Origin: Halobacillus yeomjeoni
GTDB taxonomy: Bacteria; Bacillota; Bacilli; Bacillales; Halobacillaceae
DNA: 64,000 nucleotides
Assembly (NCBI RefSeq): GCF_020171525.1
Contig: NZ_JAIVAI010000002.1
Location: 310,001-374,000 of the forward strand
Direction: 5' to 3'
Shown here one piece after another: positions 1 through 64,000 of the stretch (position 1 is the stretch's first letter; the number at the start of each line of letters is the position of its first letter). A program made the translations under genes and the position numbers. The notes under the pieces are model-generated. The model saw only the letters and a list, made by a program, of their open reading frames with translations. It was not told the origin of the DNA and searched no databases.

Positions 1-1692
<1,692 letters not shown>

Positions 1693-1704
1693 GGCGTAAT
1701 GAAT

Positions 1705-1746
1705 AAGCACCTCGCCTGATTGGTATCAGGCAGGTGCTTTTCTCTT
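1705..1746 (+). terminator. Intrinsic terminator of katG
   Basis: Near-perfect inverted repeat, AAGCACCT-CGCCTGAT against ATCAGGC-AGGTGCTT, with a 4-nt loop and followed by TTTTCTCTT. It lies 12 nt after the katG stop. Confidence 0.85.
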
Positions 1747-1751
1747 AAACT

Positions 1752-1790
1752 AAAAAGACTGATTGAGTGTATGCCTCAATCAGTTTTTCT
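1752..1790. terminator. Bidirectional terminator between katG and a small membrane gene
   Basis: AAAAAGACTGATTGAG and CTCAATCAGTTTTTC form a stem of more than 10 bp with A and T tracts on both sides. It overlaps the stop codon of the minus-strand gene that ends at 1780, so it can terminate both converging transcripts. Confidence 0.75.
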
Positions 1791-1986
1791 TTCTTTTGTA
1801 GAGTACGTAAATCACATTGCCAGCCACCAATAGGAAAGCCCCGGTCAACCACCCATATATAGATGGAAGATTGGGCACGTCAGGAAAATACACGATTTGA
1901 CTTCCAATACTACCCCCGATGAATAGGACCAGGGCCATCAGGCTGAAACGCCACTCGGAATGTGCAAGATTCCTCAGTTTCTTCAT
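1780..1986 (-). CDS. Small two-helix membrane protein, unknown
   Basis: I do not recognise a family. The protein has 68 residues, with one hydrophobic segment near residues 13-33 and a second near 45-62, and a basic C-terminus (KRKKN), so it is probably an integral membrane protein. I placed the start at the ATG at 1986 because an AAGGAAAAGGA Shine-Dalgarno lies 9 nt upstream. A possible TTG three codons further upstream would overlap that site. The gene stands alone and converges on katG, with its stop codon inside a shared terminator. Confidence 0.6.
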   Translation of the reverse strand: MKKLRNLAHSEWRFSLMALVLFIGGSIGSQIVYFPDVPNLPSIYGWLTGAFLLVAGNVIYVLYKRKKN

Positions 1987-2052
1987 TGTAATCAATCCTT
2001 TTCCTTACAGACCTGCATTTTTAATAACATCACTTATCCATAAAAGAGCTAC

Positions 2053-2910
2053 TCATCTAATAGAAGAAACTGCTCTAACAGGATCGGCCGGCCCTTCGTA
2101 GGCAAGTGCATCAAACACAAATTCATAAGCATTCGGGTCAAAGGCGATAAACTGGTGCTCTACTGGATCATTAGGAAAGTAATCCTGCAGAGTAATATTT
2201 GATACCTGCTTTGATTCTTCCAGGAAAGCTGACGTGTAAGGGACGACCACCTCGTCATAGATGGTGGTCACGTTTGTATAAGACACATCCCCTGGTGTTT
2301 CGTCTCCTTGATTTAAGTTAGTAAGGAACTCTGAGCCTGTCAGCTGCTGACGGCACGCCGTACATTCGGTTAATAGTCCGGCACCTGTACCGGTGAGAGA
2401 AGAGAATCCTCCCACACCATCGGTTCCATGATTGGAAGGAACCAGTCCTATGAGGTCATCGACTTTCTTTTTACCATCTAAAAACTTGAGGTAATAACGC
2501 GGCATCATTCCTCCCTGGCTATGACCAACAAGAGAGACCTTCTCGGCCCCTGTGTGTTCAAGGACATTATCAATAAAAACTTTGAGCTCCATCGCAGAGT
2601 CCTCAATTGGACCAGTGGAATAACCGGCAGTTGTGACCCCATAATTTAAGGCATACACACAATACCCTTCTGCTTTCAAAGCTGGTGAAAGACTTGACCA
2701 GTTTTCACTCATCGATTCGAACGTTCCGGGAACAAGTACCACGGGCGTAGGGTGGGATTCATCAGGCTGACAAGATGGATTATTGGCTCCCACCGGGGGA
2801 ACTCCTTCCTTCAACATAAAGTCGCCCGAACTCTCGGCTCCGGATTTATCCATCGGGATGAAAAAGAGCACTAGAAAAGAAGTCAAAGCCATAACAAATA
2901 ATCGTTTCAT
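2053..2910 (-). CDS. Secreted lipase/esterase, alpha/beta hydrolase
   Basis: Probably an exported triacylglycerol lipase or carboxylesterase. An N-terminal signal peptide (about 25 residues, basic then hydrophobic, ending near SGAES) is followed by an alpha/beta hydrolase domain with the oxyanion-hole region VLVPGTFES and the nucleophile elbow GHSQGG. A later Asp (in TIYDEVV) and His (in PVEHQF) are likely to complete the triad. The N-terminal part resembles class 2 lipases of Gram-positive bacteria (PVVLVPGT, YCVYALNYG). Two Cys residues in the TECTACRQQ region could form a disulfide. The length, 285 residues, is normal. A long leader with its own promoter lies upstream. Confidence 0.85.
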   Translation of the reverse strand: MKRLFVMALTSFLVLFFIPMDKSGAESSGDFMLKEGVPPVGANNPSCQPDESHPTPVVLVPGTFESMSENWSSLSPALKAEGYCVYALNYGVTTAGYSTGPIEDSAMELKVFIDNVLEHTGAEKVSLVGHSQGGMMPRYYLKFLDGKKKVDDLIGLVPSNHGTDGVGGFSSLTGTGAGLLTECTACRQQLTGSEFLTNLNQGDETPGDVSYTNVTTIYDEVVVPYTSAFLEESKQVSNITLQDYFPNDPVEHQFIAFDPNAYEFVFDALAYEGPADPVRAVSSIR

Positions 2911-3070
2911 ATTATAGAAGCCTCCTGTTTTTTATTAGATAAGCACTTTCAAGTTGGGGTCTTTTCATACCCCACCCTCTACAAAATAAAAAAAGCCCCC
3001 AGATCCAACACCCATCTTGTGGGTAATACTGAGGAACGCCGTTCATTTGAAAACTATCAGGTTCTTCTGC

Positions 3071-3100
3071 ATAGTAACAAGTTAATGTAAGCGGTGTCAA
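3071..3100 (-). promoter_or_regulatory. Candidate sigma-A promoter of the lipase gene
   Basis: On the minus strand, TTGACA (3095-3100) is separated by 18 nt from TACTAT (3071-3076). The predicted start leaves a leader of about 155 nt before the lipase ATG. The leader holds small GC-rich hairpin options followed by a run of seven Ts (about 2985-3025). Confidence 0.45.
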
Positions 3101-3211
3101 AATTTTCTTTTATCGTCTCTTAATCTTCCAATAAAAAATACCTGCGCTTTTTTCCCTCGCCCCTGCATTATCTGTTGCCTGTAAAGCAGGAAATTCGTTG
3201 ATACATGTAGT

Positions 3212-3261
3212 AATTTATAAATACAAGGATCTATTATTCTCGATCCTTGTATTTATAAATT
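3212..3261. repeat. Perfect 20-bp inverted repeat, 10-nt loop
   Basis: The arms 3212-3231 and 3242-3261 are exactly complementary; the half-site core is TACAAGGATC. The repeat is AT-rich and has no T-run, so an operator or DNA hairpin is more likely than a terminator. It lies 82 nt before the ATG of the gene at 3344 and may control it. Confidence 0.6.
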
Positions 3262-3343
3262 TCCCTCGCTATTTCTGATATTCTAAGAAGCTTGGCAGAG
3301 AGATTCAAAAGTGAGGAACCAGAAGAATAAAGGGGGCATACAC

Positions 3344-3556
3344 ATGGCAGAAGTATCTTCAATGAAGCAGGCCGTTGACGTGTTAGTTAAAAAAGGGCTA
3401 TCCAAACGGGATATTTTGAGCAATGTAGATAACAGCCATTTTCCGTTCGAGGATGAAGAAGTTGTGATGACCTTTATCGATTTGCAAATTGAATGTTCCT
3501 CTGATGATGAATTTGACAAGTTGGTGGAGTACTTATATGGGTTTGATTCAAACTAA
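3344..3556 (+). CDS. Small acidic protein, unknown
   Basis: A 70-residue cytoplasmic protein with no recognised family. It has no membrane segment or signal peptide, is rich in Asp and Glu (FEDEEVV, SSDDEFDKL), and is predicted mainly helical. The ATG at 3344 was chosen because AAAGGGGG lies 7 nt before it; a GTG 33 nt upstream has no such site. A 20-bp palindrome lies just upstream and a strong terminator follows the gene, so it is probably a single-gene transcript. Confidence 0.6.
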   Translation: MAEVSSMKQAVDVLVKKGLSKRDILSNVDNSHFPFEDEEVVMTFIDLQIECSSDDEFDKLVEYLYGFDSN

Positions 3557-3605
3557 TAATTAACTTTTCATTTAAATGACTTTGCAAGTGTGAATGAACA
3601 TATGA

Positions 3606-3646
3606 AAAACGCAGCTCTTTTGCTTAGGATGAGCTGCGTTTTTCTT
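3606..3646 (+). terminator. Intrinsic terminator
   Basis: AAACGCAGCTC and GAGCTGCGTTT form an 11-bp perfect stem with a 13-nt loop and a T-rich tail, downstream of the gene ending at 3556. Confidence 0.85.
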
Positions 3647-3721
3647 TGACGCCTTTTTACTCAAGGTTTTAGCAAAACTAAAAAAGCATAACTAATATCA
3701 CTCAAAGAAGGAAGTTATTAT

Positions 3722-4129
3722 ATGAATTGGAAGTATCGGCTTCATATCGGGTTGGCGTTGTCTGCCTTTCTAGTGACAGGGTGTTCTCCTGAAGATGCCC
3801 CTGCTGAGGAAGAAACCCAAAATGTCTCTTCGAGCGTCGAAAAAACAAAGGGCTATGACATGAGAGGAACGGTGGATTCTTTCACGGTAAGGGATGGACG
3901 CACGACCTTGTTCATCCGGGTAAACGAACCGTTGTCGCAGCAGGATGATGCCTATGTATCGTTGAGCGAAGAGACTGAGCTCCTGGATGAATCGGGTGAA
4001 CCTATCGGACTACAACCCTTCTTGGAATCCTTGGATGGAGGTGACCGCATCAAAGTACGGACAACTGGAGAGCAGATGGAGAGTCTGCCTGTAAAAGTGC
4101 TGGCGGAAGCGGTCCGACTCCTCCCCTAA
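3722..4129 (+). CDS. Lipoprotein, possibly YobA/DUF3221-like
   Basis: A 135-residue predicted lipoprotein. The signal peptide ends in the lipobox LVTGC (Cys about residue 21), followed by an acidic linker and a small beta-rich domain starting MRGTVDSF. The pattern GTVDSFTVRDGRTTLFIRV, then a loop, then DRIKVRTTG looks like the small beta domain of YobA-type (DUF3221) lipoproteins; this is a weak resemblance, not a firm assignment. AAGAAGGAAG precedes the ATG. The gene has its own terminator and converges on the secreted protein at 4261. Confidence 0.6.
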   Translation: MNWKYRLHIGLALSAFLVTGCSPEDAPAEEETQNVSSSVEKTKGYDMRGTVDSFTVRDGRTTLFIRVNEPLSQQDDAYVSLSEETELLDESGEPIGLQPFLESLDGGDRIKVRTTGEQMESLPVKVLAEAVRLLP

Positions 4130-4198
4130 AAATCAATGCCTTCCCCATAGTTGACGGTCTCTGTTCTTTCCATATATTTAAATAATCTTTGGTAAACA

Positions 4199-4236
4199 AA
4201 AAACTGATTGAGGAAACATTCCTCAATCAGTTTTAT
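4199..4236. terminator. Bidirectional terminator
   Basis: AAACTGATTGAGG and CCTCAATCAGTTT form a perfect 13-bp stem with a 7-nt loop, with A and T tracts on both sides, between the converging genes that end at 4129 and 4261. Confidence 0.85.
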
Positions 4237-4260
4237 TGTTCTTATCAATTTTCACCCAAC

Positions 4261-5343
4261 TTATGGCTGGAATGGATTATACCCATCAATTGCATAAATC
4301 ATCCAGCCAGTAGCGGAAACAGATTCCTTATCCTTCATGGTCCAGTACCCATTATTAGTACCAAGCAGAGAATATGGAACACCGCCTGTGCCATAGAAAT
4401 CTTGAATCTTAATGATTTCATTCAAGAAGTAATCAGCATCGGCTGTTCTGCCATCCATCTTGAAGGAAACGACCATCTGCCCCTGTCCTTCAAACCAAAT
4501 ATCATCTTGATCACTATTAAAATCGAAGCCATCAATCGTAATCGTATTATTTTTCACTCGTTTCGTTTGTGTGTTGCGGTGCGTGTTCATGACATAGTCC
4601 AAGCCGCGGCTGTACTCATACGTACCTGAAGTTCCGAGAGCCTGCACGCCCCACGCATTCGTATCCATCGGATCGTTCGGATCATTGCGTCCGGCCCAGA
4701 AGAATCCTTCCGCTTCCTGCCACGCTTCATTATCTAAGAATGACTTCACTTCAGAAGCTTCCTGCGTGTATCCATAATGACTCAACATAGAATAAGCATC
4801 TTGGTTATGTTCCGTAGAGGCCCACGTCAGGACATTGTTGGCATCATCCAATCCGCCATTGATACCTCCATCTGCCTGTTGGAACTGCAGGGACCAGTCG
4901 ATAGCTTGGATCGCCATATCACGGTATGTAGTGGTATCCCCTGTATCCTGTTCGTACTTAGCAACCGCCATCGCCACCCATAACACAGGACCGACATGCT
5001 GGTTATGCTCTTGAACGGACGTGTTATTGCAGTAATAAGCGGTGTACCAGGACCCGGACGGGTTTTGAAGATTCTTCAAGCTGTCAAGAACGGTCTTGGC
5101 ACTGGCTGTATCCCCTTTTAATAGAAATGCAATGGCCCCTACGGCTTGATCGTACGTATAGGAGATTTGCTGACTATCAGAAAAACTGTCCAGTAATCCC
5201 GTTGAACATTGTTGACCCTTCAACCAATCATAAGCATTGTCAGACGCTGTCGTTGGTGTAGAAGCTGCAAAGGTTGGTGTCCCCGCTGACAAAATAAGCA
5301 TAAGACTCAAGGTGATCGTCACTATATTTTTCAACTTAAACAT
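4261..5343 (-). CDS. Secreted (alpha/alpha) six-hairpin-like protein
   Basis: A 360-residue exported protein of unknown exact function. The signal peptide ends near TPTFAAS. The mature part shows repeated helical hairpins with aromatic, Gly and Asp rich turns (YDWLKGQ, YDQAVGAIAFLLKG, NAWGVQALG, ATGWMIYAI), as in six-hairpin glycosidase-like and squalene-cyclase-like alpha toroids. The closing NPFQP is typical of a secreted group with this fold. It could be a glycan hydrolase or lyase; no catalytic pair can be named from the sequence alone. The start is set by AAGGAGG, 6 nt before the ATG. Confidence 0.65.
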   Translation of the reverse strand: MFKLKNIVTITLSLMLILSAGTPTFAASTPTTASDNAYDWLKGQQCSTGLLDSFSDSQQISYTYDQAVGAIAFLLKGDTASAKTVLDSLKNLQNPSGSWYTAYYCNNTSVQEHNQHVGPVLWVAMAVAKYEQDTGDTTTYRDMAIQAIDWSLQFQQADGGINGGLDDANNVLTWASTEHNQDAYSMLSHYGYTQEASEVKSFLDNEAWQEAEGFFWAGRNDPNDPMDTNAWGVQALGTSGTYEYSRGLDYVMNTHRNTQTKRVKNNTITIDGFDFNSDQDDIWFEGQGQMVVSFKMDGRTADADYFLNEIIKIQDFYGTGGVPYSLLGTNNGYWTMKDKESVSATGWMIYAIDGYNPFQP

Positions 5344-5607
5344 GTACTTCCTCCTTAAAAAATTCTCAGCTTTTCGTCGAGCTCACGTCTCTCCTTTCCC
5401 TCTGTGGCATGGATCATCTCATTAAGGAAACCGCTTTCATAGATGTTAGGTGTTATACTATCAAACCTATGTACAACATGAAACATTTTCCGAAAGAAAG
5501 GGTCCGAATGAACTATGACTGATTAACTTAACGTTGAAATGAAAGAAAAACCACTTCTTTTGTACCGTTTATTCCACACTATATACGAAATCCTTTTCCT
5601 GATGTTC

Positions 5608-5814
5608 TCAAACCCGTGCTAATAGTATTGAAAGGATAATAGCTATAACAATTAAGACAAGCTGCAGCGATGACCTTTTTTCCCATTTCTTCTGAACACT
5701 TCTAGATATGATTTTTTCCCTTTTGATCTCTTTCATCCACCTGGATGTTGATAATATTAAAAACAAAATTATCATGATGCTTGTTGCACCAAGAGCTAAT
5801 CTTACCCACTCCAC
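5608..5814 (-). CDS. Small two-helix membrane protein, unknown
   Basis: A 68-residue protein with hydrophobic segments at about residues 6-23 and 50-66, separated by a strongly basic stretch (KEIKREK, VQKKWEKR), which suggests both ends lie outside the cell. It is translated from GTG, with AGGGTGAT 7 nt upstream. No family is recognised. It stands alone between the six-hairpin protein and the HD-GYP gene. Confidence 0.5.
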   Translation of the reverse strand: MEWVRLALGATSIMIILFLILSTSRWMKEIKREKIISRSVQKKWEKRSSLQLVLIVIAIILSILLARV

Positions 5815-5947
5815 TTTTCATCACCCTATTGTTTATTTGTAATTCCACGTTTTCTATAAAATTCATATAACTACTCTTTTTTACATGTATACCTTATAAT
5901 AAAAACCAACTTTCATCTTCTTCCACCATAAAGGGGTTTTTTTCACT

Positions 5948-6586
5948 ATGAAGTCATCGGTTTATTTTTCAACAGCTGAAGAACTATTCAACAAAATCTC
6001 TCAAGATAATGAAGTATTAAGAACTTTCAAGTACCACTCTTTACGAGTGATGCACTTTTCTGTCCTCCTTGCCAAGGAAGTAGGATGCTATGATGACGAC
6101 CTGAGATATGCAGCACTTCTACACGATATAGGAAAAATCGGGTTATCGAAAGACATCTTGTTAAAACCGACTAAATTAGATGAATTGGAGTACCAGATCA
6201 TTCAAGCCCACAGCGTGATCGGTAACAATATCTTAAGAAAAACGCTGGATATGCCTCGAGCTGCAATTTTTGTACGGGACCATCATGAACGGTGGGATGG
6301 GGAAGGATATCCGCGCGGACTGAAAAATGAAGAAACCTCTATACAAGGGAGGATTATAGGGATTTGCGACGCCTTTGATACGATGACGATCGATAGAAGA
6401 AACTATAACCGCAGAACACTGACCTATCATGATGCGATACAGGAATTAGAAAGGTGTTCATGGTCTCAATTTGATGGTGAATTAGTGGATGTATTTATTA
6501 ATCTTATCAACCATTTAAACCTTCCTTCCCACGAAACATGGGCGGAAGACGAAATGCGCATGAATGATATTTTCAAAACAGAATAA
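5948..6586 (+). CDS. HD-GYP-type phosphohydrolase domain protein
   Basis: A stand-alone cytoplasmic HD-GYP domain of 212 residues. The metal-binding motifs are in order: YHSLRVMHFS (first His region), ALLHDIGKIG (HD pair, about residues 58-59), an IIQAHSVIG helix, and the signature HHERWDGEGYPRGL (about 117-130), then GICDAFDTMT. Such domains hydrolyse cyclic di-GMP or related dinucleotides, and all residues expected for activity are present. No receiver or sensor domain is attached, so its signal input is unknown. The N-terminal 25 residues are not part of the domain. Confidence 0.8.
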   Translation: MKSSVYFSTAEELFNKISQDNEVLRTFKYHSLRVMHFSVLLAKEVGCYDDDLRYAALLHDIGKIGLSKDILLKPTKLDELEYQIIQAHSVIGNNILRKTLDMPRAAIFVRDHHERWDGEGYPRGLKNEETSIQGRIIGICDAFDTMTIDRRNYNRRTLTYHDAIQELERCSWSQFDGELVDVFINLINHLNLPSHETWAEDEMRMNDIFKTE

Positions 6587-6715
6587 ATCCTGCCTCTAAA
6601 ACACTTGAACCTCCATAAGACTAGTTCTACTCTATCAATCACATCACTATCTCCAGGACTCATGCTTTGCTTCCAATCCATATACTTCCTATAATTATCA
6701 TAAAGGAGGAATTGG

Positions 6716-6835
6716 ATGGGTGCCGCATTAGGAATCGCAATTATCTTTCTTATTATAGGTGTGATCCGTTCATTTTTTGGAGCTCCCCCGAAAAGATCAG
6801 AGTCTATGCGCTATGAAGAGCGTGATTATTCGTGA
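6716..6835 (+). CDS. 39-aa single-pass membrane protein
   Basis: A very short gene: ATG at 6716, TGA at 6833. It encodes one hydrophobic helix (LGIAIIFLIIGVI, residues 5-17) followed by a basic and then acidic tail that ends YEERDYS. An AAAGGAGG Shine-Dalgarno 6 nt upstream and a double terminator downstream support real expression. The family is unknown. Confidence 0.6.
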   Translation: MGAALGIAIIFLIIGVIRSFFGAPPKRSESMRYEERDYS

Positions 6836-6850
6836 AAACACTTTACATAG

Positions 6851-6906
6851 AAAAAATGCCTGCCCCCCCCCACACAGTGATTGTGCAGGGTAATCAGGCA
6901 TTTTTT
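6851..6906. terminator. Terminator with a 12-bp outer stem
   Basis: AAAAAATGCCTG (6851-6862) and CAGGCATTTTTT (6895-6906) form a perfect outer stem. The loop contains nine Cs and a smaller hairpin (CACA/TGTG). Tracts on both sides allow action in both directions. Confidence 0.8.
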
Positions 6907-6920
6907 CTGAGTTTATAAAG

Positions 6921-6952
6921 AAACCCTGTCTCTATGAGTCAGGGTTTTTATT
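6921..6952. terminator. Second terminator in tandem
   Basis: AAACCCTG and CAGGGTTTTTA form an 8-bp stem with an 11-nt loop, directly after the preceding terminator and before the convergent gene end at 7014. Confidence 0.7.
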
Positions 6953-7013
6953 ACACAAAGTGAGTTTGTAACATTAGAAATTTTCTGTACTTATGTTGTA
7001 TGACTGGCACAGT

Positions 7014-7646
7014 TTAAACCCTTTCAATAACTGCCCTCAGTTCTTTTTCCGTAAATTCACCCTTCACTCCGGGAACTTCCATGAAGTATTCTACAATCTG
7101 GTCTTCATTCAGACCGACTCCTTTTTTAAGACCACCAATGATTGTGCTCAAATACTCCACGGACGGCTTTTTGACCTCTTCGGGAGAAATATGCACAGGA
7201 GTTGTGAACGTGAAGACCGGATGGCCATCTTCATCCCCTAAGTAAAGGATATTGCCATACCACGAGTCCTGGACTTTCTTCGATCCTTTTTCCATAACTT
7301 CTTCAAAATCCATATCAAAAGTATCCAGCTTGTTCTCCTGGGCGACGATGTCCTGGAACTGTTCCCGGGTCACGAGATACATATTGCTGTACGTCTTTTG
7401 TTCAGAATAGCGGTCGGGATCGATGAAGGCTACGCCTCCTCCGTTCCAGCGGGCCGCTTCTTTTGCGAAAAAGACAGGATGGTTCATGATGAATGGTTTT
7501 TCATTTCTAGGAAGCGTCGCATCGCGGCAGCCTCTTTCTGTATCGTTCGATAACTCAGGCTTCCCGCCCTGGATGTAACATAAGAAGCGATCTGCGTTGA
7601 TGTTGGAGCCAAAGCTCGCATACCAGACCAGGTTTTTATCTGTCAT
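7014..7646 (-). CDS. Gamma-glutamylcyclotransferase-like protein
   Basis: A 210-residue cytoplasmic protein that starts with the YASFGSN motif typical of the gamma-glutamyl cyclotransferase-like fold, in which the main-chain loop binds the gamma-glutamyl group. Downstream segments (NHPVFFAKEAARWNGGGVAFI, YLVTREQF) fit the larger bacterial members of this group. The catalytic Glu may be in the AFIDPDRYSE or FEEVMEK region; I cannot fix it. The ATG at 7646 was chosen over an upstream in-frame start because AAAAGGAG lies 7 nt before it. Exact substrate unknown. Confidence 0.65.
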   Translation of the reverse strand: MTDKNLVWYASFGSNINADRFLCYIQGGKPELSNDTERGCRDATLPRNEKPFIMNHPVFFAKEAARWNGGGVAFIDPDRYSEQKTYSNMYLVTREQFQDIVAQENKLDTFDMDFEEVMEKGSKKVQDSWYGNILYLGDEDGHPVFTFTTPVHISPEEVKKPSVEYLSTIIGGLKKGVGLNEDQIVEYFMEVPGVKGEFTEKELRAVIERV

Positions 7647-7879
7647 TCTAATTCTCCTTTTTATTGGATATAGATTCGACCGGTTTTTCACCTTCCATAT
7701 GGAAGTCTAATACAATACGCTCAGTGAATCAAAAAAGGAGAAATCTGTTGGATTCATTCACCGCAATTCTTCCCCACTCTATAACATATATCTGCTATTA
7801 TGGTAGGATGAAGAACACCATCTACTGCAGAGATTAAATGACATAATAGAATCCCGTACTAACAAAGGAGGTGTGCAGG

Positions 7880-8179
7880 ATGGATCGAAGCCATGAAGAA
7901 AAAGTGATCGATAATTATCAAAAAGGCGAGAAAATGATGATTCTGCTTTTTGCCCAGTGGTGCATCAATTATGAACTGGATCCGGTAGCTATATATAAAG
8001 AGGCTTACCCGTATCAAGGTGAAAATAAAGAGCTGATCGATGCCTTGGAGCTGACTGTCACGAAAGAGGAGTCAGACCCTATTGATTCAGAGACTTTGCT
8101 TGAAGCTCTGTCTCTCTATGGAAATGACGACCTTGCTTTTGTTGTATCTGAATATATCAGTCAGAAAAACTTGAAATAA
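7880..8179 (+). CDS. Small acidic protein, unknown
   Basis: A 99-residue cytoplasmic protein with no recognised family, rich in Glu, Asp and aromatic residues (LFAQWCINYELD, YKEAYPYQGENKE). It is predicted helical throughout, with no signal or membrane segment. The ATG at 7880 follows AAAGGAGGTG at a good distance; an in-frame upstream GTG lies inside that site. A one-gene transcript is likely. Confidence 0.6.
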   Translation: MDRSHEEKVIDNYQKGEKMMILLFAQWCINYELDPVAIYKEAYPYQGENKELIDALELTVTKEESDPIDSETLLEALSLYGNDDLAFVVSEYISQKNLK

Positions 8180-8252
8180 CTCTGAGTTTACTTACCCAGG
8201 GTTGGTTTCGAAGAAAAGTGCCTGATCTTTTTAAAGGAATAGGGGTCAATTT

Positions 8253-8594
8253 ATGTGGAAGCCATATCTAATAACTAATTTGATTCTAATGTTTTGGTAT
8301 CACCCTATAACATTATTGGTCTTAGGAATGTCTCTACATCAAGTGAGTACACACCAAGAACTAGTCCAAAACTTATATTGGATCATCCCTTATCATCTTA
8401 TCGTTGGTTCTTTACCTAACGTAATTATTCTTTTATATCAGTGGTTAAAGTATAAAGAAAAAAATGTTTGGTGGAGTTTCTTTATAGGTACAGTCATTAT
8501 TGTAATTATTCAATTGGCACTCTACTTATTTTTCCTCTCAGACATCGTTAGTTTTGGAAAAATGCCTGAGCCACAATCTGTTATCTATTTATGA
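8253..8594 (+). CDS. Three-helix membrane protein, unknown
   Basis: A 113-residue protein with hydrophobic segments at about residues 5-28, 42-66 and 74-98. It is more AT-rich than its neighbours, which hints at later acquisition. No family is recognised. AGGGGTC lies 7 nt before the ATG. It is followed after 70 nt by the DAACS transporter gene, with no clear terminator between, but a functional link is not evident. Confidence 0.5.
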   Translation: MWKPYLITNLILMFWYHPITLLVLGMSLHQVSTHQELVQNLYWIIPYHLIVGSLPNVIILLYQWLKYKEKNVWWSFFIGTVIIVIIQLALYLFFLSDIVSFGKMPEPQSVIYL

Positions 8595-8664
8595 AGGGAA
8601 TTATGCGTTCATATGGTCCTTTTCTCTGTTAGGATAGAAGATACGTCTAAAAAGAGGTGAATCT

Positions 8665-9900
8665 ATGAAAAAAATCTGGCATACATACAAACATTCTTCT
8701 TTCCTGCTAAAAATGAGTATCGGCTTTTTACTAGGAATAGCTGCAGGTGTGGCTTTCGGTACTCAAATAGAATTCGTTAAACCACTCGGGACCATATTGA
8801 TCAATCTGCTGAACTTAATTGCGATTCCTGTGATTTTTCTTACAGTCGTACTGGCCATCAACCAAATGGACCCGAAGCATCTGGGGCGGCTCGGTGGAAA
8901 ACTGCTGATTTACTACGGACTAACAACAGCTGCTGCTGTTCTTATCGGAGTGACTCTGGCCTTATGGATAAATCCTGGTGACGGGCTGAGCCTGCCTGAT
9001 GCACAGGTGGAACAACCGGAAACACCCGGATTCTCTGATGTCTTATTGAATATCGTACCGGATAACCTTTTCGAAGCTTTCACTTCAGGAAAGCTGATGG
9101 GCATCTTGTTCCTTGCGGTAATCATCGGTTTGACCATGGCGAAAATGTGTTATTCAGAGAAAAAAGAACTTCAGGAATCAGGTGCAACACTCCACCGCCT
9201 TTTCTCTGCCGCCAACGATCTGTTTTTCCTATTACTGCAAGGAATATTGCTTTATGCACCTATCGGAATCTTTGCGATTGCAGCTTCCTCTTTCGGAAAT
9301 CAAGGATGGCAGACGTTTCAATCTCTACTGGCATTTACCGGTGTTTTCTATCTTGGTGTCCTTTTATTGTGGGCGTTCATTTACACATCGTTTCTTAAAG
9401 CTTCCGGTCGAAGCATCAAGGAATTCTTTGCAGAAACAAAAGATGCCTACTTTACAGCGTTCTTTACATCGAGCAGTATCGCTTCTCTGCCAGTTGCTAT
9501 GGAATCCGCTAAAAAAGCTGGAATATCTGAAAGAACCACTCAATTCTCCCTCCCTATTGGAGCGGTCTTCAACTCAGATGGAGGAGCACTGAGGATGGGT
9601 GTGTCGATCGTTTTTGCTGCCAATGTAACCGGACTTGATTTATCTGTGATGGATTTCATCACCATCGTCGTTATCGGAACGCTCCTTTCCATTGGTACGG
9701 CTGGGATCCCGGCTGCCGGTCTCGTGACTCTCGCCGCTGTATTGACCATGTTCGATCTGCCTCTTGAAATCGTCGCCTTGATTGCAGGCGTAGATGTCCT
9801 CATCGGCATGGCAGGAACCGCCTCTAATGTTCTCGGTGACATTGTCGGAGCTGCAGTTGTCGACCGTAAAGAAAATCAGAAAGCAGTTTCTAACTCATAG
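8665..9900 (+). CDS. Dicarboxylate/amino-acid:cation symporter (DAACS) with altered binding site
   Basis: A 411-residue transporter of the GltP/GltPh fold. The eight-helix, two-hairpin layout is visible: the serine-rich HP1 (TSSSIASLPVAM, about residues 270-281), the helix-7 motif (NSDGGALRM) and the helix-8 segment (DVLIGMAGTASNVLGD, about 378-393). In GltPh the matching helix-8 segment carries an Asp that binds the substrate amino group and an Arg that binds the acidic side chain; here both are Gly. The helix-7 motif is NSDGGA instead of the usual NMDGTA. The sodium-site Asp and Asn residues remain. The substrate is therefore probably not glutamate or aspartate. Confidence 0.85.
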   Translation: MKKIWHTYKHSSFLLKMSIGFLLGIAAGVAFGTQIEFVKPLGTILINLLNLIAIPVIFLTVVLAINQMDPKHLGRLGGKLLIYYGLTTAAAVLIGVTLALWINPGDGLSLPDAQVEQPETPGFSDVLLNIVPDNLFEAFTSGKLMGILFLAVIIGLTMAKMCYSEKKELQESGATLHRLFSAANDLFFLLLQGILLYAPIGIFAIAASSFGNQGWQTFQSLLAFTGVFYLGVLLLWAFIYTSFLKASGRSIKEFFAETKDAYFTAFFTSSSIASLPVAMESAKKAGISERTTQFSLPIGAVFNSDGGALRMGVSIVFAANVTGLDLSVMDFITIVVIGTLLSIGTAGIPAAGLVTLAAVLTMFDLPLEIVALIAGVDVLIGMAGTASNVLGDIVGAAVVDRKENQKAVSNS

Positions 9901-9918
9901 TCAGTTTTCTCTACAAGC

Positions 9919-9957
9919 TAAAAAACCTGCCCCCCTCTGGGACAGGTTTTTTGTTTT
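9919..9957. terminator. Bidirectional terminator
   Basis: AAAAAACCTG and CAGGTTTTTT enclose a C-rich loop, between the converging genes that end at 9900 and 9959. Confidence 0.8.
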
Positions 9958-9958
9958 A

Positions 9959-11323
9959 TTATTCGCTGTTATTGTTTTGTAGAACTTTTAATCCGTTCCC
10001 CATATCAGAACCGAGAATGTAGTTCTGATCGACGAATACACCCCAGATATATGCATCTTCCGGTACGTATTTCCCTATTTGAACAGGGTTAGCAGGGTCA
10101 GTGATATCGACGGCTCTGATCCCTCCAGCATAATGAGAGAGATAAAGTGTATTCCCATGTACTTTAGGGTCGTGAACAGTATTCGCAAAGGTCACACCAT
10201 CTTCCTTGTTATCGACACGATCCGTTTTGAAGGTGCTTAGAAGCTTTGGATTACTTTTATCTTTGATGTCAAAAATCCTTGTGTACCCATAAGATTCTTC
10301 ATAACCTTCACGTGTAGGGTTATAAACTTCCCTTGTCTCGATCAACACATTTCCGCCTTTCGCAAGAGCGGAGGAGTGTGCAGCCCCTTGCACATCAGAA
10401 GCGAAATCCGTTCTTCCTTCAAACTTTACGTTGTGAGGATCCGAGATATCAAGAATGATTGTACCGAGATCCCAGTAGGATAGCAAGGCAGTGTCTCCAT
10501 TATTATCAGTCATTGTACTATGGTTGAAAGCCGGACGCGTTTTTCCATCGGGAGCATTCCAGTGATAGCCATTAAAATCATCCGACACCTCAGGTAGCGA
10601 ACGAGGATCGAATTCATAGATCGTTTCAGGTTCTGCCGGATTGGATACGTCAACAAGTTGGAAATCCATCGATTCTCCATGGGTGAAATAATCGGCATAT
10701 GGATTGGCTGCCAATACATATGGCTTACCTTCTTGTTCAGTCAGGTACAGTTCATGAGTACCCGGCACTCGCTTGTCCACTTCCCAGAATCCAAGCTTTT
10801 CAGGTGCTTCAGGGTTGGTCACATCATATAGAAGGAAGCCCCCTTGAGAATCCGGATTGTCCCGTTTCAATTGCTGGACACTTACGACAGCTAGATCACC
10901 TTTGAAGTGTTCCGTGTTAACCGTCTTGACGATGACTTTTTCCTGCCACGTTCCCGGGATATCGTCTGCGAATTTGGTAACCTCAACAGGATTGGAAGGG
11001 TCTTTCATATCAAAAACCCTGACTCCGCCATTTCCGCCTCCCCTTACGTGAGTACCTAAATAGGCATAGCCTTTGTGAGCATACACGTCAGCGGTTGATT
11101 TTTTTACTCCGTCATATTGCTTCAGCTGGGCACTAGCGACTTCCTGCCAATTTCCAAGATTCTTATTTCCTTCGAGGACTGGGATCTGATTCAAGTTGTC
11201 CCCTTCATTGTCCCCTTTTTCAGCAAGGGAATTGTCGAGCATATCGTGAGCGAACGTCGTTGGTAACGTAGAAAATACCAGACACCCAGCAAGAGCTGTT
11301 GTCATAATGACCTTTTTATTCAT
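9959..11323 (-). CDS. Secreted LVIVD-repeat beta-propeller protein
   Basis: A 454-residue exported protein. The signal peptide ends near TTFAHD. The rest is built of repeated units containing a VFDMKDPSNPVEV-like turn (also LYDVTNPEAP, LVDVSNPAEP, ILDISDPHNV, IFDIKDKSNP, AVDITDPANP), which is the LVIVD repeat seen in beta-propeller surface proteins. About six to seven blades are visible, enough for one propeller. The function is unknown; such proteins are thought to bind ligands or proteins at the cell surface. AAGGAGG stands 6 nt before the ATG. Confidence 0.75.
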   Translation of the reverse strand: MNKKVIMTTALAGCLVFSTLPTTFAHDMLDNSLAEKGDNEGDNLNQIPVLEGNKNLGNWQEVASAQLKQYDGVKKSTADVYAHKGYAYLGTHVRGGGNGGVRVFDMKDPSNPVEVTKFADDIPGTWQEKVIVKTVNTEHFKGDLAVVSVQQLKRDNPDSQGGFLLYDVTNPEAPEKLGFWEVDKRVPGTHELYLTEQEGKPYVLAANPYADYFTHGESMDFQLVDVSNPAEPETIYEFDPRSLPEVSDDFNGYHWNAPDGKTRPAFNHSTMTDNNGDTALLSYWDLGTIILDISDPHNVKFEGRTDFASDVQGAAHSSALAKGGNVLIETREVYNPTREGYEESYGYTRIFDIKDKSNPKLLSTFKTDRVDNKEDGVTFANTVHDPKVHGNTLYLSHYAGGIRAVDITDPANPVQIGKYVPEDAYIWGVFVDQNYILGSDMGNGLKVLQNNNSE

Positions 11324-11596
11324 GAATCTTCCTCCTTATGTAATCAGTTACCAAAATGTAACATATAAGGGAGTTAAATTCATTAATATTCAGAAAAATA
11401 GAACTAATGGACAGAGTGGGAATTAGGTGTTTTGTACCGAATCATGCATTATTTTGCGTGGAAGATTAATAAAAAGGTGAAATGAGTCATGATAGGAGGA
11501 ATAATGAACTATGGTGAAAATATCCCCTTCTGATCAACAATATTATTAATGATTGTTATCCCCAACCATGAAGAAGGTTGCCTTCTATCTCCTCAA

Positions 11597-11643
11597 AAAA
11601 GAAGCTTGCAGAAAAACGGAAGGTTTCTCTACAAGCTTCTTTT
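11597..11643 (-). terminator. Terminator of the two-component operon
   Basis: AAAAGAAGCTTG and CAAGCTTCTTTT form a perfect 12-bp outer stem with a smaller inner stem (AGAAA/TTTCT). On the minus strand it is followed by Ts, just after the histidine kinase stop. The rest of 11324-11596 holds no gene that I can support. Confidence 0.85.
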
Positions 11644-11644
11644 A

Positions 11645-13069
11645 TTATTTCAAGCAAGGAATCCTGACAATAAACGTACTCCCCTCGCCGGGAACGCTTT
11701 CCACTCGGAGCGAACCGCTGTGGTTATCGACCAGTTCCTTGGCGATGGAAAGCCCCAATCCGGTACCACCTGTCTTACGGGAGCGGTTTTTATCGACACG
11801 GTAGAAACGATCGAAAATCTTCTTTTGTTCCTCAAACGGAATGCCAATACCTTGATCGGAGACGGAAAGTTCAACCGAGCCCCCCTGCTTCTGCAAGGTC
11901 ACGTTGATTTCCCCTTTGTCATCGGAGTAATGGATGGCGTTGTCGAGCAGGATGACAAAGATTTGTCTCAGCTGTTCCTCATCCCCTTTTACAGAGAGGT
12001 CTTCTTCCAAGTCCCCCTTGATCTGAATCGTGGTGCTTGATTGGAATTGTTGGATGGTTTGGTTGATGACCTTGGTGAGATCGACTTTCTCCATTTGGGT
12101 TTCCATTTGTTCGTTCCTTGCGATGGTCAACAGCTGAACCATCATCTTTTCCATGCGGTCGCTTTCTTCCTTGAGTGCCTCAATGGCTTGGTCCAGAATC
12201 TCAGGGTCCTTTTTTCCCCATCGTTTGATCAGGTTCAAATGCCCTTTGAAAGCGGTCAGCGGGGTCCTCAATTCATGAGAAGCATTGGAAACGAAGCTCT
12301 TTTCCCGTTCGAACTGCTTCTCCAGTTGAAATAATAGGTCGTTGAAACGGGTTCCAAGCTCATTCAATTCCCGTGGGGTTTCCGGTACAGGAACCCGCTT
12401 CGTCAAATCAGGAGAGCTTTCCATCTCACCGACCGCATCGGTGATGACGAACAGTGGTCTCAAGTTCCGTTTCGTAAGTTTATAAATAAAGATCGAACCG
12501 ATGATGAGACAAAGCAATGCCGCTGTCAGGATGATCTGAGCCATCGCTGTCAAAAATTCCGCCACTTGATTCAATTGGACGTTGACTTCAATTATTCCGC
12601 TTTCGGATGTGGACTGCCATGGAATCATTTTTTGGATATAAAGCCCTTGGTCATCGTTCCACACATAAGATCCCGGAAGATTGAGATGAAATTCATCATC
12701 TTCTTCCTCATCCTCTTCTTCAGTCATCTCGTCATATCCTCTGGAACGGGCGATGGTGCTTTCTTCACTCGCCCTTATCTCAACATAGTAGTTCGCATGA
12801 TCCGGATAGAGGACTTCATCCAAAGACTCCTGAACTTCACCTGGGTACTCTTCCTCGGTGAGGGTGGCGAGCTTTTTCTCCATCGCCTGCAGCTCCTGGT
12901 CCGTATTCTGAATCAGGAAATAACACATCCCCGCCATGACGACGACTGAGATAAAGAAGATGATGACGAGAAGGTTGAGGATATACAAGGAAGTGAACTG
13001 GAAAAGTAAGGACTGCCTTCTTGGATTGAGTATTCTATTGAGAGGGTTTTTGGCTGATAGAGATTTCAT
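11645..13069 (-). CDS. Sensor histidine kinase, YkoH-like
   Basis: A membrane sensor kinase of 474 residues. A first transmembrane helix near residues 25-48, an acidic extracellular loop (TEEEDEEEDDEF), a second helix near 175-195, a HAMP segment, a HisKA domain with the phosphoacceptor in SNASHELRTPL, and an ATPase domain with DNAIHYS, DQGIGIP and TGGTGLGLSI. I use the ATG at 13069 with GGAG 8 nt upstream; an upstream TTG overlaps the regulator stop. It is in one operon with the response regulator and faces a PepSY gene, as ykoH does in B. subtilis. The signal is unknown. Confidence 0.85.
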   Translation of the reverse strand: MKSLSAKNPLNRILNPRRQSLLFQFTSLYILNLLVIIFFISVVVMAGMCYFLIQNTDQELQAMEKKLATLTEEEYPGEVQESLDEVLYPDHANYYVEIRASEESTIARSRGYDEMTEEEDEEEDDEFHLNLPGSYVWNDDQGLYIQKMIPWQSTSESGIIEVNVQLNQVAEFLTAMAQIILTAALLCLIIGSIFIYKLTKRNLRPLFVITDAVGEMESSPDLTKRVPVPETPRELNELGTRFNDLLFQLEKQFEREKSFVSNASHELRTPLTAFKGHLNLIKRWGKKDPEILDQAIEALKEESDRMEKMMVQLLTIARNEQMETQMEKVDLTKVINQTIQQFQSSTTIQIKGDLEEDLSVKGDEEQLRQIFVILLDNAIHYSDDKGEINVTLQKQGGSVELSVSDQGIGIPFEEQKKIFDRFYRVDKNRSRKTGGTGLGLSIAKELVDNHSGSLRVESVPGEGSTFIVRIPCLK

Positions 13070-13092
13070 AAATTCCACTCCATTGTTTTTCC

Positions 13093-13785
13093 TCAAGATG
13101 ATCGGCGAAGCACGTAACCGACCCCGCGGACCGTATGGATCAACTTCGGTTCATAAGCCTTATCGACCTTATTCCGGAGATAGCGGATATAAACATCGAC
13201 AATGTTGGTTTCCCCGAGAAAATCGTATCCCCATACCGCGGACAGCATCCAATCCCGGCTCACGACTTCTTCCTTGTGTTTGAGCAGGAATACAAGCAGA
13301 TCAAACTCCCGCTGCGTCAATTCAATCCGATCACCATCTCTGGTGACCTGCCGGCTTTTGAGATCGACCACGAGATCCTCGTAACGATAGGTTTCTTTTC
13401 CTTCTTCAATAGCCGCTCCTTTATAGCGTCTGGCAACCGACCGGATTCTTGCCAGGAGTTCTTCGATTTCGAAAGGCTTGGTGATGTAATCGTCAGCACC
13501 CGTGTCCAGCCCTGCGATTTTGTCACCGATATAATCCCGTGCCGTGAGGAGGATGATCGGGACAGCGCTCTTCTTCCTGACTCTCCTGCAAACCTCAAGG
13601 CCGTCAAGCTTCGGCAGCATCCAGTCCAGTAAAATAACGCTCCAGTCCTCCTCTTCGAAGGAGCTTAACGCCTGTTCCCCGTCCTCTACTGCCGTTACAG
13701 CATAGCCTTCGTGTTCGAGCTCCAGTTGGATGAAACGGGCAACGTTCCTCTCATCCTCTACAAGCAGAATCTTCTCTTCCTCCAT
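13093..13785 (-). CDS. OmpR-family response regulator, YkoG-like
   Basis: A 230-residue DNA-binding regulator. The receiver domain has the acidic pair in LVEDERN, the phosphoacceptor Asp in VILLDWMLP and the Lys in ITKPFEIEELL. The C-terminal winged helix shows LTQREFDLLVFL and WGYDFLGETNIVDVYIRYLRNK. Phosphorylated by the kinase that follows, it presumably controls its own operon and the divergent PepSY gene. A 45-bp dyad lies midway between the two genes. Confidence 0.9.
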   Translation of the reverse strand: MEEEKILLVEDERNVARFIQLELEHEGYAVTAVEDGEQALSSFEEEDWSVILLDWMLPKLDGLEVCRRVRKKSAVPIILLTARDYIGDKIAGLDTGADDYITKPFEIEELLARIRSVARRYKGAAIEEGKETYRYEDLVVDLKSRQVTRDGDRIELTQREFDLLVFLLKHKEEVVSRDWMLSAVWGYDFLGETNIVDVYIRYLRNKVDKAYEPKLIHTVRGVGYVLRRSS

Positions 13786-13855
13786 CGTCTTACACCCCTC
13801 TTCATTGGTTACCTTTCATTGTAACTTTTACCAGCCTTATTATCATCTGATAGGA

Positions 13856-13900
13856 GATTAGAATCCCATGAGAAATGTAAATTCTCATCCAATTCTAATC
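13856..13900. promoter_or_regulatory. 45-bp symmetric dyad in the divergent promoter region
   Basis: The layout is GATTAGAAT - 3 nt - ATGAGAA - 7 nt - TTCTCAT - 3 nt - ATTCTAATC, so both arm pairs are perfectly complementary. The centre (13878) is 93 nt from the regulator start (13785) and 92 nt from the PepSY start (13970). A likely -10 on the plus side (TATAGT, 13932-13937) has no good -35, which fits activation from this site. Confidence 0.7.
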
Positions 13901-13969
13901 TTTTATTCATCCGATTTTTATAAAAGGCGGGTATAGTAGAATTAAACCTAAAACATGGAGGGTTCATAA

Positions 13970-14350
13970 ATGAAACTAACGAAGAAAACAATGATTATTG
14001 GAGGATTGTCTTTAGCGATAGTCGGAGGAGCAGGTTTCCTATTCCAAGGAACATCCGTTGTCGACGAAGTGTTCGCCCAGGAAGATTCTAAATTAGCGGA
14101 GCAGGCCAAACTCACGGAAAAAGAAGCTGAAGAAATCGCTCTTGAAAGAGTTTCTGGTGAAGTCGTCGAAAGTGAAGTGGAAAAAGAAGACGGCACGATT
14201 GTTTTCGAATTTGAAATCAAGACAGATTCCGGTGTTAAAGAAGTAGAGGTTGATGGGAATTCTGGTAAGGTGCTTGAGGTAGAGGATGAAGATGAAGATG
14301 ATGATGAGGATGAGGACGACAACGAAAAAGAAGATGACAATGAAAAATAA
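13970..14350 (+). CDS. PepSY-domain protein with acidic tail, YkoI-like
   Basis: A 126-residue exported or membrane-anchored protein. The N-terminal signal or anchor helix covers residues 9-27 and is followed by FAQ. A PepSY-like domain (LTEKEAEEIALERVSGEVVESEVEKE, then FEFEIKTDSGVKEVEVDGNSGKVLEVE) occupies about residues 42-100. The last 25 residues are almost all Asp and Glu. In B. subtilis a PepSY protein, YkoI, sits next to YkoGH; here the gene is divergent from the regulator. It may act as a modulator or ligand of the kinase at the outer face. GGAGGG precedes the ATG. Confidence 0.75.
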   Translation: MKLTKKTMIIGGLSLAIVGGAGFLFQGTSVVDEVFAQEDSKLAEQAKLTEKEAEEIALERVSGEVVESEVEKEDGTIVFEFEIKTDSGVKEVEVDGNSGKVLEVEDEDEDDDEDEDDNEKEDDNEK

Positions 14351-14387
14351 GGATTAAATAGGGGCGGTTCTAGTGCTGCCCTACACT

Positions 14388-14427
14388 AAAAAAATAGCAT
14401 CACACTTAGCAAGTGTGATGCTATTCC
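14388..14427 (-). terminator. Terminator of the YkvS-like gene
   Basis: AATAGCATCACACTT (14393-14407) and its exact complement (14411-14425) form a 15-bp stem with a 3-nt loop; on the minus strand a run of seven Ts follows. Confidence 0.85.
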
Positions 14428-14718
14428 TTAATTATTGTCGCTGCGTTTTTTAATGCTGTAGTTTGTATGGGCAACCACGGTTTTTTCGACGTCTAGATTG
14501 CGGTCGTCGAAATCCTCCATAATGGTCATATCGCAAACAACGGAGTTTTGTAATCTAGCAGAAGTTACGATAGCTTCTACCTGTTGGCCGTCTTTTTCGA
14601 AAGTAATGATATCGCCTACAGTTGCTTTGTCTTCTTCCTTTACCTTCTGCTCTTCTTCTGCGTTCTTCTTCTTAAATGCAGCATCAAGTAAACCTTTACT
14701 CAATTTTTCATCAGCCAT
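14428..14718 (-). CDS. YkvS-like small protein (DUF2187)
   Basis: A 96-residue cytoplasmic protein. The N-terminal 35 residues are charged and helical. The C-terminal 60 residues match the pattern of the YkvS/DUF2187 family: VGDIITFEKDGQ, then a NSVVCDMTIMEDF strand pair and ending TVVAHTNYSI. This family is a small SH3-like beta barrel of unknown role, common in Bacillaceae. The added N-terminal helix makes this copy longer than the usual family members. GGAGGGG precedes the ATG. Confidence 0.75.
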   Translation of the reverse strand: MADEKLSKGLLDAAFKKKNAEEEQKVKEEDKATVGDIITFEKDGQQVEAIVTSARLQNSVVCDMTIMEDFDDRNLDVEKTVVAHTNYSIKKRSDNN

Positions 14719-14952
14719 TAGAAGTTCCCCTCCTAGTCAATGTCGTCTCGTTTTTGTTTGTGTCTAATTCAGCACACGGCTATCTTTATCTATACCCTGA
14801 ATCCAGGGGATTCACTCACCTTTTTCAGCTCTTGCTTTCTGTGCTAAAAAAAGGAAATTATTGAATGCCACAGTTAGCCGGAGTTTCTGACCCACGCTAC
14901 ATTAACGTATTACCGTGGCGGAGGTCAAATAACTCCATAAATCACTACTTCA

Positions 14953-15180
14953 TCAGGTGCCTGTTCCACCACTAGGCGGCGGGTAATCCCCTGGTCCTGC
15001 GTGCCTCGTCTTCTCCTCATATACCTTTTCCCTGCTCTTTTTCCGATTCTTATTGAGTTCATCTCCGTAAAACCGATTGGTATTCCAACCGAGTTTTTCA
15101 CGGATCATCCCCCATAAGATAGGCAGACCTAACAAGCCCAGAATGATCAGCAGAAACAGTCCTCCACTCATGTCCTTCAC
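14953..15180 (-). CDS. Small single-pass membrane protein, unknown
   Basis: A 75-residue protein with one hydrophobic segment (residues 6-24, LFLLIILGLLGLPILWGMI), then a basic cytoplasmic stretch (NKNRKKSREKVYEEK) and a Pro/Gly-rich end (PPPSGGTGT). The start is uncertain: GTG at 15180 or ATG three codons later. No family is recognised. Confidence 0.45.
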   Translation of the reverse strand: MKDMSGGLFLLIILGLLGLPILWGMIREKLGWNTNRFYGDELNKNRKKSREKVYEEKTRHAGPGDYPPPSGGTGT

Positions 15181-15626
15181 CCACTTCCGATTTCTTTCTT
15201 ACTTTACGGTTGTAGGATGCATTAGGTTTCATCACCTTGAATCAGGAAAAATCTTATGTAGTGCTGACAAACCAAACTTCAACTATAAAATTGTTTAGTA
15301 ATGCATAAAAAACTGAACGCTATATCAAATTATGGTTGAAACTTCACGGATGGAGAAAATCGGAACCTGGTAGTAGGGACCACTACGGGACAACGGACTT
15401 TGTTTTTCAAACCACAGTGATTTGTACTAAGTAAACTAGTAAAAAGCACTGCTTTTTTTTGAAATAATTTGTGAACCTTCTTGACGTTTCTTTTCGAGAT
15501 GCTTCGTTACAAAAAACTTCGTTTTAAAACTCCATAATGATGAGCAAGACAAGATGGTCAATTCCAAGAACCTTCAAGGGTACTTGGGTGGAAATATTCT
15601 CTATTAGAATCCTTTGGATTTAACCC

Positions 15627-15654
15627 TTGAAATCAGATACTCATTTGTTATTGT
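15627..15654 (+). promoter_or_regulatory. Candidate promoter of the secreted protein gene
   Basis: TTGAAA (15627-15632), 16 nt, TATTGT (15649-15654), with the likely start about 27 nt before the GTG at 15688. The stretch 15181-15626 shows no gene, RNA or clear repeat. Confidence 0.35.
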
Positions 15655-15687
15655 GTTAAATGCAATACAAAAAAAGGTGGAGATATC

Positions 15688-16563
15688 GTGAAGAAAATAA
15701 TTAATTCCATGTTGGGACTGGGTTTACTTGCGAGCATGTCGTTAAACCCAGTCCTTATTTCAGCGGAATCGAATTCCGACATCACAGCCCTTAGTAAAGA
15801 GCAAATCAGGGAAGAAGCAAAAACTCAATTGAGGGCACAAATCAACGACAATAACCTTGAAGAACTTCCTAGTCATGTAGACGTAACCGTTAGCGCGGAT
15901 GGTGAAAAGCACGAGCTTGAATTTCCTAAAGGCGCAATCGTAGAGATTCCTTATGCAAATGGAGAAAATTCAGAAGGTCAACGCTACGCATCCATAGTTG
16001 AAGTAGACTTCAACATTGGCGAAAACGAACTGAAATTTGCGAATGGAAGTAGAGAATATGCCATAGATAAAGATAACGGGTGGACTGCTTCCATACAAAA
16101 TCTTTCATCTAAATTCAACACGACTCTTAGTAACATCTTATTCGGCTCAACTATCTATGCCGAAATTAAAGGTAAAGGAAAATCGGACTATCGTTTCAGT
16201 GGAGACTTAAAACAAGAAATCTATGTCGAATACGACGAATGGAATGGAGATGTCAGTCTAGAGTACCTTGAAACGAAATGGGAGAGGGGCTCCACGTCAT
16301 ATGATGTTGATTACGCCGAACTTCATGGTGAATGCTCATGGAGAGGTGGTAGCTACGAGGACACTTTCAACATCGGTGAGCCAGATTGGCAAACCACTTA
16401 CTCAACTTATGATTATGCCGATATAGCTGAATGTGGTTACACAGATAAAGAAAGCCAAAAACTGCCTCAGGTCGGTCACACCGAAGCTGACTTCTATGAT
16501 GGCAATACACGGTACTATGATGATGTGAGAACGAAAATTGAATTGACCGAAGCTGGCCTTTAA
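15688..16563 (+). CDS. Secreted protein, unknown
   Basis: A 291-residue exported protein with a clear signal peptide (residues 1-26, ending LISAES). I recognise no family. An N-terminal charged helical part (ALSKEQIREEAKTQLRAQI) is followed by a beta-rich region with many aromatic and acidic residues (YRFSGDLKQEIYVEYDEW, DVDYAELHGECSW, TTYSTYDYADIAECGY). Two Cys residues (in HGECSW and AECGY) could form a disulfide. It starts at GTG, with AAGGTGGAG upstream. It could be a surface or secreted factor; no enzyme motif is visible. Confidence 0.6.
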   Translation: MKKIINSMLGLGLLASMSLNPVLISAESNSDITALSKEQIREEAKTQLRAQINDNNLEELPSHVDVTVSADGEKHELEFPKGAIVEIPYANGENSEGQRYASIVEVDFNIGENELKFANGSREYAIDKDNGWTASIQNLSSKFNTTLSNILFGSTIYAEIKGKGKSDYRFSGDLKQEIYVEYDEWNGDVSLEYLETKWERGSTSYDVDYAELHGECSWRGGSYEDTFNIGEPDWQTTYSTYDYADIAECGYTDKESQKLPQVGHTEADFYDGNTRYYDDVRTKIELTEAGL

Positions 16564-16572
16564 TCATAAGAA

Positions 16573-16611
16573 CGAGGTATGAGGACGTTTAAGTCCTTAT
16601 ACCTTTTTCTA
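16573..16611 (+). terminator. Intrinsic terminator
   Basis: AGGTATGAGGAC and GTCCTTATACCT pair with one mismatch around a 6-nt loop, followed by TTTTTCT. It lies directly after the secreted protein gene. Confidence 0.75.
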
Positions 16612-16689
16612 AGTAAAAGAACAAGGTCGCATCAATAGATTAAGAGCACACTAGCTATGATGAAAAATCGATATAGAGGAGGGTTCCTT

Positions 16690-17154
16690 TTGAAACGAAG
16701 AACACTTATAAGTTTTATAATCATCATTTCTGCGGCTGTCGCACTTATCGGTTGTTCTGATTCTGAAGTCTACAAGACCACCTACACAGCCAAGGGCGAA
16801 AGCGATAATTGGTTTGTAACTTTTCATCTAACTGAAAACACAAAGGAAGAAAATACGTCATCCGAAGTTATCTTCACTTCAAAAGAAGAAAAAGTCGTTC
16901 AGAATTTTCAGTATGAAGTAAAAGCCAAGCCACTCCAGACAGAGTTCTATGGAGATGCCGGAGAAATAGATTTTACGACGAAAGAAGACTATGAAACTAA
17001 TGCATTTAAAGGGACATACACAAAAGATAAATCTGACTCCTTTTATGAAGGAGCGTTAAATGATGTTTTGGTTGAAATTTCATGGACAGAAAATGGAGAG
17101 CAATTATCAGAACATCTTAACCTATCTTACGAAAAAAAACTTAAACAACAATAA
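16690..17154 (+). CDS. Lipoprotein, unknown
   Basis: A 154-residue predicted lipoprotein started at TTG (16690), where GAGGAGGG is spaced 7 nt upstream; the ATG 33 nt earlier has no comparable site. A basic N-terminus (KRRT), a hydrophobic segment and the lipobox ALIGC are followed by a beta-rich domain (FVTFHLTEN, VVQNFQYEVKAK, VLVEISWTENGEQ). No family is recognised. It lies after the secreted protein at 15688 but has a separate terminator, so it is probably a separate unit. Confidence 0.6.
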   Translation: MKRRTLISFIIIISAAVALIGCSDSEVYKTTYTAKGESDNWFVTFHLTENTKEENTSSEVIFTSKEEKVVQNFQYEVKAKPLQTEFYGDAGEIDFTTKEDYETNAFKGTYTKDKSDSFYEGALNDVLVEISWTENGEQLSEHLNLSYEKKLKQQ

Positions 17155-17193
17155 AAAAGCTTGCAGAATTCACAGTTCTGCAAGCTTTTTTTT
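17153..17193 (+). terminator. Intrinsic terminator
   Basis: AAAAAAGCTTGCAGAA and TTCTGCAAGCTTTTTT form a perfect 16-bp stem with a 7-nt loop and extra Ts. Confidence 0.9.
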
Positions 17194-17234
17194 CGTTCGT
17201 GTAACCAATAGATAGGAAATATTTTTTCCCTTTT

Positions 17235-17496
17235 TTAATAAGCTTGGGGCTGGTTTCCTTCCAGCTCGCTTTTCAGCTTGTTTTTGAGTATTCGTTCCGA
17301 AATAAACCCAACGATAAAACCAATAAAGATAGGGTTAAGAGAACCACCTGCTTCAAAAATTACCCCTTGGGATGGATTTTCTTTATAAAAAGTCCAACTT
17401 AAAAATAAAATCTCAAGTACGTGTCCAATTGTATATAAAGATCCTATAGATAAACGAAGCCACTATCAAAGGAAACCAAAATAACTTCTTTTTCAC
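17235..17496 (-). pseudogene. Frameshifted small membrane protein gene
   Basis: On the minus strand a GTG at 17496, with GAGGAG before it, opens a frame that begins MKKKLFWFPLIVASFIY and soon hits a stop. One base later the +1 frame runs on as GSLYTIGHVLEILFLSW, then a Gly-rich hydrophobic segment (NPIFIGFIVGFISERIL), and ends at TAA (17235) after a charged tail (KSELEGNQPQAY). Together the two parts look like one two- to three-helix membrane protein of about 86 residues broken by a single extra base near 17440. It could be a true pseudogene or a sequencing error. Downstream on the same strand there is no partner gene. Confidence 0.55.
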
Positions 17497-17564
17497 AGCT
17501 AACACTCCTCTTTTTTTATGTCCTAGCACTTGAATCAAGCGAATAATTACTATTATCAAAAGAG

Positions 17565-17597
17565 TACCTGCCCGAGGAATTTGACCAGGGCAGGCTA
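17565..17597 (-). terminator. Weak hairpin, possible terminator of the nuclease gene
   Basis: CCTGCCC (17567-17573) and GGGCAGG (17588-17594) pair around a 14-nt loop; on the minus strand TACTCTTTTG follows. It lies about 125 nt beyond the nuclease stop. Confidence 0.4.
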
Positions 17598-17720
17598 TGA
17601 TTAAAAATTAAAGTTAAAAGTTTTCTTACCAAGTCACACACTATACATGTTCGGAGTGTATGTTGCAATACAATGAAATGTCGAAACACTTCATTTATTT
17701 TTTCTCAAAGTCTTAGAGGC

Positions 17721-18629
17721 TTATTCTCCAACCATTCCATCTCCATCATTATCTCGCATATAAGCATATAACCAATGATCTTCTCTTATCGGCATAGTGA
17801 AACCGGCATCTTTCGCTTCTTTGATTGTTACTTGGCCATTTCCATTCGTATCAACCCCGGAAACATCACCTTTATCATTAGAATTAGAGTCATCTGAACT
17901 AGAAGATTCGTTACCACTTGTTAACCCTAACGACTCATTAACTTCATCGGGATTTACATTATCGAAAGTATCTACAACCTCGTTCCCGTTGACCGTGTAT
18001 GAATACTGATACTTTGAAGGTATTTGTGTGTCAGTATCTGAGTACGAAATGACTGCTTCAAAATCAGTTGCACCACCTGCGTCACGTATCGCATCCTCCA
18101 TGTACGCTTGGTCACCATGTCTGTTAAGCGTACTTTCCTGGGGGGTAATATTATAAGCATTTGATACGCCTCCCAAAGAGTCGGCAATAACATGCCCCTC
18201 GTCTAATTTATCACTTTTAACACCTGGAACTTTGGCTTCATCAGAGAAGTATCTACCAGTTGATAGGACTGGTTCGGCTTTATCATCTTGTAGAATAATA
18301 TTGTCTGCAACGACTCTCACTAATTGCCCATGTTTATTCGTGAATGCCCAGTACTCCCTGTCACCAAATCCTATATCTACTACAACACTTGATTCTCGAT
18401 CCCCGCTTAAGTCACCACCATCTACCTTTAATCGTTCGTATCCTGAAAACCGTTCATCATTCATTTCGGTTGATGTTTCCTCTACGTCTGACTTCTCAGC
18501 ATTCGTAGTGGGCTCTTCTTGTAGATTTGGTTTTTCATCTGTAGTGGATGCATCTTCTACATTGTTGGTACATCCAACTATAAAGATGGTCATTAAAAGT
18601 AAGACCAAATAGTTCATTTTCTTTTTCAT
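17721..18629 (-). CDS. Lipoprotein DNA/RNA non-specific endonuclease with calcium-binding tail
   Basis: A 302-residue lipid-anchored nuclease. After the lipobox FIVGC and an acidic, Thr-rich linker (to about residue 60) comes a non-specific endonuclease domain with the motif DEGHVIADSLGG (catalytic His about residue 144) and the NITPQ Asn downstream, as in the EndoU-unrelated NUC/S1-independent DNA/RNA nuclease group. A Ser/Asp linker leads to a C-terminal calcium-binding segment with two loops, DTNGNGQVTIKEA and DNDGDGMVGE, of the EF-hand/Excalibur type. Likely role: digesting extracellular nucleic acid at the cell surface. A large hairpin lies in its leader. Confidence 0.8.
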   Translation of the reverse strand: MKKKMNYLVLLLMTIFIVGCTNNVEDASTTDEKPNLQEEPTTNAEKSDVEETSTEMNDERFSGYERLKVDGGDLSGDRESSVVVDIGFGDREYWAFTNKHGQLVRVVADNIILQDDKAEPVLSTGRYFSDEAKVPGVKSDKLDEGHVIADSLGGVSNAYNITPQESTLNRHGDQAYMEDAIRDAGGATDFEAVISYSDTDTQIPSKYQYSYTVNGNEVVDTFDNVNPDEVNESLGLTSGNESSSSDDSNSNDKGDVSGVDTNGNGQVTIKEAKDAGFTMPIREDHWLYAYMRDNDGDGMVGE

Positions 18630-18664
18630 TTCGGACTCTCCTTTTAGCTTTATCTCTAAGCGAT

Positions 18665-18708
18665 GCCAGCCCCCATCACGTTAATGGATAAATGTGATGG
18701 GGGCTGGC
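18665..18708. repeat. Perfect 15-bp hairpin, GCCAGCCCCCATCAC type
   Basis: Arms 18665-18679 and 18694-18708 are exact complements with a 14-nt loop. There is no T-run directly after either arm. It lies in the leader of the nuclease gene and could be a small dispersed repeat or an RNA stability element. Confidence 0.65.
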
Positions 18709-18716
18709 ACTTGCAT

Positions 18717-18747
18717 TAAAAAAAGCAGGAGAATCCCCCTGCTTTTC
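18717..18747 (-). terminator. Terminator of the zinc-ribbon gene
   Basis: AAAAGCAGG (18721-18729) and CCTGCTTTT (18738-18746) with an 8-nt loop; on the minus strand a T-run follows. Confidence 0.8.
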
Positions 18748-18749
18748 AT

Positions 18750-18947
18750 TCAAACATCCTCTACTACTCTTACTACTTTGTTTCCACAATTCCTACATTT
18801 CCCATCCAACATCACACCAACAGGATGATTAACGACAATAAAGTCAGTGATCCTAACGATATCATCACAATTGCTACAGCGAACGTTGGCGATCAGTTTC
18901 TTTCTGAAATCTTCAGGTAAGGATAACCACTTTCTATTCGCTTCCAT
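18750..18947 (-). CDS. Small zinc-ribbon protein, unknown
   Basis: A 65-residue cytoplasmic protein with two CxxC pairs, CSNC (about residues 24-27) and CRNC (about 51-54), spaced as in a zinc ribbon; the connecting part forms beta strands (IVRITDFIVVNHPVGVMLDG). AAGGAGG precedes the ATG. A nucleic acid or protein binding role is possible but not shown. It is followed by its own terminator, and its promoter region abuts the 3' end of rlmCD. Confidence 0.65.
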   Translation of the reverse strand: MEANRKWLSLPEDFRKKLIANVRCSNCDDIVRITDFIVVNHPVGVMLDGKCRNCGNKVVRVVEDV

Positions 18948-18981
18948 CCCAATGCCTCCTTTTCAGAATACTTATTGAGGC

Positions 18982-20367
18982 TTACTTTTCTTTCTTCTCC
19001 AGCCAAGTTACACACTCCACATGACTCGTCTGCGGGAACATGTCCACAGGTTGGACCTCTTTCGTCTCATACCCACCATCTTCAAGCACACGTAAATCAC
19101 GCGCCAATGTAGACGGATTGCACGATACATAGACGATACGCTCCGGCTGCATTTCAAGCATAGAGTTCAACAATGCTTCGTCACAACCTTTACGTGGTGG
19201 ATCGACGACGATGACGTCCGGCTCAAGGCCCTGGTTCTTCCACCATGGCATCAGCTTTTCAGCTTCTCCGACGAAGAAGTCTGCGTTGTCCATCTTATTC
19301 AGGCGTGCGTTTTTCTTTGCATCCGTGACAGCTTCAGGAACGATTTCCACACCGTACACTTTCTTCGCTTTTTGAGCTAGGAAAAGGGAAATTGTTCCAA
19401 TCCCACAGTAAGCATCAATAACAGTTTCGCCACCTCGCAGGTCGGCGTACTCGAGTGCTTTGTCGTATAAGTGTTTCGTCTGTGTCGGGTTGACCTGGTA
19501 GAACGACTTCGGAGAGATCATGAATTTGATATCGCCGATCGTATCGTAGATGTATTCGTCTCCGTAGATGACGTTCGTTTCTTTACCCAGAATGACGTTG
19601 GTCTTCGCACTGTTCACGTTATGGACGATCGACTTCACGTTCGGAAACGCGTCTTTGATTTCGTCGATCAACTTGTCCTGATGTGGAAGCTTTTTCGTTT
19701 TCGTGACAAGTACGACCATGATGTCTTTCGTATTTTGTCCGGTACGAACCATGATATGGCGTAGCGCCCCCCGATGCGTCTGCTCGTCATACGCTGATAT
19801 GCCAAGGTTCGAGGCGATACGACGGACGGTTTCGACCATACGGTCATTCATTTCATCCTGGATCAGGCAGGTATCCATATCAATGATATTGTGACTGCGC
19901 TTCTGGTAGAAACCTGTCTTCAGTTCACCGTTTTCTTTTTCTCCAACAGGGATCTGGACCTTGTTACGGTAGCGCCATGGGTCGTCCATACCAATCGTAT
20001 CGTGTACCGATACGTGCTCAAGGTGGCCGATTTTCTTCATGACGTCTTTCACTTGTTTCTGCTTCATATCGAGCTGCATTTGATAGCTCATGTGCTGAAG
20101 CTGACAGCCTCCACATTTATAGTAGACATCACATGGCGGTTCAACACGGTCGTCACTCTCTTCGTGCACTTCCAGCAGCTTTCCGAAGCCGAAGTTCTTT
20201 TTCACTTTGACGACTTTGACTTGAGCGGTTTCACCGGGAAGGCCATACGGTACGAAAAGTGGATAGCCATCGACTTTCCCTACCCCATTGCCTTCGTGGG
20301 TCAAGTCTTCGAATGTCAGTTGGATCGTTTCGTTTTTCTGTACGGGCGGTTTTGGTTTCGCCATCAT
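18982..20367 (-). CDS. rlmCD: 23S rRNA (uracil-C5)-methyltransferase RlmCD
   Basis: A SAM-dependent methyltransferase of the RumA/TrmA type. In B. subtilis the YefA enzyme of this family makes two 5-methyluridines in 23S rRNA, and the matching length (461 residues) and gene order support that role. An N-terminal TRAM domain ([20 protein letters not shown]) is followed by an iron-sulfur cluster Cys set ([14 protein letters not shown] and DTCLIQ), the SAM-binding motif [14 protein letters not shown], and the catalytic Cys in [19 protein letters not shown] precedes two adjacent ATG codons; I use the first. Confidence 0.93.
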
Positions 20368-20425
20368 TCATCCGTCCTTTGCTTTATACTCTGTGTTCGA
20401 TTTTACCACAATTGGTGCTTGGGGA

Positions 20426-20549
20426 GAAATTACGCAATCATGCGGTGAATATACGCAATATGGGTGGGAAATACAGCAATATTGCTCTGAAAATACGCAA
20501 TACTGCCCTGAATATACGCAATCAGTCTTCCAAAATACGCAATCCACCA
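20426..20549. repeat. 21-bp tandem repeat, six units
   Basis: Units of 21 bp carry the core ATACGCAAT (or a one-base variant) at 20430, 20451, 20472, 20493, 20514 and 20535, exactly in register. The other 12 bases of each unit vary. The array lies upstream of rlmCD and downstream of the dgkB terminator. Confidence 0.85.
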
Positions 20550-20562
20550 CCCCAATCCAAAC

Positions 20563-20596
20563 AAAAAACGCCGCCAGCTCTAGGCCGGCAGCGCTT
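20563..20596 (-). terminator. Terminator of dgkB
   Basis: On the minus strand CGCTGCCGGC pairs with GCTGGCGGCG (two wobble pairs) around a 5-nt loop and is followed by six Ts, just after the dgkB stop. Confidence 0.8.
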
Positions 20597-20599
20597 CTG

Positions 20600-21505
20600 T
20601 CAGTTTTCGGGCTGGAATTTATCCTTCGGTACAAAGAAATCGATATGTCGATACAAATTGACAAATTCCCCGGGCAATAATCCGCCAAATTCCCCGTCAA
20701 TATTCAACTGCATCTTCTCATCCGTCTTCACTTTCACGCGGCTTGCGGTCGTGTGGATGAATTTCGGATGATCGAGGTGATTTCCCTGAATCGCCAGTGT
20801 CGCAAGGCGGACGAACTCGGCAATGTTCATTTTTTCAATGAGCATCAAGTCGAATAGTCCGTCGTCCATACGGGCGGACGGGGCAAGTTTCTCAAGGCCG
20901 CCGACCGAGTTGGTGTTGGATACGAGGAACAGCATGATTTCCCCTTCGTACCATTTCCCATCGTATTCAATCTCGACATGGGTAGGGCGGATTGATGGCA
21001 GCATCTCCATTCCTTTCAAGTAGTAAGCGAGCTGTCCGAGCATCGTCTTCAGCTTGCTTGGCACTTCATAGGAAATTTCTGTAATTTTACCACCACCGGC
21101 AATGTTCATGAAGTAATGATCGTTCACACGGCCGATATCAAGTGGATGTGTGTAGCCTTCCAAAATGACATCGACAGCTTTATGAATATTGCGCGGGACG
21201 CTCAAGGCGCGCGCGAAATCGTTGGTCGTTCCGACTGGAATGATGCCGAACTTCGGTCTATGGTCTTGTTCAGCGATTCCGTTGATGACTTCGTTGATCG
21301 TACCGTCCCCTCCGGCAGCGACAACGACATCAAACTTCCGTTCTACAGCATAGCGGGCGGCCTCGATGGCATCACCGGCACCGGTCGTCGCATGAGTAGA
21401 CGTTTCATACCCCGCCTGCTCGAACCGTTGTAACACATCGGGCAGAACTTTACGGATCAATTCTCTTCCGGAGGTCGGATTATAAATAATACGGGCCGTT
21501 TGCAT
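20600..21505 (-). CDS. dgkB: Diacylglycerol kinase DgkB
   Basis: A soluble lipid kinase that phosphorylates diacylglycerol, returning the lipid released during lipoteichoic acid synthesis to phosphatidic acid. It has 301 residues, matching B. subtilis DgkB. The nucleotide motif AAGGDGTINEVINGI (about residues 66-80) and GIIPVGTTNDFARAL are clear, as are the C-terminal MDDGLFDLMLI and GEFGGLLP segments. I chose the ATG at 21505 because GAGGGGG lies upstream; a longer open frame upstream lacks a site. The position next to gatCAB and rlmCD is conserved in Bacillus. Confidence 0.92.
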   Translation of the reverse strand: MQTARIIYNPTSGRELIRKVLPDVLQRFEQAGYETSTHATTGAGDAIEAARYAVERKFDVVVAAGGDGTINEVINGIAEQDHRPKFGIIPVGTTNDFARALSVPRNIHKAVDVILEGYTHPLDIGRVNDHYFMNIAGGGKITEISYEVPSKLKTMLGQLAYYLKGMEMLPSIRPTHVEIEYDGKWYEGEIMLFLVSNTNSVGGLEKLAPSARMDDGLFDLMLIEKMNIAEFVRLATLAIQGNHLDHPKFIHTTASRVKVKTDEKMQLNIDGEFGGLLPGEFVNLYRHIDFFVPKDKFQPEN

Positions 21506-21606
21506 CGTTTGAACCCCCTCATCCAAGCATTCTTCAAATAATATCATAGCTTGTTTTTCTGAAATTGCAACAGTTTTTACAAGTATATGATAGGTTGTCT
21601 CTAACC

Positions 21607-21646
21607 ATACGAAAACACGCACTTCGGTAAATGTGCGTGCTTCGTA
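21607..21646 (-). terminator. Terminator of gatCAB
   Basis: GCACGCACAT and AGTGCGTG pair around a short loop, then TTTTCGT on the minus strand; the ACGA and TCGT ends extend the stem with bulges. It follows the gatB stop. Confidence 0.7.
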
Positions 21647-21667
21647 CAAAGGTTGGCATGCGTAGGA

Positions 21668-23098
21668 TCAGCGCTTATCCAGCTCTGCCAGAATAATTTT
21701 GTTGACCATCGGCGGGTTCGCCTGGCCTTTCGTTTCTTTCATGACCTGGCCGACAAGATATTTCACGGCGCGGTCTTTACCATTCTTATAGTCTTCGATG
21801 GACTGCGGGTTGTCATCCATGATTTTCACGATGATTTCCGTCAGCTGACCTTCGTCAGAGATTTGGACAAGGCCTTTCTCTTTGACGATTTCCTCAGGGT
21901 CGCCACCGTTCTCTACAAGCTCTGTGAAGACTTTCTTCGCGATCTTGGAGCTGATCGTACCGTCTTCGATCAACTGGATCATTTTCGCAAGTCCGGCTGG
22001 AGTCAGTTCAAGTTCGTGAAGCTCTTTGTAGTTTTTGTTCATATAAGCTGACACTTCACCCATCATCCAGTTGGACGCCTGCTTAATGTCTGCTCCTTCA
22101 TTGATTGCTGCTTCAAAGAAGTCGGATAGTTCTTTGTTGTTTGTAAGGACCATCGCATCGTATTCAGGTAGTTCCAGCTCTTCGATGTAACGCTTCTTAC
22201 GTGCGTCCGGAAGTTCTGGAATTTCGTTGTAGATGCGCTGCTTCCACTCTTCATCGATGTGAAGAGGCACAAGATCCGGCTCTGGGAAGTAGCGGTAATC
22301 ATCGGAACCTTCTTTGACACGCATCAGGATCGTTTCTTTCGCCTTCTCATCGTAACGGCGTGTCTCTTGAAGAATCTCTCCACCTTTCAGCAATTCCTGC
22401 TGTTGGCGTTTTTCTTCGAACTCAAGCCCTTTTTGAACGAAGGAGAACGAGTTCAAGTTCTTCAATTCCGTTTTCGTACCGAATTCTTCCTGGCCGATCG
22501 GGCGGATGGAAAGGTTTGCGTCACAACGAAGGGAACCTTCTTCCATCTTACAATCGGATACGCCTGTGTATTGGATGATGTTTTTCAGTGCTTCCAAATA
22601 CGCGTATGCCTCTTTCGGTGTGCGGATATCCGGCTCGGAAACAATTTCGACAAGCGGTGTTCCCTGGCGGTTGTAGTCGACTAGGGAATAGCCGTCATCA
22701 CTGTGCGTCAGTTTCCCTGCGTCTTCTTCCATGTGGAGACGCGTGATGCCGATACGTTTTTTCACGCCATCGACTTCGATATCGATATAGCCGTTTTCAC
22801 CGATCGGCTTATCAAACTGGGAGATTTGGTAAGCTTTCGGGTTATCCGGGTAGAAATAGTTTTTACGGTCGAACTTCGTATCGGTCGCGATATCACAGTT
22901 CAGTGCCATCGCTGCTTTCATTGCGAAGTTGACCGCTTCTTCGTTCAATACCGGAAGAACGCCCGGATACCCGAGGTCGATCGGGTTGACGTTCGTATTC
23001 GGCTCATCCCCGAACATGTTCGGAGACGGGCTGAAGATTTTCGAGTTCGTTTTCAGTTCGACGTGGACTTCAAGTCCGATAATCGTTTCAAAGTTCAT
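21668..23098 (-). CDS. gatB: Asp-tRNA(Asn)/Glu-tRNA(Gln) amidotransferase subunit B
   Basis: The tRNA-binding and kinase subunit of the GatCAB complex, which converts Glu-tRNA(Gln) (and Asp-tRNA(Asn)) to the amidated form in organisms without glutaminyl-tRNA synthetase. The length, 476 residues, is typical. The N-terminal GatB signature ([30 protein letters not shown]) and the substrate-channel motifs ([26 protein letters not shown]) are seen, with a C-terminal YqeY-like domain from about residue 325. The ATG follows directly after the gatA stop, so translation is coupled. Confidence 0.97.
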
Positions 23099-24568
23099 TT
23101 ATTGCGCACCTCCAAGAGACGGGCGTTGTTTGTGGAATTCAGTCGCCTGTTCGAAGGCGTGAGCCGCACGGTAGACGGTTGCTTCATCGAAGTGCTTTCC
23201 GATGATTTGAAGACCGATCGGAAGACCTGCTTCAGAGAATCCGCATGGTACGGAGATTCCCGGTACACCAGCCAGGTTGACTGGAATCGTCAGGATATCG
23301 TTCGCATACATCGTCATCGGGTCGTCGACTTTGTCTCCTACTTTGAAGGCAGGTGTCGGCGTTGTAGGTCCGATGATGACATCGTAGTCAGCGAATACTT
23401 TTTCAAAATCGTTCTTAATCAACGTACGGACTTGTTGTGCTTTTTTATAGTAAGCATCGTAGTAACCGGAGCTCAATGCGAATGTTCCAAGCATGATACG
23501 GCGCTTCACTTCGTCACCGAAGCCTTCTGCACGGGAACGCTTGAACATGTCGAGCATCGTCTCTGCATCTTCTGCGCGCTTACCGTAACGGACACCGTCA
23601 AAACGTGCTAGGTTCGCAGAAGCTTCAGAAGAAGAAATCAGGTAGTACGTAGAAAGTGCGTACTTGGAGTGTGGAAGAGAAACTTCTTCCCACGTTGCGC
23701 CGAGCTCCTCATACTTCTTCAACGCTGCTTGTACCGCTTCTTTGACTTCAGGTGCAACCCCTTCGCCCAAGTATTCTTTCGGTACACCGATCTTCATGCC
23801 TTTGACATCACCTGTCAGAGACTCTGTGTACCTCGGTACTTCAAGGTTCGCAGAAGTAGAATCCATGTGATCATGGCCTGCGATTGTTTCTAGTAGAAAC
23901 GCATTGTCTTCAACGTTGCGCGTAATCGGACCGATTTGATCCAGAGAAGATGCGAATGCAATCAGACCGAAACGGCTTACACGGCCGTATGTCGGTTTCA
24001 AACCAACAACACCACAATAAGCAGCCGGCTGACGGATCGAACCACCTGTATCAGAACCCAGGGAATAAGGAACTTCGCCTGCAGCTACAGCAGCAGCGGA
24101 ACCACCACTGGATCCACCTGGAACATAGTCGGTGTTCCACGGGTTGCGGGAGCCTTCATAGCTTGAGTTTTCGTTGGAAGAACCCATCGCGAATTCGTCC
24201 ATATTCAGTTTTCCGATCGTGATGGACTTCGCGTCGTTCAACTTGTTGACCACGGTCGCGTTGTAAAGCGGATCGTTGAAGTTATCAAGGATCTGGCTTC
24301 CGGCAGTCGTGCGCAGCCCTTTTGTCACGATGTTGTCTTTCACTCCGATTGGCAGACCGAACAGCGTAGCGTCTTCACTGCCGCGCTCTTCGTCATACTG
24401 GGATGCCTGCTCCATAGCCTGTTCTTTGTTCAATGTCAAAAATGCTTTCACTTCACCGTCGACTTCATCGATTCGCTTGTACGATTCTTCGACCAAGTCT
24501 GTGACGGAAATCTCCTTTTTATGTAGCTTCTCTTGAAGCTCACGTAATGTATAGTCAAATAAAGACAT
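23099..24568 (-). CDS. gatA: Glu-tRNA(Gln) amidotransferase subunit A
   Basis: The amidase subunit, which releases ammonia from glutamine for transfer to the tRNA-bound glutamate. It has the amidase-signature Ser-cisSer-Lys triad: Lys in GVKDNIV (about residue 79), Ser in [14 protein letters not shown] (about 154) and Ser in [12 protein letters not shown] (about 178). The length, 489 residues, is normal. AAGGAGG precedes the ATG; it lies 12 nt after gatC and directly before gatB in one operon. Confidence 0.97.
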
Positions 24569-24580
24569 CGTCGTACCTCC

Positions 24581-24871
24581 TTATTCCAATATAGATGGTA
24601 CTTTGAATTGACCATCTTTTTGATCCGGTGCGTTTTTCATTACATCTTCTTTTTCGACCCATTTCTTAGGCTCGTCTTTACGCATCACGTTTTTCAGATC
24701 AAGAACGTGTGTCGTCGGCTCGACGCCTTCGGTATCCAACTCGTTCAACTGCTCTGCGTACGTGATGATATCATCCAATTGTTTCGTGAATGTTTCTGCT
24801 TCTTCTTCATTGATAGCGAGGCGCGCCAAGTGGGCGACGTGCTTCACTTCATCTTTACTAATTCTGGACAT
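24581..24871 (-). CDS. gatC: Glu-tRNA(Gln) amidotransferase subunit C
   Basis: The small subunit that wraps around and stabilises GatA. It has 96 residues, with the typical start [17 protein letters not shown] and the middle [25 protein letters not shown], followed by the conserved MRKDE segment. GGAGG lies 7 nt before the ATG. It is the first gene of gatCAB, behind a good promoter. Confidence 0.95.
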
Positions 24872-24906
24872 AATGCGACCTCCATTTCGATCTCACATAA
24901 TATATG

Positions 24907-24936
24907 ATCATACCAAATTTCTATATCCGTAATCAA
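24907..24936 (-). promoter_or_regulatory. Promoter of gatCAB
   Basis: On the minus strand TTGATT (24931-24936), 18 nt, TATGAT (24907-24912), predicting a start near 24900 and a leader of about 30 nt before gatC. Confidence 0.6.
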
Positions 24937-25030
24937 CGTGCGGTTGTTTTTCACCCCTCCTATCTTAACATATCCATAGGGGGCGTGTCTTTTTGAGGCT
25001 GACGTCCGGATCATTGCATGATTTGTATCA

Positions 25031-25534
25031 TCATCGAAAATCTTCCTCATGAATAACGTTACCTTCGCTATCAAGTGCTTTTACAGGACCCCAGCTATAT
25101 GGACTATAAAACACCCTTCCCCATTTTGATTCGTGGATGGGGATTTCTTCGAACCCGTTTTCTTTCTTCACTTTTACTGAATGAATATCTTCATCACCAA
25201 CCGTACCATAGAGAAAAGGAACCTCGTCTCCATCAAAAGTAAAATATCTACTATGTCCGGCATTTAAAGGCTGGTCGGTGGGGGTGCGAAAATCAGAATG
25301 CGTTAAATTCCACTTCCGACCTTCTATCTGATAAAAACCGAATTTAATCATTTTGAAGTCCTCTTCAGCAAGATAAGCTACTAATTTCTTTTCTTCCCAT
25401 TCTGTTGCATCTATAATTTCAATCACTTCATACGATAGAGGCTCCTCATCTTCTACAATCTCTTTTACCGTTTTCTCCTGACACCCGGCAAGTAAAAGAA
25501 GAACGAACACGATCATCACTGCTTTTACCTTCAA
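25031..25534 (-). CDS. Lipoprotein, unknown
   Basis: A 167-residue predicted lipoprotein started at TTG (25534), 5 nt after GGGGAGG. The signal peptide ends with the lipobox LLLAGC, followed by an acidic linker (VEDEEPLS). The domain has alternating strands and charged turns (FKMIKFGFYQIEGRKWNLTHSDF, EVPFLYGTVGDEDIHSVKVKK). I recognise no family, though the pattern resembles small Bacillus lipoproteins of unknown role. It lies between putP and gatC on the same strand, with tandem hairpins upstream. Confidence 0.6.
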   Translation of the reverse strand: MKVKAVMIVFVLLLLAGCQEKTVKEIVEDEEPLSYEVIEIIDATEWEEKKLVAYLAEEDFKMIKFGFYQIEGRKWNLTHSDFRTPTDQPLNAGHSRYFTFDGDEVPFLYGTVGDEDIHSVKVKKENGFEEIPIHESKWGRVFYSPYSWGPVKALDSEGNVIHEEDFR

Positions 25535-25607
25535 AATATCCTCCCCATCCTTTAAAAATCTAAACAAACGGTATCACTCGAAATACCATATATCAATCTC
25601 ATTATGT

Positions 25608-25676
25608 AAAAAAGGAGGTCGTAAAAGTAGGATGACCCCGGTGGACGCCCATTTCCATAACCTCCTTACTTTTACA
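25608..25676 (-). repeat. Overlapping inverted repeats, possible attenuator or second terminator
   Basis: GTAAAAGTA (25621-25629) pairs with TACTTTTAC (25667-25675). AAAGGAGGT (25611-25619) pairs with ACCTCCTT (25660-25667), which would be followed by a run of Ts on the minus strand. The two stems share bases, so they exclude each other. Confidence 0.5.
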
Positions 25677-25687
25677 ACAAATAGACA

Positions 25688-25723
25688 ATAAAAAAGGACC
25701 CCCGGCAGAACCGGAGATCCTTC
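25688..25723 (-). terminator. Terminator of putP
   Basis: On the minus strand AAGGATCTCCGG pairs with CCGGGGGTCCTT (two mismatches) and is followed by six Ts, 13 nt after the putP stop. Confidence 0.85.
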
Positions 25724-25736
25724 ATCATTTTATTGA

Positions 25737-27248
25737 TTAGCGAGTTCTCGCTTTTTCAAATTCTTCAACGATATCTTCTGGTGGGTTACCCATGGAACTT
25801 ACAACCGTAGTAACGATCAAGTTCAGGATGAAACCAGGAACGATCTCGTAAAGATCGAAGATACCGCCGCTCAGGAAGTCACCCCAGATAACGACTGTCG
25901 CAGCACCGACGATGATACCGGCAACAGCACCGTTACGAGTAATGCCTTTCCAGAATAGGGACAAGATGATGATCGGACCGAATGCGGCACCGAATCCTGC
26001 CCAAGCGTAAGATACAAGGCCAAGTACTGTGCTGTCTGGGTTACCAGCCAGCAGTACGGCGATCAATGCGATACCCGCAACAGCTACACGACCTACCCAT
26101 ACAAGTTCACGCTCAGAAGCGTTCTTACGGAATAGGGCTTTGTAGAAGTCCTCTGCAAGTGCAGAAGAAGATACAAGCAGCTGAGAGTCAATTGTACTCA
26201 TGATTGCAGACAAGATCGCTGCAAGCAGGATACCCGCGATGACCGGGTGGAATAGGATTTGTGAGAAGGTGATGAAGATCTTCTCAGCATCGGCAAGCAT
26301 TTGTACGCCGCCTTCAGATACGATTTCTACACCGAAGCTGTCAAGGCCGCTGATGTCTTGTGTATTGATGAACGCAAGACCGAATAGACCTGTGAAGATC
26401 GCTCCGTAAAGTCCTAGAACCATCCAGCCGATACCGATGAATTTCGCTTTCGGTACGTCTTTAGGTGAACGCAATGCCATGAAACGCACAAGGATGTGTG
26501 GTTGACCGAAGTAACCAAGACCCCATGCTAGAGATGAAATGATTGCTAGTGCGCCTACACCTTGAACCATGTTCAGGTGAGTCGGGTCGATTTGACCGAC
26601 AGCGTCTACAGCAGCGTTCCAGCCGCCAAGCTCAGTAACAGCAACGATCGGTACAGCGATCAATGCTAGGAACATCAGAATACCTTGAACGAAGTCTGTC
26701 CAACTTACCGCTAGGAAACCACCTAGGAAAGTATAAGAAATCGTTACGATTGCACCAATCCAAAGTGCTTGTGTGTAGCTCAATTCAAATGAAGCTTCGA
26801 ACAGCTTCGCTCCGGCTACCATTCCGGAAGATGTGTAGAATGTGAAGAATAAAAGGATTACAAATGCAGAGATAACACGTAAGATATGAGAGTTGTCTCG
26901 GAAACGGTTTTCCAAGTAGTCTGGAATTGTAATCGAGTCATTTGCAACCTCAGTCAATACACGCAAACGACGTGCTACGAATTGCCAGTTTAAGTATGCA
27001 CCGACAGCTAGACCTACACCGATCCATGCAGCTGACAAACCACCAGCATAAATTGCACCTGGAAGACCTAGTAGTAACCAACCACTCATGTCCGATGCTC
27101 CGGCACTCAATGCGGCTACTCCTGGCGTCAAACGACGACCACCTAAAACGTAGTCAGATAAATCACTTGTCATACGGTATGCAGCAAAACCGATCAACAG
27201 CATACCAATTAAATAAACTATAAACGTAATTAACGTTGCAGTACCCAT
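25737..27248 (-). CDS. putP: Sodium/proline symporter PutP/OpuE
   Basis: A sodium:solute symporter of 503 residues with 13 expected transmembrane helices. The family signatures are clear: YVLGGRRLTPGVAALSAGASDMSGWLLLGLPG (proline-type, about residues 31-62, with the SxxD/MSGW segment), SYTFLGGFLAVSWTDFVQG, GYFGQPHILVRFMA and ILSAIMSTIDSQLLVSSSAL near 335-355. In B. subtilis the homologue at this chromosomal place is OpuE, which takes up proline as an osmoprotectant. Here pruA lies next to it, so catabolic use is also possible. A 41-residue partner gene ends 6 nt before its ATG. Confidence 0.93.
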   Translation of the reverse strand: MGTATLITFIVYLIGMLLIGFAAYRMTSDLSDYVLGGRRLTPGVAALSAGASDMSGWLLLGLPGAIYAGGLSAAWIGVGLAVGAYLNWQFVARRLRVLTEVANDSITIPDYLENRFRDNSHILRVISAFVILLFFTFYTSSGMVAGAKLFEASFELSYTQALWIGAIVTISYTFLGGFLAVSWTDFVQGILMFLALIAVPIVAVTELGGWNAAVDAVGQIDPTHLNMVQGVGALAIISSLAWGLGYFGQPHILVRFMALRSPKDVPKAKFIGIGWMVLGLYGAIFTGLFGLAFINTQDISGLDSFGVEIVSEGGVQMLADAEKIFITFSQILFHPVIAGILLAAILSAIMSTIDSQLLVSSSALAEDFYKALFRKNASERELVWVGRVAVAGIALIAVLLAGNPDSTVLGLVSYAWAGFGAAFGPIIILSLFWKGITRNGAVAGIIVGAATVVIWGDFLSGGIFDLYEIVPGFILNLIVTTVVSSMGNPPEDIVEEFEKARTR

Positions 27249-27254
27249 TTCTTA

Positions 27255-27380
27255 TTATTCGCTCCTCTCAGTGAATAGTGAAATTATTGTTAGAATGATT
27301 AGAATTGGCATTGGAACAAATAACCAGAACCAAGTTGCCCCTGTAATAGTGAATGATGACGCTGTTGCAAGATCGAACAC
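27255..27380 (-). CDS. Symporter small accessory protein, 41 aa
   Basis: A tiny gene directly in front of putP. GTG at 27380 follows AGAGGAGGTGG; the stop lies 6 nt from the putP start, and the putP Shine-Dalgarno overlaps its last codons, so translation is coupled. The product has one long hydrophobic helix, FVPMPILIILTIISLF (about residues 21-36), after a polar N-terminal stretch with two Trp residues (ATWFWL). Small single-helix proteins in front of sodium:solute symporters are known as accessory proteins. The function in this case is inferred from the position. Confidence 0.75.
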   Translation of the reverse strand: MFDLATASSFTITGATWFWLFVPMPILIILTIISLFTERSE

Positions 27381-27488
27381 TCTTCCACCTCCTCTATTCA
27401 ACTTTTTGTTATGCACTTCTATGCATTGTTGCCGACTTCTGGTTCTTAAGTCATAGAAGCTTAAAATACCAAACACAGGTACAACTAT

Positions 27489-27517
27489 ATCATAATATAT
27501 TTTTGCGAACATTTCAA
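27489..27517 (-). promoter_or_regulatory. Promoter of the accessory gene - putP operon
   Basis: On the minus strand TTGAAA (27512-27517), 17 nt, TATGAT (27489-27494), close to the sigma-A consensus. The predicted leader is about 100 nt. No clear sigma-B site was seen. Confidence 0.65.
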
Positions 27518-27693
27518 AAATTGTGGTATTTCGACTTTGTTGTATAAAAATACTTGAATAACGTATTAATATACACATATAGACCAAATATACTATAAAC
27601 ATTCACAAATTTTTTTTGAAATTGTTCTTGACATTTTCTAAATTTTTAAAAATATTCTCCTGTGTTCTTGGAGTTAGTATGGTCTTTCTGCTC

Positions 27694-27737
27694 AAAAAAA
27701 TCCTCTTTCTGTAAATTTCAGAAAGAGGATTTTGTTT
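27694..27737 (-). terminator. Terminator of pruA
   Basis: AAAATCCTCTTTCTG (27697-27711) and CAGAAAGAGGATTTT (27719-27733) form a perfect 15-bp stem with a 7-nt loop; a T-run follows on the minus strand. Confidence 0.9.
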
Positions 27738-27746
27738 TCTTCTATA

Positions 27747-29297
27747 TTATAGCATTTCTGATGTCGTTTTTCCTTGCATGTGGTGGATCAAATAATCCGG
27801 TCCGCCTGCTTTGGAATCTGTACCGGACATGTTGAAACCGCCGAACGGGTGATAACCGACGATGGCAGCTGTACAGCCGCGGTTGAAGTACAGGTTACCG
27901 ACGTGGAAGTCACGACGCGCCTGCTCCTGGTGAGAGCGGTTGTTCGTAATGACTGCGCCCGTCAGACCGTAATCGGTATTGTTGGCGATTTCGATCGCTT
28001 CGTCGAAGGACTTCGCTTTCGTGAATCCGACCACTGGTCCGAAGATTTCTTCCTGCATGATGCGTGCATTCGGATCAAGATCAGCAAACACGGTAGGCTC
28101 TACGAACCAGCCTTTGCTGTCGTCACCTTTACCACCAGTCATCAAACGACCTTCTTCTTTACCGATGCTGATGTAATCCATGATCTTATCATAAGCACCC
28201 TGATCGATGACAGGCCCCATGTAGTTGGAGTTGTCTGTAGGATCTCCGACATTGACTTGTTCTTTCGTTTTCTGCACCACGCGGTCAAGCAGCTCGTCAT
28301 ACACGTTTTCGTGCGCAACGACACGTGAACAAGCGGAACATTTTTGACCTGAGAAACCGAAAGCAGAATACGTGATCGCGTCCGCTGCCAATTCAAGATC
28401 GGAGTCTTCATCGACAACGATGGTATCTTTTCCGCCCATTTCGATGATCGTACGCTTCAGCCACTTCTGACCTTCATGCACTTTCGCTGCACGTTCAAAG
28501 ATACGCGTACCGACTTCGCGGGATCCTGTGAAGCTGATGAAACGCGTGCGCGGGTGGTCGACAAGATAGTCGCCGACTTCTTTTCCGCTTCCCGGAACAT
28601 AGTTCACGACGCCTTTTGGCATGCCCGCTTCTTCAAGGACTTCCATCATCTTATAAGCGACGACCGGCGTAGCACTTGCCGGCTTCAGTAACACGGTGTT
28701 TCCAGAAACCATGGCTGCAACTGTCGTACCTGCCATGATGGCAAATAGGAAGTTCCATGGAGAAATCACGACCCCTACACCGAGTGGAATGTAGTGGAAA
28801 CGGTTGTTTTCGATCGGACGGGAGTTGATTTCCACTCCTTTGTCGATCTCAAGCATTTGGCGGCCATAGTACTCCATGAAATCGATCGCTTCCGCAGTAT
28901 CTGCATCCGCCTCTTTCCATGGCTTTCCGCCTTCTTTGACAAGGTGGGCTGTAAACTCATGTTTGCGGCGACGTACAATTGCTGCAGCGCGGAAAAGGAT
29001 GTCCGCACGGAACTTAGCATCTGTCTTACGCCACGATTCAAATGTTTCATCAGCGATCTTGTGGGCTTTTTCAGCCAGGTCCTGATTCGCTTTTGAAACA
29101 TAACCAATTACTTCTTTCTTATTCGCTGGGTTCACGACTTCGATTTTGTCGTCTGTCATGATCCGTTCACCACCGATGATCAGTGGATAATCTTTTCCTA
29201 AATCGGATTCAACCTGCTTAATCGCAGCTTCGAGAGCTTTACGATTCTCCTCAACGCTAAAATCGGTAAATGGCTCATGTTTGTATGGGACTACCAT
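27747..29297 (-). CDS. pruA: L-glutamate gamma-semialdehyde dehydrogenase (1-pyrroline-5-carboxylate dehydrogenase)
   Basis: An NAD-dependent aldehyde dehydrogenase that oxidises glutamate semialdehyde to glutamate, the second step of proline catabolism. The length, 516 residues, matches Bacillus RocA/PruA. Motifs: [32 protein letters not shown] (NAD-binding), the general base in [15 protein letters not shown] and the catalytic Cys in [13 protein letters not shown], then EIFGPVVGF. The gene is monocistronic next to the proline symporter. A good promoter with a cre-like box at its start site suggests CcpA control. No proline dehydrogenase gene is in the window. Confidence 0.93.
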
Positions 29298-29365
29298 GCT
29301 AAACCGCCTCCTTGAAATTAAATGGGGTTAGACGCTGTGTGTGATTGTTTTTTGAAAATTACCAC

Positions 29366-29379
29366 TAAAAGCGTTTCCA
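29366..29379. promoter_or_regulatory. cre-like box at the pruA start site
   Basis: The minus strand reads TGGAAACGCTTTTA, matching the CcpA operator pattern TGWAANCGNTNWCA at 12 of 14 positions. It covers the predicted transcription start of pruA, a repressing position. Confidence 0.45.
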
Positions 29380-29384
29380 TGATT

Positions 29385-29413
29385 AGTTTACCGTACCTAT
29401 GAATCTAGTTCAA
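29385..29413 (-). promoter_or_regulatory. Promoter of pruA
   Basis: On the minus strand TTGAAC (29408-29413), 17 nt, TAAACT (29385-29390); start predicted near 29378. Confidence 0.6.
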
Positions 29414-29557
29414 TTACTTTTTTTCTAAAAATTCGTATTTTCGACCAAAATCGCGTAAAAACAGGAATTTTGTTGAAAAAATGTTTTCATATCCGTGATT
29501 TAATCCAATTTGCTCGGTGTATTTAGTAAATTGATTTCGATATGCTTGTTAGTATTA

Positions 29558-29680
29558 GGCTCGCCTGGGCAGGGTTCGCTTTCCTGCGGGGGAACCGGCA
29601 AGCTTCCTCGGCTGCGCCTTCGGGATCTTACCTACTTCCTTCTCCCGCGGGAGTCTCACCCTTCCCCGTCGAACCTAGCC
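29558..29680 (-). repeat. Hairpin element copy A (reverse orientation)
   Basis: One of six copies of a GC-rich intergenic element. The outer arms GGCT and GGTTCG (29558-29561, 29573-29578) pair with CGAACC and AGCC (29670-29675, 29677-29680) with a bulge. Inside are the shared core motifs, here read on the minus strand: GAGACTCCCGCGGGA, GGAAGCTTG and CCCGCAGGAAAGCG. This is the most degenerate copy at its ends. Confidence 0.7.
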
Positions 29681-29721
29681 ATATCAGATTTTCGAAATTA
29701 CCTATTTCATCAAGTAAAGTA

Positions 29722-30132
29722 CTAATCAGATCGATTCAGCAGTTCTCTGATATATGGTTTTACATTGAACATTTTCACTGTGATTTGGACCATGAGTAAA
29801 AAGAAAATACTCTCAGGACCCTGCCCACGTACGGTGTCTGCGGACAGCCACTTTTCGTAAAACGTTTCAGGTACCCATTCTAATGCTTGTATGAAAACGT
29901 ACGTTAAAACTAAAGGAATGAACAGCAGCGCGATTCCCTTATAAACTGGATCGACTCCGAGGAAAATGAATAGATAGGTCAGGGCCATGATGGATACGAT
30001 GATGACTGATCTGCCTAATAACATGGAAGTTCCCGTGGATATGGCTCCTGCAATCATGAAAAGAACTACACTCCCAATCACAATCATCAGCAGTTTATCA
30101 CTTTCCCGAAGTTTATGTATGATATTTCCCAC
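29722..30132 (-). CDS. Four-helix membrane protein, unknown
   Basis: A 136-residue integral membrane protein with hydrophobic segments at about residues 14-35, 40-58, 65-85 and 104-118; the loop between the third and fourth contains EWVPETFYEKWLSAD. It starts at GTG, with AGGGGGAGG upstream. No family is recognised. It is the last gene of a minus-strand set (31.7-29.7 kb) of unknown membrane proteins, but a terminator at 30219-30253 separates it from the others. Confidence 0.6.
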   Translation of the reverse strand: MGNIIHKLRESDKLLMIVIGSVVLFMIAGAISTGTSMLLGRSVIIVSIMALTYLFIFLGVDPVYKGIALLFIPLVLTYVFIQALEWVPETFYEKWLSADTVRGQGPESIFFLLMVQITVKMFNVKPYIRELLNRSD

Positions 30133-30208
30133 TCTTCCTCCCCCTCACTTGGATCTCTTCTGTTATGGAGGAGTCTAACATTTATGAACGTAGATGACTT
30201 CAAGCAGA

Positions 30209-30436
30209 TTATCCCAATAATAAAGAGTCTTCATATAAATGAAGACTCTTTTTCCAGTTCAAATAGTTATGACTTTTGAAAAGAGATACCGACAAAATTA
30301 AAAAATCCACTCCAACACTTTCGCCAGCAAATACATCGGGAGTCAGCATGCCGGCAAGGAGATAACTGACTTTTTCCAGAAAGAATTTCACGATATCAAC
30401 TATAATTTCCGCTATATAATCGATCCATTTAAACAT
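30209..30436 (-). CDS. Small amphipathic/membrane protein, end doubtful
   Basis: A 75-residue open frame with AGGGTGATGGA before its ATG, 23 nt after the preceding gene. The first 50 residues look genuine (FKWIDYIAEIIVDIVKFFLEKVSYLLAGML, then DVFAGESVGVDF). The last 15-20 codons run through a strong terminator hairpin (30219-30253), which is unusual, so the original stop has probably been lost by a point mutation or frameshift. The family is unknown. Confidence 0.4.
   Translation of the reverse strand: MFKWIDYIAEIIVDIVKFFLEKVSYLLAGMLTPDVFAGESVGVDFLILSVSLFKSHNYLNWKKSLHLYEDSLLLG
30219..30254 (-). terminator. Terminator of the AUU/AUC gene cluster
   Basis: AAAGAGTCTTCAT (30222-30234) and ATGAAGACTCTTT (30239-30251) form a perfect 13-bp stem with a 4-nt loop. 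Confidence 0.85.
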
Positions 30437-30459
30437 TCCATCACCCTGGATCCGTATAT

Positions 30460-31047
30460 TTATTTTCCTTGATAAGCATCCTGATAGATCTCTTCTGGAA
30501 AACGGCTTAAATGATCTACTATGATTCCATTGAGTTCTTCTGGAGTTATCTCTGGGTCCTCTTGTCCTGTTTCCTTTGAAGACATATCATTTTTTGCTTT
30601 CGCTAAATACTCTTTTATCGTAACGAGCAATTTTACATCTTGTTCATCTAATTGGTCATCCTCAGCCAACGGGGGGACTTCCCCTTTAGTCTCCCCGGTT
30701 AGTTTGAGACCGTGCAAAAACATCGACGCATATTCAAAGAAATCGGTAGGTCCTAACGACCAACTCACATAATACCTTCCATTATCTATGATACCATCCG
30801 CTTTTAACAGTTCTTCGTTAAGTAAGCGGATATCCTGCTCCAACTCTGCGCCTTCTGGATTTTTTTCAATTAGATAATCTATTTTTCTGATTGATCTCTC
30901 AAGTGAAAAGTAAAAATGATTCACGAATGTTTTCCACTCATTTTCTTCTGCTTGAACATCTTGATAGAAATGGTATGTAAATATACTGAGCGTGATAATA
31001 ATAACCACCGAAACAAAAAAATAACCCTTGAATAACTTTTGTCGGAT
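30460..31047 (-). CDS. Membrane-anchored protein, apparent AUC start; paralogue 2
   Basis: A 195-residue protein of unknown function. An ideal GGAGG lies 8 nt before an ATC at 31047. An in-frame TAG lies at 31060-31062, so the frame cannot begin further upstream, and the first normal start codon is a GTG at 31008, inside the transmembrane helix. From the ATC the protein begins with a basic stretch (RQKLFKG) and a full membrane helix (YFFVSVVIIITLSIFTY), then an extracellular helical domain with VPPLAEDDQLDEQD and ETGQEDPEITPEEL. It is a close paralogue of the gene at 31100-31666, which has the same arrangement. Function unknown. Confidence 0.7.
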   Translation of the reverse strand: MRQKLFKGYFFVSVVIIITLSIFTYHFYQDVQAEENEWKTFVNHFYFSLERSIRKIDYLIEKNPEGAELEQDIRLLNEELLKADGIIDNGRYYVSWSLGPTDFFEYASMFLHGLKLTGETKGEVPPLAEDDQLDEQDVKLLVTIKEYLAKAKNDMSSKETGQEDPEITPEELNGIIVDHLSRFPEEIYQDAYQGK

Positions 31048-31099
31048 AAAAAACCCCTCCTACTTTGAACTATGAAACACTCCTTCATTTACGTAACAC

Positions 31100-31666
31100 C
31101 TATTGATAACCATCCAAGTAGATTTCATTCGGATACTGATCCAAGTGATCGTTTATCATTTTCTGGAACGCTTCTTTCGTCATTTCCGGATTTTCCTGAC
31201 CAGTCTCTTCCGAATACATGTCGCTTTTCGCTTCTGACAAATAACTTCTCAATGTTTTCAATCTGTTTATTTCTTGTTCGTCCAAGCGTTGATCTTCTGC
31301 TAATGGAGGCACGCCTCCACCTTCCGAACCACTTGAAATGCCATATAAATAACCTGGAGCTTTTCTAAAAAAACGAGTGTGTGGGATGCGATCACTTACA
31401 TAGTGGTTGCCGTTCTCAAGAGTGACATGAGCTGTTGTAAATTCTTCATTCAGTCTATGAATATGCTCCTTCAGCACTTCACCTTCCGGCTTATGATCAA
31501 TCAAGGAATCCAGTCTGATTATGGATTGATCCACTGAATAGTAAAAGCGATTGATAAATAACTTCCACTGACGTTCTTCTTCCCGGGCATCTTGAAAATA
31601 GAGATATGTAAAAATGCTGAGCACCATCATGACAGTGCCGATACCCCAATAGATGTTCCTTCGAAT
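31100..31666 (-). CDS. Membrane-anchored protein, apparent AUU start; paralogue 1
   Basis: A 188-residue paralogue of the next gene. AAGGAGG lies 7 nt before an ATT at 31666. An in-frame ATG at 31696 has only GGAAG 1 nt away, and using it would place the strong Shine-Dalgarno inside the coding region. The first internal ATG (in MMVLSIF) would remove half of the membrane helix. From the ATT the protein starts RRNIYWGIGTVMMVLSIFTY, aligning with paralogue 2, then shows the shared motifs VPPLAEDQRLDEQE, SYLSEAKSDM and ETGQENPEMT. One helix anchors an outside helical domain. Function unknown. Confidence 0.7.
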   Translation of the reverse strand: MRRNIYWGIGTVMMVLSIFTYLYFQDAREEERQWKLFINRFYYSVDQSIIRLDSLIDHKPEGEVLKEHIHRLNEEFTTAHVTLENGNHYVSDRIPHTRFFRKAPGYLYGISSGSEGGGVPPLAEDQRLDEQEINRLKTLRSYLSEAKSDMYSEETGQENPEMTKEAFQKMINDHLDQYPNEIYLDGYQ

Positions 31667-31792
31667 ATAAAATCCTCCTTTTGAAACTGGAAACATTCTT
31701 CCATCTTATCATAGTAAACAAAGTAGGTGAGGGAAAGATTGTAACCTTTAGAGTACATATTTAATAAGAGGGTTGCAGCCAGCTGACATTTT

Positions 31793-31917
31793 GAAGAGGA
31801 AACGGTGGAAATGGGGAGACTCCTGCGGGTACAGCGGTAAGGGTGAGACCCCGCAGTGAAACGAGGAGGCTCAGCGCCGCCCGCGGAAAGCGGACCATTT
31901 CCACCGTCTTCACCTTC
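31793..31917 (+). repeat. Hairpin element copy B
   Basis: The arms ACGGTGGAAATGG (31802-31814) and its exact complement (31895-31907) form 13 bp, extended outwards imperfectly by TGAAG/CTTCA. The core has GAGACTCCTGCGGG, GGTGAGACCCCGC, GGAGGCTCA and CCCGCGGAAAGCGGA. It sits between camS and the AUU/AUC gene cluster. Confidence 0.85.
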
Positions 31918-31928
31918 ACATAAAAGCA

Positions 31929-31965
31929 TAAAAAAGCCATGCGGGAATTTCCCACATGGCCTTCT
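31929..31965 (-). terminator. Terminator of the ligA-camS operon
   Basis: On the minus strand AAGGCCATGTGGG pairs with CCCGCATGGCTTT (one mismatch, 5-nt loop) and is followed by Ts, directly after the camS stop. Confidence 0.85.
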
Positions 31966-31968
31966 ATC

Positions 31969-33117
31969 TTATTCATAAATATGAACGAACGGTTCTTTCT
32001 TGCCCGCTTTCTTGACGATCAGACTCTCCTGTCTGTCCATACTGTTGATTTTCACTTCGACGGTGTAGTGTTCAGGGAACATTTCCACCACCAGGCTGTA
32101 AACGTACTGCGTGAATCCAATCACTTCCGACTGCGACCGGAATTCGATCGGAATGTCGATCGAAACTTTCTGCAGGTCGTCATTGATATAGAATCCATTC
32201 GCAATCATGCCTACGAAGTTCGGGAAATATTCCGTTACTTCTTTCCGGAAATCGGAGAAGATTTGGTAGTCATCGAAATAATTTTCTTTCCCTTCCTTCG
32301 ATGGGAACAAGACGTACTTTTCATCGATCTTCTTCCAATCTTTGATTTTCAGATCCGAGCCTTTGACGTAAGCCTTGGCGAGGAAGTTCCCCGGCACTTT
32401 GGAGCTTGCCTCTTCCTCTTCGAAAATCGCAAAGACGATCGGTACGTCATTCAGTTCCTTCCGTTCACGAAGGCGTTTGAGAATCTCCCCTGCGTACTGC
32501 TGCCCTTTTTTCATAAGCTCTGCAGTGGAATGGTTCTCTTCATAGTCACGGCCTTCTGCACGGAAGTTATAGACCGTACGAAGCGAGATTCCGATTGTAA
32601 CCCCTTCGACTTCGACGACGTTTTCATCTTTTTTCACAAGATAGTTCTGTTCGATGATGTTGGAGATGTACTTCGGATGCTTCCGGAAGTCCTCTTCTTT
32701 CGCTTCATCTTCATTCAATTCTGGGTTCAACCCTTCTTCGTTGCGGTCTTCATCATAACGGGACAACCAGCTCAACAGCGTGTCGTCCGTTAAAAATTGT
32801 CCCGGCTGGAAGAAGTATTTTTCCGGATCGAAGTATTCTTTCGAATGCCTGCGCAGGCCGCTCTCAAATTCAGCGATATCCATCCGGTTGCCCATCTGGT
32901 TCGTCGTGACGGACCGGGCTTTGGAGACTTTCGGGCTGTCCTCGGTGAGGATCATCCGGTAGTTTTCCTCAGACATGCTGTAGTTCGGGACGATGGCGGT
33001 CTGGTTGCTGTTCTTGTCTTTCGTTTCCTGGATGACTTCTTCTCTGTTGTCAAAAACCGGCGTACACGCTCCTAATATGAGTAAAGAGCTTAGCAACAGT
33101 GCGTGCAGCTTCCTCAT
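31969..33117 (-). CDS. camS: CamS family lipoprotein (YerH)
   Basis: A 382-residue lipoprotein of the CamS family; in enterococci and staphylococci the signal peptide of CamS is processed into a sex pheromone, while the mature protein has no known role. The lipobox is LILGAC with Cys near residue 17. The mature part is typical: YSMSEENYRMIL, DSPKVSKARSVTTNQ, EFESGLRRHSKEYFDPEKYFFQPGQ, and the end GKKEPFVHIYE. I placed the start at the ATG at 33117, after GGAAGGA. It follows ligA by 15 nt, as in Bacillus. Confidence 0.92.
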   Translation of the reverse strand: MRKLHALLLSSLLILGACTPVFDNREEVIQETKDKNSNQTAIVPNYSMSEENYRMILTEDSPKVSKARSVTTNQMGNRMDIAEFESGLRRHSKEYFDPEKYFFQPGQFLTDDTLLSWLSRYDEDRNEEGLNPELNEDEAKEEDFRKHPKYISNIIEQNYLVKKDENVVEVEGVTIGISLRTVYNFRAEGRDYEENHSTAELMKKGQQYAGEILKRLRERKELNDVPIVFAIFEEEEASSKVPGNFLAKAYVKGSDLKIKDWKKIDEKYVLFPSKEGKENYFDDYQIFSDFRKEVTEYFPNFVGMIANGFYINDDLQKVSIDIPIEFRSQSEVIGFTQYVYSLVVEMFPEHYTVEVKINSMDRQESLIVKKAGKKEPFVHIYE

Positions 33118-33132
33118 GGTTCCTTCCACTCC

Positions 33133-35151
<2,019 letters not shown>

Positions 35152-37386
35152 TTACGCTTTCGTAATCGGAGCAAAACGGGCGAGCAGACGCTTGATGCCC
35201 ATGGATGGGAAGGCGATGTCGAGTTCCATCGCATCACCCTCACCCTGCACCTTGACGACTGTCCCTTCGCCCCACTTCTTGTGGACCGCTTTGTCCCCGG
35301 GCTGCCAGCCGATTTTCTCGCCGCCGGTCGATGGTTTCGGCTCCATCTTCTTCGCGGCGCGTTTCTTCGGCTGCTGCTTCTGGTTCGGGAACGCGGTGTT
35401 CTGCGGCTTCTTCTTATTGAAGAAAGGCAGTTCCTCTTTTTCCTCTTTCCCTTCGACCAGGTCATCCGGGATTTCGTTGATGAAGCGGCTTTCCGGGTTC
35501 ATGTTCGTGCGTCCGTACAGCGTACGCATTTTCGCGTTGGTCAAAAACAGCTGCTTTTCGGCACGGGTGATGCCGACATACGCAAGACGGCGCTCTTCTT
35601 CCATCTCTTCCTCATCCTGCAGCGCACGGCTGTGCGGGAAGACGCTCTCCTCCATACCGATCAGGAAGACGACCGGGAACTCAAGACCTTTGGCGGAGTG
35701 CAGCGTCATCAACGTCACTGTATCGTCATTACTAGGGTCTTCATTCATCGAATCGATATCCGCAATCAGGGCAAGATCGGTCAAAAAGGCGATCAATGTT
35801 TTATCTTCGCTGTTCTCTTCGAAGTTTTTCGTTACGGATTTGAATTCTTCGATGTTCTCGAGACGGCTCTGTGCTTCGATGCTTTTCTCGTTCATAAGCA
35901 TCTCTTCGTAGCCGGTTTTATCGATGACTTCCTGGACCATGTCGGTCGCAGATAAGAACTCCTGCTGCTCGGTCCAGTTCTGGATCATTTTACGGAACGA
36001 CATGATCGATTTTGACGCTTTCGCACTGACACCCACAAAATCGACTTCCGCTGCCGCTTCATATAAGGAAATGTCATGATCGGCTGCATAAGCCATCATC
36101 TTATCCATGCTCGTCTTACCGACGCCACGCTTCGGTTCGTTGACGACACGCTGGAAGCTGAGATCGTCGTTCGGGTTGGCGATCAGACGCAGGTACGCAA
36201 GCATATCTTTTATTTCTTTACGGTCGTAGAACTTCGTGCCACCGATCATCTGATAAGGGACGCCCGCTTTGACGAACGTTTCCTCGATCGTACGGGACTG
36301 GGCGTTCGTACGGTAAAGAATCGCAATATCTTCATATTTGAAGCGCCCCTGACGGACAAGCTCTTCAATTTTTTCCGTTACAAAAAGACCTTCTTCGCGT
36401 TCCGTGCCCGCCTTGTGGTAGTGGATCTTCTCTCCACCGGCATTATCGGTCCACAGGCGCTTCGGCTTACGGCCGCTGTTGTTGTCGATGACGTTGTTGG
36501 CGGCATTCAAAATCAGTTCTGTAGAACGATAGTTTTGTTCAAGCAGAATCGTGCGTGCTTTCGGGTAGTCACTTTCGAAGTTCAGGATGTTCTGGATGTC
36601 CGCTCCGCGCCATGCGTAGATGGACTGGTCCGAGTCACCGACGACACACAGGTTCTGATAACGGCTCGCCAGGTGTTTGACGAGCTGGTACTGTGCGTGG
36701 TTCGTATCCTGATACTCATCGACGTGAATGTATTGGAAACGGCGCTGATAGTACTCGAGCACTTCCGGCACCTGATCGAACAGAGATAACGTCTGCATGA
36801 TCAAGTCATCGAAGTCGAGTGACTGGTTTTTGCGCAGTTTCTTCTGGTAGCCTTTATAAATTTTCGCGATTTGCTCTTCGTGCATGTTGCCCGCCTGCTT
36901 CTCGTAATCTTCAGCGGTCATCAGTTCGTTCTTCGAATTACTGATCGCACCGAGCATCGCCCGCGGATCCCACTTTTTCGGATCGAGGTTGAATTCTTTC
37001 AGTACCTGCTTGATGACTGAAAGCTGGTCACTGGAATCCAGTATCGAGAAGTTGCGGTCGTAGCCGATCCGGTCGATGTCGCGTCGCAAAATACGCACAC
37101 ACATCGAGTGGAACGTCGACATCCAGATTTTTTCCCCGTCTTTGCCGACGAGTGATTCGACACGATCTTTCATTTCGCGTGCCGCTTTATTGGTAAACGT
37201 AATCGCCAGGATGTTTCTCGGGGATACGTCTTTTTCGCTCAGTAAATAAGCAATGCGGTGGGTCAAGACACGCGTCTTCCCACTTCCTGCACCGGCCATG
37301 ATCAATAGCGGTCCTTCGGTATGGGTCACTGCATTTCGTTGTTGTTCATTCAAGCCTTTGATCAAAGCATTCATCGCTTGTGTCAT
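35152..37386 (-). CDS. pcrA: ATP-dependent DNA helicase PcrA
   Basis: Superfamily 1A 3'-5' helicase that clears RecA and transcription complexes, acts in excision repair and supports rolling-circle replication. 744 residues. The motifs are visible: [14 protein letters not shown] (Walker A), [26 protein letters not shown] (motif II), [14 protein letters not shown] (motif III), [26 protein letters not shown] (motif V) and [13 protein letters not shown] (motif VI). The C-terminal tail binds RNA polymerase in B. subtilis and is present ([13 protein letters not shown]). It lies between pcrB and ligA. Confidence 0.97.
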
Positions 37387-37398
37387 GGTACACCATCC

Positions 37399-38094
37399 TT
37401 AGTCCATTTTTGATTCTTTCGCTGCCCGGACCGTTTCCAGGGCAGCGTCGATTCTTTCATAAATGATATTTCCAACGACGATGACATCCGCAAAGCGGCT
37501 CATCTCTTCGGCTTCAGCCGCAGAACGGATGCCACCTCCGTAAACGAGTGTCGTCTGTTGAAGTTCTTCGGAGATCCGTTCAACGAGCTCCGGGCTCCCG
37601 TACGTCCCACTATATTCTAAGTAAAAAACGGGCAGTTGAAACATATGCTCCGCCATCCGGGCATACGCAAGTACGTCCTCTTCATCCGGAAGGGCACAGT
37701 TCGTATGTTGAAAAACTTTCGCTTCAGGATTCAACACACAGTAGCCTTCGGTGAGCACCGTATCCCAGTCCATCACATCGCCATACTCTCTCACGGCATG
37801 ATGCTGGGCATCGAGCATCCACTTTTTCTCACGGCTGTTCAACACGAGCGGTATCAAATAGCCGTCAAAACCTGGCGCGATCGCTTCGATGTCCGAAATC
37901 TCCAGCAGGACAGGAACGTCATATTCCTGGATGCGTTCCAGCAGATCGAGGACATTTTCAAATGTGATGCCGTCAGTCCCGCCGACGATGATGGCATCCG
38001 TCCCTGAGGTGCAGATTAGTCTTAAGTTGTCGTCTGACAGATGCTTATTGGGATCGACCTTGAAGATGTGATCCCACTCGTTGAACTTTTCCAT
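37399..38094 (-). CDS. pcrB: Heptaprenylglyceryl phosphate synthase PcrB
   Basis: A TIM-barrel prenyltransferase that joins heptaprenyl diphosphate to glycerol-1-phosphate, making an archaeal-type ether lipid precursor found in Bacillales. 231 residues from the ATG at 38094, which GGAGG precedes; an upstream in-frame ATG has no such site. Seen: HIFKVDPNKHLSDDNL (glycerol-1-phosphate region), GTDAIIVGGTDGITFENV, FYLEYSGTYG and the phosphate loop VYGGGIRSAAEAEEM with VVGNIIYE. First gene of the pcrB-pcrA-ligA-camS operon. Confidence 0.95.
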   Translation of the reverse strand: MEKFNEWDHIFKVDPNKHLSDDNLRLICTSGTDAIIVGGTDGITFENVLDLLERIQEYDVPVLLEISDIEAIAPGFDGYLIPLVLNSREKKWMLDAQHHAVREYGDVMDWDTVLTEGYCVLNPEAKVFQHTNCALPDEEDVLAYARMAEHMFQLPVFYLEYSGTYGSPELVERISEELQQTTLVYGGGIRSAAEAEEMSRFADVIVVGNIIYERIDAALETVRAAKESKMD

Positions 38095-38280
38095 GTCCGT
38101 CCTCCAAAAAAAACAGATATCCATTCACTCATTATAGCAAACTTTGCTGTGTGGATTGAATGGATAAGGGGGAGAAAAAGTGAGGATTGTATGAATGGGC
38201 GATGGCGGAAGAAATTAATTGATTCGTAATGAAATCGGGTGGGGATCAATTCGCTTGCAGGCTTCAAGGAGTACAAATAA

Positions 38281-38333
38281 AGAAAGAGCAGCACTCTCAT
38301 TTGTGATTTCACACAATACAAGAGCGCCGCCCA
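38281..38333 (-). terminator. Terminator of the GNAT gene
   Basis: On the minus strand GCGGCGCTCT pairs with AGAGTGCTGC (wobble pairs allowed), with an inner GTGTG/CACA pairing, followed by CTTTCTTT. Confidence 0.7.
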
Positions 38334-38345
38334 TCTGTCTATGTA

Positions 38346-38801
38346 TTACTGGTTAATATATTTAACTACAGCCATTTCTTTACCAAACCTGTCTCCATTG
38401 TCCACAAACCCTAAACTGGAGTAAAGCTTATGTGCACCTGGATTCATCGGGTGATAGCCTACTACAATTTTCTCCGCATTCCGCATCTTTTCTATTTCTA
38501 AAATCATTAATTTCGTTGCTGCTCTTCCTATCCCCTTGCCTTGGAATTCTTTATCAACCATTATTCTGTATACCCAGTGACCATCAAGTTCCTCTTTCAC
38601 CGTATTGTACATTAAGAAACCCACTACTCTGTCTTCGAAATATATGGCATAAGGTTTCAATGTAGGCACGAACTTTGATTGAGCTATTGAAACTGCGTTT
38701 GATTCCATATACCCTTCTTGTTCTGAGGTTAATTCCAATTCACAACATTCATACCAATTTTCTTCATTCAGTTCTACAAGTTTCACGTTTTCTACATTCA
38801 T
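38346..38801 (-). CDS. GNAT acetyltransferase, spermidine-acetyltransferase-like
   Basis: A 151-residue acetyl-CoA-dependent N-acetyltransferase. The acetyl-CoA loop is in VDKEFQGKGIGRAATKLMI (about residues 89-107) and the last helix-strand motif is NPGAHKLYSSLGFVDNG. The general layout, starting with VKLVELNEENWYECCEL, matches the BltD/PaiA-like polyamine acetyltransferases, so spermidine is a reasonable guess for the substrate but not shown. AAGGGGG lies before the ATG at 38801. Single gene with its own terminator. Confidence 0.75.
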   Translation of the reverse strand: MNVENVKLVELNEENWYECCELELTSEQEGYMESNAVSIAQSKFVPTLKPYAIYFEDRVVGFLMYNTVKEELDGHWVYRIMVDKEFQGKGIGRAATKLMILEIEKMRNAEKIVVGYHPMNPGAHKLYSSLGFVDNGDRFGKEMAVVKYINQ

Positions 38802-39003
38802 GAATGTTCCCCCTTCCAATATTCAGGAATACGCTGCACAACTTCGTCAATTCGATGTGATTGCCATTAATCTTTCACGTTGACCTGCTTATTGCTTAAG
38901 CTGGCATCCCTTTCTCATAATATCACAGGAAAAAAAGTTCATGCCCTTCAATTGTGCTCTCAGGAAGAGTCTCTAACCTTGTTTCTACATGAACATATCG
39001 GGT

Positions 39004-39351
39004 CTAAACTTTTTGTAAGTGTGTATCTTTAAAATTACTCGGATACTTCAACCCATACCCGATTGCCCGATCCATCCCTATATGTGCAGTCCAAATAATA
39101 CTTAATGCCAACAGTAAGTCCTGTTGTAAAATGACACTTGGAATGATGACTACTAACGGAATGAAATACGTATGTCCCACATTATAAATCACTGCACCTA
39201 TTGAATTGTTAATCACGTAACCCAACATAGATACATCAGGAAGAAGGAAACAAAGGAAGAATAACCACCAAGTTACATCCGTTTGGGCGTAAAAATAAAC
39301 AGAAGTAAGGAACACGAACAACCCTTCAATATGTAACAACAATTTCGTCAT
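39004..39351 (-). CDS. DUF4260 family membrane protein
   Basis: A 115-residue membrane protein with about four helices. The family hallmarks are clear: LLLHIEGLFVFL, WWLFFLCFLLPDVSMLGY, YNVGHTYFIPLV and WTAHIGMDRAIGYGLKYPSNFKDTHL at the end. No biochemical function is known for DUF4260. The ATG at 39351 follows GAGGGGGG; an upstream in-frame start overlaps that site. Acidic and His residues inside the helices (LLPD, HTY, HIGMDR) are conserved in the family and may form a metal or proton site. Confidence 0.8.
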   Translation of the reverse strand: MTKLLLHIEGLFVFLTSVYFYAQTDVTWWLFFLCFLLPDVSMLGYVINNSIGAVIYNVGHTYFIPLVVIIPSVILQQDLLLALSIIWTAHIGMDRAIGYGLKYPSNFKDTHLQKV

Positions 39352-39392
39352 CAAAACCCCCCTCATAAAACAAAAGCAATCCAACCATATAA

Positions 39393-39438
39393 CAGAGGAA
39401 CGGTCCTTTCATTTGTGGAACCGTCCCTCCGTTTTTTC
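39393..39438. terminator. Hairpin after the RsbR paralogue
   Basis: GAGGAACGGTCC (39395-39406) pairs with GGAACCGTCCCTC (39417-39429) with one bulge; a run of six Ts follows on the plus strand (39432-39437) and only a poor tract on the minus strand, so its use by the minus-strand gene is uncertain. Confidence 0.5.
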
Positions 39439-39498
39439 AATTGAATGATCAGATTCAAGCTATTTTTTTATGGAACTTAGAATGTATCCTCTTTTACA

Positions 39499-40332
39499 CT
39501 AATCCACTTGAGGAAGGAAATATTTGCTCAACGCCTGTTGCAGAGTAGCTAAGGTTTCGGTCTGATCATTGAATGCAAACCCGGCATTCAATACCTCTCG
39601 AACGATTTCTTTCCTTAACCCGGTAATGACCGTTTTACAGCCCATCATACTTAAACCATCCATGCTCTTCTTCAATTCAATGATTGATTCCCGGTCCATT
39701 GTTGCGACTCCGGACAAATCCAGAATCAACGTTGATATCCTTAATTCTGAAGCCTTGGTCAGTACTTTTTCTTCCAGGATTTCTGCGCGGCTCGTATCGA
39801 TGGTGCCAATTAGAGGGAGCACGAAAATGGAGTCATTGATAGGGATGATTGGTACAGAGAGGTTTTCAACCATTTGCTGCTGAGCCTTGATCAATGCATC
39901 TTTATAGGTGGAATAACGGATGAAAAATGTATTCAGAAAGTCATCAACTCGATTATTGATTTCCGTTTCCAGCTTGAAGAAATCCTCCATGCCACTATTC
40001 CCGTCCTCCTTATAATATTTCTCAATAAATATCCACAGGGTTCTGCGTATAGAGTGAACCCACTCCAACTTAAAGGATAGATCTATGGAGTGAGTAGCCC
40101 ATGCCACCCCTTCTTGTTCAGCGAATTTCTTCAAAGATTCGTCTTCCCCATCAATGATATACATCACTAAGGTATGCGCATTGTTTACAAGGTCGATGTT
40201 TCCCACCCGCAAGATCTCATTAATCTTGTCTTTGACATTCACCGCCTCAGATAAAAGAGCTTGTTCAAAGGGCTTACTATTTTCCTTAAAGAAATACTTG
40301 AACTTCGTGGAATACCCGTAAGACTGTTCCAA
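39499..40332 (-). CDS. RsbR-like stressosome protein with STAS domain
   Basis: A 277-residue RsbR paralogue. The N-terminal 150 residues are helical (globin-like sensor region, EFDQ-free here: FKYFFKENSKPFEQ to YSTYKDALIKAQQQ). The C-terminal STAS domain begins VPIIPINDSIFVLPLIGTIDTSRAEIL and contains LILDLSGVATMDRESIIEL. In B. subtilis RsbR proteins, two Thr residues of this domain are phosphorylated by RsbT; the first is present (GTIDTSRAE) but the second is replaced in MDRES, which may alter control. It starts at TTG, with AAAGGGG upstream. No rsbS or rsbT is nearby. Confidence 0.75.
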   Translation of the reverse strand: MEQSYGYSTKFKYFFKENSKPFEQALLSEAVNVKDKINEILRVGNIDLVNNAHTLVMYIIDGEDESLKKFAEQEGVAWATHSIDLSFKLEWVHSIRRTLWIFIEKYYKEDGNSGMEDFFKLETEINNRVDDFLNTFFIRYSTYKDALIKAQQQMVENLSVPIIPINDSIFVLPLIGTIDTSRAEILEEKVLTKASELRISTLILDLSGVATMDRESIIELKKSMDGLSMMGCKTVITGLRKEIVREVLNAGFAFNDQTETLATLQQALSKYFLPQVD

Positions 40333-40801
40333 AGGTCCTGCCCCTTTCTCGTATTGTAATCACTATTTTTCGTAAAGGTTAAAAATCAACATTAGTAGAT
40401 TGCCGGTCGGTGTGTAGAGATCATTTTCCACCTTCAATGGTGAGACCGTAATCTCTTTTGTAATAAATTCTACAAAAAGGGAAATTTCCCTACTAGATTT
40501 GTAAATATTGATAGGTTATGTAGAAATGAAAAACCGTTTTTTCATTCTATTTCGATACACAACACACGTTAATTTTCCTGAACGACCCTGGATTACTCCG
40601 TTCAATATACCTACCCAGTAAAAAATGATCCCTCCGTTGAACTTTTTTTGTTTCTTATTACAAATGTTAAGGCAGCCTTTCATTTTATAATCCTCGTGTT
40701 AACATTTGGTTAAAGTTGGGTGAATGGTCTACAAAATCAATCACTCTCCCATTACTATTGTTGTGGGTTAAACAGAAATCTACCAAAGGAGGACATTACA
40801 A
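40333..40801. other. Intergenic region between the RsbR-like gene and glpQ
   Basis: 469 bp with no gene. It holds a perfect 12-bp palindrome GGGAAATTTCCC (40479-40490) flanked by TACAAA and TTTGTA, and further right TTAACA-5 nt-TTAAAG (40699-40715), resembling half of a PhoP binding site, in front of a possible -10 TACTAT (40753-40758) of glpQ. Confidence 0.5.
40699..40715 (+). promoter_or_regulatory. Possible Pho box upstream of glpQ
   Basis: Two TTAACA-like hexamers in the same direction, 11 bp apart start to start, the spacing PhoP prefers in Bacillus. Only two good units are seen; four are usual. Confidence 0.3.
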
Positions 40802-41752
40802 ATGAAAAAATTTCTTAAAAAAGCCACCTTGTTTGCCGTTGCTTTGAGTGTGGTAATAGCTCCAGCAACCACCCTGGCAGCAAACAAAGATAAGGACCCG
40901 ACAATGAATGATGAACGTTTTTTAGTGATTGGACATAGAGGTGTCAGTGGATTAGCCCCTGAACATACGATTCCCGCTTATGACCGTGTCAAAGAAGAAA
41001 AAGGAGACTATATCGAAGTGGACATCCAGATGACCAAGGATGGGAAACTTGTAGCGCTGCACGATACGACCCTCGATCGAACAACGAACGGGACTGGTGA
41101 AGTACGTGACCACACCCTTGAAGAAATCAAACAGCTCGATGCAGGCTCATGGTTCAATGAAGCTTACCCAGAGAAGGCAGACGAATCCTACGAAGGTCTG
41201 GAAGTCCCGACGCTTGAAGAAGTCTTCCAACGTTACGGAAAAGACACCAAGTATTATATTGAAACGAAATCTCCGGATGTCTATCCAGGCATGGAAGAGA
41301 AACTTCTTGAACTATTGGAGAAATACAACCTTGACGGTGCAAACGAGCGCTCCAGCAAAGTGATCATCCAATCCTTCAGTCAGGAAAGCCTACTCAAAGT
41401 GCACGAGATGGACCCGGATCTTCCTCTTGTGCAGCTGCTTTGGTATGAACCAGGTGAAAATGGCAAATACGAGGAATATAGCGGGGTCACCCCTTCTCCA
41501 TCTGACGTAACATCAGAGGACTTGGAAGAGATCGATCGTTATGCAGTCGGCATTGGCATGAATTACCGCTATGATGGAGAACTTTTTTACGATGAGGATT
41601 TCATTGAGGAAGCCAGAGAACTGGACTTGCTTGTCCACCCTTACACTGTGAACTCAAAATCAGATATGGATCTGCTTCTTGATTGGGGAGTTACGGGGAT
41701 GTTCACGAACTACGCCGGAAAGCTTCATGATGTCACTCATGACGATAACTAA
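40802..41752 (+). CDS. glpQ: Secreted glycerophosphodiester phosphodiesterase
   Basis: A 316-residue exported enzyme that hydrolyses glycerophosphodiesters (and in Bacillus also teichoic acid chains) to glycerol-3-phosphate. The signal peptide ends near TTLAANK. The GDPD motifs are complete: [17 protein letters not shown] (His-Arg and Glu), [28 protein letters not shown] (metal ligands and second His) and YIETKSPD. The C-terminal part ends [12 protein letters not shown], normal for GlpQ. AAAGGAGG precedes the ATG. The upstream region may carry a Pho box, which would suit a phosphate-scavenging role. Confidence 0.9.
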
Positions 41753-41798
41753 AGGATAAGACTATCAAAGCTACATTTATATGTTTTTAGAAACCTAC

Positions 41799-41848
41799 TA
41801 TTATAAGCGTCTGATCCCGTTAAGGGGCAGACGCTTATAATGTTTATT
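41799..41848 (+). terminator. Terminator of glpQ
   Basis: TTATAAGCGTCTG (41801-41813) and CAGACGCTTATAA (41828-41840) pair perfectly, with CCC/GGG inside the loop, then TGTTTATTT. Confidence 0.85.
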
Positions 41849-41892
41849 TAATAAAAGACGATGAGTTGGAGCCAGCACGTTTCACCTTTATC

Positions 41893-42330
41893 TCATTCCA
41901 GTGTTTTTTTAAATACATAACTTACCTGGTCAAAGTCCATTTTCTCAGTGTAAAAACGGTGGGCATCTGTACGATTTAACCCGGATGACAAAGCCACACT
42001 TTCAAAACCTGCCTCCTTTGCCCAATCATTCACATAAGAAAGCAATTTTTCACCGAACCCCTTTGAGCGATGTTTCTGACTGGTAACCAGATCACAAACC
42101 CACACAAACCTTCCATAGTAGAGAGTAGTCATGGGCTTTATACCAGTGACTGCTACGATTTCTTCTCCATTCATTAATGCAAACATTCTATATCGATCTA
42201 TTTCTTTCGCTTCGAAAACTAATTCCAAGTATGTATCTTCATCTAAATGCGTTCGTAACTCTTTCATTACGGGAAATGCTTTTCGGATTTCATCTTTGGA
42301 ATTTAGTTCTTTTACTGTCTGATCATCCAT
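41893..42330 (-). CDS. GNAT family N-acetyltransferase
   Basis: A 145-residue acetyltransferase. The acetyl-CoA binding segment is in [25 protein letters not shown] (about residues 76-100) and the closing motif is [22 protein letters not shown]. It begins with [15 protein letters not shown] at the ATG at 42330, after GGAGA. The substrate is unknown; it belongs to a run of independent GNAT genes in this part of the window (38.3, 41.9, 43.5 and 46.8 kb), which are not close relatives of each other. Confidence 0.7.
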
Positions 42331-42414
42331 ACAATCTCCTGCCTCCTCCAAATACTGCGCTAAGAAAAATGGACCTGTGTAACAGCTGTAAGATATTCTA
42401 TCAAACTTAACCGC

Positions 42415-43455
42415 CTATCGATTTTCTTCTTTTTCACATGCTAAACACTGCATAACAGTATCACCGAATGATCGGACATCAGCTAAATAGTCATAACCTT
42501 CTGGAGAACCAAAGCTATTGAACATTCGAACAGCGACGATGTCTTCGTCGGGAATTACAAGTAAGGTCGCGTTTGTAAATCCAAGGATTTGGTAGGACCC
42601 TTCAGGAACTTGTTGACCTATCTCTGTTTTTTCTGCAGGTAAATGTTTGACGAACCACAAAAAACCATTCTGTGGCAAGTCTTTGTGAAGTGTGGGTGGA
42701 CTTTGGAGGGAAGTGGCTAAATCAATGATTTCAGCGGGAACAATCTGTCTTCCATTTATTTTTCCTCTTTTTAAATGGAGGTATCCCCAATAAGCTAACT
42801 CCCTCGTTGACACATACATATTCATTTTATCGCCTTCCGTGCTATCGCTCGTCCTCCAATCTTCATCACCTTCATAACGCAGCATCACATCAACGAGATG
42901 TTTGTTTTTCTTTGAATACCAATTGGATTCTTTAAATCCTAGAGGGATAAAAACATTCTCATGGATAATCTCTGAAACTGTCATATTTGTCGTTCGTTTA
43001 ACAATCTGAGTCAGCACATCAATCCCTATTTGTTTATAAGACCAGCTTGAGCCAGGAACAAAATCCCGTACGTCTCGATCGCTCTCTTGTTTTAATCCAT
43101 GTGTATGAGTAAGCAGATGTCTTATCGTCGTATCTTTCCAGATCGTTTCTTCAAGTTCAGGCAGATAGGTCAAAACGCAATCATCGATGTCGTTGATGTA
43201 CCCATAAAATACCGCATAAGCAACTGCAAAGCCGATATAACTTTTTCTTACTGAAGCTACATGAAATTGAGTATCAGCTTGAACTAATCTAGATTCTTCT
43301 TCATCTGCCTGTCTCCCTATGTACTTTTCTAACACGACTGAATCATTGTGAATGACCAGAGTGGATGCCCCTGAGCAGACTACATGATTAAAAGTCCTGT
43401 TAACGTGGTCTAATATGGGAGAGAAGCTTCTTTTATCGTTCTTATTAAGGACCAT
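42415..43455 (-). CDS. Serine hydrolase, beta-lactamase/esterase class C type
   Basis: A 346-residue cytoplasmic protein (no signal peptide) of the penicillin-binding-protein-like serine hydrolase family. The nucleophile motif is ASVRK (SxxK, about residues 67-71) and the second motif SYKQIG has the Tyr but not the usual Asn. The segment TTIRHLLTHTHGL is typical. The C-terminal region LGFTNATLLVIPDEDIVAVRM matches the family. It is probably an esterase or peptidase rather than a true beta-lactamase. The ATG at 43455 is used, with AAAGGT upstream; a TTG lies 18 nt earlier. Confidence 0.75.
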   Translation of the reverse strand: MVLNKNDKRSFSPILDHVNRTFNHVVCSGASTLVIHNDSVVLEKYIGRQADEEESRLVQADTQFHVASVRKSYIGFAVAYAVFYGYINDIDDCVLTYLPELEETIWKDTTIRHLLTHTHGLKQESDRDVRDFVPGSSWSYKQIGIDVLTQIVKRTTNMTVSEIIHENVFIPLGFKESNWYSKKNKHLVDVMLRYEGDEDWRTSDSTEGDKMNMYVSTRELAYWGYLHLKRGKINGRQIVPAEIIDLATSLQSPPTLHKDLPQNGFLWFVKHLPAEKTEIGQQVPEGSYQILGFTNATLLVIPDEDIVAVRMFNSFGSPEGYDYLADVRSFGDTVMQCLACEKEENR

Positions 43456-43549
43456 GATCGGACTACCTTTCAACTTTGATTATGTACCTGTCCCCTCACT
43501 TTTGCGAGTGTCCGATAGACGCTTATTTTACATGAAAACATCCCTGCCT

Positions 43550-44320
43550 CTAATAAAAAATAGAATACTCAACCGGATCTCTGAAACCCAACTTCTCCGC
43601 CAACCTCACCGATGATGGATTGGATATATCGCAGTCCCATCGAATAGTCATATTTTTTTCTAAGCTATGTAAAATGAACGCATGGGCAGCTATGCTCGCG
43701 AAGCCCCTGCCTCTATATTCTTGAGCGGTCGCAATATCAATCTCAGCATAACCATTCGAACAGAAAATCGACGTGCATTCACTCACTACTTCCCCGTTAT
43801 GTAAAATGCAGTATCCGAATCCATTTCTCAAAAAGTTTGCCACATTCCCCCAGTATTCTTCGTAATAGTCCTCCGTAAATTCCGCACTCTTTTTGATCAG
43901 TTTGGGAGTGATCGATTCTATGACATAGTCTTTTGGTAGTTCTCGAACATTTGCGTTTATGGTTCCACCGCTTAACTCATAACTGTATCGCTGCATTTGT
44001 TTCACTTCATCACCAAGCGTTTTACGAAGTGTCCTAACCCACTCTTTTGAAAAACTGAATAAAGTGAACCTCCGTTGATCAGACTTCCTTGTTTTATACA
44101 GCTTTACAAGCTCGTCATTAAAAGACGTGTTTTGTGCGCTGCCTCCGACAAAATAGATTCCATTATGCGTTTCTACAAAGATGGTGGTCCGGGAACTGTT
44201 ATAGGTATAAACTTTTCCTCCAATCGATCCATCCAATACAGCGTCAACGAAGGTGGGCACCGTCATCTTTTCTCTTTGTATAAACTCTTTAATTTCACCA
44301 TGATGTTCATATTCTTTCAT
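43550..44320 (-). CDS. GNAT acetyltransferase, two-domain (GNAT_acetyltran) type
   Basis: A 256-residue protein. The N-terminal half (to about 125) is the family-specific domain (TYNSSRTTIFVETHNGIYFVGG); the C-terminal half is a GNAT fold with AEIDIATAQEYRGRGFASIAAHAFI (acetyl-CoA loop, about residues 193-217) and the end WDCDISNPSSVRLAEKLGF. It starts at the ATG at 44320 after AAAGGTG. The substrate is unknown. Confidence 0.75.
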   Translation of the reverse strand: MKEYEHHGEIKEFIQREKMTVPTFVDAVLDGSIGGKVYTYNSSRTTIFVETHNGIYFVGGSAQNTSFNDELVKLYKTRKSDQRRFTLFSFSKEWVRTLRKTLGDEVKQMQRYSYELSGGTINANVRELPKDYVIESITPKLIKKSAEFTEDYYEEYWGNVANFLRNGFGYCILHNGEVVSECTSIFCSNGYAEIDIATAQEYRGRGFASIAAHAFILHSLEKNMTIRWDCDISNPSSVRLAEKLGFRDPVEYSIFY

Positions 44321-44393
44321 CACGCACACCTTTCTTCCGTCCAAGGAAGGTTCACATATGCAAACTAGAACCGCCCCACTATTTTAATAAGCC

Positions 44394-44576
44394 TCAAAAA
44401 TTAATGAGATAGCTTACTATTCGAAATATACTTAGTAAAAAAGTTCCTCCCAGCAGAACGACCATTACCCACTTTACGAGGAATGGTAGTTTTCCAGTTG
44501 TTGTTGGATAACCTTCAATCTTTTGTTTATGAGCGATAACATCGTTAAAAGGTTTATTTTGGTTTCCATAGCTCAT
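44394..44576 (-). CDS. Small single-pass membrane protein, unknown
   Basis: A 60-residue protein from the ATG at 44576, where GGAGG lies upstream; an earlier in-frame ATG overlaps that site. The polar N-terminus (SYGNQNKPFNDVIAHKQKIEGY) is followed by one C-terminal hydrophobic helix (LPFLVKWVMVVLLGGTFLLSI), so it is probably tail-anchored. No family is recognised. Confidence 0.5.
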   Translation of the reverse strand: MSYGNQNKPFNDVIAHKQKIEGYPTTTGKLPFLVKWVMVVLLGGTFLLSIFRIVSYLINF

Positions 44577-44803
44577 ATCCTTCGTCACCTCCATGGAAGT
44601 GTTGAGTACTAAGAAGGCTGTTCTTCAGACAACTTCTCTTTCATCGAGTAATCTCAGCCTGGGTATGATCATGCACATCAAGCTCAACAGTCTTTTTTCT
44701 ATATTCTAGAAAAACAGAGCAAGACCTTTATTTAATCTATAAGGAAACCTTTTCCTTTTTCGTCCGTAGAAAGGAGTATCAGACATAAAGAAAGGGGATC
44801 CAC

Positions 44804-45799
44804 ATGCCGCTATCACAGAATCTACTCCCATTGAAAGAAACCTATATCGACATATACGATCAGTTAAGAAAAGAAAACCGATGGACCGATAAGAAAATAT
44901 TGATGATGACAGCCTCCGTCTATGTAACAAGTGAGAAGGTATTTGATATTCACCGGTATGAGAAACTATGTGATGCCATTAAAAGCGAAGCAGGTTTGTT
45001 CTCCTATTTGAAATCTCCACTTCGTTATTCCGTTGCTGCCATGCTGGACTTACGCTTTGACGATTCATTGGCCGCATTTCATAACATGATGAAGGTGTAC
45101 GACTCTATGATAGAGAATGGATTCAACCGCTCCCCATTCACCTACCTCGCTGCAGCCGCCATGCTGCGGGAAGATTTGGATGGACCTGAGATGGAGAACA
45201 AAGTCCGCCGGGCAGTTGCGATCCACAAGTCTATGAAACAGGAACATCCCTTCCTGACCTCCCAGGACGACTATCCTCTCGCAGCTTTGTTAGCGGAACG
45301 GGAGGAAGAAATAGAAACCGTCATTGATCAGGTAGAATATTTCTACCGATCGCTTGACCGAAACGGATTCAGTAAAAGTAATGAACTTCAATTTTTAAGT
45401 CACATGCTGTCCTTGGATGAGACTCACACCGCTGACGAGCTGGTGGAACGCACCATCCATGCAGCAGATATGATGAAGAAATCCTCCATCCGTTTTAAAC
45501 GCATGCTGTATCCAGAAGCTGGACTATTAGCTTTGATCGGTGACGCGGATCGAACTATCAATGAATGGGAAGATTTCAAGACAGCTCTCGATCAAGAGTC
45601 ATCGTTCAGATGGCACAAAGACCTCAACGGAAAAGTAGCAGCCAACATTATAGTCAGTTCACGCTTACAGGATTCCGACACGTTCCAGACCGGATTGTTC
45701 ACCTCACTTGAGACCCTCTTACAAGCACAGCAAGTCGCGGTCTATGCCGGAACGATGGCTGCTGTTTCTGCTGGTGATGGCGGAGGGGGAGCAAACTAA
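44804..45799 (+). CDS. DUF4003 family protein
   Basis: A 331-residue cytoplasmic helical protein. The family pattern is recognisable: YDQLRKENRWTDKKILMMTASVYV near the N-terminus, LKSPLRYSVAAMLDLRFD, FLTSQDDYPLAALLAER, then LYPEAGLLALIGD and the Gly-rich end GDGGGGAN. No molecular function is known. AAAGGGG precedes the ATG, and the gene is monocistronic with its own terminator. Confidence 0.75.
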   Translation: MPLSQNLLPLKETYIDIYDQLRKENRWTDKKILMMTASVYVTSEKVFDIHRYEKLCDAIKSEAGLFSYLKSPLRYSVAAMLDLRFDDSLAAFHNMMKVYDSMIENGFNRSPFTYLAAAAMLREDLDGPEMENKVRRAVAIHKSMKQEHPFLTSQDDYPLAALLAEREEEIETVIDQVEYFYRSLDRNGFSKSNELQFLSHMLSLDETHTADELVERTIHAADMMKKSSIRFKRMLYPEAGLLALIGDADRTINEWEDFKTALDQESSFRWHKDLNGKVAANIIVSSRLQDSDTFQTGLFTSLETLLQAQQVAVYAGTMAAVSAGDGGGGAN

Positions 45800-45804
45800 T
45801 CCAA

Positions 45805-45845
45805 TAAAAACAGCGATTATTCCTTGGAGTAATCGCTGTCTCTTC
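45805..45845. terminator. Terminator of the DUF4003 gene
   Basis: ACAGCGATTA (45810-45819) and TAATCGCTGT (45830-45839) form a perfect 10-bp stem, with A and CT-rich tracts outside. Confidence 0.8.
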
Positions 45846-45911
45846 TTTACCACTTACTAAAATGCGTATAATGAAGCGTTGAACAGCACCGTCTCCACTT
45901 TTTCGCTCTAC

Positions 45912-46226
45912 TCATGAAATCAACTTCAAACCAATCGCTGCCCCTAAAACCATACCGATGAAGATGAGCCTTCTCCAGTCTTTGGATTCCCCGTAAAAAA
46001 GCATTCCTAATATAGCCCCGCCGGAAGCTCCAATTCCAGTCCACACAGCATAAGCCGTACCCATAGGTAAAGTTTCCATGGCAATAGAAAGAAAAAGAAA
46101 GCTTGCTCCAAATCCGAGAATCAAAAGAGTGAGAGCCTGCCAATTCCTGTCCTTATGCAGTTTGTTGATCATCACGACGCCAAGCATTTCACACAAGCCT
46201 GCCAAGATTAAAGATATCCACGCCAT
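45912..46226 (-). CDS. SMR-family guanidinium exporter subunit, YkkD/GdnD-like
   Basis: A 104-residue small multidrug resistance protein with four helices and the conserved Glu in helix 1 (LAGLCEMLGV, Glu near residue 13) that couples proton antiport. It has AYAVWTGIGASGGAILGMLFYGE, the helix-3 signature. Its start overlaps the stop of the upstream partner by one base. Because the pair lies behind a guanidine-I riboswitch, it should act as one half of a heterodimeric guanidinium exporter. Confidence 0.88.
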   Translation of the reverse strand: MAWISLILAGLCEMLGVVMINKLHKDRNWQALTLLILGFGASFLFLSIAMETLPMGTAYAVWTGIGASGGAILGMLFYGESKDWRRLIFIGMVLGAAIGLKLIS

Positions 46227-46567
46227 CAGGAATGTCCCCCTCCTTCACTCTCGTCTACAGTCACTGTCTTCAATCCAATGACACCTACCAGCAAAACAGC
46301 AATCAAAAGAATTTTTCCAAGTTTAACAGGTTCTCCGAAAAACAGGATTTCTGAAACGACTGTTCCTGCTGTACCGATTCCTACAAAAACGGCATACACC
46401 GTCCCTACGGGTAATTTCCGTCCGGCCATGATCATCAAATAGAAACTGATGACAATCGAAATCACCGTTCCCGTCCACGTCCAAAAATCATCGGCATGCT
46501 TTAGACCGATCACCCACGACACTTCAAAGAAAGCAGCAATGAATACACTGAGCCAATTCCTATCCAT
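46226..46567 (-). CDS. SMR-family guanidinium exporter subunit, YkkC/GdnC-like
   Basis: The 113-residue partner of the preceding protein. The helix-1 Glu is in [21 protein letters not shown] (about residue 14), and the helix-3 signature is [24 protein letters not shown] short acidic, Gly-rich C-terminal tail (DESEGGGHS) follows the fourth helix. First gene of the two-gene unit, 27 nt after the riboswitch expression platform; GGAGGTG precedes the ATG. Confidence 0.88.
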
Positions 46568-46593
46568 TTCCCTACACCTCCAACATCATTCAT

Positions 46594-46720
46594 AAAAAAA
46601 TGGGAGACCACTGTTAAAACAGGATCTCCCAGGCTTTTGTCCTTCCGTGTCACAGTATGAAACTGTGTGTTTTCTCTCGGACCAGACCAACTCCACACAA
46701 AGTTGCGGAACCCTAGAAAA
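46594..46720 (-). ncRNA. Guanidine-I (ykkC) riboswitch with terminator
   Basis: On the minus strand the leader carries the ykkC consensus in order: CTAGGGTTCCG, GGTCTGGTCCGAGAG, AAACACA, ACACGGAAGGACAAAAGCC and GGGAGA. The final GGGAGA can pair with TCTCCC just before a run of eight Ts (46594-46606), so ligand binding would compete with termination. This class senses free guanidine, and the downstream SMR exporter pair is its classic target. Confidence 0.95.
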
Positions 46721-46817
46721 CATTCGCTTTCATTCAATTGCGTCTAACTTAACATTATCACAAACGGAGAAACAAGGGGTCTCACTTTACATGGGATATC
46801 ATGCTTTTTGTTGTCGC

Positions 46818-47606
46818 CTAACTCCCCTGTATTTCCTGAATGCTTTTTCCACCTGCATAAGCATGCCCGGTCTGCAAGGTGAGGATCGTGTTGAAATTAC
46901 AGCGACCATACACCTTTTCTGCTCGCTCATTGATCGGGTGCACCCATAGTTTTTCGAGGTCCAGGCTTTGAGCTTCTCTTTGGATATGCTCAAGCACCCT
47001 TCCGATCAATCCTTTTCCCCGATATCCTTCGATGGTGGCGACACTTTCCACTCTTCCTTGATTGCCATGAACAAACAAGCAGGCTGTAGAACAAGGTGTC
47101 CCCTTGTATTTCAATAGGTAATGCGTATAACGAGGATCATTGAATTCAGATTGGAATGCTTTTTCCCGTACTTCTTTTCCACCGAATTCTTTGATCTGAC
47201 ACTCCACCCCTAAAGCTTCATCATAATTCTCTGTGGTCACTTCCTCGATAGTAATGTTGGCATCTGACGGAAACTGTGTAATCTCCCCGTTCCACAACTG
47301 AATCGGCTGGGCATGACTTTCATACTGAAAGCCCTTTTCCTTTAACAGGGCGATGAAGCTCTTCAAAGCCTCTACGTTATATAAATAAAATCGAGGTATC
47401 ACATTCAAATCTTTATAAAAGGCCTTCACCTCATCAATCACCTGCTCCGGGTGGGCAGGCTGTTCACTCACATGAGCATGGTTGGCATCATAATAGTCCG
47501 GTTGATTCTCGTTCCAAAACAAAGTCCCCCATGCCCGGTCTTCTTTATTTGAAAAGGACTGCAAAAGGGCGAATTCAAGTTCTTCTATCTGCTTCATCAA
47601 ATTCAT
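46818..47606 (-). CDS. GNAT family N-acetyltransferase, two-domain
   Basis: A 262-residue protein. The N-terminal half (to about 125) is a degenerate GNAT-like domain (LNVIPRFYLYNVEALKSFIALLKEKGFQYE) and the C-terminal half a complete GNAT with GRVESVATIEGYRGKGLIGRVLEHIQREA (acetyl-CoA site, about residues 185-213) and NERAEKVYGRCNF. AGGTGG precedes the ATG. It reads in the same direction as the guanidine unit but ends before the riboswitch, with about 100 bp between. Substrate unknown. Confidence 0.7.
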   Translation of the reverse strand: MNLMKQIEELEFALLQSFSNKEDRAWGTLFWNENQPDYYDANHAHVSEQPAHPEQVIDEVKAFYKDLNVIPRFYLYNVEALKSFIALLKEKGFQYESHAQPIQLWNGEITQFPSDANITIEEVTTENYDEALGVECQIKEFGGKEVREKAFQSEFNDPRYTHYLLKYKGTPCSTACLFVHGNQGRVESVATIEGYRGKGLIGRVLEHIQREAQSLDLEKLWVHPINERAEKVYGRCNFNTILTLQTGHAYAGGKSIQEIQGS

Positions 47607-47725
47607 CGTTTTTCCACCTACTCTTGTTTTCTATATTCTTTCATTTTGCCAGCTACGTTTCAAACCACAACAAGATTTTTCGTTTATGGACTTATGTGCA
47701 AAAAAACCTTCCCTTAATCATTCAT

Positions 47726-47755
47726 TTGACATATCCCTCTGCTTCGTCTTAGTAT
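47726..47755 (+). promoter_or_regulatory. Promoter of the DoxX gene
   Basis: TTGACA (47726-47731), 18 nt, TAGTAT (47750-47755). The predicted start is near 47762, inside the large palindrome that follows. Confidence 0.65.
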
Positions 47756-47757
47756 TT

Positions 47758-47803
47758 ACCATACAACAAAAAGTTTCCCTAGGTAAACTTTTTGTTGTAT
47801 GGT
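47758..47803. promoter_or_regulatory. Operator-like 19-bp perfect inverted repeat
   Basis: The arms 47758-47776 and 47785-47803 are exact complements, with an 8-nt spacer containing CCTAGG. It covers the transcription start of the DoxX gene, a blocking position for a repressor. Confidence 0.65.
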
Positions 47804-47852
47804 GAAAAATAGATGGTATTCACTATCTTTAATATTATGAAAGGATGATGGT

Positions 47853-48362
47853 ATGTCTACTTGGCTACGCTCGAGTAAAATCGCAGCTGCTTTACTTACT
47901 GTATTACGAGTATACGTAGGTTGGAAATTTCTATCAGCAGGATGGGGGAAAATGTTCGGGGAGGGACCTTTTGATGCAACTGGGTTCCTGAAAGGAGCTA
48001 TTAGTAAATCAAGTGGAGAACGCCCCTCCGTACAACAGTGGTACGCAAGTTTTCTAGAAAGTTTCGTCTTACCGAATGTCGAACTTATCAACTTCCTGAT
48101 ACCTGTTGGAGAAGTCCTGGTTGGAATTGGATTGGTCTTTGGTTTATTTACGAGGTTCTCAAGCTTGATGGGTGCATTTCTGAACTTCAGCTTTTTATTT
48201 GCGGGTACTATAAGCATTAACCCTAACCTCATTATCATCGAATTCCTCATTCTTTATAGTGGGATGAATGCTGGTCGATTCGGGATGGATTATTACTTGA
48301 AACCCCTGCTTGACCATACAACCAACCTTTTAAGAAAAACCCAAAATGCCAGCCAGAATTAA
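47853..48362 (+). CDS. DoxX family membrane protein
   Basis: A 169-residue protein with about four helices and the DoxX signature: VLRVYVGWKFLSAGWGKMFG at residues 20-39, FLIPVGEVLVGIGLVFGLFTRFSSLMGAFLNFSFLFAG, and a C-terminal amphipathic tail. DoxX proteins are often linked to quinone or thiol stress (for example the MhqP and CatD groups of B. subtilis). AAAGGATG precedes the ATG. The strong promoter and large operator show tight repression. Confidence 0.82.
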   Translation: MSTWLRSSKIAAALLTVLRVYVGWKFLSAGWGKMFGEGPFDATGFLKGAISKSSGERPSVQQWYASFLESFVLPNVELINFLIPVGEVLVGIGLVFGLFTRFSSLMGAFLNFSFLFAGTISINPNLIIIEFLILYSGMNAGRFGMDYYLKPLLDHTTNLLRKTQNASQN

Positions 48363-48403
48363 TAAAAAAGGGAAGCTGTCCATTAAGACAACTTCCCTTT
48401 CAT
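48362..48403. terminator. Bidirectional terminator
   Basis: AAAGGGAAG-CTGTC pairs with GACAACTTCCCTTT around CATTAA (one mismatch), with A and T tracts outside, between the DoxX gene and gltS. Confidence 0.8.
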
Positions 48404-48412
48404 AAAAATAAC

Positions 48413-49837
48413 CTATCCTTCCTTATGCTTTCCTCTCCCGAAATAGAAGATTCCGGACAAGATTCCAAGCGCGGTCATACAAAGCGAGAGTATGAGCCCA
48501 GCCCAAGGTCCGACACCTGCGATGAACGGTACTGAGAGCGCTGTGACCAGACCTCCTCCTAAGAAAGGTTCATACACAAGCTGTTTGTAACCGAACGCTT
48601 CGAACGCTGGAGATTCATTTTCCGGATCGACGATACGCATCAACAGCAGTCCTGTTGCCGTTACACCCATCGATTGACCAAAATCACCGATACCTCGCTC
48701 AAACCAGTAATTCGGAATGATTTTCGGTGCGAGGAAAAGGAACCCGAATAAATTCCATGAAATTCCTGCCACAGCTAAAATCAAGAATGGTACGAGGTAG
48801 TCACCGATCACTTCAAGTGACACTGTCGCAATCGCAGATATGATCAGGATATCGAGTGCAAGACCCTGGATACGGTTGATCATCCTGCGATCGACTAAAT
48901 TGTATTTATCGTTTTTATTGAAGAAAGTCTGCAGAATAATACCACCGAACATAGCGATCGGGAATAGCGGAATATACGTCATGAAGTTTGAGCCAGTCCA
49001 CTGTGCGATTGTCACGCTTTCCAGTGCGATTAAGCCTTGCAGGATTCCCCAGCCGATCAAGATGGCAAGCATGATGATGGATAAATGGAAAGATAATGGC
49101 TCGATCGATTCAGGCCGAAGCGTCATCTTTCCTGCAGGTTCCCGATTCTGGAACTCCATGATCCCGCTTTTTCGAAGTTCAGTGAATCCGTCCACGTCTT
49201 TGATGACTTCCGTTTTGTTATTTCGGACAGCCCAGTTGATCAGAATTATACCGAAGATCACCCCGGATAAAACACCTACGGTCGCAAGTCCGATCGCTAA
49301 ATCGAAGGCTTCAGAAAAACCGAGTTCTTCAAATGTGCTCGCCATTCCGGCAGCTGTACCGTGTCCACCCTCGAAGGCAACCTCAATCAGAGCACCTGCC
49401 ATCGCTGGAATATCGAAAAATGGGGTGAGAATCAATAACACGACCAACAATCCGATCACATACTGCCCCCAGCCGATCGCCCAGCCGAAAGCAAGTTGTG
49501 GTCCACCATAAGTCCAGACATCCTTGAGCTTCGGCATCGCCGCTCCAAGGAATAACGAAGCGAACACGACATTGATCATCAAGCCAGGAAGGGCCGACCA
49601 CACTTGGATGATCGTATCTGTCATTACACCGTTCGATAAGAAATGCCCCTGTGAAACGTAGGGAGAAACGATTTTACCAAGCACCTGCGGCCCTAATAAT
49701 AACGCGATAAAGCCACCGATAATCGATGCTGGTAGAAAGAGATCCTGAAATATTTTCACTTTCACACGAATGAGTTTTCCGATGATAAGAAATACACCTA
49801 TATATAATAGCGCAAAACCTATTTGTTCCGGACTCAT
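48413..49837 (-). CDS. gltS: Sodium/glutamate symporter GltS
   Basis: A 474-residue integral membrane protein of the GltS family, which takes up glutamate with sodium. The two inverted halves are visible: LFLPASIIGGFIALLLGP in the first and GDYLVPFLILAVAGISWNLFGFLF in the second. The family hairpins are represented by EVAFEGGHGTAAGMASTFEELGFSEAFDLAIGLATVG. I use the ATG at 49837, with GAGGTGG upstream. The gene has a long leader with a terminator-like hairpin. Confidence 0.82.
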   Translation of the reverse strand: MSPEQIGFALLYIGVFLIIGKLIRVKVKIFQDLFLPASIIGGFIALLLGPQVLGKIVSPYVSQGHFLSNGVMTDTIIQVWSALPGLMINVVFASLFLGAAMPKLKDVWTYGGPQLAFGWAIGWGQYVIGLLVVLLILTPFFDIPAMAGALIEVAFEGGHGTAAGMASTFEELGFSEAFDLAIGLATVGVLSGVIFGIILINWAVRNNKTEVIKDVDGFTELRKSGIMEFQNREPAGKMTLRPESIEPLSFHLSIIMLAILIGWGILQGLIALESVTIAQWTGSNFMTYIPLFPIAMFGGIILQTFFNKNDKYNLVDRRMINRIQGLALDILIISAIATVSLEVIGDYLVPFLILAVAGISWNLFGFLFLAPKIIPNYWFERGIGDFGQSMGVTATGLLLMRIVDPENESPAFEAFGYKQLVYEPFLGGGLVTALSVPFIAGVGPWAGLILSLCMTALGILSGIFYFGRGKHKEG

Positions 49838-49950
49838 CACTACACCACCTCGTTGCATTTAGATTCTAAGCTGTTGTAAAAATTCTCTCGTTTCAACAAC
49901 CTCTAACCTCACTACCCGCCCAAAAAAGTTTTTCAAACGTAAATCAAAGA

Positions 49951-49987
49951 AAAAAGACTTTTCAAAATTCTCCAATGAAAAGTCTTC
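49951..49987 (-). promoter_or_regulatory. Terminator-like hairpin in the gltS leader
   Basis: AAGACTTTTCA (49954-49964) and TGAAAAGTCTT (49976-49986) pair perfectly with an 11-nt loop; on the minus strand six Ts follow. It lies 114 nt before the gltS ATG, and no other minus-strand gene lies upstream, so it is either a transcription attenuator or the end of a short unannotated RNA. Confidence 0.5.
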
Positions 49988-50119
49988 CAGATAGATATGT
50001 AGAATGTAAATCAATCTTTTTCACCTGCTAACCCGCTCTTCATGTACAAAGCATGTTTAGGAGTCTCTCCTGAAGTAAATTAAAACTGTGATTCCTATGT
50101 ATGAAAGAAGGGTGAAAAC

Positions 50120-50578
50120 ATGCTCCAGACCATCATCGATCATATTCCATCAAGCTTACTCCATGCACTGGCAGGAGCCTTAATCATAGATCTTTTCTTC
50201 GGCAGTAGATATCCTTTTAAAAAACGTTTATCTCTGCTCTTTTCAGGGGTTCTATTGGTTTTCACATTAGATATTCCTAAACTGTTCGGATTCATTTTTA
50301 CTCATTCTCTGCTTTTTGTCCCCATTATTGGTGCAGGACTTGCTTTGTTGATGAAAAAACTGGTATCAGAACCTCTTATCAAGCTTTGGTCCGGAATTAT
50401 GTGCGTGTTGTTCTTCGGAGGTATCTTGGTAGACTTTCTTGGGAATGGAGCTCATTTATTCTATCCTATTACCGATAGGAATTTCTCCTACTCCCTTGTA
50501 AGGAGTGAGTTTGAGCTGGTCGTAGTTCTGGGGGTCATCCTTGCCTTACGCTTACTCCTATTCCATAAAAAGAACTAA
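50120..50578 (+). CDS. Membrane protein, possibly YdjM/DUF457-like
   Basis: A 152-residue membrane protein with about five helices. The N-terminal SLLHALAGALIIDLFF and TLDIPKLFG segments recall the metal-dependent-hydrolase-like membrane family (YdjM/DUF457) in which His and Asp at helix ends are conserved; the resemblance is partial, so the family is uncertain. AAGGGTG precedes the ATG. It diverges from gltS. Confidence 0.5.
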   Translation: MLQTIIDHIPSSLLHALAGALIIDLFFGSRYPFKKRLSLLFSGVLLVFTLDIPKLFGFIFTHSLLFVPIIGAGLALLMKKLVSEPLIKLWSGIMCVLFFGGILVDFLGNGAHLFYPITDRNFSYSLVRSEFELVVVLGVILALRLLLFHKKN

Positions 50579-50597
50579 TTAAGTTACAAAACGTCCC

Positions 50598-50643
50598 TAA
50601 AAACCCTCTGCATCTTCTATATCGAAAATGCAGAGGGTTTAAT
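50598..50643. terminator. Bidirectional terminator
   Basis: AAACCCTCTGCAT (50601-50613) and ATGCAGAGGGTTT (50628-50640) form a perfect 13-bp stem with a 14-nt loop, between the converging genes. Confidence 0.85.
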
Positions 50644-50656
50644 GCTTCAATAGAAA

Positions 50657-51448
50657 TTATCCTAAAATCTCCACCCATATTTTGATAGCTGTTCCTAAAA
50701 TCAATAGAGCGAGTATGATTTGGAGAATCTTCGTATTTACTTTCTTTCCTGCATTCGCACCTAGTGGTGATGCAATCAGGCTTGCGACGATCATCACTAC
50801 TGCTGGAATGAACAATACCTGCCCGGTAAATACCTTTCCTGCTGTGGAACCTATGGAAGAAATAAATGTAATCGCAAGCGATGATGCGATGGTCATACGA
50901 GTCGGTATCTTCAAGACCAACAACATGATCGGTACGAGAATGAACGCCCCGGCTGCACCAACAATACCAGCTCCGATCCCGACAAGAAATGCAAAGATCG
51001 CAGCCAACCACTTGTTAAAGGTGACTTGATCCATCGGTTGATCATCAATGCCTTTTTTAGGGATAAACATCATAATCGCTGCAATCGTCGCCAAAATTCC
51101 ATAGACGAGGTTTACGCCTTCCTCTGTCATGAATTTCGAGCCGAATCCACCGATAAAGCTACCGATTAAAATGCTGATCCCCATGTAAAGTATTAATGTC
51201 TTGTTTAAATATCCACCTTTTCGATATGCCCAAACGCCACCAATTGTAGCGAAGAGGACTTGAACGGCACTAATTCCTGCCACTTCATGAGAAGTGAAGG
51301 CTGACAGGCCGAGTAATGCTGGAATATACAGAAGCATCGGGTACTTTATGATCGAACCACCAATGCCCACCATTCCCGATACGAAGGAACCAACGAATCC
51401 AATTAGAAAGATTACAGTTAAAAAGTATATGCTATAGTCCATTTCCAT
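50657..51448 (-). CDS. TauE/SafE family sulfite/sulfonate exporter
   Basis: A 263-residue membrane protein with seven to eight helices. The two repeats carry the family motifs [19 protein letters not shown] (about residues 19-37) and [20 protein letters not shown] (about 150-169). I use the ATG at 51448 with GAAGGTG before it; upstream in-frame codons have no such site. It is preceded on the same strand by a rhodanese gene, a pair common in sulfur-stress units; export of sulfite or thiosulfate-related anions is likely. Confidence 0.85.
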
Positions 51449-51466
51449 CGTTTTCACCTTCTCATT

Positions 51467-51495
51467 TAAATAAGGACCCCGGGGGCCCTTATTTA
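51467..51495. repeat. 29-bp GC-centred palindrome before the TauE gene
   Basis: TAAATAAGG (51467-51475) and CCTTATTTA (51487-51495) frame a CCCC/GGGG centre with one mismatch. It lies 19 nt upstream of the TauE ATG and 125 nt downstream of the rhodanese stop. It could be an operator of a CsoR/CstR-type regulator or a terminator between the two genes. Confidence 0.5.
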
Positions 51496-51619
51496 GACTT
51501 ATCCTTTTTTCCAGAATCTCCTTCGTGAATTTAAAGAAGTTCATACCATCCGATTTCACCCAGTATGCGAGGCTCCTCCGGTGTCCGTGCACTTCAAGGT
51601 CCTCACCTCAATTCGTCCT

Positions 51620-51919
51620 TTACTTTTCTACATCATCTTTCCATTCAAGCATGCCGCCACTCATATTCCGTACCTTATAGCCTTTTTCATCCAACAATTG
51701 ATAAGCTTTTCCGCTTCTGCCTCCAGAGCGGCAAACCATGATATGTTCTTTGGATTGATCGATTTCATCTAATCGGTCCGGCAGTTCTCCTAAAGGAATG
51801 TGAGTGGCACCTGGTATCTTCCCTTCTGCGACTTCTTCATCCTCACGCACGTCAATCACACTTACATCTTCATCACTTTTTACTTTCTTTGCTACTTCTT
51901 CCGGTTTGATTTCCTTCAT
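51620..51919 (-). CDS. Rhodanese-domain sulfurtransferase
   Basis: A 99-residue single-domain rhodanese. The active Cys is in MVCRSGGRSGKAY (about residue 68), and the fold is complete from SVIDVREDEEV through IPGATHIPLGELPDRL. It passes sulfane sulfur to cyanide or protein acceptors; as a neighbour of a TauE exporter it probably takes part in persulfide or thiosulfate handling. The ATG at 51919 is 8 nt after AAGGAGG. Confidence 0.88.
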   Translation of the reverse strand: MKEIKPEEVAKKVKSDEDVSVIDVREDEEVAEGKIPGATHIPLGELPDRLDEIDQSKEHIMVCRSGGRSGKAYQLLDEKGYKVRNMSGGMLEWKDDVEK

Positions 51920-52201
51920 GTTCATGACCTCCTTAAGTAATGTTATCCTCCTGTATACTCACCCCTACCAATACATAACGGGGTATATAGGCGGATAAAA
52001 ATTTTAGGATCAATTTGTCATCCACCCTTACTCAACATACCCTGGGTTACAGTGAGTAAGGGATGAAGAAACTGAACCTTTTCAAATCATTTTCATGAAT
52101 ACTATTACCAGTTAACGTAAAAAGTTAAACATTCATTTTCAGCCTTCCTATTTAATTGCTTGATCAAGGATTCTGATAGTCAGCTCTCAGTGGTCTACGT
52201 G
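51920..52201. other. Intergenic region between rhodanese and mer operon
   Basis: No gene. TATACCCC and GGGGT-GAGTATA-like half-sites (about 51954-51993) stand in front of the rhodanese gene. A 10-bp perfect stem CCCTTACTCA (52027-52036) / TGAGTAAGGG (52055-52064), with ACCC/GGGT inside, lies beyond the merA end; it has no clear T-run. Confidence 0.4.
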
Positions 52202-53789
52202 CTAACCTGCACAGCAGGACAATTTGGAAACATCTTTATCAAACGTCAAACTCGCTAACTTCAACCCTTCCGCCATCGTTAGATAGGGAGCCATAGTCTC
52301 TTGAAGATCTTCGGCGGTCAATTTAAATTTCACAGCAAGGGTAGCTGCATAAATGACATCCCCGGCGTTTTCACCCACCACGTGAGCACCAATAATCTGA
52401 TTCGTTTCGGCGTCCATGATCAATTTGAACACACCTTGAGTTTGATGATTCACTAATGCTCTTGGAACCGAGTCTAATGGAAGGACGGACGTCTTCACAT
52501 CATATCCAGCTTGATGGGCCTGGCTTTCTATCCATCCAACAGACGCGATAGAAGGGGTTGTAAACGTCACTGCGGGTATATGTTCCAAGTTTTGTGTTTT
52601 GTTCGTTTGATGAGATACGTTGTGCCCAACGATGCCTCCTTGATGTGCTGCCACATATACAAATTGAGGGCTCAGGGTTACATCACCAGCTGCATAGATA
52701 TGGGGATGATTGGTTTGCAGATAGTCATTGATAAGGACCTCTCCATAATCCCCTAATTTTATACCGATGTTACGTGCTTGGAGTTTATCAGTATTGGGCT
52801 TCCTTCCTGCTGCAACGAGCAGCTGATCACCTTCAATAATCTTTTCGTTCCCTTCCACTTTCACATGTACGAATGTTTGACCGTTTTTCTCCTCGACTTT
52901 TTGATAATGGACATCTTTCATCAAGGTAATCCCTTCTTCTTTCAACAACTCTTCAACGGTTTCGGAGATCTCAGGTTCATATTGTTTCAAAAGCCTTGAA
53001 CTCCGTTGCATAAGCGTTACCTCCGCTCCTAGGTGCCGATACATTTGTCCTAATTCCAAAGCGATGTATCCCGATCCTATGACAACAAGATGCTTTGGAA
53101 CTTCCTTCAACTCTAAAGCGGACGTGCTTGTCAAATAAGATACATCTTTCAACCCAGGGATATCCGGGACGTAAGGGGAGGCCCCTGTGGCAATTAGAAA
53201 GGATGAGGCACTCAGATTCTTTCCCTCGACGGATACAGTGTTGGAATCAACGAAGTGAGCTTCTCCTTTAATAAAATCGAATCCGTATTCATTGATCAGA
53301 TCTTCATATTTCTCTTTTCGCAAGTGTTGGACCAACTTCTCTTTTTGTTTTTGCAGATTCTCCATATTTGGCTTCTTAACTGAAGTCGATAAACCTTCGA
53401 ATGGTTGATGCTCGGATTGAAATTGAATGTGCCCTGCTCGGAGGAGAGTTTTAGAAGGTACGCAGTCCATTATCAGATGCCTGTATAGCTGCAGAAAAAG
53501 CAGCTCCCCCTGAGCCTATAATTAAGAAATCATAATCGTAGGCCGTTGCCGATAATTCATTATTATCAGCTGTGGTTATATGAATCATTTCCCCTGGTTG
53601 ATATGGGGTCTGCTGAAGTGATTCCCGTATGGTACCTTCCTTAAGACCTTCAGGAAATTGAAATTCCGCTTTTCCTTTTTGATAATCCACTTGAATGTTT
53701 TCAGCACCACTTTTTTGAAGAGTATGTCGAACATGTTCTTCACAATTTGTACATGTCATTCCTTTGATACTCAACTGAATTGTTCGCAT
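52202..53789 (-). pseudogene. merA: Mercuric reductase, disrupted by a small deletion
   Basis: Two fragments in different frames. Fragment 1 (from the ATG at 53789) has a heavy-metal-associated domain with GMTCTNCEEH and the start of the FAD domain ([16 protein letters not shown]), then stops at NGLRTF. Fragment 2 picks up in the next frame at [11 protein letters not shown] and is intact to the C-terminal vicinal Cys pair SCCAG. Comparison with normal MerA, where NG is followed by about 19 residues including GGTCVNVG before CVPSK, shows a deletion of about 56 nt that also shifts the frame. The first redox Cys is lost, so Hg(II) cannot be reduced even if the frames were joined. Confidence 0.88.
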
Positions 53790-53806
53790 GTAGTTCTCCT
53801 CCTTTA

Positions 53807-54034
53807 CTAAGAACAACAGCCCCTATTGGCTGATGATGGTTTGCTTTTTTTATAAGTACTTACTGCAAGGATGAAAAATACAGCCAGCAACGGAAGTAAA
53901 ATATAATCCAAGTACCCTCCCCAGGCTCCTAGCCCGAGCAAACCTAAAAAGATTACTAATAATGGAGTCGCACAGCAAAGGAGAGTGATGAAAAATCCAA
54001 CCACACTTCCAATAAACCACTTATTTCTTCTCAT
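53807..54034 (-). CDS. merF: Mercuric transport protein MerF-like
   Basis: A 75-residue membrane protein with two helices. The first contains the vicinal Cys pair that receives Hg(II), FFITLLCCATPLLVIF (residues about 14-29). The second is YILLPLLAVFFILAVS, followed by a tail with the second Cys pair, ANRGCCS. It resembles MerF/MerT carriers that bring mercuric ion into the cell. It lies 15 nt after merR and 17 nt before merA. Confidence 0.82.
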   Translation of the reverse strand: MRRNKWFIGSVVGFFITLLCCATPLLVIFLGLLGLGAWGGYLDYILLPLLAVFFILAVSTYKKSKPSSANRGCCS

Positions 54035-54049
54035 CTTACTACCCTCCTT

Positions 54050-54454
54050 CTAACTATCATCTCCAAGAACATTCTCGATAATTGGACAAGCATATAAGTC
54101 TCTTTCATTCGGGCAACAATTCTTCAAATCATCCAATACTTTTTGTATGTGTTGTAAATCTTTAATTTTCTTTTCGACATCCTGCTGTTTTTCTGAAATG
54201 AATTGATACATATCCTCACAACGACCTGAATCTTTATCGACTATCCCTAACAGTTTGTGTATTTCACTTAGTGAAAAGCCCAGATCTTGCATTTTTTTAA
54301 TGAAATGAACGCGTTTTACTGTTTGCGCTCCATATATACGGTACCCTGAGCTGTTACGGTATGGTTCTGGTATTAATGATTTCCGTTCATAGTAACGGAT
54401 GGTTTCTTTGTTCACGTTACACCTCTCAGCTAATTCGCTAATTCTAATCTCCAA
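54050..54454 (-). CDS. merR: Mercury-responsive regulator MerR
   Basis: A 134-residue MerR-family activator/repressor. The winged helix (RISELAERCNVNKETIRYYERKSLIPEPYRNSSGYRIY) leads to a coiled-coil and the Hg(II)-binding Cys set: one in GRCEDMY, then NCCPNER and ACPIIE. It starts at TTG (54454), with AGAGGTG upstream. First gene of the operon merR-merF-merA, directly behind a typical MerR-type promoter with a 19-bp spacer. Confidence 0.92.
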   Translation of the reverse strand: MEIRISELAERCNVNKETIRYYERKSLIPEPYRNSSGYRIYGAQTVKRVHFIKKMQDLGFSLSEIHKLLGIVDKDSGRCEDMYQFISEKQQDVEKKIKDLQHIQKVLDDLKNCCPNERDLYACPIIENVLGDDS

Positions 54455-54474
54455 ATGAATCACCTCTATACATA

Positions 54475-54505
54475 ATATAAACCCTGTACCATGGTACAGG
54501 GTCAA
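54475..54505 (-). promoter_or_regulatory. mer promoter/operator
   Basis: On the minus strand TTGACC (54500-54505) and TTATAT (54475-54480) are separated by 19 bp, the distorted spacing used by MerR. The spacer overlaps a perfect 22-bp palindrome made of ACCCTGTACCA and its complement (54481-54502). Confidence 0.9.
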
Positions 54506-54573
54506 GTAATGATTGGTTTATTATTCTTTTTTAGGGGCAAAAGATGGAGTGTTTCAAGGAAAAATGTAACTTA

Positions 54574-54604
54574 CAAAAAATATCCAGACCTATTGATCTG
54601 GACA
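54574..54604 (-). terminator. Terminator of the YitT-like gene
   Basis: TCCAGA and TCTGGA pair around an 8-nt loop, followed on the minus strand by TATTTTTT. Confidence 0.7.
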
Positions 54605-54605
54605 T

Positions 54606-55211
54606 TCATTTTTCAATGATTGATATATGCCCGCCACCTCTTGAAGAAGTGAGCAGCATAGTTACAAGTCCTACGCTTAAGATGGTGATCGTGGACAAAA
54701 GAAGAGTTTGCGTTGAGAAAAGGTACCCGCTCGCAGCGATGATGAGGAGGTCGAAGGCGAAAATCACAAACCCGACATTCAGTTTAACCCAATCAGCGAT
54801 CATCTGCGCAAGAAGGTCCGTCCCCCCAGTGCTCGTCTGATTGCGGAGCATGAGACCGATACCTCCTCCAACGAGCGCACCGCCGAAAATGGAGCTGATC
54901 GCAGGATCGAGCGCTAAATGGTAGTCGCGCAGTCCGTGGAAAATATCAATAGAAAAGGAGGAAACAAGCAGCCCATGGAGGCTGTTGTAAAAGTAGGCGC
55001 GGTAATGAAACCAGGCGAGGGTGAAAATCGGGATACTGAAGCAGATGATCGTGAAACCGACTTTCAATCCCCAAATATAATTCATTATCATTCCAAGACC
55101 GATCATGCCGCCATCAAGAACATGGTCCGGGATGAGGAAAAAGTTGATGCCGAGCGATAAAAGAATGCTTCCGAACAAGATCGAGACGCCTTTTTTCACA
55201 AACGATTTCAT
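54606..55211 (-). CDS. YitT/DUF161 family membrane protein, short form
   Basis: A 201-residue membrane protein with about five to six helices. The family motifs are GINFFLIPDHVLDGGMIGLGMIMNY near the N-terminus and GGALVGGGIGLMLRNQTSTGGTDLLAQMI (about residues 110-138), then a final helix pair. The usual C-terminal DUF2179 domain is absent, so this is the short form. AAAGGGATG precedes the ATG. The function of the family is not known. Confidence 0.8.
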   Translation of the reverse strand: MKSFVKKGVSILFGSILLSLGINFFLIPDHVLDGGMIGLGMIMNYIWGLKVGFTIICFSIPIFTLAWFHYRAYFYNSLHGLLVSSFSIDIFHGLRDYHLALDPAISSIFGGALVGGGIGLMLRNQTSTGGTDLLAQMIADWVKLNVGFVIFAFDLLIIAASGYLFSTQTLLLSTITILSVGLVTMLLTSSRGGGHISIIEK

Positions 55212-55385
55212 CAGGTCATCCCTTTCTGTCAGGACAAGTTTTACTTCATCCTATGCTCGTCTGAGGGGGAATAGAATCAGAGGTTGATGAGTTGCTTGGC
55301 TACCAACTATATCCTTTCTATTTTAATAAATGTGTTTAGGTGTGGGTAAAGACACAATGAAGTGACCTTTAGCACACTCATTGAT

Positions 55386-55503
55386 GAGGTGGCGGTGGAA
55401 ATGGGGAGACTCCTGCGGGAAAAGCGGTCCAGGTGAGACCCCGCAGTGAAACGAGGAGGCTCAGCACCGCCCGCGGAAAGCGGACCATTTCCACCGCCAC
55501 CTC
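55386..55503 (+). repeat. Hairpin element copy C
   Basis: The outer arms 55386-55404 and 55485-55503 are exact complements over 19 bp (GAGGTGGCGGTGGAAATGG and its complement). The core matches copy B closely: GAGACTCCTGCGGGA, GGTGAGACCCCGC, GGAGGCTCA, CCCGCGGAAAGCGGA. It lies between the YitT-like gene and yerC. Confidence 0.9.
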
Positions 55504-55526
55504 GACCTTCTGCCTGATAATTTCCA

Positions 55527-55560
55527 CAAAAAAAAGACCGACTCCCAATGAGTCAGCCTT
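55527..55560 (-). terminator. Terminator of the yerB-yerC unit
   Basis: On the minus strand GGCTGACTC pairs with GAGTCGGTC (wobble pairs) and is followed by eight Ts; it overlaps the last codons of yerC. Confidence 0.8.
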
Positions 55561-55855
55561 CCTTCTTTTCCTGCACACGATCAAGCGCCAGCGTATACGC
55601 GTCATTCCCGTAGTTCAAGCAGCGCTTAACGCGGGAAATCGTCGCCGTGGATGCGCCCGTTTCCGTTTCTATTTTATGATAGGTGAAGCCTTCACGCAGC
55701 ATGCGCGCCACTTCAAGGCGCTGAGCCAGCGACTGGACTTCGTTCATCGTCGCTAAGTCATCAAAGAACTCGTAACACTCTTCGACGCTTTGCAGTGACA
55801 GGATCGCTTCGAACAATTGATCGAGGGTCTTGCCCCGAAGTTTATCGATTTGCAT
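55553..55855 (-). CDS. yerC: YerC/YecD family TrpR-like protein
   Basis: A 100-residue helical DNA-binding protein of the TrpR-related YerC group. The helix-turn-helix is in REGFTYHKIETETGASTATISRVKRCLNYG (about residues 55-84), and the N-terminal part IDKLRGKTLDQLFEAILSLQSVEECYEFFDDL is typical. The ATG at 55855 is used because GGAGGG lies upstream; a nearer in-frame ATG overlaps it. Its place between yerB and pcrB is conserved in B. subtilis. Confidence 0.9.
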   Translation of the reverse strand: MQIDKLRGKTLDQLFEAILSLQSVEECYEFFDDLATMNEVQSLAQRLEVARMLREGFTYHKIETETGASTATISRVKRCLNYGNDAYTLALDRVQEKKEG

Positions 55856-55874
55856 ACTCTCCATCCCTCCTGAC

Positions 55875-56924
55875 TTAATTGGCTTCGACGGTTGCATTCG
55901 CCGGTATGACGTTCACCCAAGTCTGACCTGGTGTGAATGCGAGCGGTTCGCCGTCTTTATAGGGCAGGATACGGCCGTTTTCACTTTGCCATTCGACCTC
56001 CTGCATCTTTCCATTTTGTAAAAGATACCCGGTTCCGCCGGCTGTTAAATTTACGTCACGGCGGCCGACGTTATCGATGATTTTGTGATTCGTTTCTACG
56101 ATGAAGACGTTCTCGAGTTCCAGTCGCTCACCGTTGTTGCTATCATTGGATGGTTGTCCGTCGCTAGAGCGAAGGAACGTACCATTCTCCTGATCGACCG
56201 TATACGTAACGGTTTCCTGTGGTCTTTCGGAATACGTGATTTTCACGTCATTCACCGCCTGTCCTTCACCAGAACTTTCTTCAGCAAAAGGCAGTGCTTC
56301 AATCGTCATATCGGTGTCATAGCCCTTTTGTTCAAGGACACGATCCAATCCGTCCGAAAGTAAATACGAATTGTGCGGCGCCTTCCGTTCATTGGAACGC
56401 ATGAACAGCCAGCCATTGTTGTCATACTTGGCTCCGTTCACGAAATCGATGCCGCTCGATTGTACTTTATTATTGATTGCGGCAGAAGCACCGTGATAAA
56501 CATAAACGGCATCATACCCTGCAGCCAATTCGAAGTAATAAGGTCGTGCACTTCTTACCGGTCCTATTGTATCAGGAATTTGACTATGAAATAAAGCTAA
56601 AAAGCGGGTGATCTGCCCTTCTGCCAATACTTCATAGACGACATCCGCCTCACTCAGCCCCGATTGCGGCCGGGCTCTTGTATGGTTGTTGACCATCACG
56701 GAAATCGCGCGGTGATCGACCTCTTCATCGGTCGGTTCTCCGGTCAAAGGATAGACATTCTCAAACTCGGGCTCCTCTTCTTCCTGTTCCACGGCTTCTT
56801 TCTCTTCTACAGTCGTCTCTTTTTCAGAGGCTTCTTTCGATTTTTTCTCTGTACCTGCATCACTGGAGCAGGCGGCCATCAGGATGAGAAAAGGGACAAT
56901 TAAAAATAAAGCCAGCTTTCTCAT
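55875..56924 (-). CDS. yerB: YerB lipoprotein (DUF3048)
   Basis: A 349-residue lipoprotein. The lipobox is LMAAC (Cys about residue 19), followed by a Glu-rich linker and the DUF3048 domain: PLTGEPTDEEVDHRAISVMVNNHTRARPQSGLSEADVVYEVLAEGQITRFLALFHS, then GPVRSARPYYFELAAGYDA. The C-terminal half forms the second domain, ending FTPGQTWVNVIPANATV. Function unknown. Conserved position after yerA. Confidence 0.93.
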   Translation of the reverse strand: MRKLALFLIVPFLILMAACSSDAGTEKKSKEASEKETTVEEKEAVEQEEEEPEFENVYPLTGEPTDEEVDHRAISVMVNNHTRARPQSGLSEADVVYEVLAEGQITRFLALFHSQIPDTIGPVRSARPYYFELAAGYDAVYVYHGASAAINNKVQSSGIDFVNGAKYDNNGWLFMRSNERKAPHNSYLLSDGLDRVLEQKGYDTDMTIEALPFAEESSGEGQAVNDVKITYSERPQETVTYTVDQENGTFLRSSDGQPSNDSNNGERLELENVFIVETNHKIIDNVGRRDVNLTAGGTGYLLQNGKMQEVEWQSENGRILPYKDGEPLAFTPGQTWVNVIPANATVEAN

Positions 56925-56963
56925 TCAAGCATTTCCCCATTCTATATTGTTCTCTCTTTTATA

Positions 56964-58709
56964 TTAACGCATGATCGAAGGATAGAGTACCTCTTTCTTT
57001 TTCACATCCATGATCCCCATCGGTGTGATGCGGATGTAAGGCAGATGTACGGAAGAAAGGAAAAGCAGCGTATAAACGGGATCACCGAACGGGAATCCGT
57101 ACCCTTTCAACAGCTTCTTCAGTTCCTCTTCCTCTTTGATCAATTTCTCGAGAGGCAGATCGGACATCACACCACCGAGCGGAAGAGGCAGCTCAAAGAT
57201 GATTTCCCCGTCATCGACGAGTACGATACCTCCTCCTATTTCCTTCATCCGCTTGAACGCTGTTTTCATATCCTCACGGGATTTTCCGACTAAAATCAAA
57301 TCACCCGTGTTGGAATAGGAGCTGACAAGCGCGCCGAGGGAATGGGTGAACCCTTTCAAGAACGTATTCACCGTCCATTCTCCTTCGCGGTCCATCAGCA
57401 TGAGAAACGCTTCATCACTGTCTTCCGGCAGCTGATAAACGGAAGGATCGATATCGATCGCGTACGGCTTCATGATGACATCGTTGACCATCTCCATTCC
57501 GATCGGCATCGAGAACTGCAGATCGCGATCACTCATCTCCCAATCGATGGAAAGCGGCTTGATGCCGTTTTTCTCCCATTCGATCGTCGTGGAAGGTGGG
57601 ATTTCCTCACCATCACGCTTCACCCATTCACCCTTGGCGATGACCGAATGCGGCGTCGGATCTTTCGGGTCGGTCAAAAAGTTCAAGTGGGCGACACGGC
57701 CGACGTTGATGCTTCCAACCCGGTTTTCCACTCCGAAATGACGCGCCGGCTGATACGTCGCCATCATATACGCATCAATTTCCGGGACACCTGCTTCCAT
57801 CGCGATTTTGATGCATGGATTGATCAGTCCTTCACGATAAAAGCCAGGCGTAGACCCGTCGGTCGTGAACATCAGGTGATCAAAGTGTGTGTGCCCTTTT
57901 TCCTGCAGGCCTTTTAAAATCTCAGGCAGGTCCGGTCTGATCGATGAGTAACGAAGTCCGGTATTGTAGCCGATCTCCAGCCGGTTCAACACATCGTCTG
58001 CCGTCATCGCTTCATGATCGGAATCCATACCGAGCAGGCGCATTTTCGCAAGCGTTTTTTCAGAAGCTCCAGGCAGATGGGCTTCAAGCGGCTTGCGCGC
58101 ACGCTTCGTTTCCTGCATGCGGTGAAGCATCTGCTCATCACCGCCATAAAGGACATCCGTCCAGGCGGTCAGTTCGCCGCCCTGGATTACAGCATCATGC
58201 TCGATCCAATCCGGCACCTGGTCCTCGAACTTCCTCCGGTCTTCCTCACGAAGCACAGACTGTGAATCGAAACGTGCCCACCAGTACATTGTCGCAGGCA
58301 GTTTCATCGATTCTTCCAGTAAAGAAAACGCTTTCTCTTTGTCGGTTAAAAAAAGCCACATCAAGTTGTCATTCACCAACGTTGTGGTTCCTGTCCGAGC
58401 TGCATATTCCGCTAAGCTTCGGGGATTATATAACTGAAACGGATGGGCATGAGGTTCAACGTAGCCGGGTACGATATAGCTCTCTGAGCCGTCGATGATC
58501 TCCGTTCCTTCTGTATTCGGTGGTAGGTTCGGACCTGTATAAACAATCCGGTCTTCGTAAATCCATATATGTCCTGACATCCATTTTTTCAAATAGACGT
58601 TCAAGTAAGTTGTATTTTGAATTAATTTGGTCGGCGCATGCGTTCCGTCCAGCACGGATGCATGGACACGCAGCTGACGGTTACGCCAACGGAATCGTGT
58701 TTCATTCAT
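56964..58709 (-). CDS. yerA: YerA, adenine-deaminase-family amidohydrolase
   Basis: A 581-residue metal-dependent amidohydrolase related to adenine deaminase. Visible: IVPGYVEPHAHPFQLYNP with the HxH metal pair in EPHAHP (about residues 86-88), LEAHLPGAS, GLRYSSIRPDL, HLMFTTDGSTPG (Asp ligand) and the C-terminal GALVSSYSNTGDLILVGKS with a LPLGGVMSD segment. In B. subtilis YerA is an orphan of this family; the substrate has not been settled, so adenine deamination is only a possibility. AAGGGAGG precedes the ATG. Confidence 0.88.
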   Translation of the reverse strand: MNETRFRWRNRQLRVHASVLDGTHAPTKLIQNTTYLNVYLKKWMSGHIWIYEDRIVYTGPNLPPNTEGTEIIDGSESYIVPGYVEPHAHPFQLYNPRSLAEYAARTGTTTLVNDNLMWLFLTDKEKAFSLLEESMKLPATMYWWARFDSQSVLREEDRRKFEDQVPDWIEHDAVIQGGELTAWTDVLYGGDEQMLHRMQETKRARKPLEAHLPGASEKTLAKMRLLGMDSDHEAMTADDVLNRLEIGYNTGLRYSSIRPDLPEILKGLQEKGHTHFDHLMFTTDGSTPGFYREGLINPCIKIAMEAGVPEIDAYMMATYQPARHFGVENRVGSINVGRVAHLNFLTDPKDPTPHSVIAKGEWVKRDGEEIPPSTTIEWEKNGIKPLSIDWEMSDRDLQFSMPIGMEMVNDVIMKPYAIDIDPSVYQLPEDSDEAFLMLMDREGEWTVNTFLKGFTHSLGALVSSYSNTGDLILVGKSREDMKTAFKRMKEIGGGIVLVDDGEIIFELPLPLGGVMSDLPLEKLIKEEEELKKLLKGYGFPFGDPVYTLLFLSSVHLPYIRITPMGIMDVKKKEVLYPSIMR

Positions 58710-58781
58710 GGGGAGTCCTCCCTTAATTCAATATCTACTATCGTAACACATGACGATCACGTTTACGAAGGAGGAAATGCT

Positions 58782-59042
58782 TTGAAATCAAATATTGGAA
58801 CAATCAATGCGATGCTTCGGATTACAGCCGGACTCAGCATGCTTACATTTGCGACGATCCGTGCCGCCAAGCGAGGCGAAGATTCGTCGATGCACCCAAT
58901 TATGGTGGTAATCGGGGCTTTGAAAGTCGCGGAAGGCATCACCCGCTACTGTCCACTGACCGCCGTTTGTGAAGAGTTGATGTATGAGTCGGATGGAAAA
59001 GAAGAAGATTGGGAACAGGATTTCACCGAGTTTGAGATATAG
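58782..59042 (+). CDS. DUF2892 family small membrane protein
   Basis: An 86-residue protein started at TTG (58782), after AAGGAGG. It shows the DUF2892/YgaP transmembrane pattern: KSNIGTINAMLRITAGLSMLTFATI (first helix) and HPIMVVIGALKVAEGITRYCPLTAVCEEL, where the Cys-Pro is the usual family feature. A C-terminal acidic tail (DGKEEDWEQDFTEFEI) follows. It diverges from yerA. Function unknown. Confidence 0.75.
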   Translation: MKSNIGTINAMLRITAGLSMLTFATIRAAKRGEDSSMHPIMVVIGALKVAEGITRYCPLTAVCEELMYESDGKEEDWEQDFTEFEI

Positions 59043-59116
59043 ACTGGTGCTTCCTTTTCTTATAGGCTCTGTTAAAGTTGATTGTTGATATTTAGTCTCA
59101 AACTAAGGACATAGCG

Positions 59117-59240
59117 GAGGCGGCCTTTTAGAATGACTCCCTTTCCGTGGGGTACCGTGAGCCTCCTCAGGCTGCGCCTTCCGGGGTCTCACGATGTACC
59201 TTTATCCCACAGGAGTGTCGCCATTCTAAAAGGCCGCCTC
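59117..59240 (-). repeat. Hairpin element copy D (reverse orientation)
   Basis: The outer arms 59117-59135 and 59222-59240 are exact complements over 19 bp (GAGGCGGCCTTTTAGAATG and its complement), a sequence unlike the arms of copies B, C, E and F. The core, read on the minus strand, has GACACTCCTGTGGGA, GTGAGACCCCGGAAGG, GAGGAGGCTCACGG and CCCACGGAAAGGGAG. Confidence 0.88.
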
Positions 59241-59295
59241 TTCAAAGTAGGAGGGTAAGAATGGCCGTTACCGAAGTCCGTTACACCAATTACGA

Positions 59296-59423
59296 ACGGG
59301 ATGGCAGGGGAAAACAGGTAGACTCCTGCGGGAAAAAGGAACAAGGTGAGACCCCGGAGAACGAAGTTCGATGAGGCTCAAGCGTTCCCCGCGGAAAGCG
59401 GACTGTTTTCCCTGCCATCCCGT
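59296..59423 (+). repeat. Hairpin element copy E
   Basis: The outer arms 59296-59317 and 59403-59423 pair over 21 bp with a single bulged G; the sequence (GGGATGGCAGGGGAAAACAG) is again different from the other copies. The core has TAGACTCCTGCGGGA, GGTGAGACCCCGGAG, GATGAGGCTCA and CCCGCGGAAAGCGGA. Confidence 0.88.
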
Positions 59424-59512
59424 GCTCTTAGTAAATAACGGATCGAATTTAACAGATCCTAAATAATAGTTGGAGGTCTGGGAAATCACTCGCTTTACGC
59501 GGCACGATTCAG

Positions 59513-59637
59513 CGGATGGGGTGGGAAACGGCGACACTCCCGCGGGAGAAAGAGCTGGGCGAGATCCCACAGGGCGCAGCCCGAGGAAGCTTGCCAGGTC
59601 GCCCGCAGGAAAGGGAGTCGTTTCCCACCCTCACTCA
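59513..59637 (+). repeat. Hairpin element copy F
   Basis: The arms GGGTGGGAAACG (59519-59530) and its complement (59619-59630) pair over 12 bp, with a less regular extension outside. The core has GACACTCCCGCGGGAG, GGGCGAGATCCCAC, CGAGGAAGCTTG and CCCGCAGGAAAGGGAG, most like copy A. Confidence 0.82.
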
Positions 59638-59671
59638 CAACTATGAACGACCCGGTCTCCTTAAAAATAAG

Positions 59672-59711
59672 AGCAAAAAAATAACAGGACGGGGCAGTCC
59701 CCGTCCTTACA
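59672..59711 (-). terminator. Terminator of the purine operon
   Basis: On the minus strand AGGACGGGG pairs with CCCCGTCCT around a 4-nt loop and is followed by TTATTTTTTT. It lies about 85 nt after the purD stop. Confidence 0.85.
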
Positions 59712-59727
59712 AAAGGATGATTCAATA

Positions 59728-59832
59728 ATGGATTTCATGGAATATTTCACAGATGTCGGCTTTGTCCTCGTCACCATCATCGGAACGATCGCCGCTTTAT
59801 TTTATGTGGGACTCCGACGACGCAATCGATGA
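59728..59832 (+). CDS. EYxxD-motif small membrane protein, 34 aa
   Basis: A tiny gene: ATG at 59728, TGA at 59830, with AAAAGGATG upstream. It encodes MEYFTD-like residues (DFMEYFTD), one hydrophobic helix (GFVLVTIIGTIAALFYV) and a basic end (RRRNR). The E-Y-x-x-D pattern before a single helix fits a small Bacillaceae membrane protein group I know by that motif. Its last 36 bases overlap the 3' end of purD on the other strand. Confidence 0.5.
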   Translation: MDFMEYFTDVGFVLVTIIGTIAALFYVGLRRRNR

Positions 59833-61074
59833 CCGGCCGATATCCCTTCGGTAGAAAAAGTCTTCGTTGTCTTCGAACACCTGAAGCTTGTCATAAACCA
59901 CTTCCAGCGCCTGGGCAAGACTCTCCTGTTTCGCCCCGACAAGCAACACACGCCCGCCGCTGGATACATAGCGTGCACCTTTCTTCTCTGTACCCGCATG
60001 AATCGCAAATGCACCGTCGGTTTCATCCAGCTCCGGCAGCGGCCGCCCTTTCTCGTATCCCCCCGGATACCCGTCTGATGCGACGACCACTCCTGCACAG
60101 GTGTCTTTTGACCATGACAATCCCGGGTCTTTCCCGTCCAGTACATCGAGGAAAACCTGCACGAGGTCATTTTCAAGCATTGGCAGGACGACCTGCGTTT
60201 CCGGGTCTCCGAACCGTGCATTGAACTCGATCACCATCGGTCCTTCGACCGTCTCGATCAATCCTGCATACAAGATACCTGTAAAGGAACGCCCTTCCTG
60301 CATCATCGCTTCTGCCGTCGGTTTCAATATCGATGTCACTGCCGTATCGTAGGATGATTCTTTCAAATCAGGAACCGGAGCGAACGCCCCCATGCCACCG
60401 GTATTCGGACCTTGATCCCCTTCGTAGGCACGCTTATGATCTTTGGCCGGGATCATCGGATAAACATTCGAGCCGTTGACGAATGCCATCAAGGAAAACT
60501 CTTCCCCTTGCAGAAATTGTTCGACGACGATTTCCCGGCTCGCCTCCCCGAACTGTCCTTTTTCAAGCATATCTTCAGCAGCCAATAACGCCTCATCCAA
60601 TGTTTCCGCGACGACGACGCCCTTGCCGGCTGCCAGACCATCCGCTTTCACGACGATAGGAGCTCCTTGTTCACGGATGTAGTCTTTTGCTTCCGCAAGA
60701 TCCGTGAATGCACGGTAATCCGCTGTCGGGATGCCGTACTCCATCATCAGACTCTTTGCATAATGTTTGCTTCCTTCGATGACGGCCGCCTGTTTTGATG
60801 GGCCGAAAACCTTCAACCCTTCTGCTTCAAAACGATCGACCACGCCATCCATCAATGGATTTTCAGGACCGACGATCGTGAGCCCGATCTGTTTTTCTTT
60901 GGCAAAAGAGACCAGCGTATCCAAGTCCGTTTCTTCAATCGCGACACGCTCCGCATGACCTTCCATCCCCGCATTCCCAGGGGCTGCATAAATAGTTTCC
61001 ACCTGTTCATTTTCAGCCAGCTTCCGGATGAGGCTGTGTTCACGACCTCCGCGGCCAATGACAAGAATGTTCAT
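59797..61074 (-). CDS. purD: Phosphoribosylamine-glycine ligase PurD
   Basis: Catalyses the second step of purine synthesis, joining phosphoribosylamine and glycine with ATP. 425 residues with the ATP-grasp fold: VIGRGGREHSLIRKL at the start, VKADGLAAGKGVVVAET (ATP-binding), GDQGPNTGGMGAFAP and EFNARFGDPETQVVLP. Last gene of the pur operon; 17 nt after purH. AAAGGAGCG precedes the ATG. Confidence 0.97.
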   Translation of the reverse strand: MNILVIGRGGREHSLIRKLAENEQVETIYAAPGNAGMEGHAERVAIEETDLDTLVSFAKEKQIGLTIVGPENPLMDGVVDRFEAEGLKVFGPSKQAAVIEGSKHYAKSLMMEYGIPTADYRAFTDLAEAKDYIREQGAPIVVKADGLAAGKGVVVAETLDEALLAAEDMLEKGQFGEASREIVVEQFLQGEEFSLMAFVNGSNVYPMIPAKDHKRAYEGDQGPNTGGMGAFAPVPDLKESSYDTAVTSILKPTAEAMMQEGRSFTGILYAGLIETVEGPMVIEFNARFGDPETQVVLPMLENDLVQVFLDVLDGKDPGLSWSKDTCAGVVVASDGYPGGYEKGRPLPELDETDGAFAIHAGTEKKGARYVSSGGRVLLVGAKQESLAQALEVVYDKLQVFEDNEDFFYRRDIGRSSIASSESHIK

Positions 61075-61091
61075 TCCGACCCGCTCCTTTC

Positions 61092-62624
61092 TTAGTGTTT
61101 GAAGTGACGCATACGTGTGAAGACCATCGCGATTCCGTGTTTGTTACAGGCATCAATCGAATCTTGATCGCGCTTGGAACCACCCGGCTGAATGATGGCG
61201 GTCACGCCTGCTGCTGCAGCCGCTTCAACTGTATCCGGCATCGGGAAGAACGCATCAGAAGCCATGATGCTGCCTTCAGCTTCTTCACCCGCCTGTTCGA
61301 ATGCGATTTTCGCTGCACCGACACGGTTCATCTGACCGGCTCCCACGCCAAGGGTGCGGTCTCCTTTCGCTACGACGATGGCGTTCGATTTCACGTGCTT
61401 CACGACTTTCCAACCAAGCTTCAAGTCATGAAGTTCCTGTTCACTCGGCTCGCGCTCCGTCGCTACTTCAAGCTCAATACCATCCAAGGATCCTTCATCT
61501 GTATCCTGAACGAGTAGCCCACCGTTCACGCTTGTCAGTTTGTGCATCTGCGTTTCCGGCTTCGTCATCTCGACCGTCAGCAGGCGCAGGTTTTTCTTCT
61601 GTGTCAAAATGTCCAGCGCTTCCTGACTGAAGGATGGTGCGATGATGATTTCAAGGAAGATTTCTTTCAGCTTCGCAGCTGTCTCTTCGTCCACTTCGCG
61701 GTTCAAGGCGACGATTCCACCGAAAATGCTGACTGGATCGCCTTCGTAAGCTTTTACGTAAGCATCATATAGACTTTCTCCTACTCCGACGCCGCAAGGG
61801 TTCATATGCTTCACGGCGACTGCCGCCGGTTGATGGAATTCCAGCACCACTTCAAGCGCTGCGTTCGCATCCTGGATGTTGTTGTAGGAAAGCTCTTTTC
61901 CATTCAGCTGTTCCGCACTCGCAAGCGAAGCACTTTCATAGTTCGCTTTTTTATAGAAAGAAGCCGTCTGGTGCGGGTTTTCCCCGTAACGCAGGGATTG
62001 GACCTTTTCATATGTGACGGTGTACGTCTCAGGGTAAGCTTCTTCAGTCAGTGTCGTGAAATATTCCGCGATCATCGCATCGTAATTGGCGGTATGGCGG
62101 AAGACTTTCGCCGCAAGCTGCCGGCGCGTCTCGTAACTCAAGTTATCTGCCTTCAGCCCTTCGATGACTTTTTCATAATCAGCTGGATCGACGACGACTG
62201 CGACGTCTTCGAAACTTTTCGCAGCGGCGCGAAGCATCGTCGGTCCGCCGATGTCGATGTTTTCAATGGCATCCGCTTCGGTGACATCCTCTTTCGCGAT
62301 CGTTTCTTTGAACGGATACAAGTTTACAGCGACGAGATCGATCGTCTCGATATCCAGTTCTTCCAGCTGACTGATGTGGCCGCTGTTATCTCTTTTTGCG
62401 AGCAGTCCGCCATGGACAGCCGGGTGGAGCGTTTTGACGCGTCCATCCATGATTTCCGGAAATTCAGTGATCTCAGAAATCGATCGTACAGGAATCCCCG
62501 CTTCTTCGATGCTTCGTTTCGTTCCGCCTGTGGATACTAATTCGTATCCAAGCTCATGTAGTTCTGCTGCGAAATTTGATAGTCCTTGTTTATCGGATAC
62601 GCTCAACAGCGCTCGTTTTGTCAT
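61092..62624 (-). CDS. purH: Bifunctional PurH (AICAR transformylase/IMP cyclohydrolase)
   Basis: Catalyses the last two steps to IMP. 510 residues. N-terminal IMP cyclohydrolase (ALLSVSDKQGLSNFAAELHELGYELVSTGGT, MDGRVKTLHPAVHGGLLAKRD) and C-terminal transformylase (LRYGENPHQTASFY, AVKHMNPCGVG, KSNAIVVAKGDRTLGVGAGQMNRV, and the end AIIQPGGSKRDQDSIDACNKHGIAMVFT). Its ATG overlaps the purN stop as ATGA. Confidence 0.97.
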   Translation of the reverse strand: MTKRALLSVSDKQGLSNFAAELHELGYELVSTGGTKRSIEEAGIPVRSISEITEFPEIMDGRVKTLHPAVHGGLLAKRDNSGHISQLEELDIETIDLVAVNLYPFKETIAKEDVTEADAIENIDIGGPTMLRAAAKSFEDVAVVVDPADYEKVIEGLKADNLSYETRRQLAAKVFRHTANYDAMIAEYFTTLTEEAYPETYTVTYEKVQSLRYGENPHQTASFYKKANYESASLASAEQLNGKELSYNNIQDANAALEVVLEFHQPAAVAVKHMNPCGVGVGESLYDAYVKAYEGDPVSIFGGIVALNREVDEETAAKLKEIFLEIIIAPSFSQEALDILTQKKNLRLLTVEMTKPETQMHKLTSVNGGLLVQDTDEGSLDGIELEVATEREPSEQELHDLKLGWKVVKHVKSNAIVVAKGDRTLGVGAGQMNRVGAAKIAFEQAGEEAEGSIMASDAFFPMPDTVEAAAAAGVTAIIQPGGSKRDQDSIDACNKHGIAMVFTRMRHFKH

Positions 62625-63199
62625 ATGGATTCCTCCTTGATCTTCAATGTTCGGATGACACTCGGATAAAGTTTATGTTCAATCGCCTGGATTTTACGGA
62701 CGACATCGTCTTTCGTATCTCCGTCCTCGATCCGGACCGCTTCCTGTTCGATGATCGGCCCCGTGTCCATGCCTTCATCGACGAAGTGGACCGTCACACC
62801 TGTGATTTTCACTTGTTGATCAAACGCTTGACCAATAGCGTCTTTCCCAGGAAACGCAGGCAATAGCGACGGGTGGATGTTGAGAATCCGGTTGCGGTAA
62901 GGTTCCAAAAGCGTCGGTCCGATCAGGCGCATAAAGCCTGCGAGAATGATGTAATCGATCCCCCGCTCCCGGCAATCTTTCAATAACGCTTCTTCATACT
63001 GGACCTTATTTTCATACACATTGGCACTGAAAACGATCGTATCGATTTCATAGTTCTGAGCTTTTTCAATGACAGGAGCCCCGACTCTGTCACACACAAG
63101 CAGCGTCACTTCAGCATCCAGCTCCCCTTTTTGGATGGCGTGGACGATCGCGTCAAAATTCGAACCCGTACCTGATGCAAAAACAGCTAACTTCATCAT
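62621..63199 (-). CDS. purN: Phosphoribosylglycinamide formyltransferase PurN
   Basis: Transfers a formyl group from 10-formyltetrahydrofolate to GAR in purine synthesis. 192 residues. The signature is complete: [35 protein letters not shown], the active site [44 protein letters not shown] (Asn, His, Asp). The ATG at 63199 overlaps the purM stop (ATGA); an ATG one codon later is equally possible. Confidence 0.95.
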
Positions 63200-64000
63200 A
63201 TCCACTGGATCCCTTCATTGGCTGTGACTTCGCCGATGATCCCGGCTTGTTCTCCTGCCTCATTCAACGCGCGTACGGCTTCGTCCGCTTCCTGAGCTGG
63301 AACGACTGCGACCATGCCGATGCCCATATTGAATACGCCGTACATATCTTCTCCCGTCAAGCTCCCTTGTTGTTGTAAAAAGCGAAATACGTCAGGAATG
63401 TCCCAGCTTCCCTGTTGGATAGACACCCCAAGACCTTCCGGAAGAGTACGCGGAATATTTTCATAAAAACCGCCGCCGGTAATGTGTGCAAGACCTTTGA
63501 TGGATACCGCTTGTCTCAATCGTTGAATCGCACGGACGTAAATCTTCGTCGGCGTAAGCAGTTCTTCTCCCAGTGGACGATCGAATGGAGGATAGGTTTC
63601 TTTATAATCCAAACCTTCTTCTTCCACGATCCGGCGAACGAGCGAAAACCCATTGGAATGGACGCCTGAAGAGGAAAGGCCGATCAGGACGTCGCCAGGT
63701 CGGATCGACTCTCCGGTAATGATGTCGTTTTTATCGGCCATCCCGACGACGAAACCGGCCAGGTCATATTCATCCAGCTCATACATGCCCGGCATTTCCG
63801 CCGTTTCGCCACCGACAAGGGCAGCTCCGGATTGTTCACAGCCATCCGCGATGCCTTTGACGATCTGTTCGATACGCTCGGGATTATTTTTTCCGCAGGC
63901 GATATAATCTAAAAACAAAAGCGGGTCTGCACCTTGTGCGACGATATCGTTGACGCACATCGCCACAGCGTCCACCCCGATCGTGTCGTGCTTATCCATC
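63196..64000 (-). CDS. purM: AIR synthetase PurM, C-terminal part
   Basis: Phosphoribosylformylglycinamidine cyclo-ligase, the fifth step of purine synthesis. About 268 residues are seen; the N-terminus, some 75 residues of a usual 345, lies beyond the window edge. Visible motifs: [69 protein letters not shown] and [16 protein letters not shown]. Its stop overlaps the purN start. Confidence 0.96.

Follow-up and report, generated by a model that had tools for sequence, protein, structure and literature searches.

The window, the 64,000-nucleotide stretch of the Halobacillus yeomjeoni genome analysed here, contains six copies of a hairpin element, A to F. Copy A (29555..29680, minus strand, type IV) has an imperfect basal stem and a 7-bp outer repeat P0 (ATTTCGA/TCGAAAT). 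Copies B (31793..31917) and C (55386..55504) both lie on the plus strand and belong to type I, with an inner basal stem of 13 bp in B and a perfect basal stem of 19 bp in C. The basal stem is a perfect 19 bp in copy D (59117..59240, minus, type II), 21 bp with one bulged base in copy E (59296..59423, plus, type III) and 12 bp in copy F (59513..59637, plus, type IV). By core type, B groups with C and A with F. An earlier note on this DNA had reported the same six copies and the same arm lengths for B to F, and our results agree on both points. A covariance model (R2) made from 114 hits in named genomes matched the window at these six places only (E ≤ 1), with E-values from 5e-19 to 8e-29: 29555-29677(-), 31796-31914(+), 55386-55504(+), 59117-59239(-), 59298-59422(+) and 59513-59637(+). 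As a test, R2 is only partly independent: its hits were found and aligned with a model made from the six window copies (R1), and the named set may include congeners. The fold energy of copies B to F lies 4.4 to 9.3 standard scores below that of shuffled sequences (z -4.4 to -9.3; 0 of 200 shuffles as good); for copy A, with its imperfect stem, z is -2.84 and one shuffle in 200 does as well.

The earlier description of the stems was incomplete in one respect: it overlooked the second, outer inverted repeat P0. In copy E, P0 can be read directly from the sequence, with its 5' arm TCCGTTA at 59277..59283 and its 3' arm TAACGGA at 59436..59442 on the plus strand. Copies D and E, listed singly in that note, are the two halves of a single 395-bp miniature transposon (59065..59459), in which they lie head to head between the ends GGCTCTGTTAAAGT and AATTTAACAGATCC.

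Pairs of the D/E kind (types II and III) have both hallmarks of a MITE, terminal inverted repeats and target-site duplication. The terminal motif occurs 145 times at up to 3 mismatches (once for the reversed control), and 49 clusters have both ends at up to 2 mismatches. Identical 8-bp flanks were found in 23 of 47 related clusters vs 4 of 2162 cross pairs; the D/E element of the window itself has no target duplication, as 5 of 8 flanking bases differ. Close copies in general follow this head-to-head rule inside mobile units. No autonomous partner with the same ends turned up among the end-motif matches listed (the small contigs C11-C15 read N in the parts covered). The idea that genes of an autonomous element lie inside wider minus/plus pairs was also dropped, there being no excess of such pairs in own-genome gaps; one wider pair (L207) encloses chorismate and dehydroquinate synthase genes, and another (L183) a 362-aa protein without Pfam family. 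It is equally untrue that every copy has GGCTCTGTTAAAG ends: with the inner 9 bases sought at no more than 1 mismatch within 75 nt upstream, only 9/92 named, 2/63 family and 0/127 own copies have them.

The plus strand of the element (GACTCC...GGTGAGACCCC...GAGGCTCA...GGAAAGCG) folds into a single long hairpin. An outer helix P0 of 8–12 bp, present in some lineages only, is followed by the basal stem P1 (about 12–21 bp), a conserved internal loop GAGACTC/AAAGCGA, P2 (CTGCGG/CCGCGG, with a retained wobble), P3, P4 (GTGAG/CTCAC continued by CC/GG steps that include a bulged A) and finally P5, which is closed by a small apical loop. P2, P4 and the loops are nearly invariant. In P0, P1, P3 and P5 the sequence is free to vary, but their pairing is kept.

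The earlier note had proposed to collect copies with a covariance model and to check the arms for covariation. Over 138 distinct copies this yields a large excess, in an alignment that was fitted to the model and so leans toward pairing: 94.0% of cells pair vs 71.2% in shuffles and 37–47% in slid controls, 28 of 35 pairs show two-sided change, two-sided cells number 1062 vs 290, and the covariation score of 0.579 (0.159 shuffled) is reached by 0 of 500 shuffles. Pairing is also evident when no structure model is used. We extracted 322 copies: 148 of the 149 own copies plus, once antisense shadows and partial hits had been discarded, 67 of 102 hits from one search and 110 of 114 from another, minus 3 lost at locus ends; 38 were unanchored. 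Among the 284 anchored copies, arm pairing averages 13.8 within a copy and 5.6 between copies, and P3 pairing 3.6 and 2.5 (35 of the 284 were unparsed for P3/P5). With types II and III of H. yeomjeoni set aside, 40 of the 102 own and family copies have a P0 repeat of at least 8 bases near a fixed distance; among cross pairs the share is 2.9%. The family has covarying helices around conserved loops, as expected of a structured RNA, and the pairing of the hairpin is under selection.

The claim that arms are complementary within each copy and unrelated between copies survives in part. Complementarity within copies is real, yet some arms are poorly matched (a score under 10 in 11 of the 127 own copies that were anchored), and subfamilies do have arms in common, one 14-mer being found in 28 copies and another in 22. 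The suggestion that ends are rebuilt by copying also receives some support, as an additional process only. In type II a whole block is exchanged in both arms together (CCTTTTAGAATG -> CCTTGGGAATG), and mixed arms were noted by eye in 4 of the 45 type II copies that were anchored. There are also chimeric copies, in which the interior looks inverted between the arms.

Only one strand folds, since G.T pairs outnumber A.C pairs 70 to 22 in the basal stem (p 5e-7). Mismatches in P1 are similarly lopsided (GA/AG 154 vs CT/TC 13), and P3 has 11 G.T vs 1 A.C. The share of G.T in P1 is low all the same (70 vs 3334 Watson-Crick pairs). In the own copies of types II and III, which look young, the ratio is 20 to 12 combined and 13:9 and 7:3 singly, neither of these being significant (28 of 45 and 15 of 43 copies, of equal length and with few changes). 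The apical loop is C(GNA)G in 98 of 249 parsed copies, and GNYA loops outnumber GNRA loops 19 to 11; in the named-genome set C(GNA)G accounts for 10 of 82 parsed copies and a different loop class, with 18, is more frequent. C(GNA)G and GNNA loops are favoured by DNA. By analogy, the C(GNA)G loops recall stable DNA mini-hairpins more than the GNRA rule of RNA.

The H. yeomjeoni genome contains at least 149 copies, a lower bound as 150 of 375 candidates were scored. A further copy, found by pattern at C1:42859, is absent from that list. The family is carried by 307 of the 397 genomes sampled from the order; in a sample of 398 from the class (Bacilli) it occurs in 104, and a draw at the level of the phylum found it in 4 of 398, all four inside the class. 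Copy counts per genome in these samples are lower bounds as well (79 or 8 scored per genome). No Rfam family reached its gathering cut-off at any hairpin, matches being at chance level (SNORD125, for example, scored 19.4 bits where 56 are required), and a literature search found no description of the hairpin family. This is a large, apparently undescribed repeat family that extends across the class Bacilli, and its frequency in the one order suggests that it may rank with the most common structured elements of Bacilli. It takes up intergenic space and gives rise to false proteins.

In another genus, 18 of 19 species have kept an orthologous copy 3' of nrdF (product Pfam PF00268), with an S1-domain gene on its other side; the hairpin unit of one species is intact but stands about 540 bp away from nrdF. 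An upstream block, TTTCCTTTACGC, is invariant in all 15 aligned orthologs and also present in three further ones. We read it as promoter-like (TTGMTT, 17 nt, TACGCT), although a consensus scan did not list it. By eye, a T-run follows the stem in 17 of 18 copies, G657 being the exception. The nrdF-linked version looks like a small RNA gene. Its wobble bias is strong, with 48 G.T cells in 17 columns vs 4 A.C cells among the 15 aligned orthologs, but the formal covariation test is weak: 95.2% of cells are paired vs 94.9% in shuffles, the 2 two-sided pairs are reached by 18 of 500 shuffles (slid controls have up to 4), and further pair types do not rise above shuffles (434/500). Changes are mostly one-sided wobbles. 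With that reservation, the earlier proposal of a selected stem is borne out by the covariation excess, the strand-specific wobble and the same wobble bias at this fixed locus.

The dispersed copies are enriched in convergent gaps (25/92 vs 37/278 in the background) and lie closer to the upstream stop (median 150 bp vs 263 bp). In co-directional gaps there is no significant orientation bias, with 34 copies in the same and 22 in the opposite direction. We rejected a general role as terminator, as the dispersed copies show no excess of T-runs. A link to Y1 transposases as in REP/RAYT systems was likewise set aside: the two Y1_Tnp genes found in the genome are both at least 10 kb from any listed copy. 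For locus C, both flanking matches are listed on one contig in 18 relatives, and 12 of these have 109–209 bp between the matches, against 353 bp here (gap lengths only, by subtraction); the flanking genes of congeners are about 69–84% identical in DNA, too diverged to place empty sites to the base.

We consider the family best read as a putative structured RNA that turned into a mobile repeat, and rate the chances of this reading as slightly better than even. What folds would be an RNA some 125 nt long, with a cellular factor bound to its core. One genus would still have the fixed small-RNA gene, with its promoter-like block and T-run. In Bacillaceae genomes the hairpin would have multiplied in the manner of a SINE, partly by riding on miniature transposons, and the majority of the dispersed copies would now be drifting. 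The main rival is folded single-stranded DNA: the plus strand would fold during replication or transposition and in that state be acted on by a recombinase or HUH nuclease, like the attC sites of integrons or REP hairpins. A single folded DNA strand explains the strand specificity equally well, and the C(GNA)G and GNNA apical loops, the G.A-rich internal loops and the scarcity of G.T in P1 all fit, while the flipped interiors of chimeric copies suggest hairpin processing. We nevertheless find this rival rather doubtful, given the distance to both Y1_Tnp genes, the fact that types II and III move like any normal terminal-repeat element and make 8-bp duplications, the fixed version in one genus, and the weakness of the loop rule in the named set.

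One could also argue that the fold has no function and that the element is a plain miniature transposon or fold-back, in which one arm is recopied from its partner by quasi-palindrome correction. The block-wise change of type II arms with its few mixed copies, the transposon ends and duplications, and the weak constraint in young copies would then be expected. Recopying, however, is blind to strand, and the asymmetry disfavours it as the sole cause in the dispersed copies and at the fixed locus alike; moreover, loop and core sequences are retained and stem sequences are not. We regard this explanation as unlikely, though recopying may act alongside as a helper process. Quite improbable, too, is a cis-acting mRNA element of the host (a terminator, 3'-end stabiliser or RNase III site) seeded beside many genes. 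The convergent gaps, the nearby stops and the T-run at nrdF speak for it, but orientation is not significantly biased, dispersed copies have no T-run excess and young copies drift as if neutral. The chromosome-organising or recombination site suggested in the earlier note, read as duplex DNA, would account for the many dispersed copies and finds no support otherwise, since close copies lie head to head inside mobile units and neither strand bias nor free arm sequence is expected of a duplex site; we think it highly improbable. With a constant core and numerous compensated variants of the stem, the family is itself a natural experiment; the folding form, RNA or DNA, and the core's partner can be tested directly.

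Among known systems, REPs and REPINs with their RAYT (Y1) transposases are structured extragenic repeats of 20–40 nt, frequently in inverted pairs. The hairpin family resembles them in being structured, extragenic and often paired in inverted orientation, but it is about 125 nt long and has no Y1 gene near the listed copies. The repeats bcr1-bcr18 are dispersed 100–400 bp elements with mobile-element features, reported from the Bacillus cereus group only, in association with TTTAT motifs and, for bcr1, with a mean of 39 copies per strain (PMC6542083). By that description the hairpin family stands apart, being class-wide with compensated arms, and the D/E pair element differs in its 8-bp duplications and GGCTCTGTTAAAG ends. 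A 2008 survey lists the stem-loop families Bhal-1 (74 bp) and Bhal-2 of Bacillus halodurans, Efa-1 (163 bp) of Enterococcus faecalis and Sta of Staphylococcus aureus (PMC2267715). Compared by description, these are structured like our family but differ in size; some may be related to it. IS1272 targets hairpins regardless of sequence in stem-loop-replacing transposition and leaves no target duplication (PMC5678879). The D/E-type pair element, in contrast, makes one.

Eukaryotic SINEs are derived from small RNA genes. The likeness is that a mobile relative in many copies exists next to a small RNA that stays in place, while the carrier of the hairpin family is a terminal-repeat DNA element and SINEs depend on reverse transcription. 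We tentatively suggest, as something that may well turn out otherwise, that bacteria have a SINE counterpart here: a small-RNA gene of ancient origin in the Bacilli would have seeded genomes throughout an order with mobile copies, tens to hundreds in each, and it would be the fold, not the arm sequence, that the spreading machinery or a host protein reads.

Our comparison of the copies indicates that the stem pairing of the hairpin family is under selection. From the outside inwards, the hairpin consists of an outer inverted repeat (P0), a basal stem (P1), an internal loop and the inner helices P2, P3, P4 and P5. The two P1 arms of one copy have a mean pairing score of 13.8, against 5.6 for arms taken from different copies, and 223 of the 284 anchored copies score 10 or more, compared with 7.5% of the cross pairs. 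The named genomes give a lower mean (9.9; 47 of 93 copies reach 10), as would be expected with GGAGCGGAA arms, which score as mismatches. In many of these named copies a near-identical GGAGCGGAA word stands, by eye, in both P1 arms, and we infer that G.A and G.G contacts would join such arms. For P3 the pairing score is 3.6 within copies and 2.5 in the control. In an alignment of 139 copies, of which 138 are distinct, two-sided changes occur at 28 of the 35 pairs, and the observed values exceed those of every shuffle; this alignment was fitted to the model, which makes the P1 and P3 scores the cleaner tests. The selected stem proposed in the earlier note thus holds up in the covariation check that it had suggested: within-copy pairing, P3 and two-sided changes all lie above their controls.

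The mismatches in P1 further argue that one strand of the hairpin is the one that folds. G.T appositions outnumber A.C by 70 to 22, and GA/AG outnumber CT/TC by 154 to 13. Mutation of a duplex is expected to produce G.T and A.C equally, and a folding strand tolerates G.T. Recopying of the ends, in which one arm is corrected from the other and which had also been considered, offers no explanation for this asymmetry. Types II and III of the own genome show little G.T:A.C bias, short of significance in both (13:9 and 7:3), so that most inserted copies seem to drift, with selection seemingly acting on the lineages that spread.

The six window copies, A to F, lie where they were first placed, as re-reading the sequence confirmed. 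Each forms one long hairpin when folded as RNA, and shuffled sequences fold worse, with the exception of 1 of 200 shuffles for A. Copies C, D and E folded as DNA, on both strands, give results like the RNA folds. A covariance model (R2) based on 114 matches from named genomes finds exactly these six copies in the window and nothing further up to E = 1; it descends from the model made from the six copies (R1), so the recovery is not fully independent. The false short proteins that the earlier note mentions for such sequences are also seen here: reading frames of about 100 codons run through hairpins at 31627–31929, 55433–55756 and 59268–59570, and similar ones cross the copies at two other loci (L161 and L171). 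P0 is an inverted repeat of 8–12 bp at nearly fixed spacing, mostly 35–38 nt before ACTCC and 37–40 nt after GGAAA; of the copies tested from the own genome and the family, 40 of 102 have it, as do 12 of 92 named copies, against 2.9% of cross-copy pairs. P2 (CTGCGG/CCGCGG) includes a T.G wobble, which 117 of the 138 distinct alignment rows share. The window also holds a Guanidine-I riboswitch (46624–46727, minus strand, 89 bits) before two short reading frames of about 104 and 113 codons, an arrangement that would fit small exporters.

The own genome (3.27 Mb) carries at least 149 copies at E ≤ 0.01 in the R1 search, a lower bound as 150 of 375 candidates were scored. At the level of the taxonomic family R1 matches 43 of 44 genomes, at that of the order 307 of 397 (in 110 of 135 genera) and at that of the class 104 of 398 (in 33 of 146 genera); by hand count from the table, 81 of these 104 lie outside the order. 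In a draw from the phylum, R2 matches 4 of 398 genomes, all four belonging to the class. A pattern scan of named genomes yielded at least 118 stretches, and the 80 loci listed bear the names of Bacillaceae-type genera (Peribacillus, Priestia, Gottfriedia, Metabacillus, Oceanobacillus, Halobacillus, Cytobacillus, Scopulibacillus and others), plus one "Pseudomonas" label. The contig so labelled, Pseudomonas sp. ISL-84 (L205), contains a typical copy; the label is probably wrong and the record a Bacillus-type genome. Tandem copies occur in Peribacillus frigoritolerans FJAT-2396 (L192 4648–5139 and L228 786–1332), with start-to-start steps of 185 and 209–214 bp. One sampled genome (G252, L327–L332) has the hairpin inside a longer repeat, with at least 110 bp identical on each side at five of six places. 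In most of the six copies of another (G127, L333–L338) the unit is, by eye, enclosed by outer arms like GAGGCTGGGACAA/TTGTCCCAGCCTC and followed on the + strand by a terminator-like stem with a T-run.

Neighbours no more than 400 bp apart in the own genome form 44 head-to-head (-/+) pairs, many of them copies of one element and hence not independent; the sole other adjacencies are two ++ within triplets. Other genomes, in hit lists without antisense shadows, give 38 -/+, 6 -- and 1 ++ neighbour pairs, and the +/- adjacency is absent from both sets. The element in question is a miniature transposon with type II and type III hairpins head to head, about 469 bp when intact and with ends GGCTCTGTTA... 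Of its 47 clusters, 23 are flanked by identical 8-mers, compared with 4 of 2162 in the cross control (30 of 47 and 30 of 2162 with at most one mismatch). The window element, comprising copies D and E (59065–59459), is without target duplication. Comparing end positions with the copy list places other hairpin types near GGCTCTGTTA ends elsewhere. Short versions of the II/III element, of 263–291 bp (own genome C1:1246845, C8:54604, C2:100440, C1:1334143, C1:23152, C8:22880 and C7:114961) contain a single chimeric hairpin with arms from different types. Two of them, compared by eye, have different junctions and an interior that looks flipped.

In one genus of another order, every genome of its 19 species has 1–4 copies. 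Fifteen copies, eight clustered by neighbourhood and seven more, all follow the same gene end; as read at L386 and L397, and also at L384, this gene is that of the ribonucleotide reductase small chain (nrdF), and an S1-domain protein gene comes after the unit. Including three found by DNA search, the unit is present in 18 of the 19 species; the 19th (G721) lacks it and has a terminator-like stem and the S1 gene after nrdF. In G593 the unit is intact about 540 bp from nrdF and is thus independent of that gene. Across the 15 aligned orthologs, most changes in the pairs are to G.T, which occurs in 48 cells and 17 columns versus A.C in 4 cells and 4 columns. The covariation excess is modest, the observed values being reached by 13 of 500 shuffles for paired cells, 18 for two-sided pairs and 11 for the score; further pair types are without excess (434 of 500), and there are 2 two-sided pairs versus up to 4 in slid controls. 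The 12 bases TTTCCTTTACGC upstream of the stem are invariant in 15 of 15, the spacer towards nrdF is variable, and a T-run follows the stem, by eye, in 17 of 18. From this arrangement we read the unit as a probable small RNA gene and its upstream block as a putative promoter; a consensus promoter scan did not have the block among its results. A diverged copy in G689 (L407 501–658) has a long replaced apex within a similar basal stem.

At none of the hairpins does Rfam give a family at its cut-off, and in the literature searched the four core words are present only in papers titled on other subjects. Searches of that literature on dispersed repeats, bcr elements, Bacilli non-coding repeats and spurious proteins, including passages of PMC2267715, PMC6542083, PMC5678879 and PMC8632094, turned up no account of the family; few subscription papers were covered, so the absence applies to these searches and is no proof.

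Apical loops bear on whether the folded form is RNA or DNA. DNA hairpins favour GNA and GNNA loops. Of 249 parsed copies, 98 have a C(GNA)G loop, and where C-G closes a GNNA tetraloop it is GNYA in 19 cases versus GNRA in 11; this speaks for DNA, although the counts are not independent given the copies' common ancestry. In the named set, however, only 10 of 82 loops are C(GNA)G. The unit linked to nrdF speaks for RNA. On balance we lean slightly towards RNA and regard DNA as the less likely folded form.
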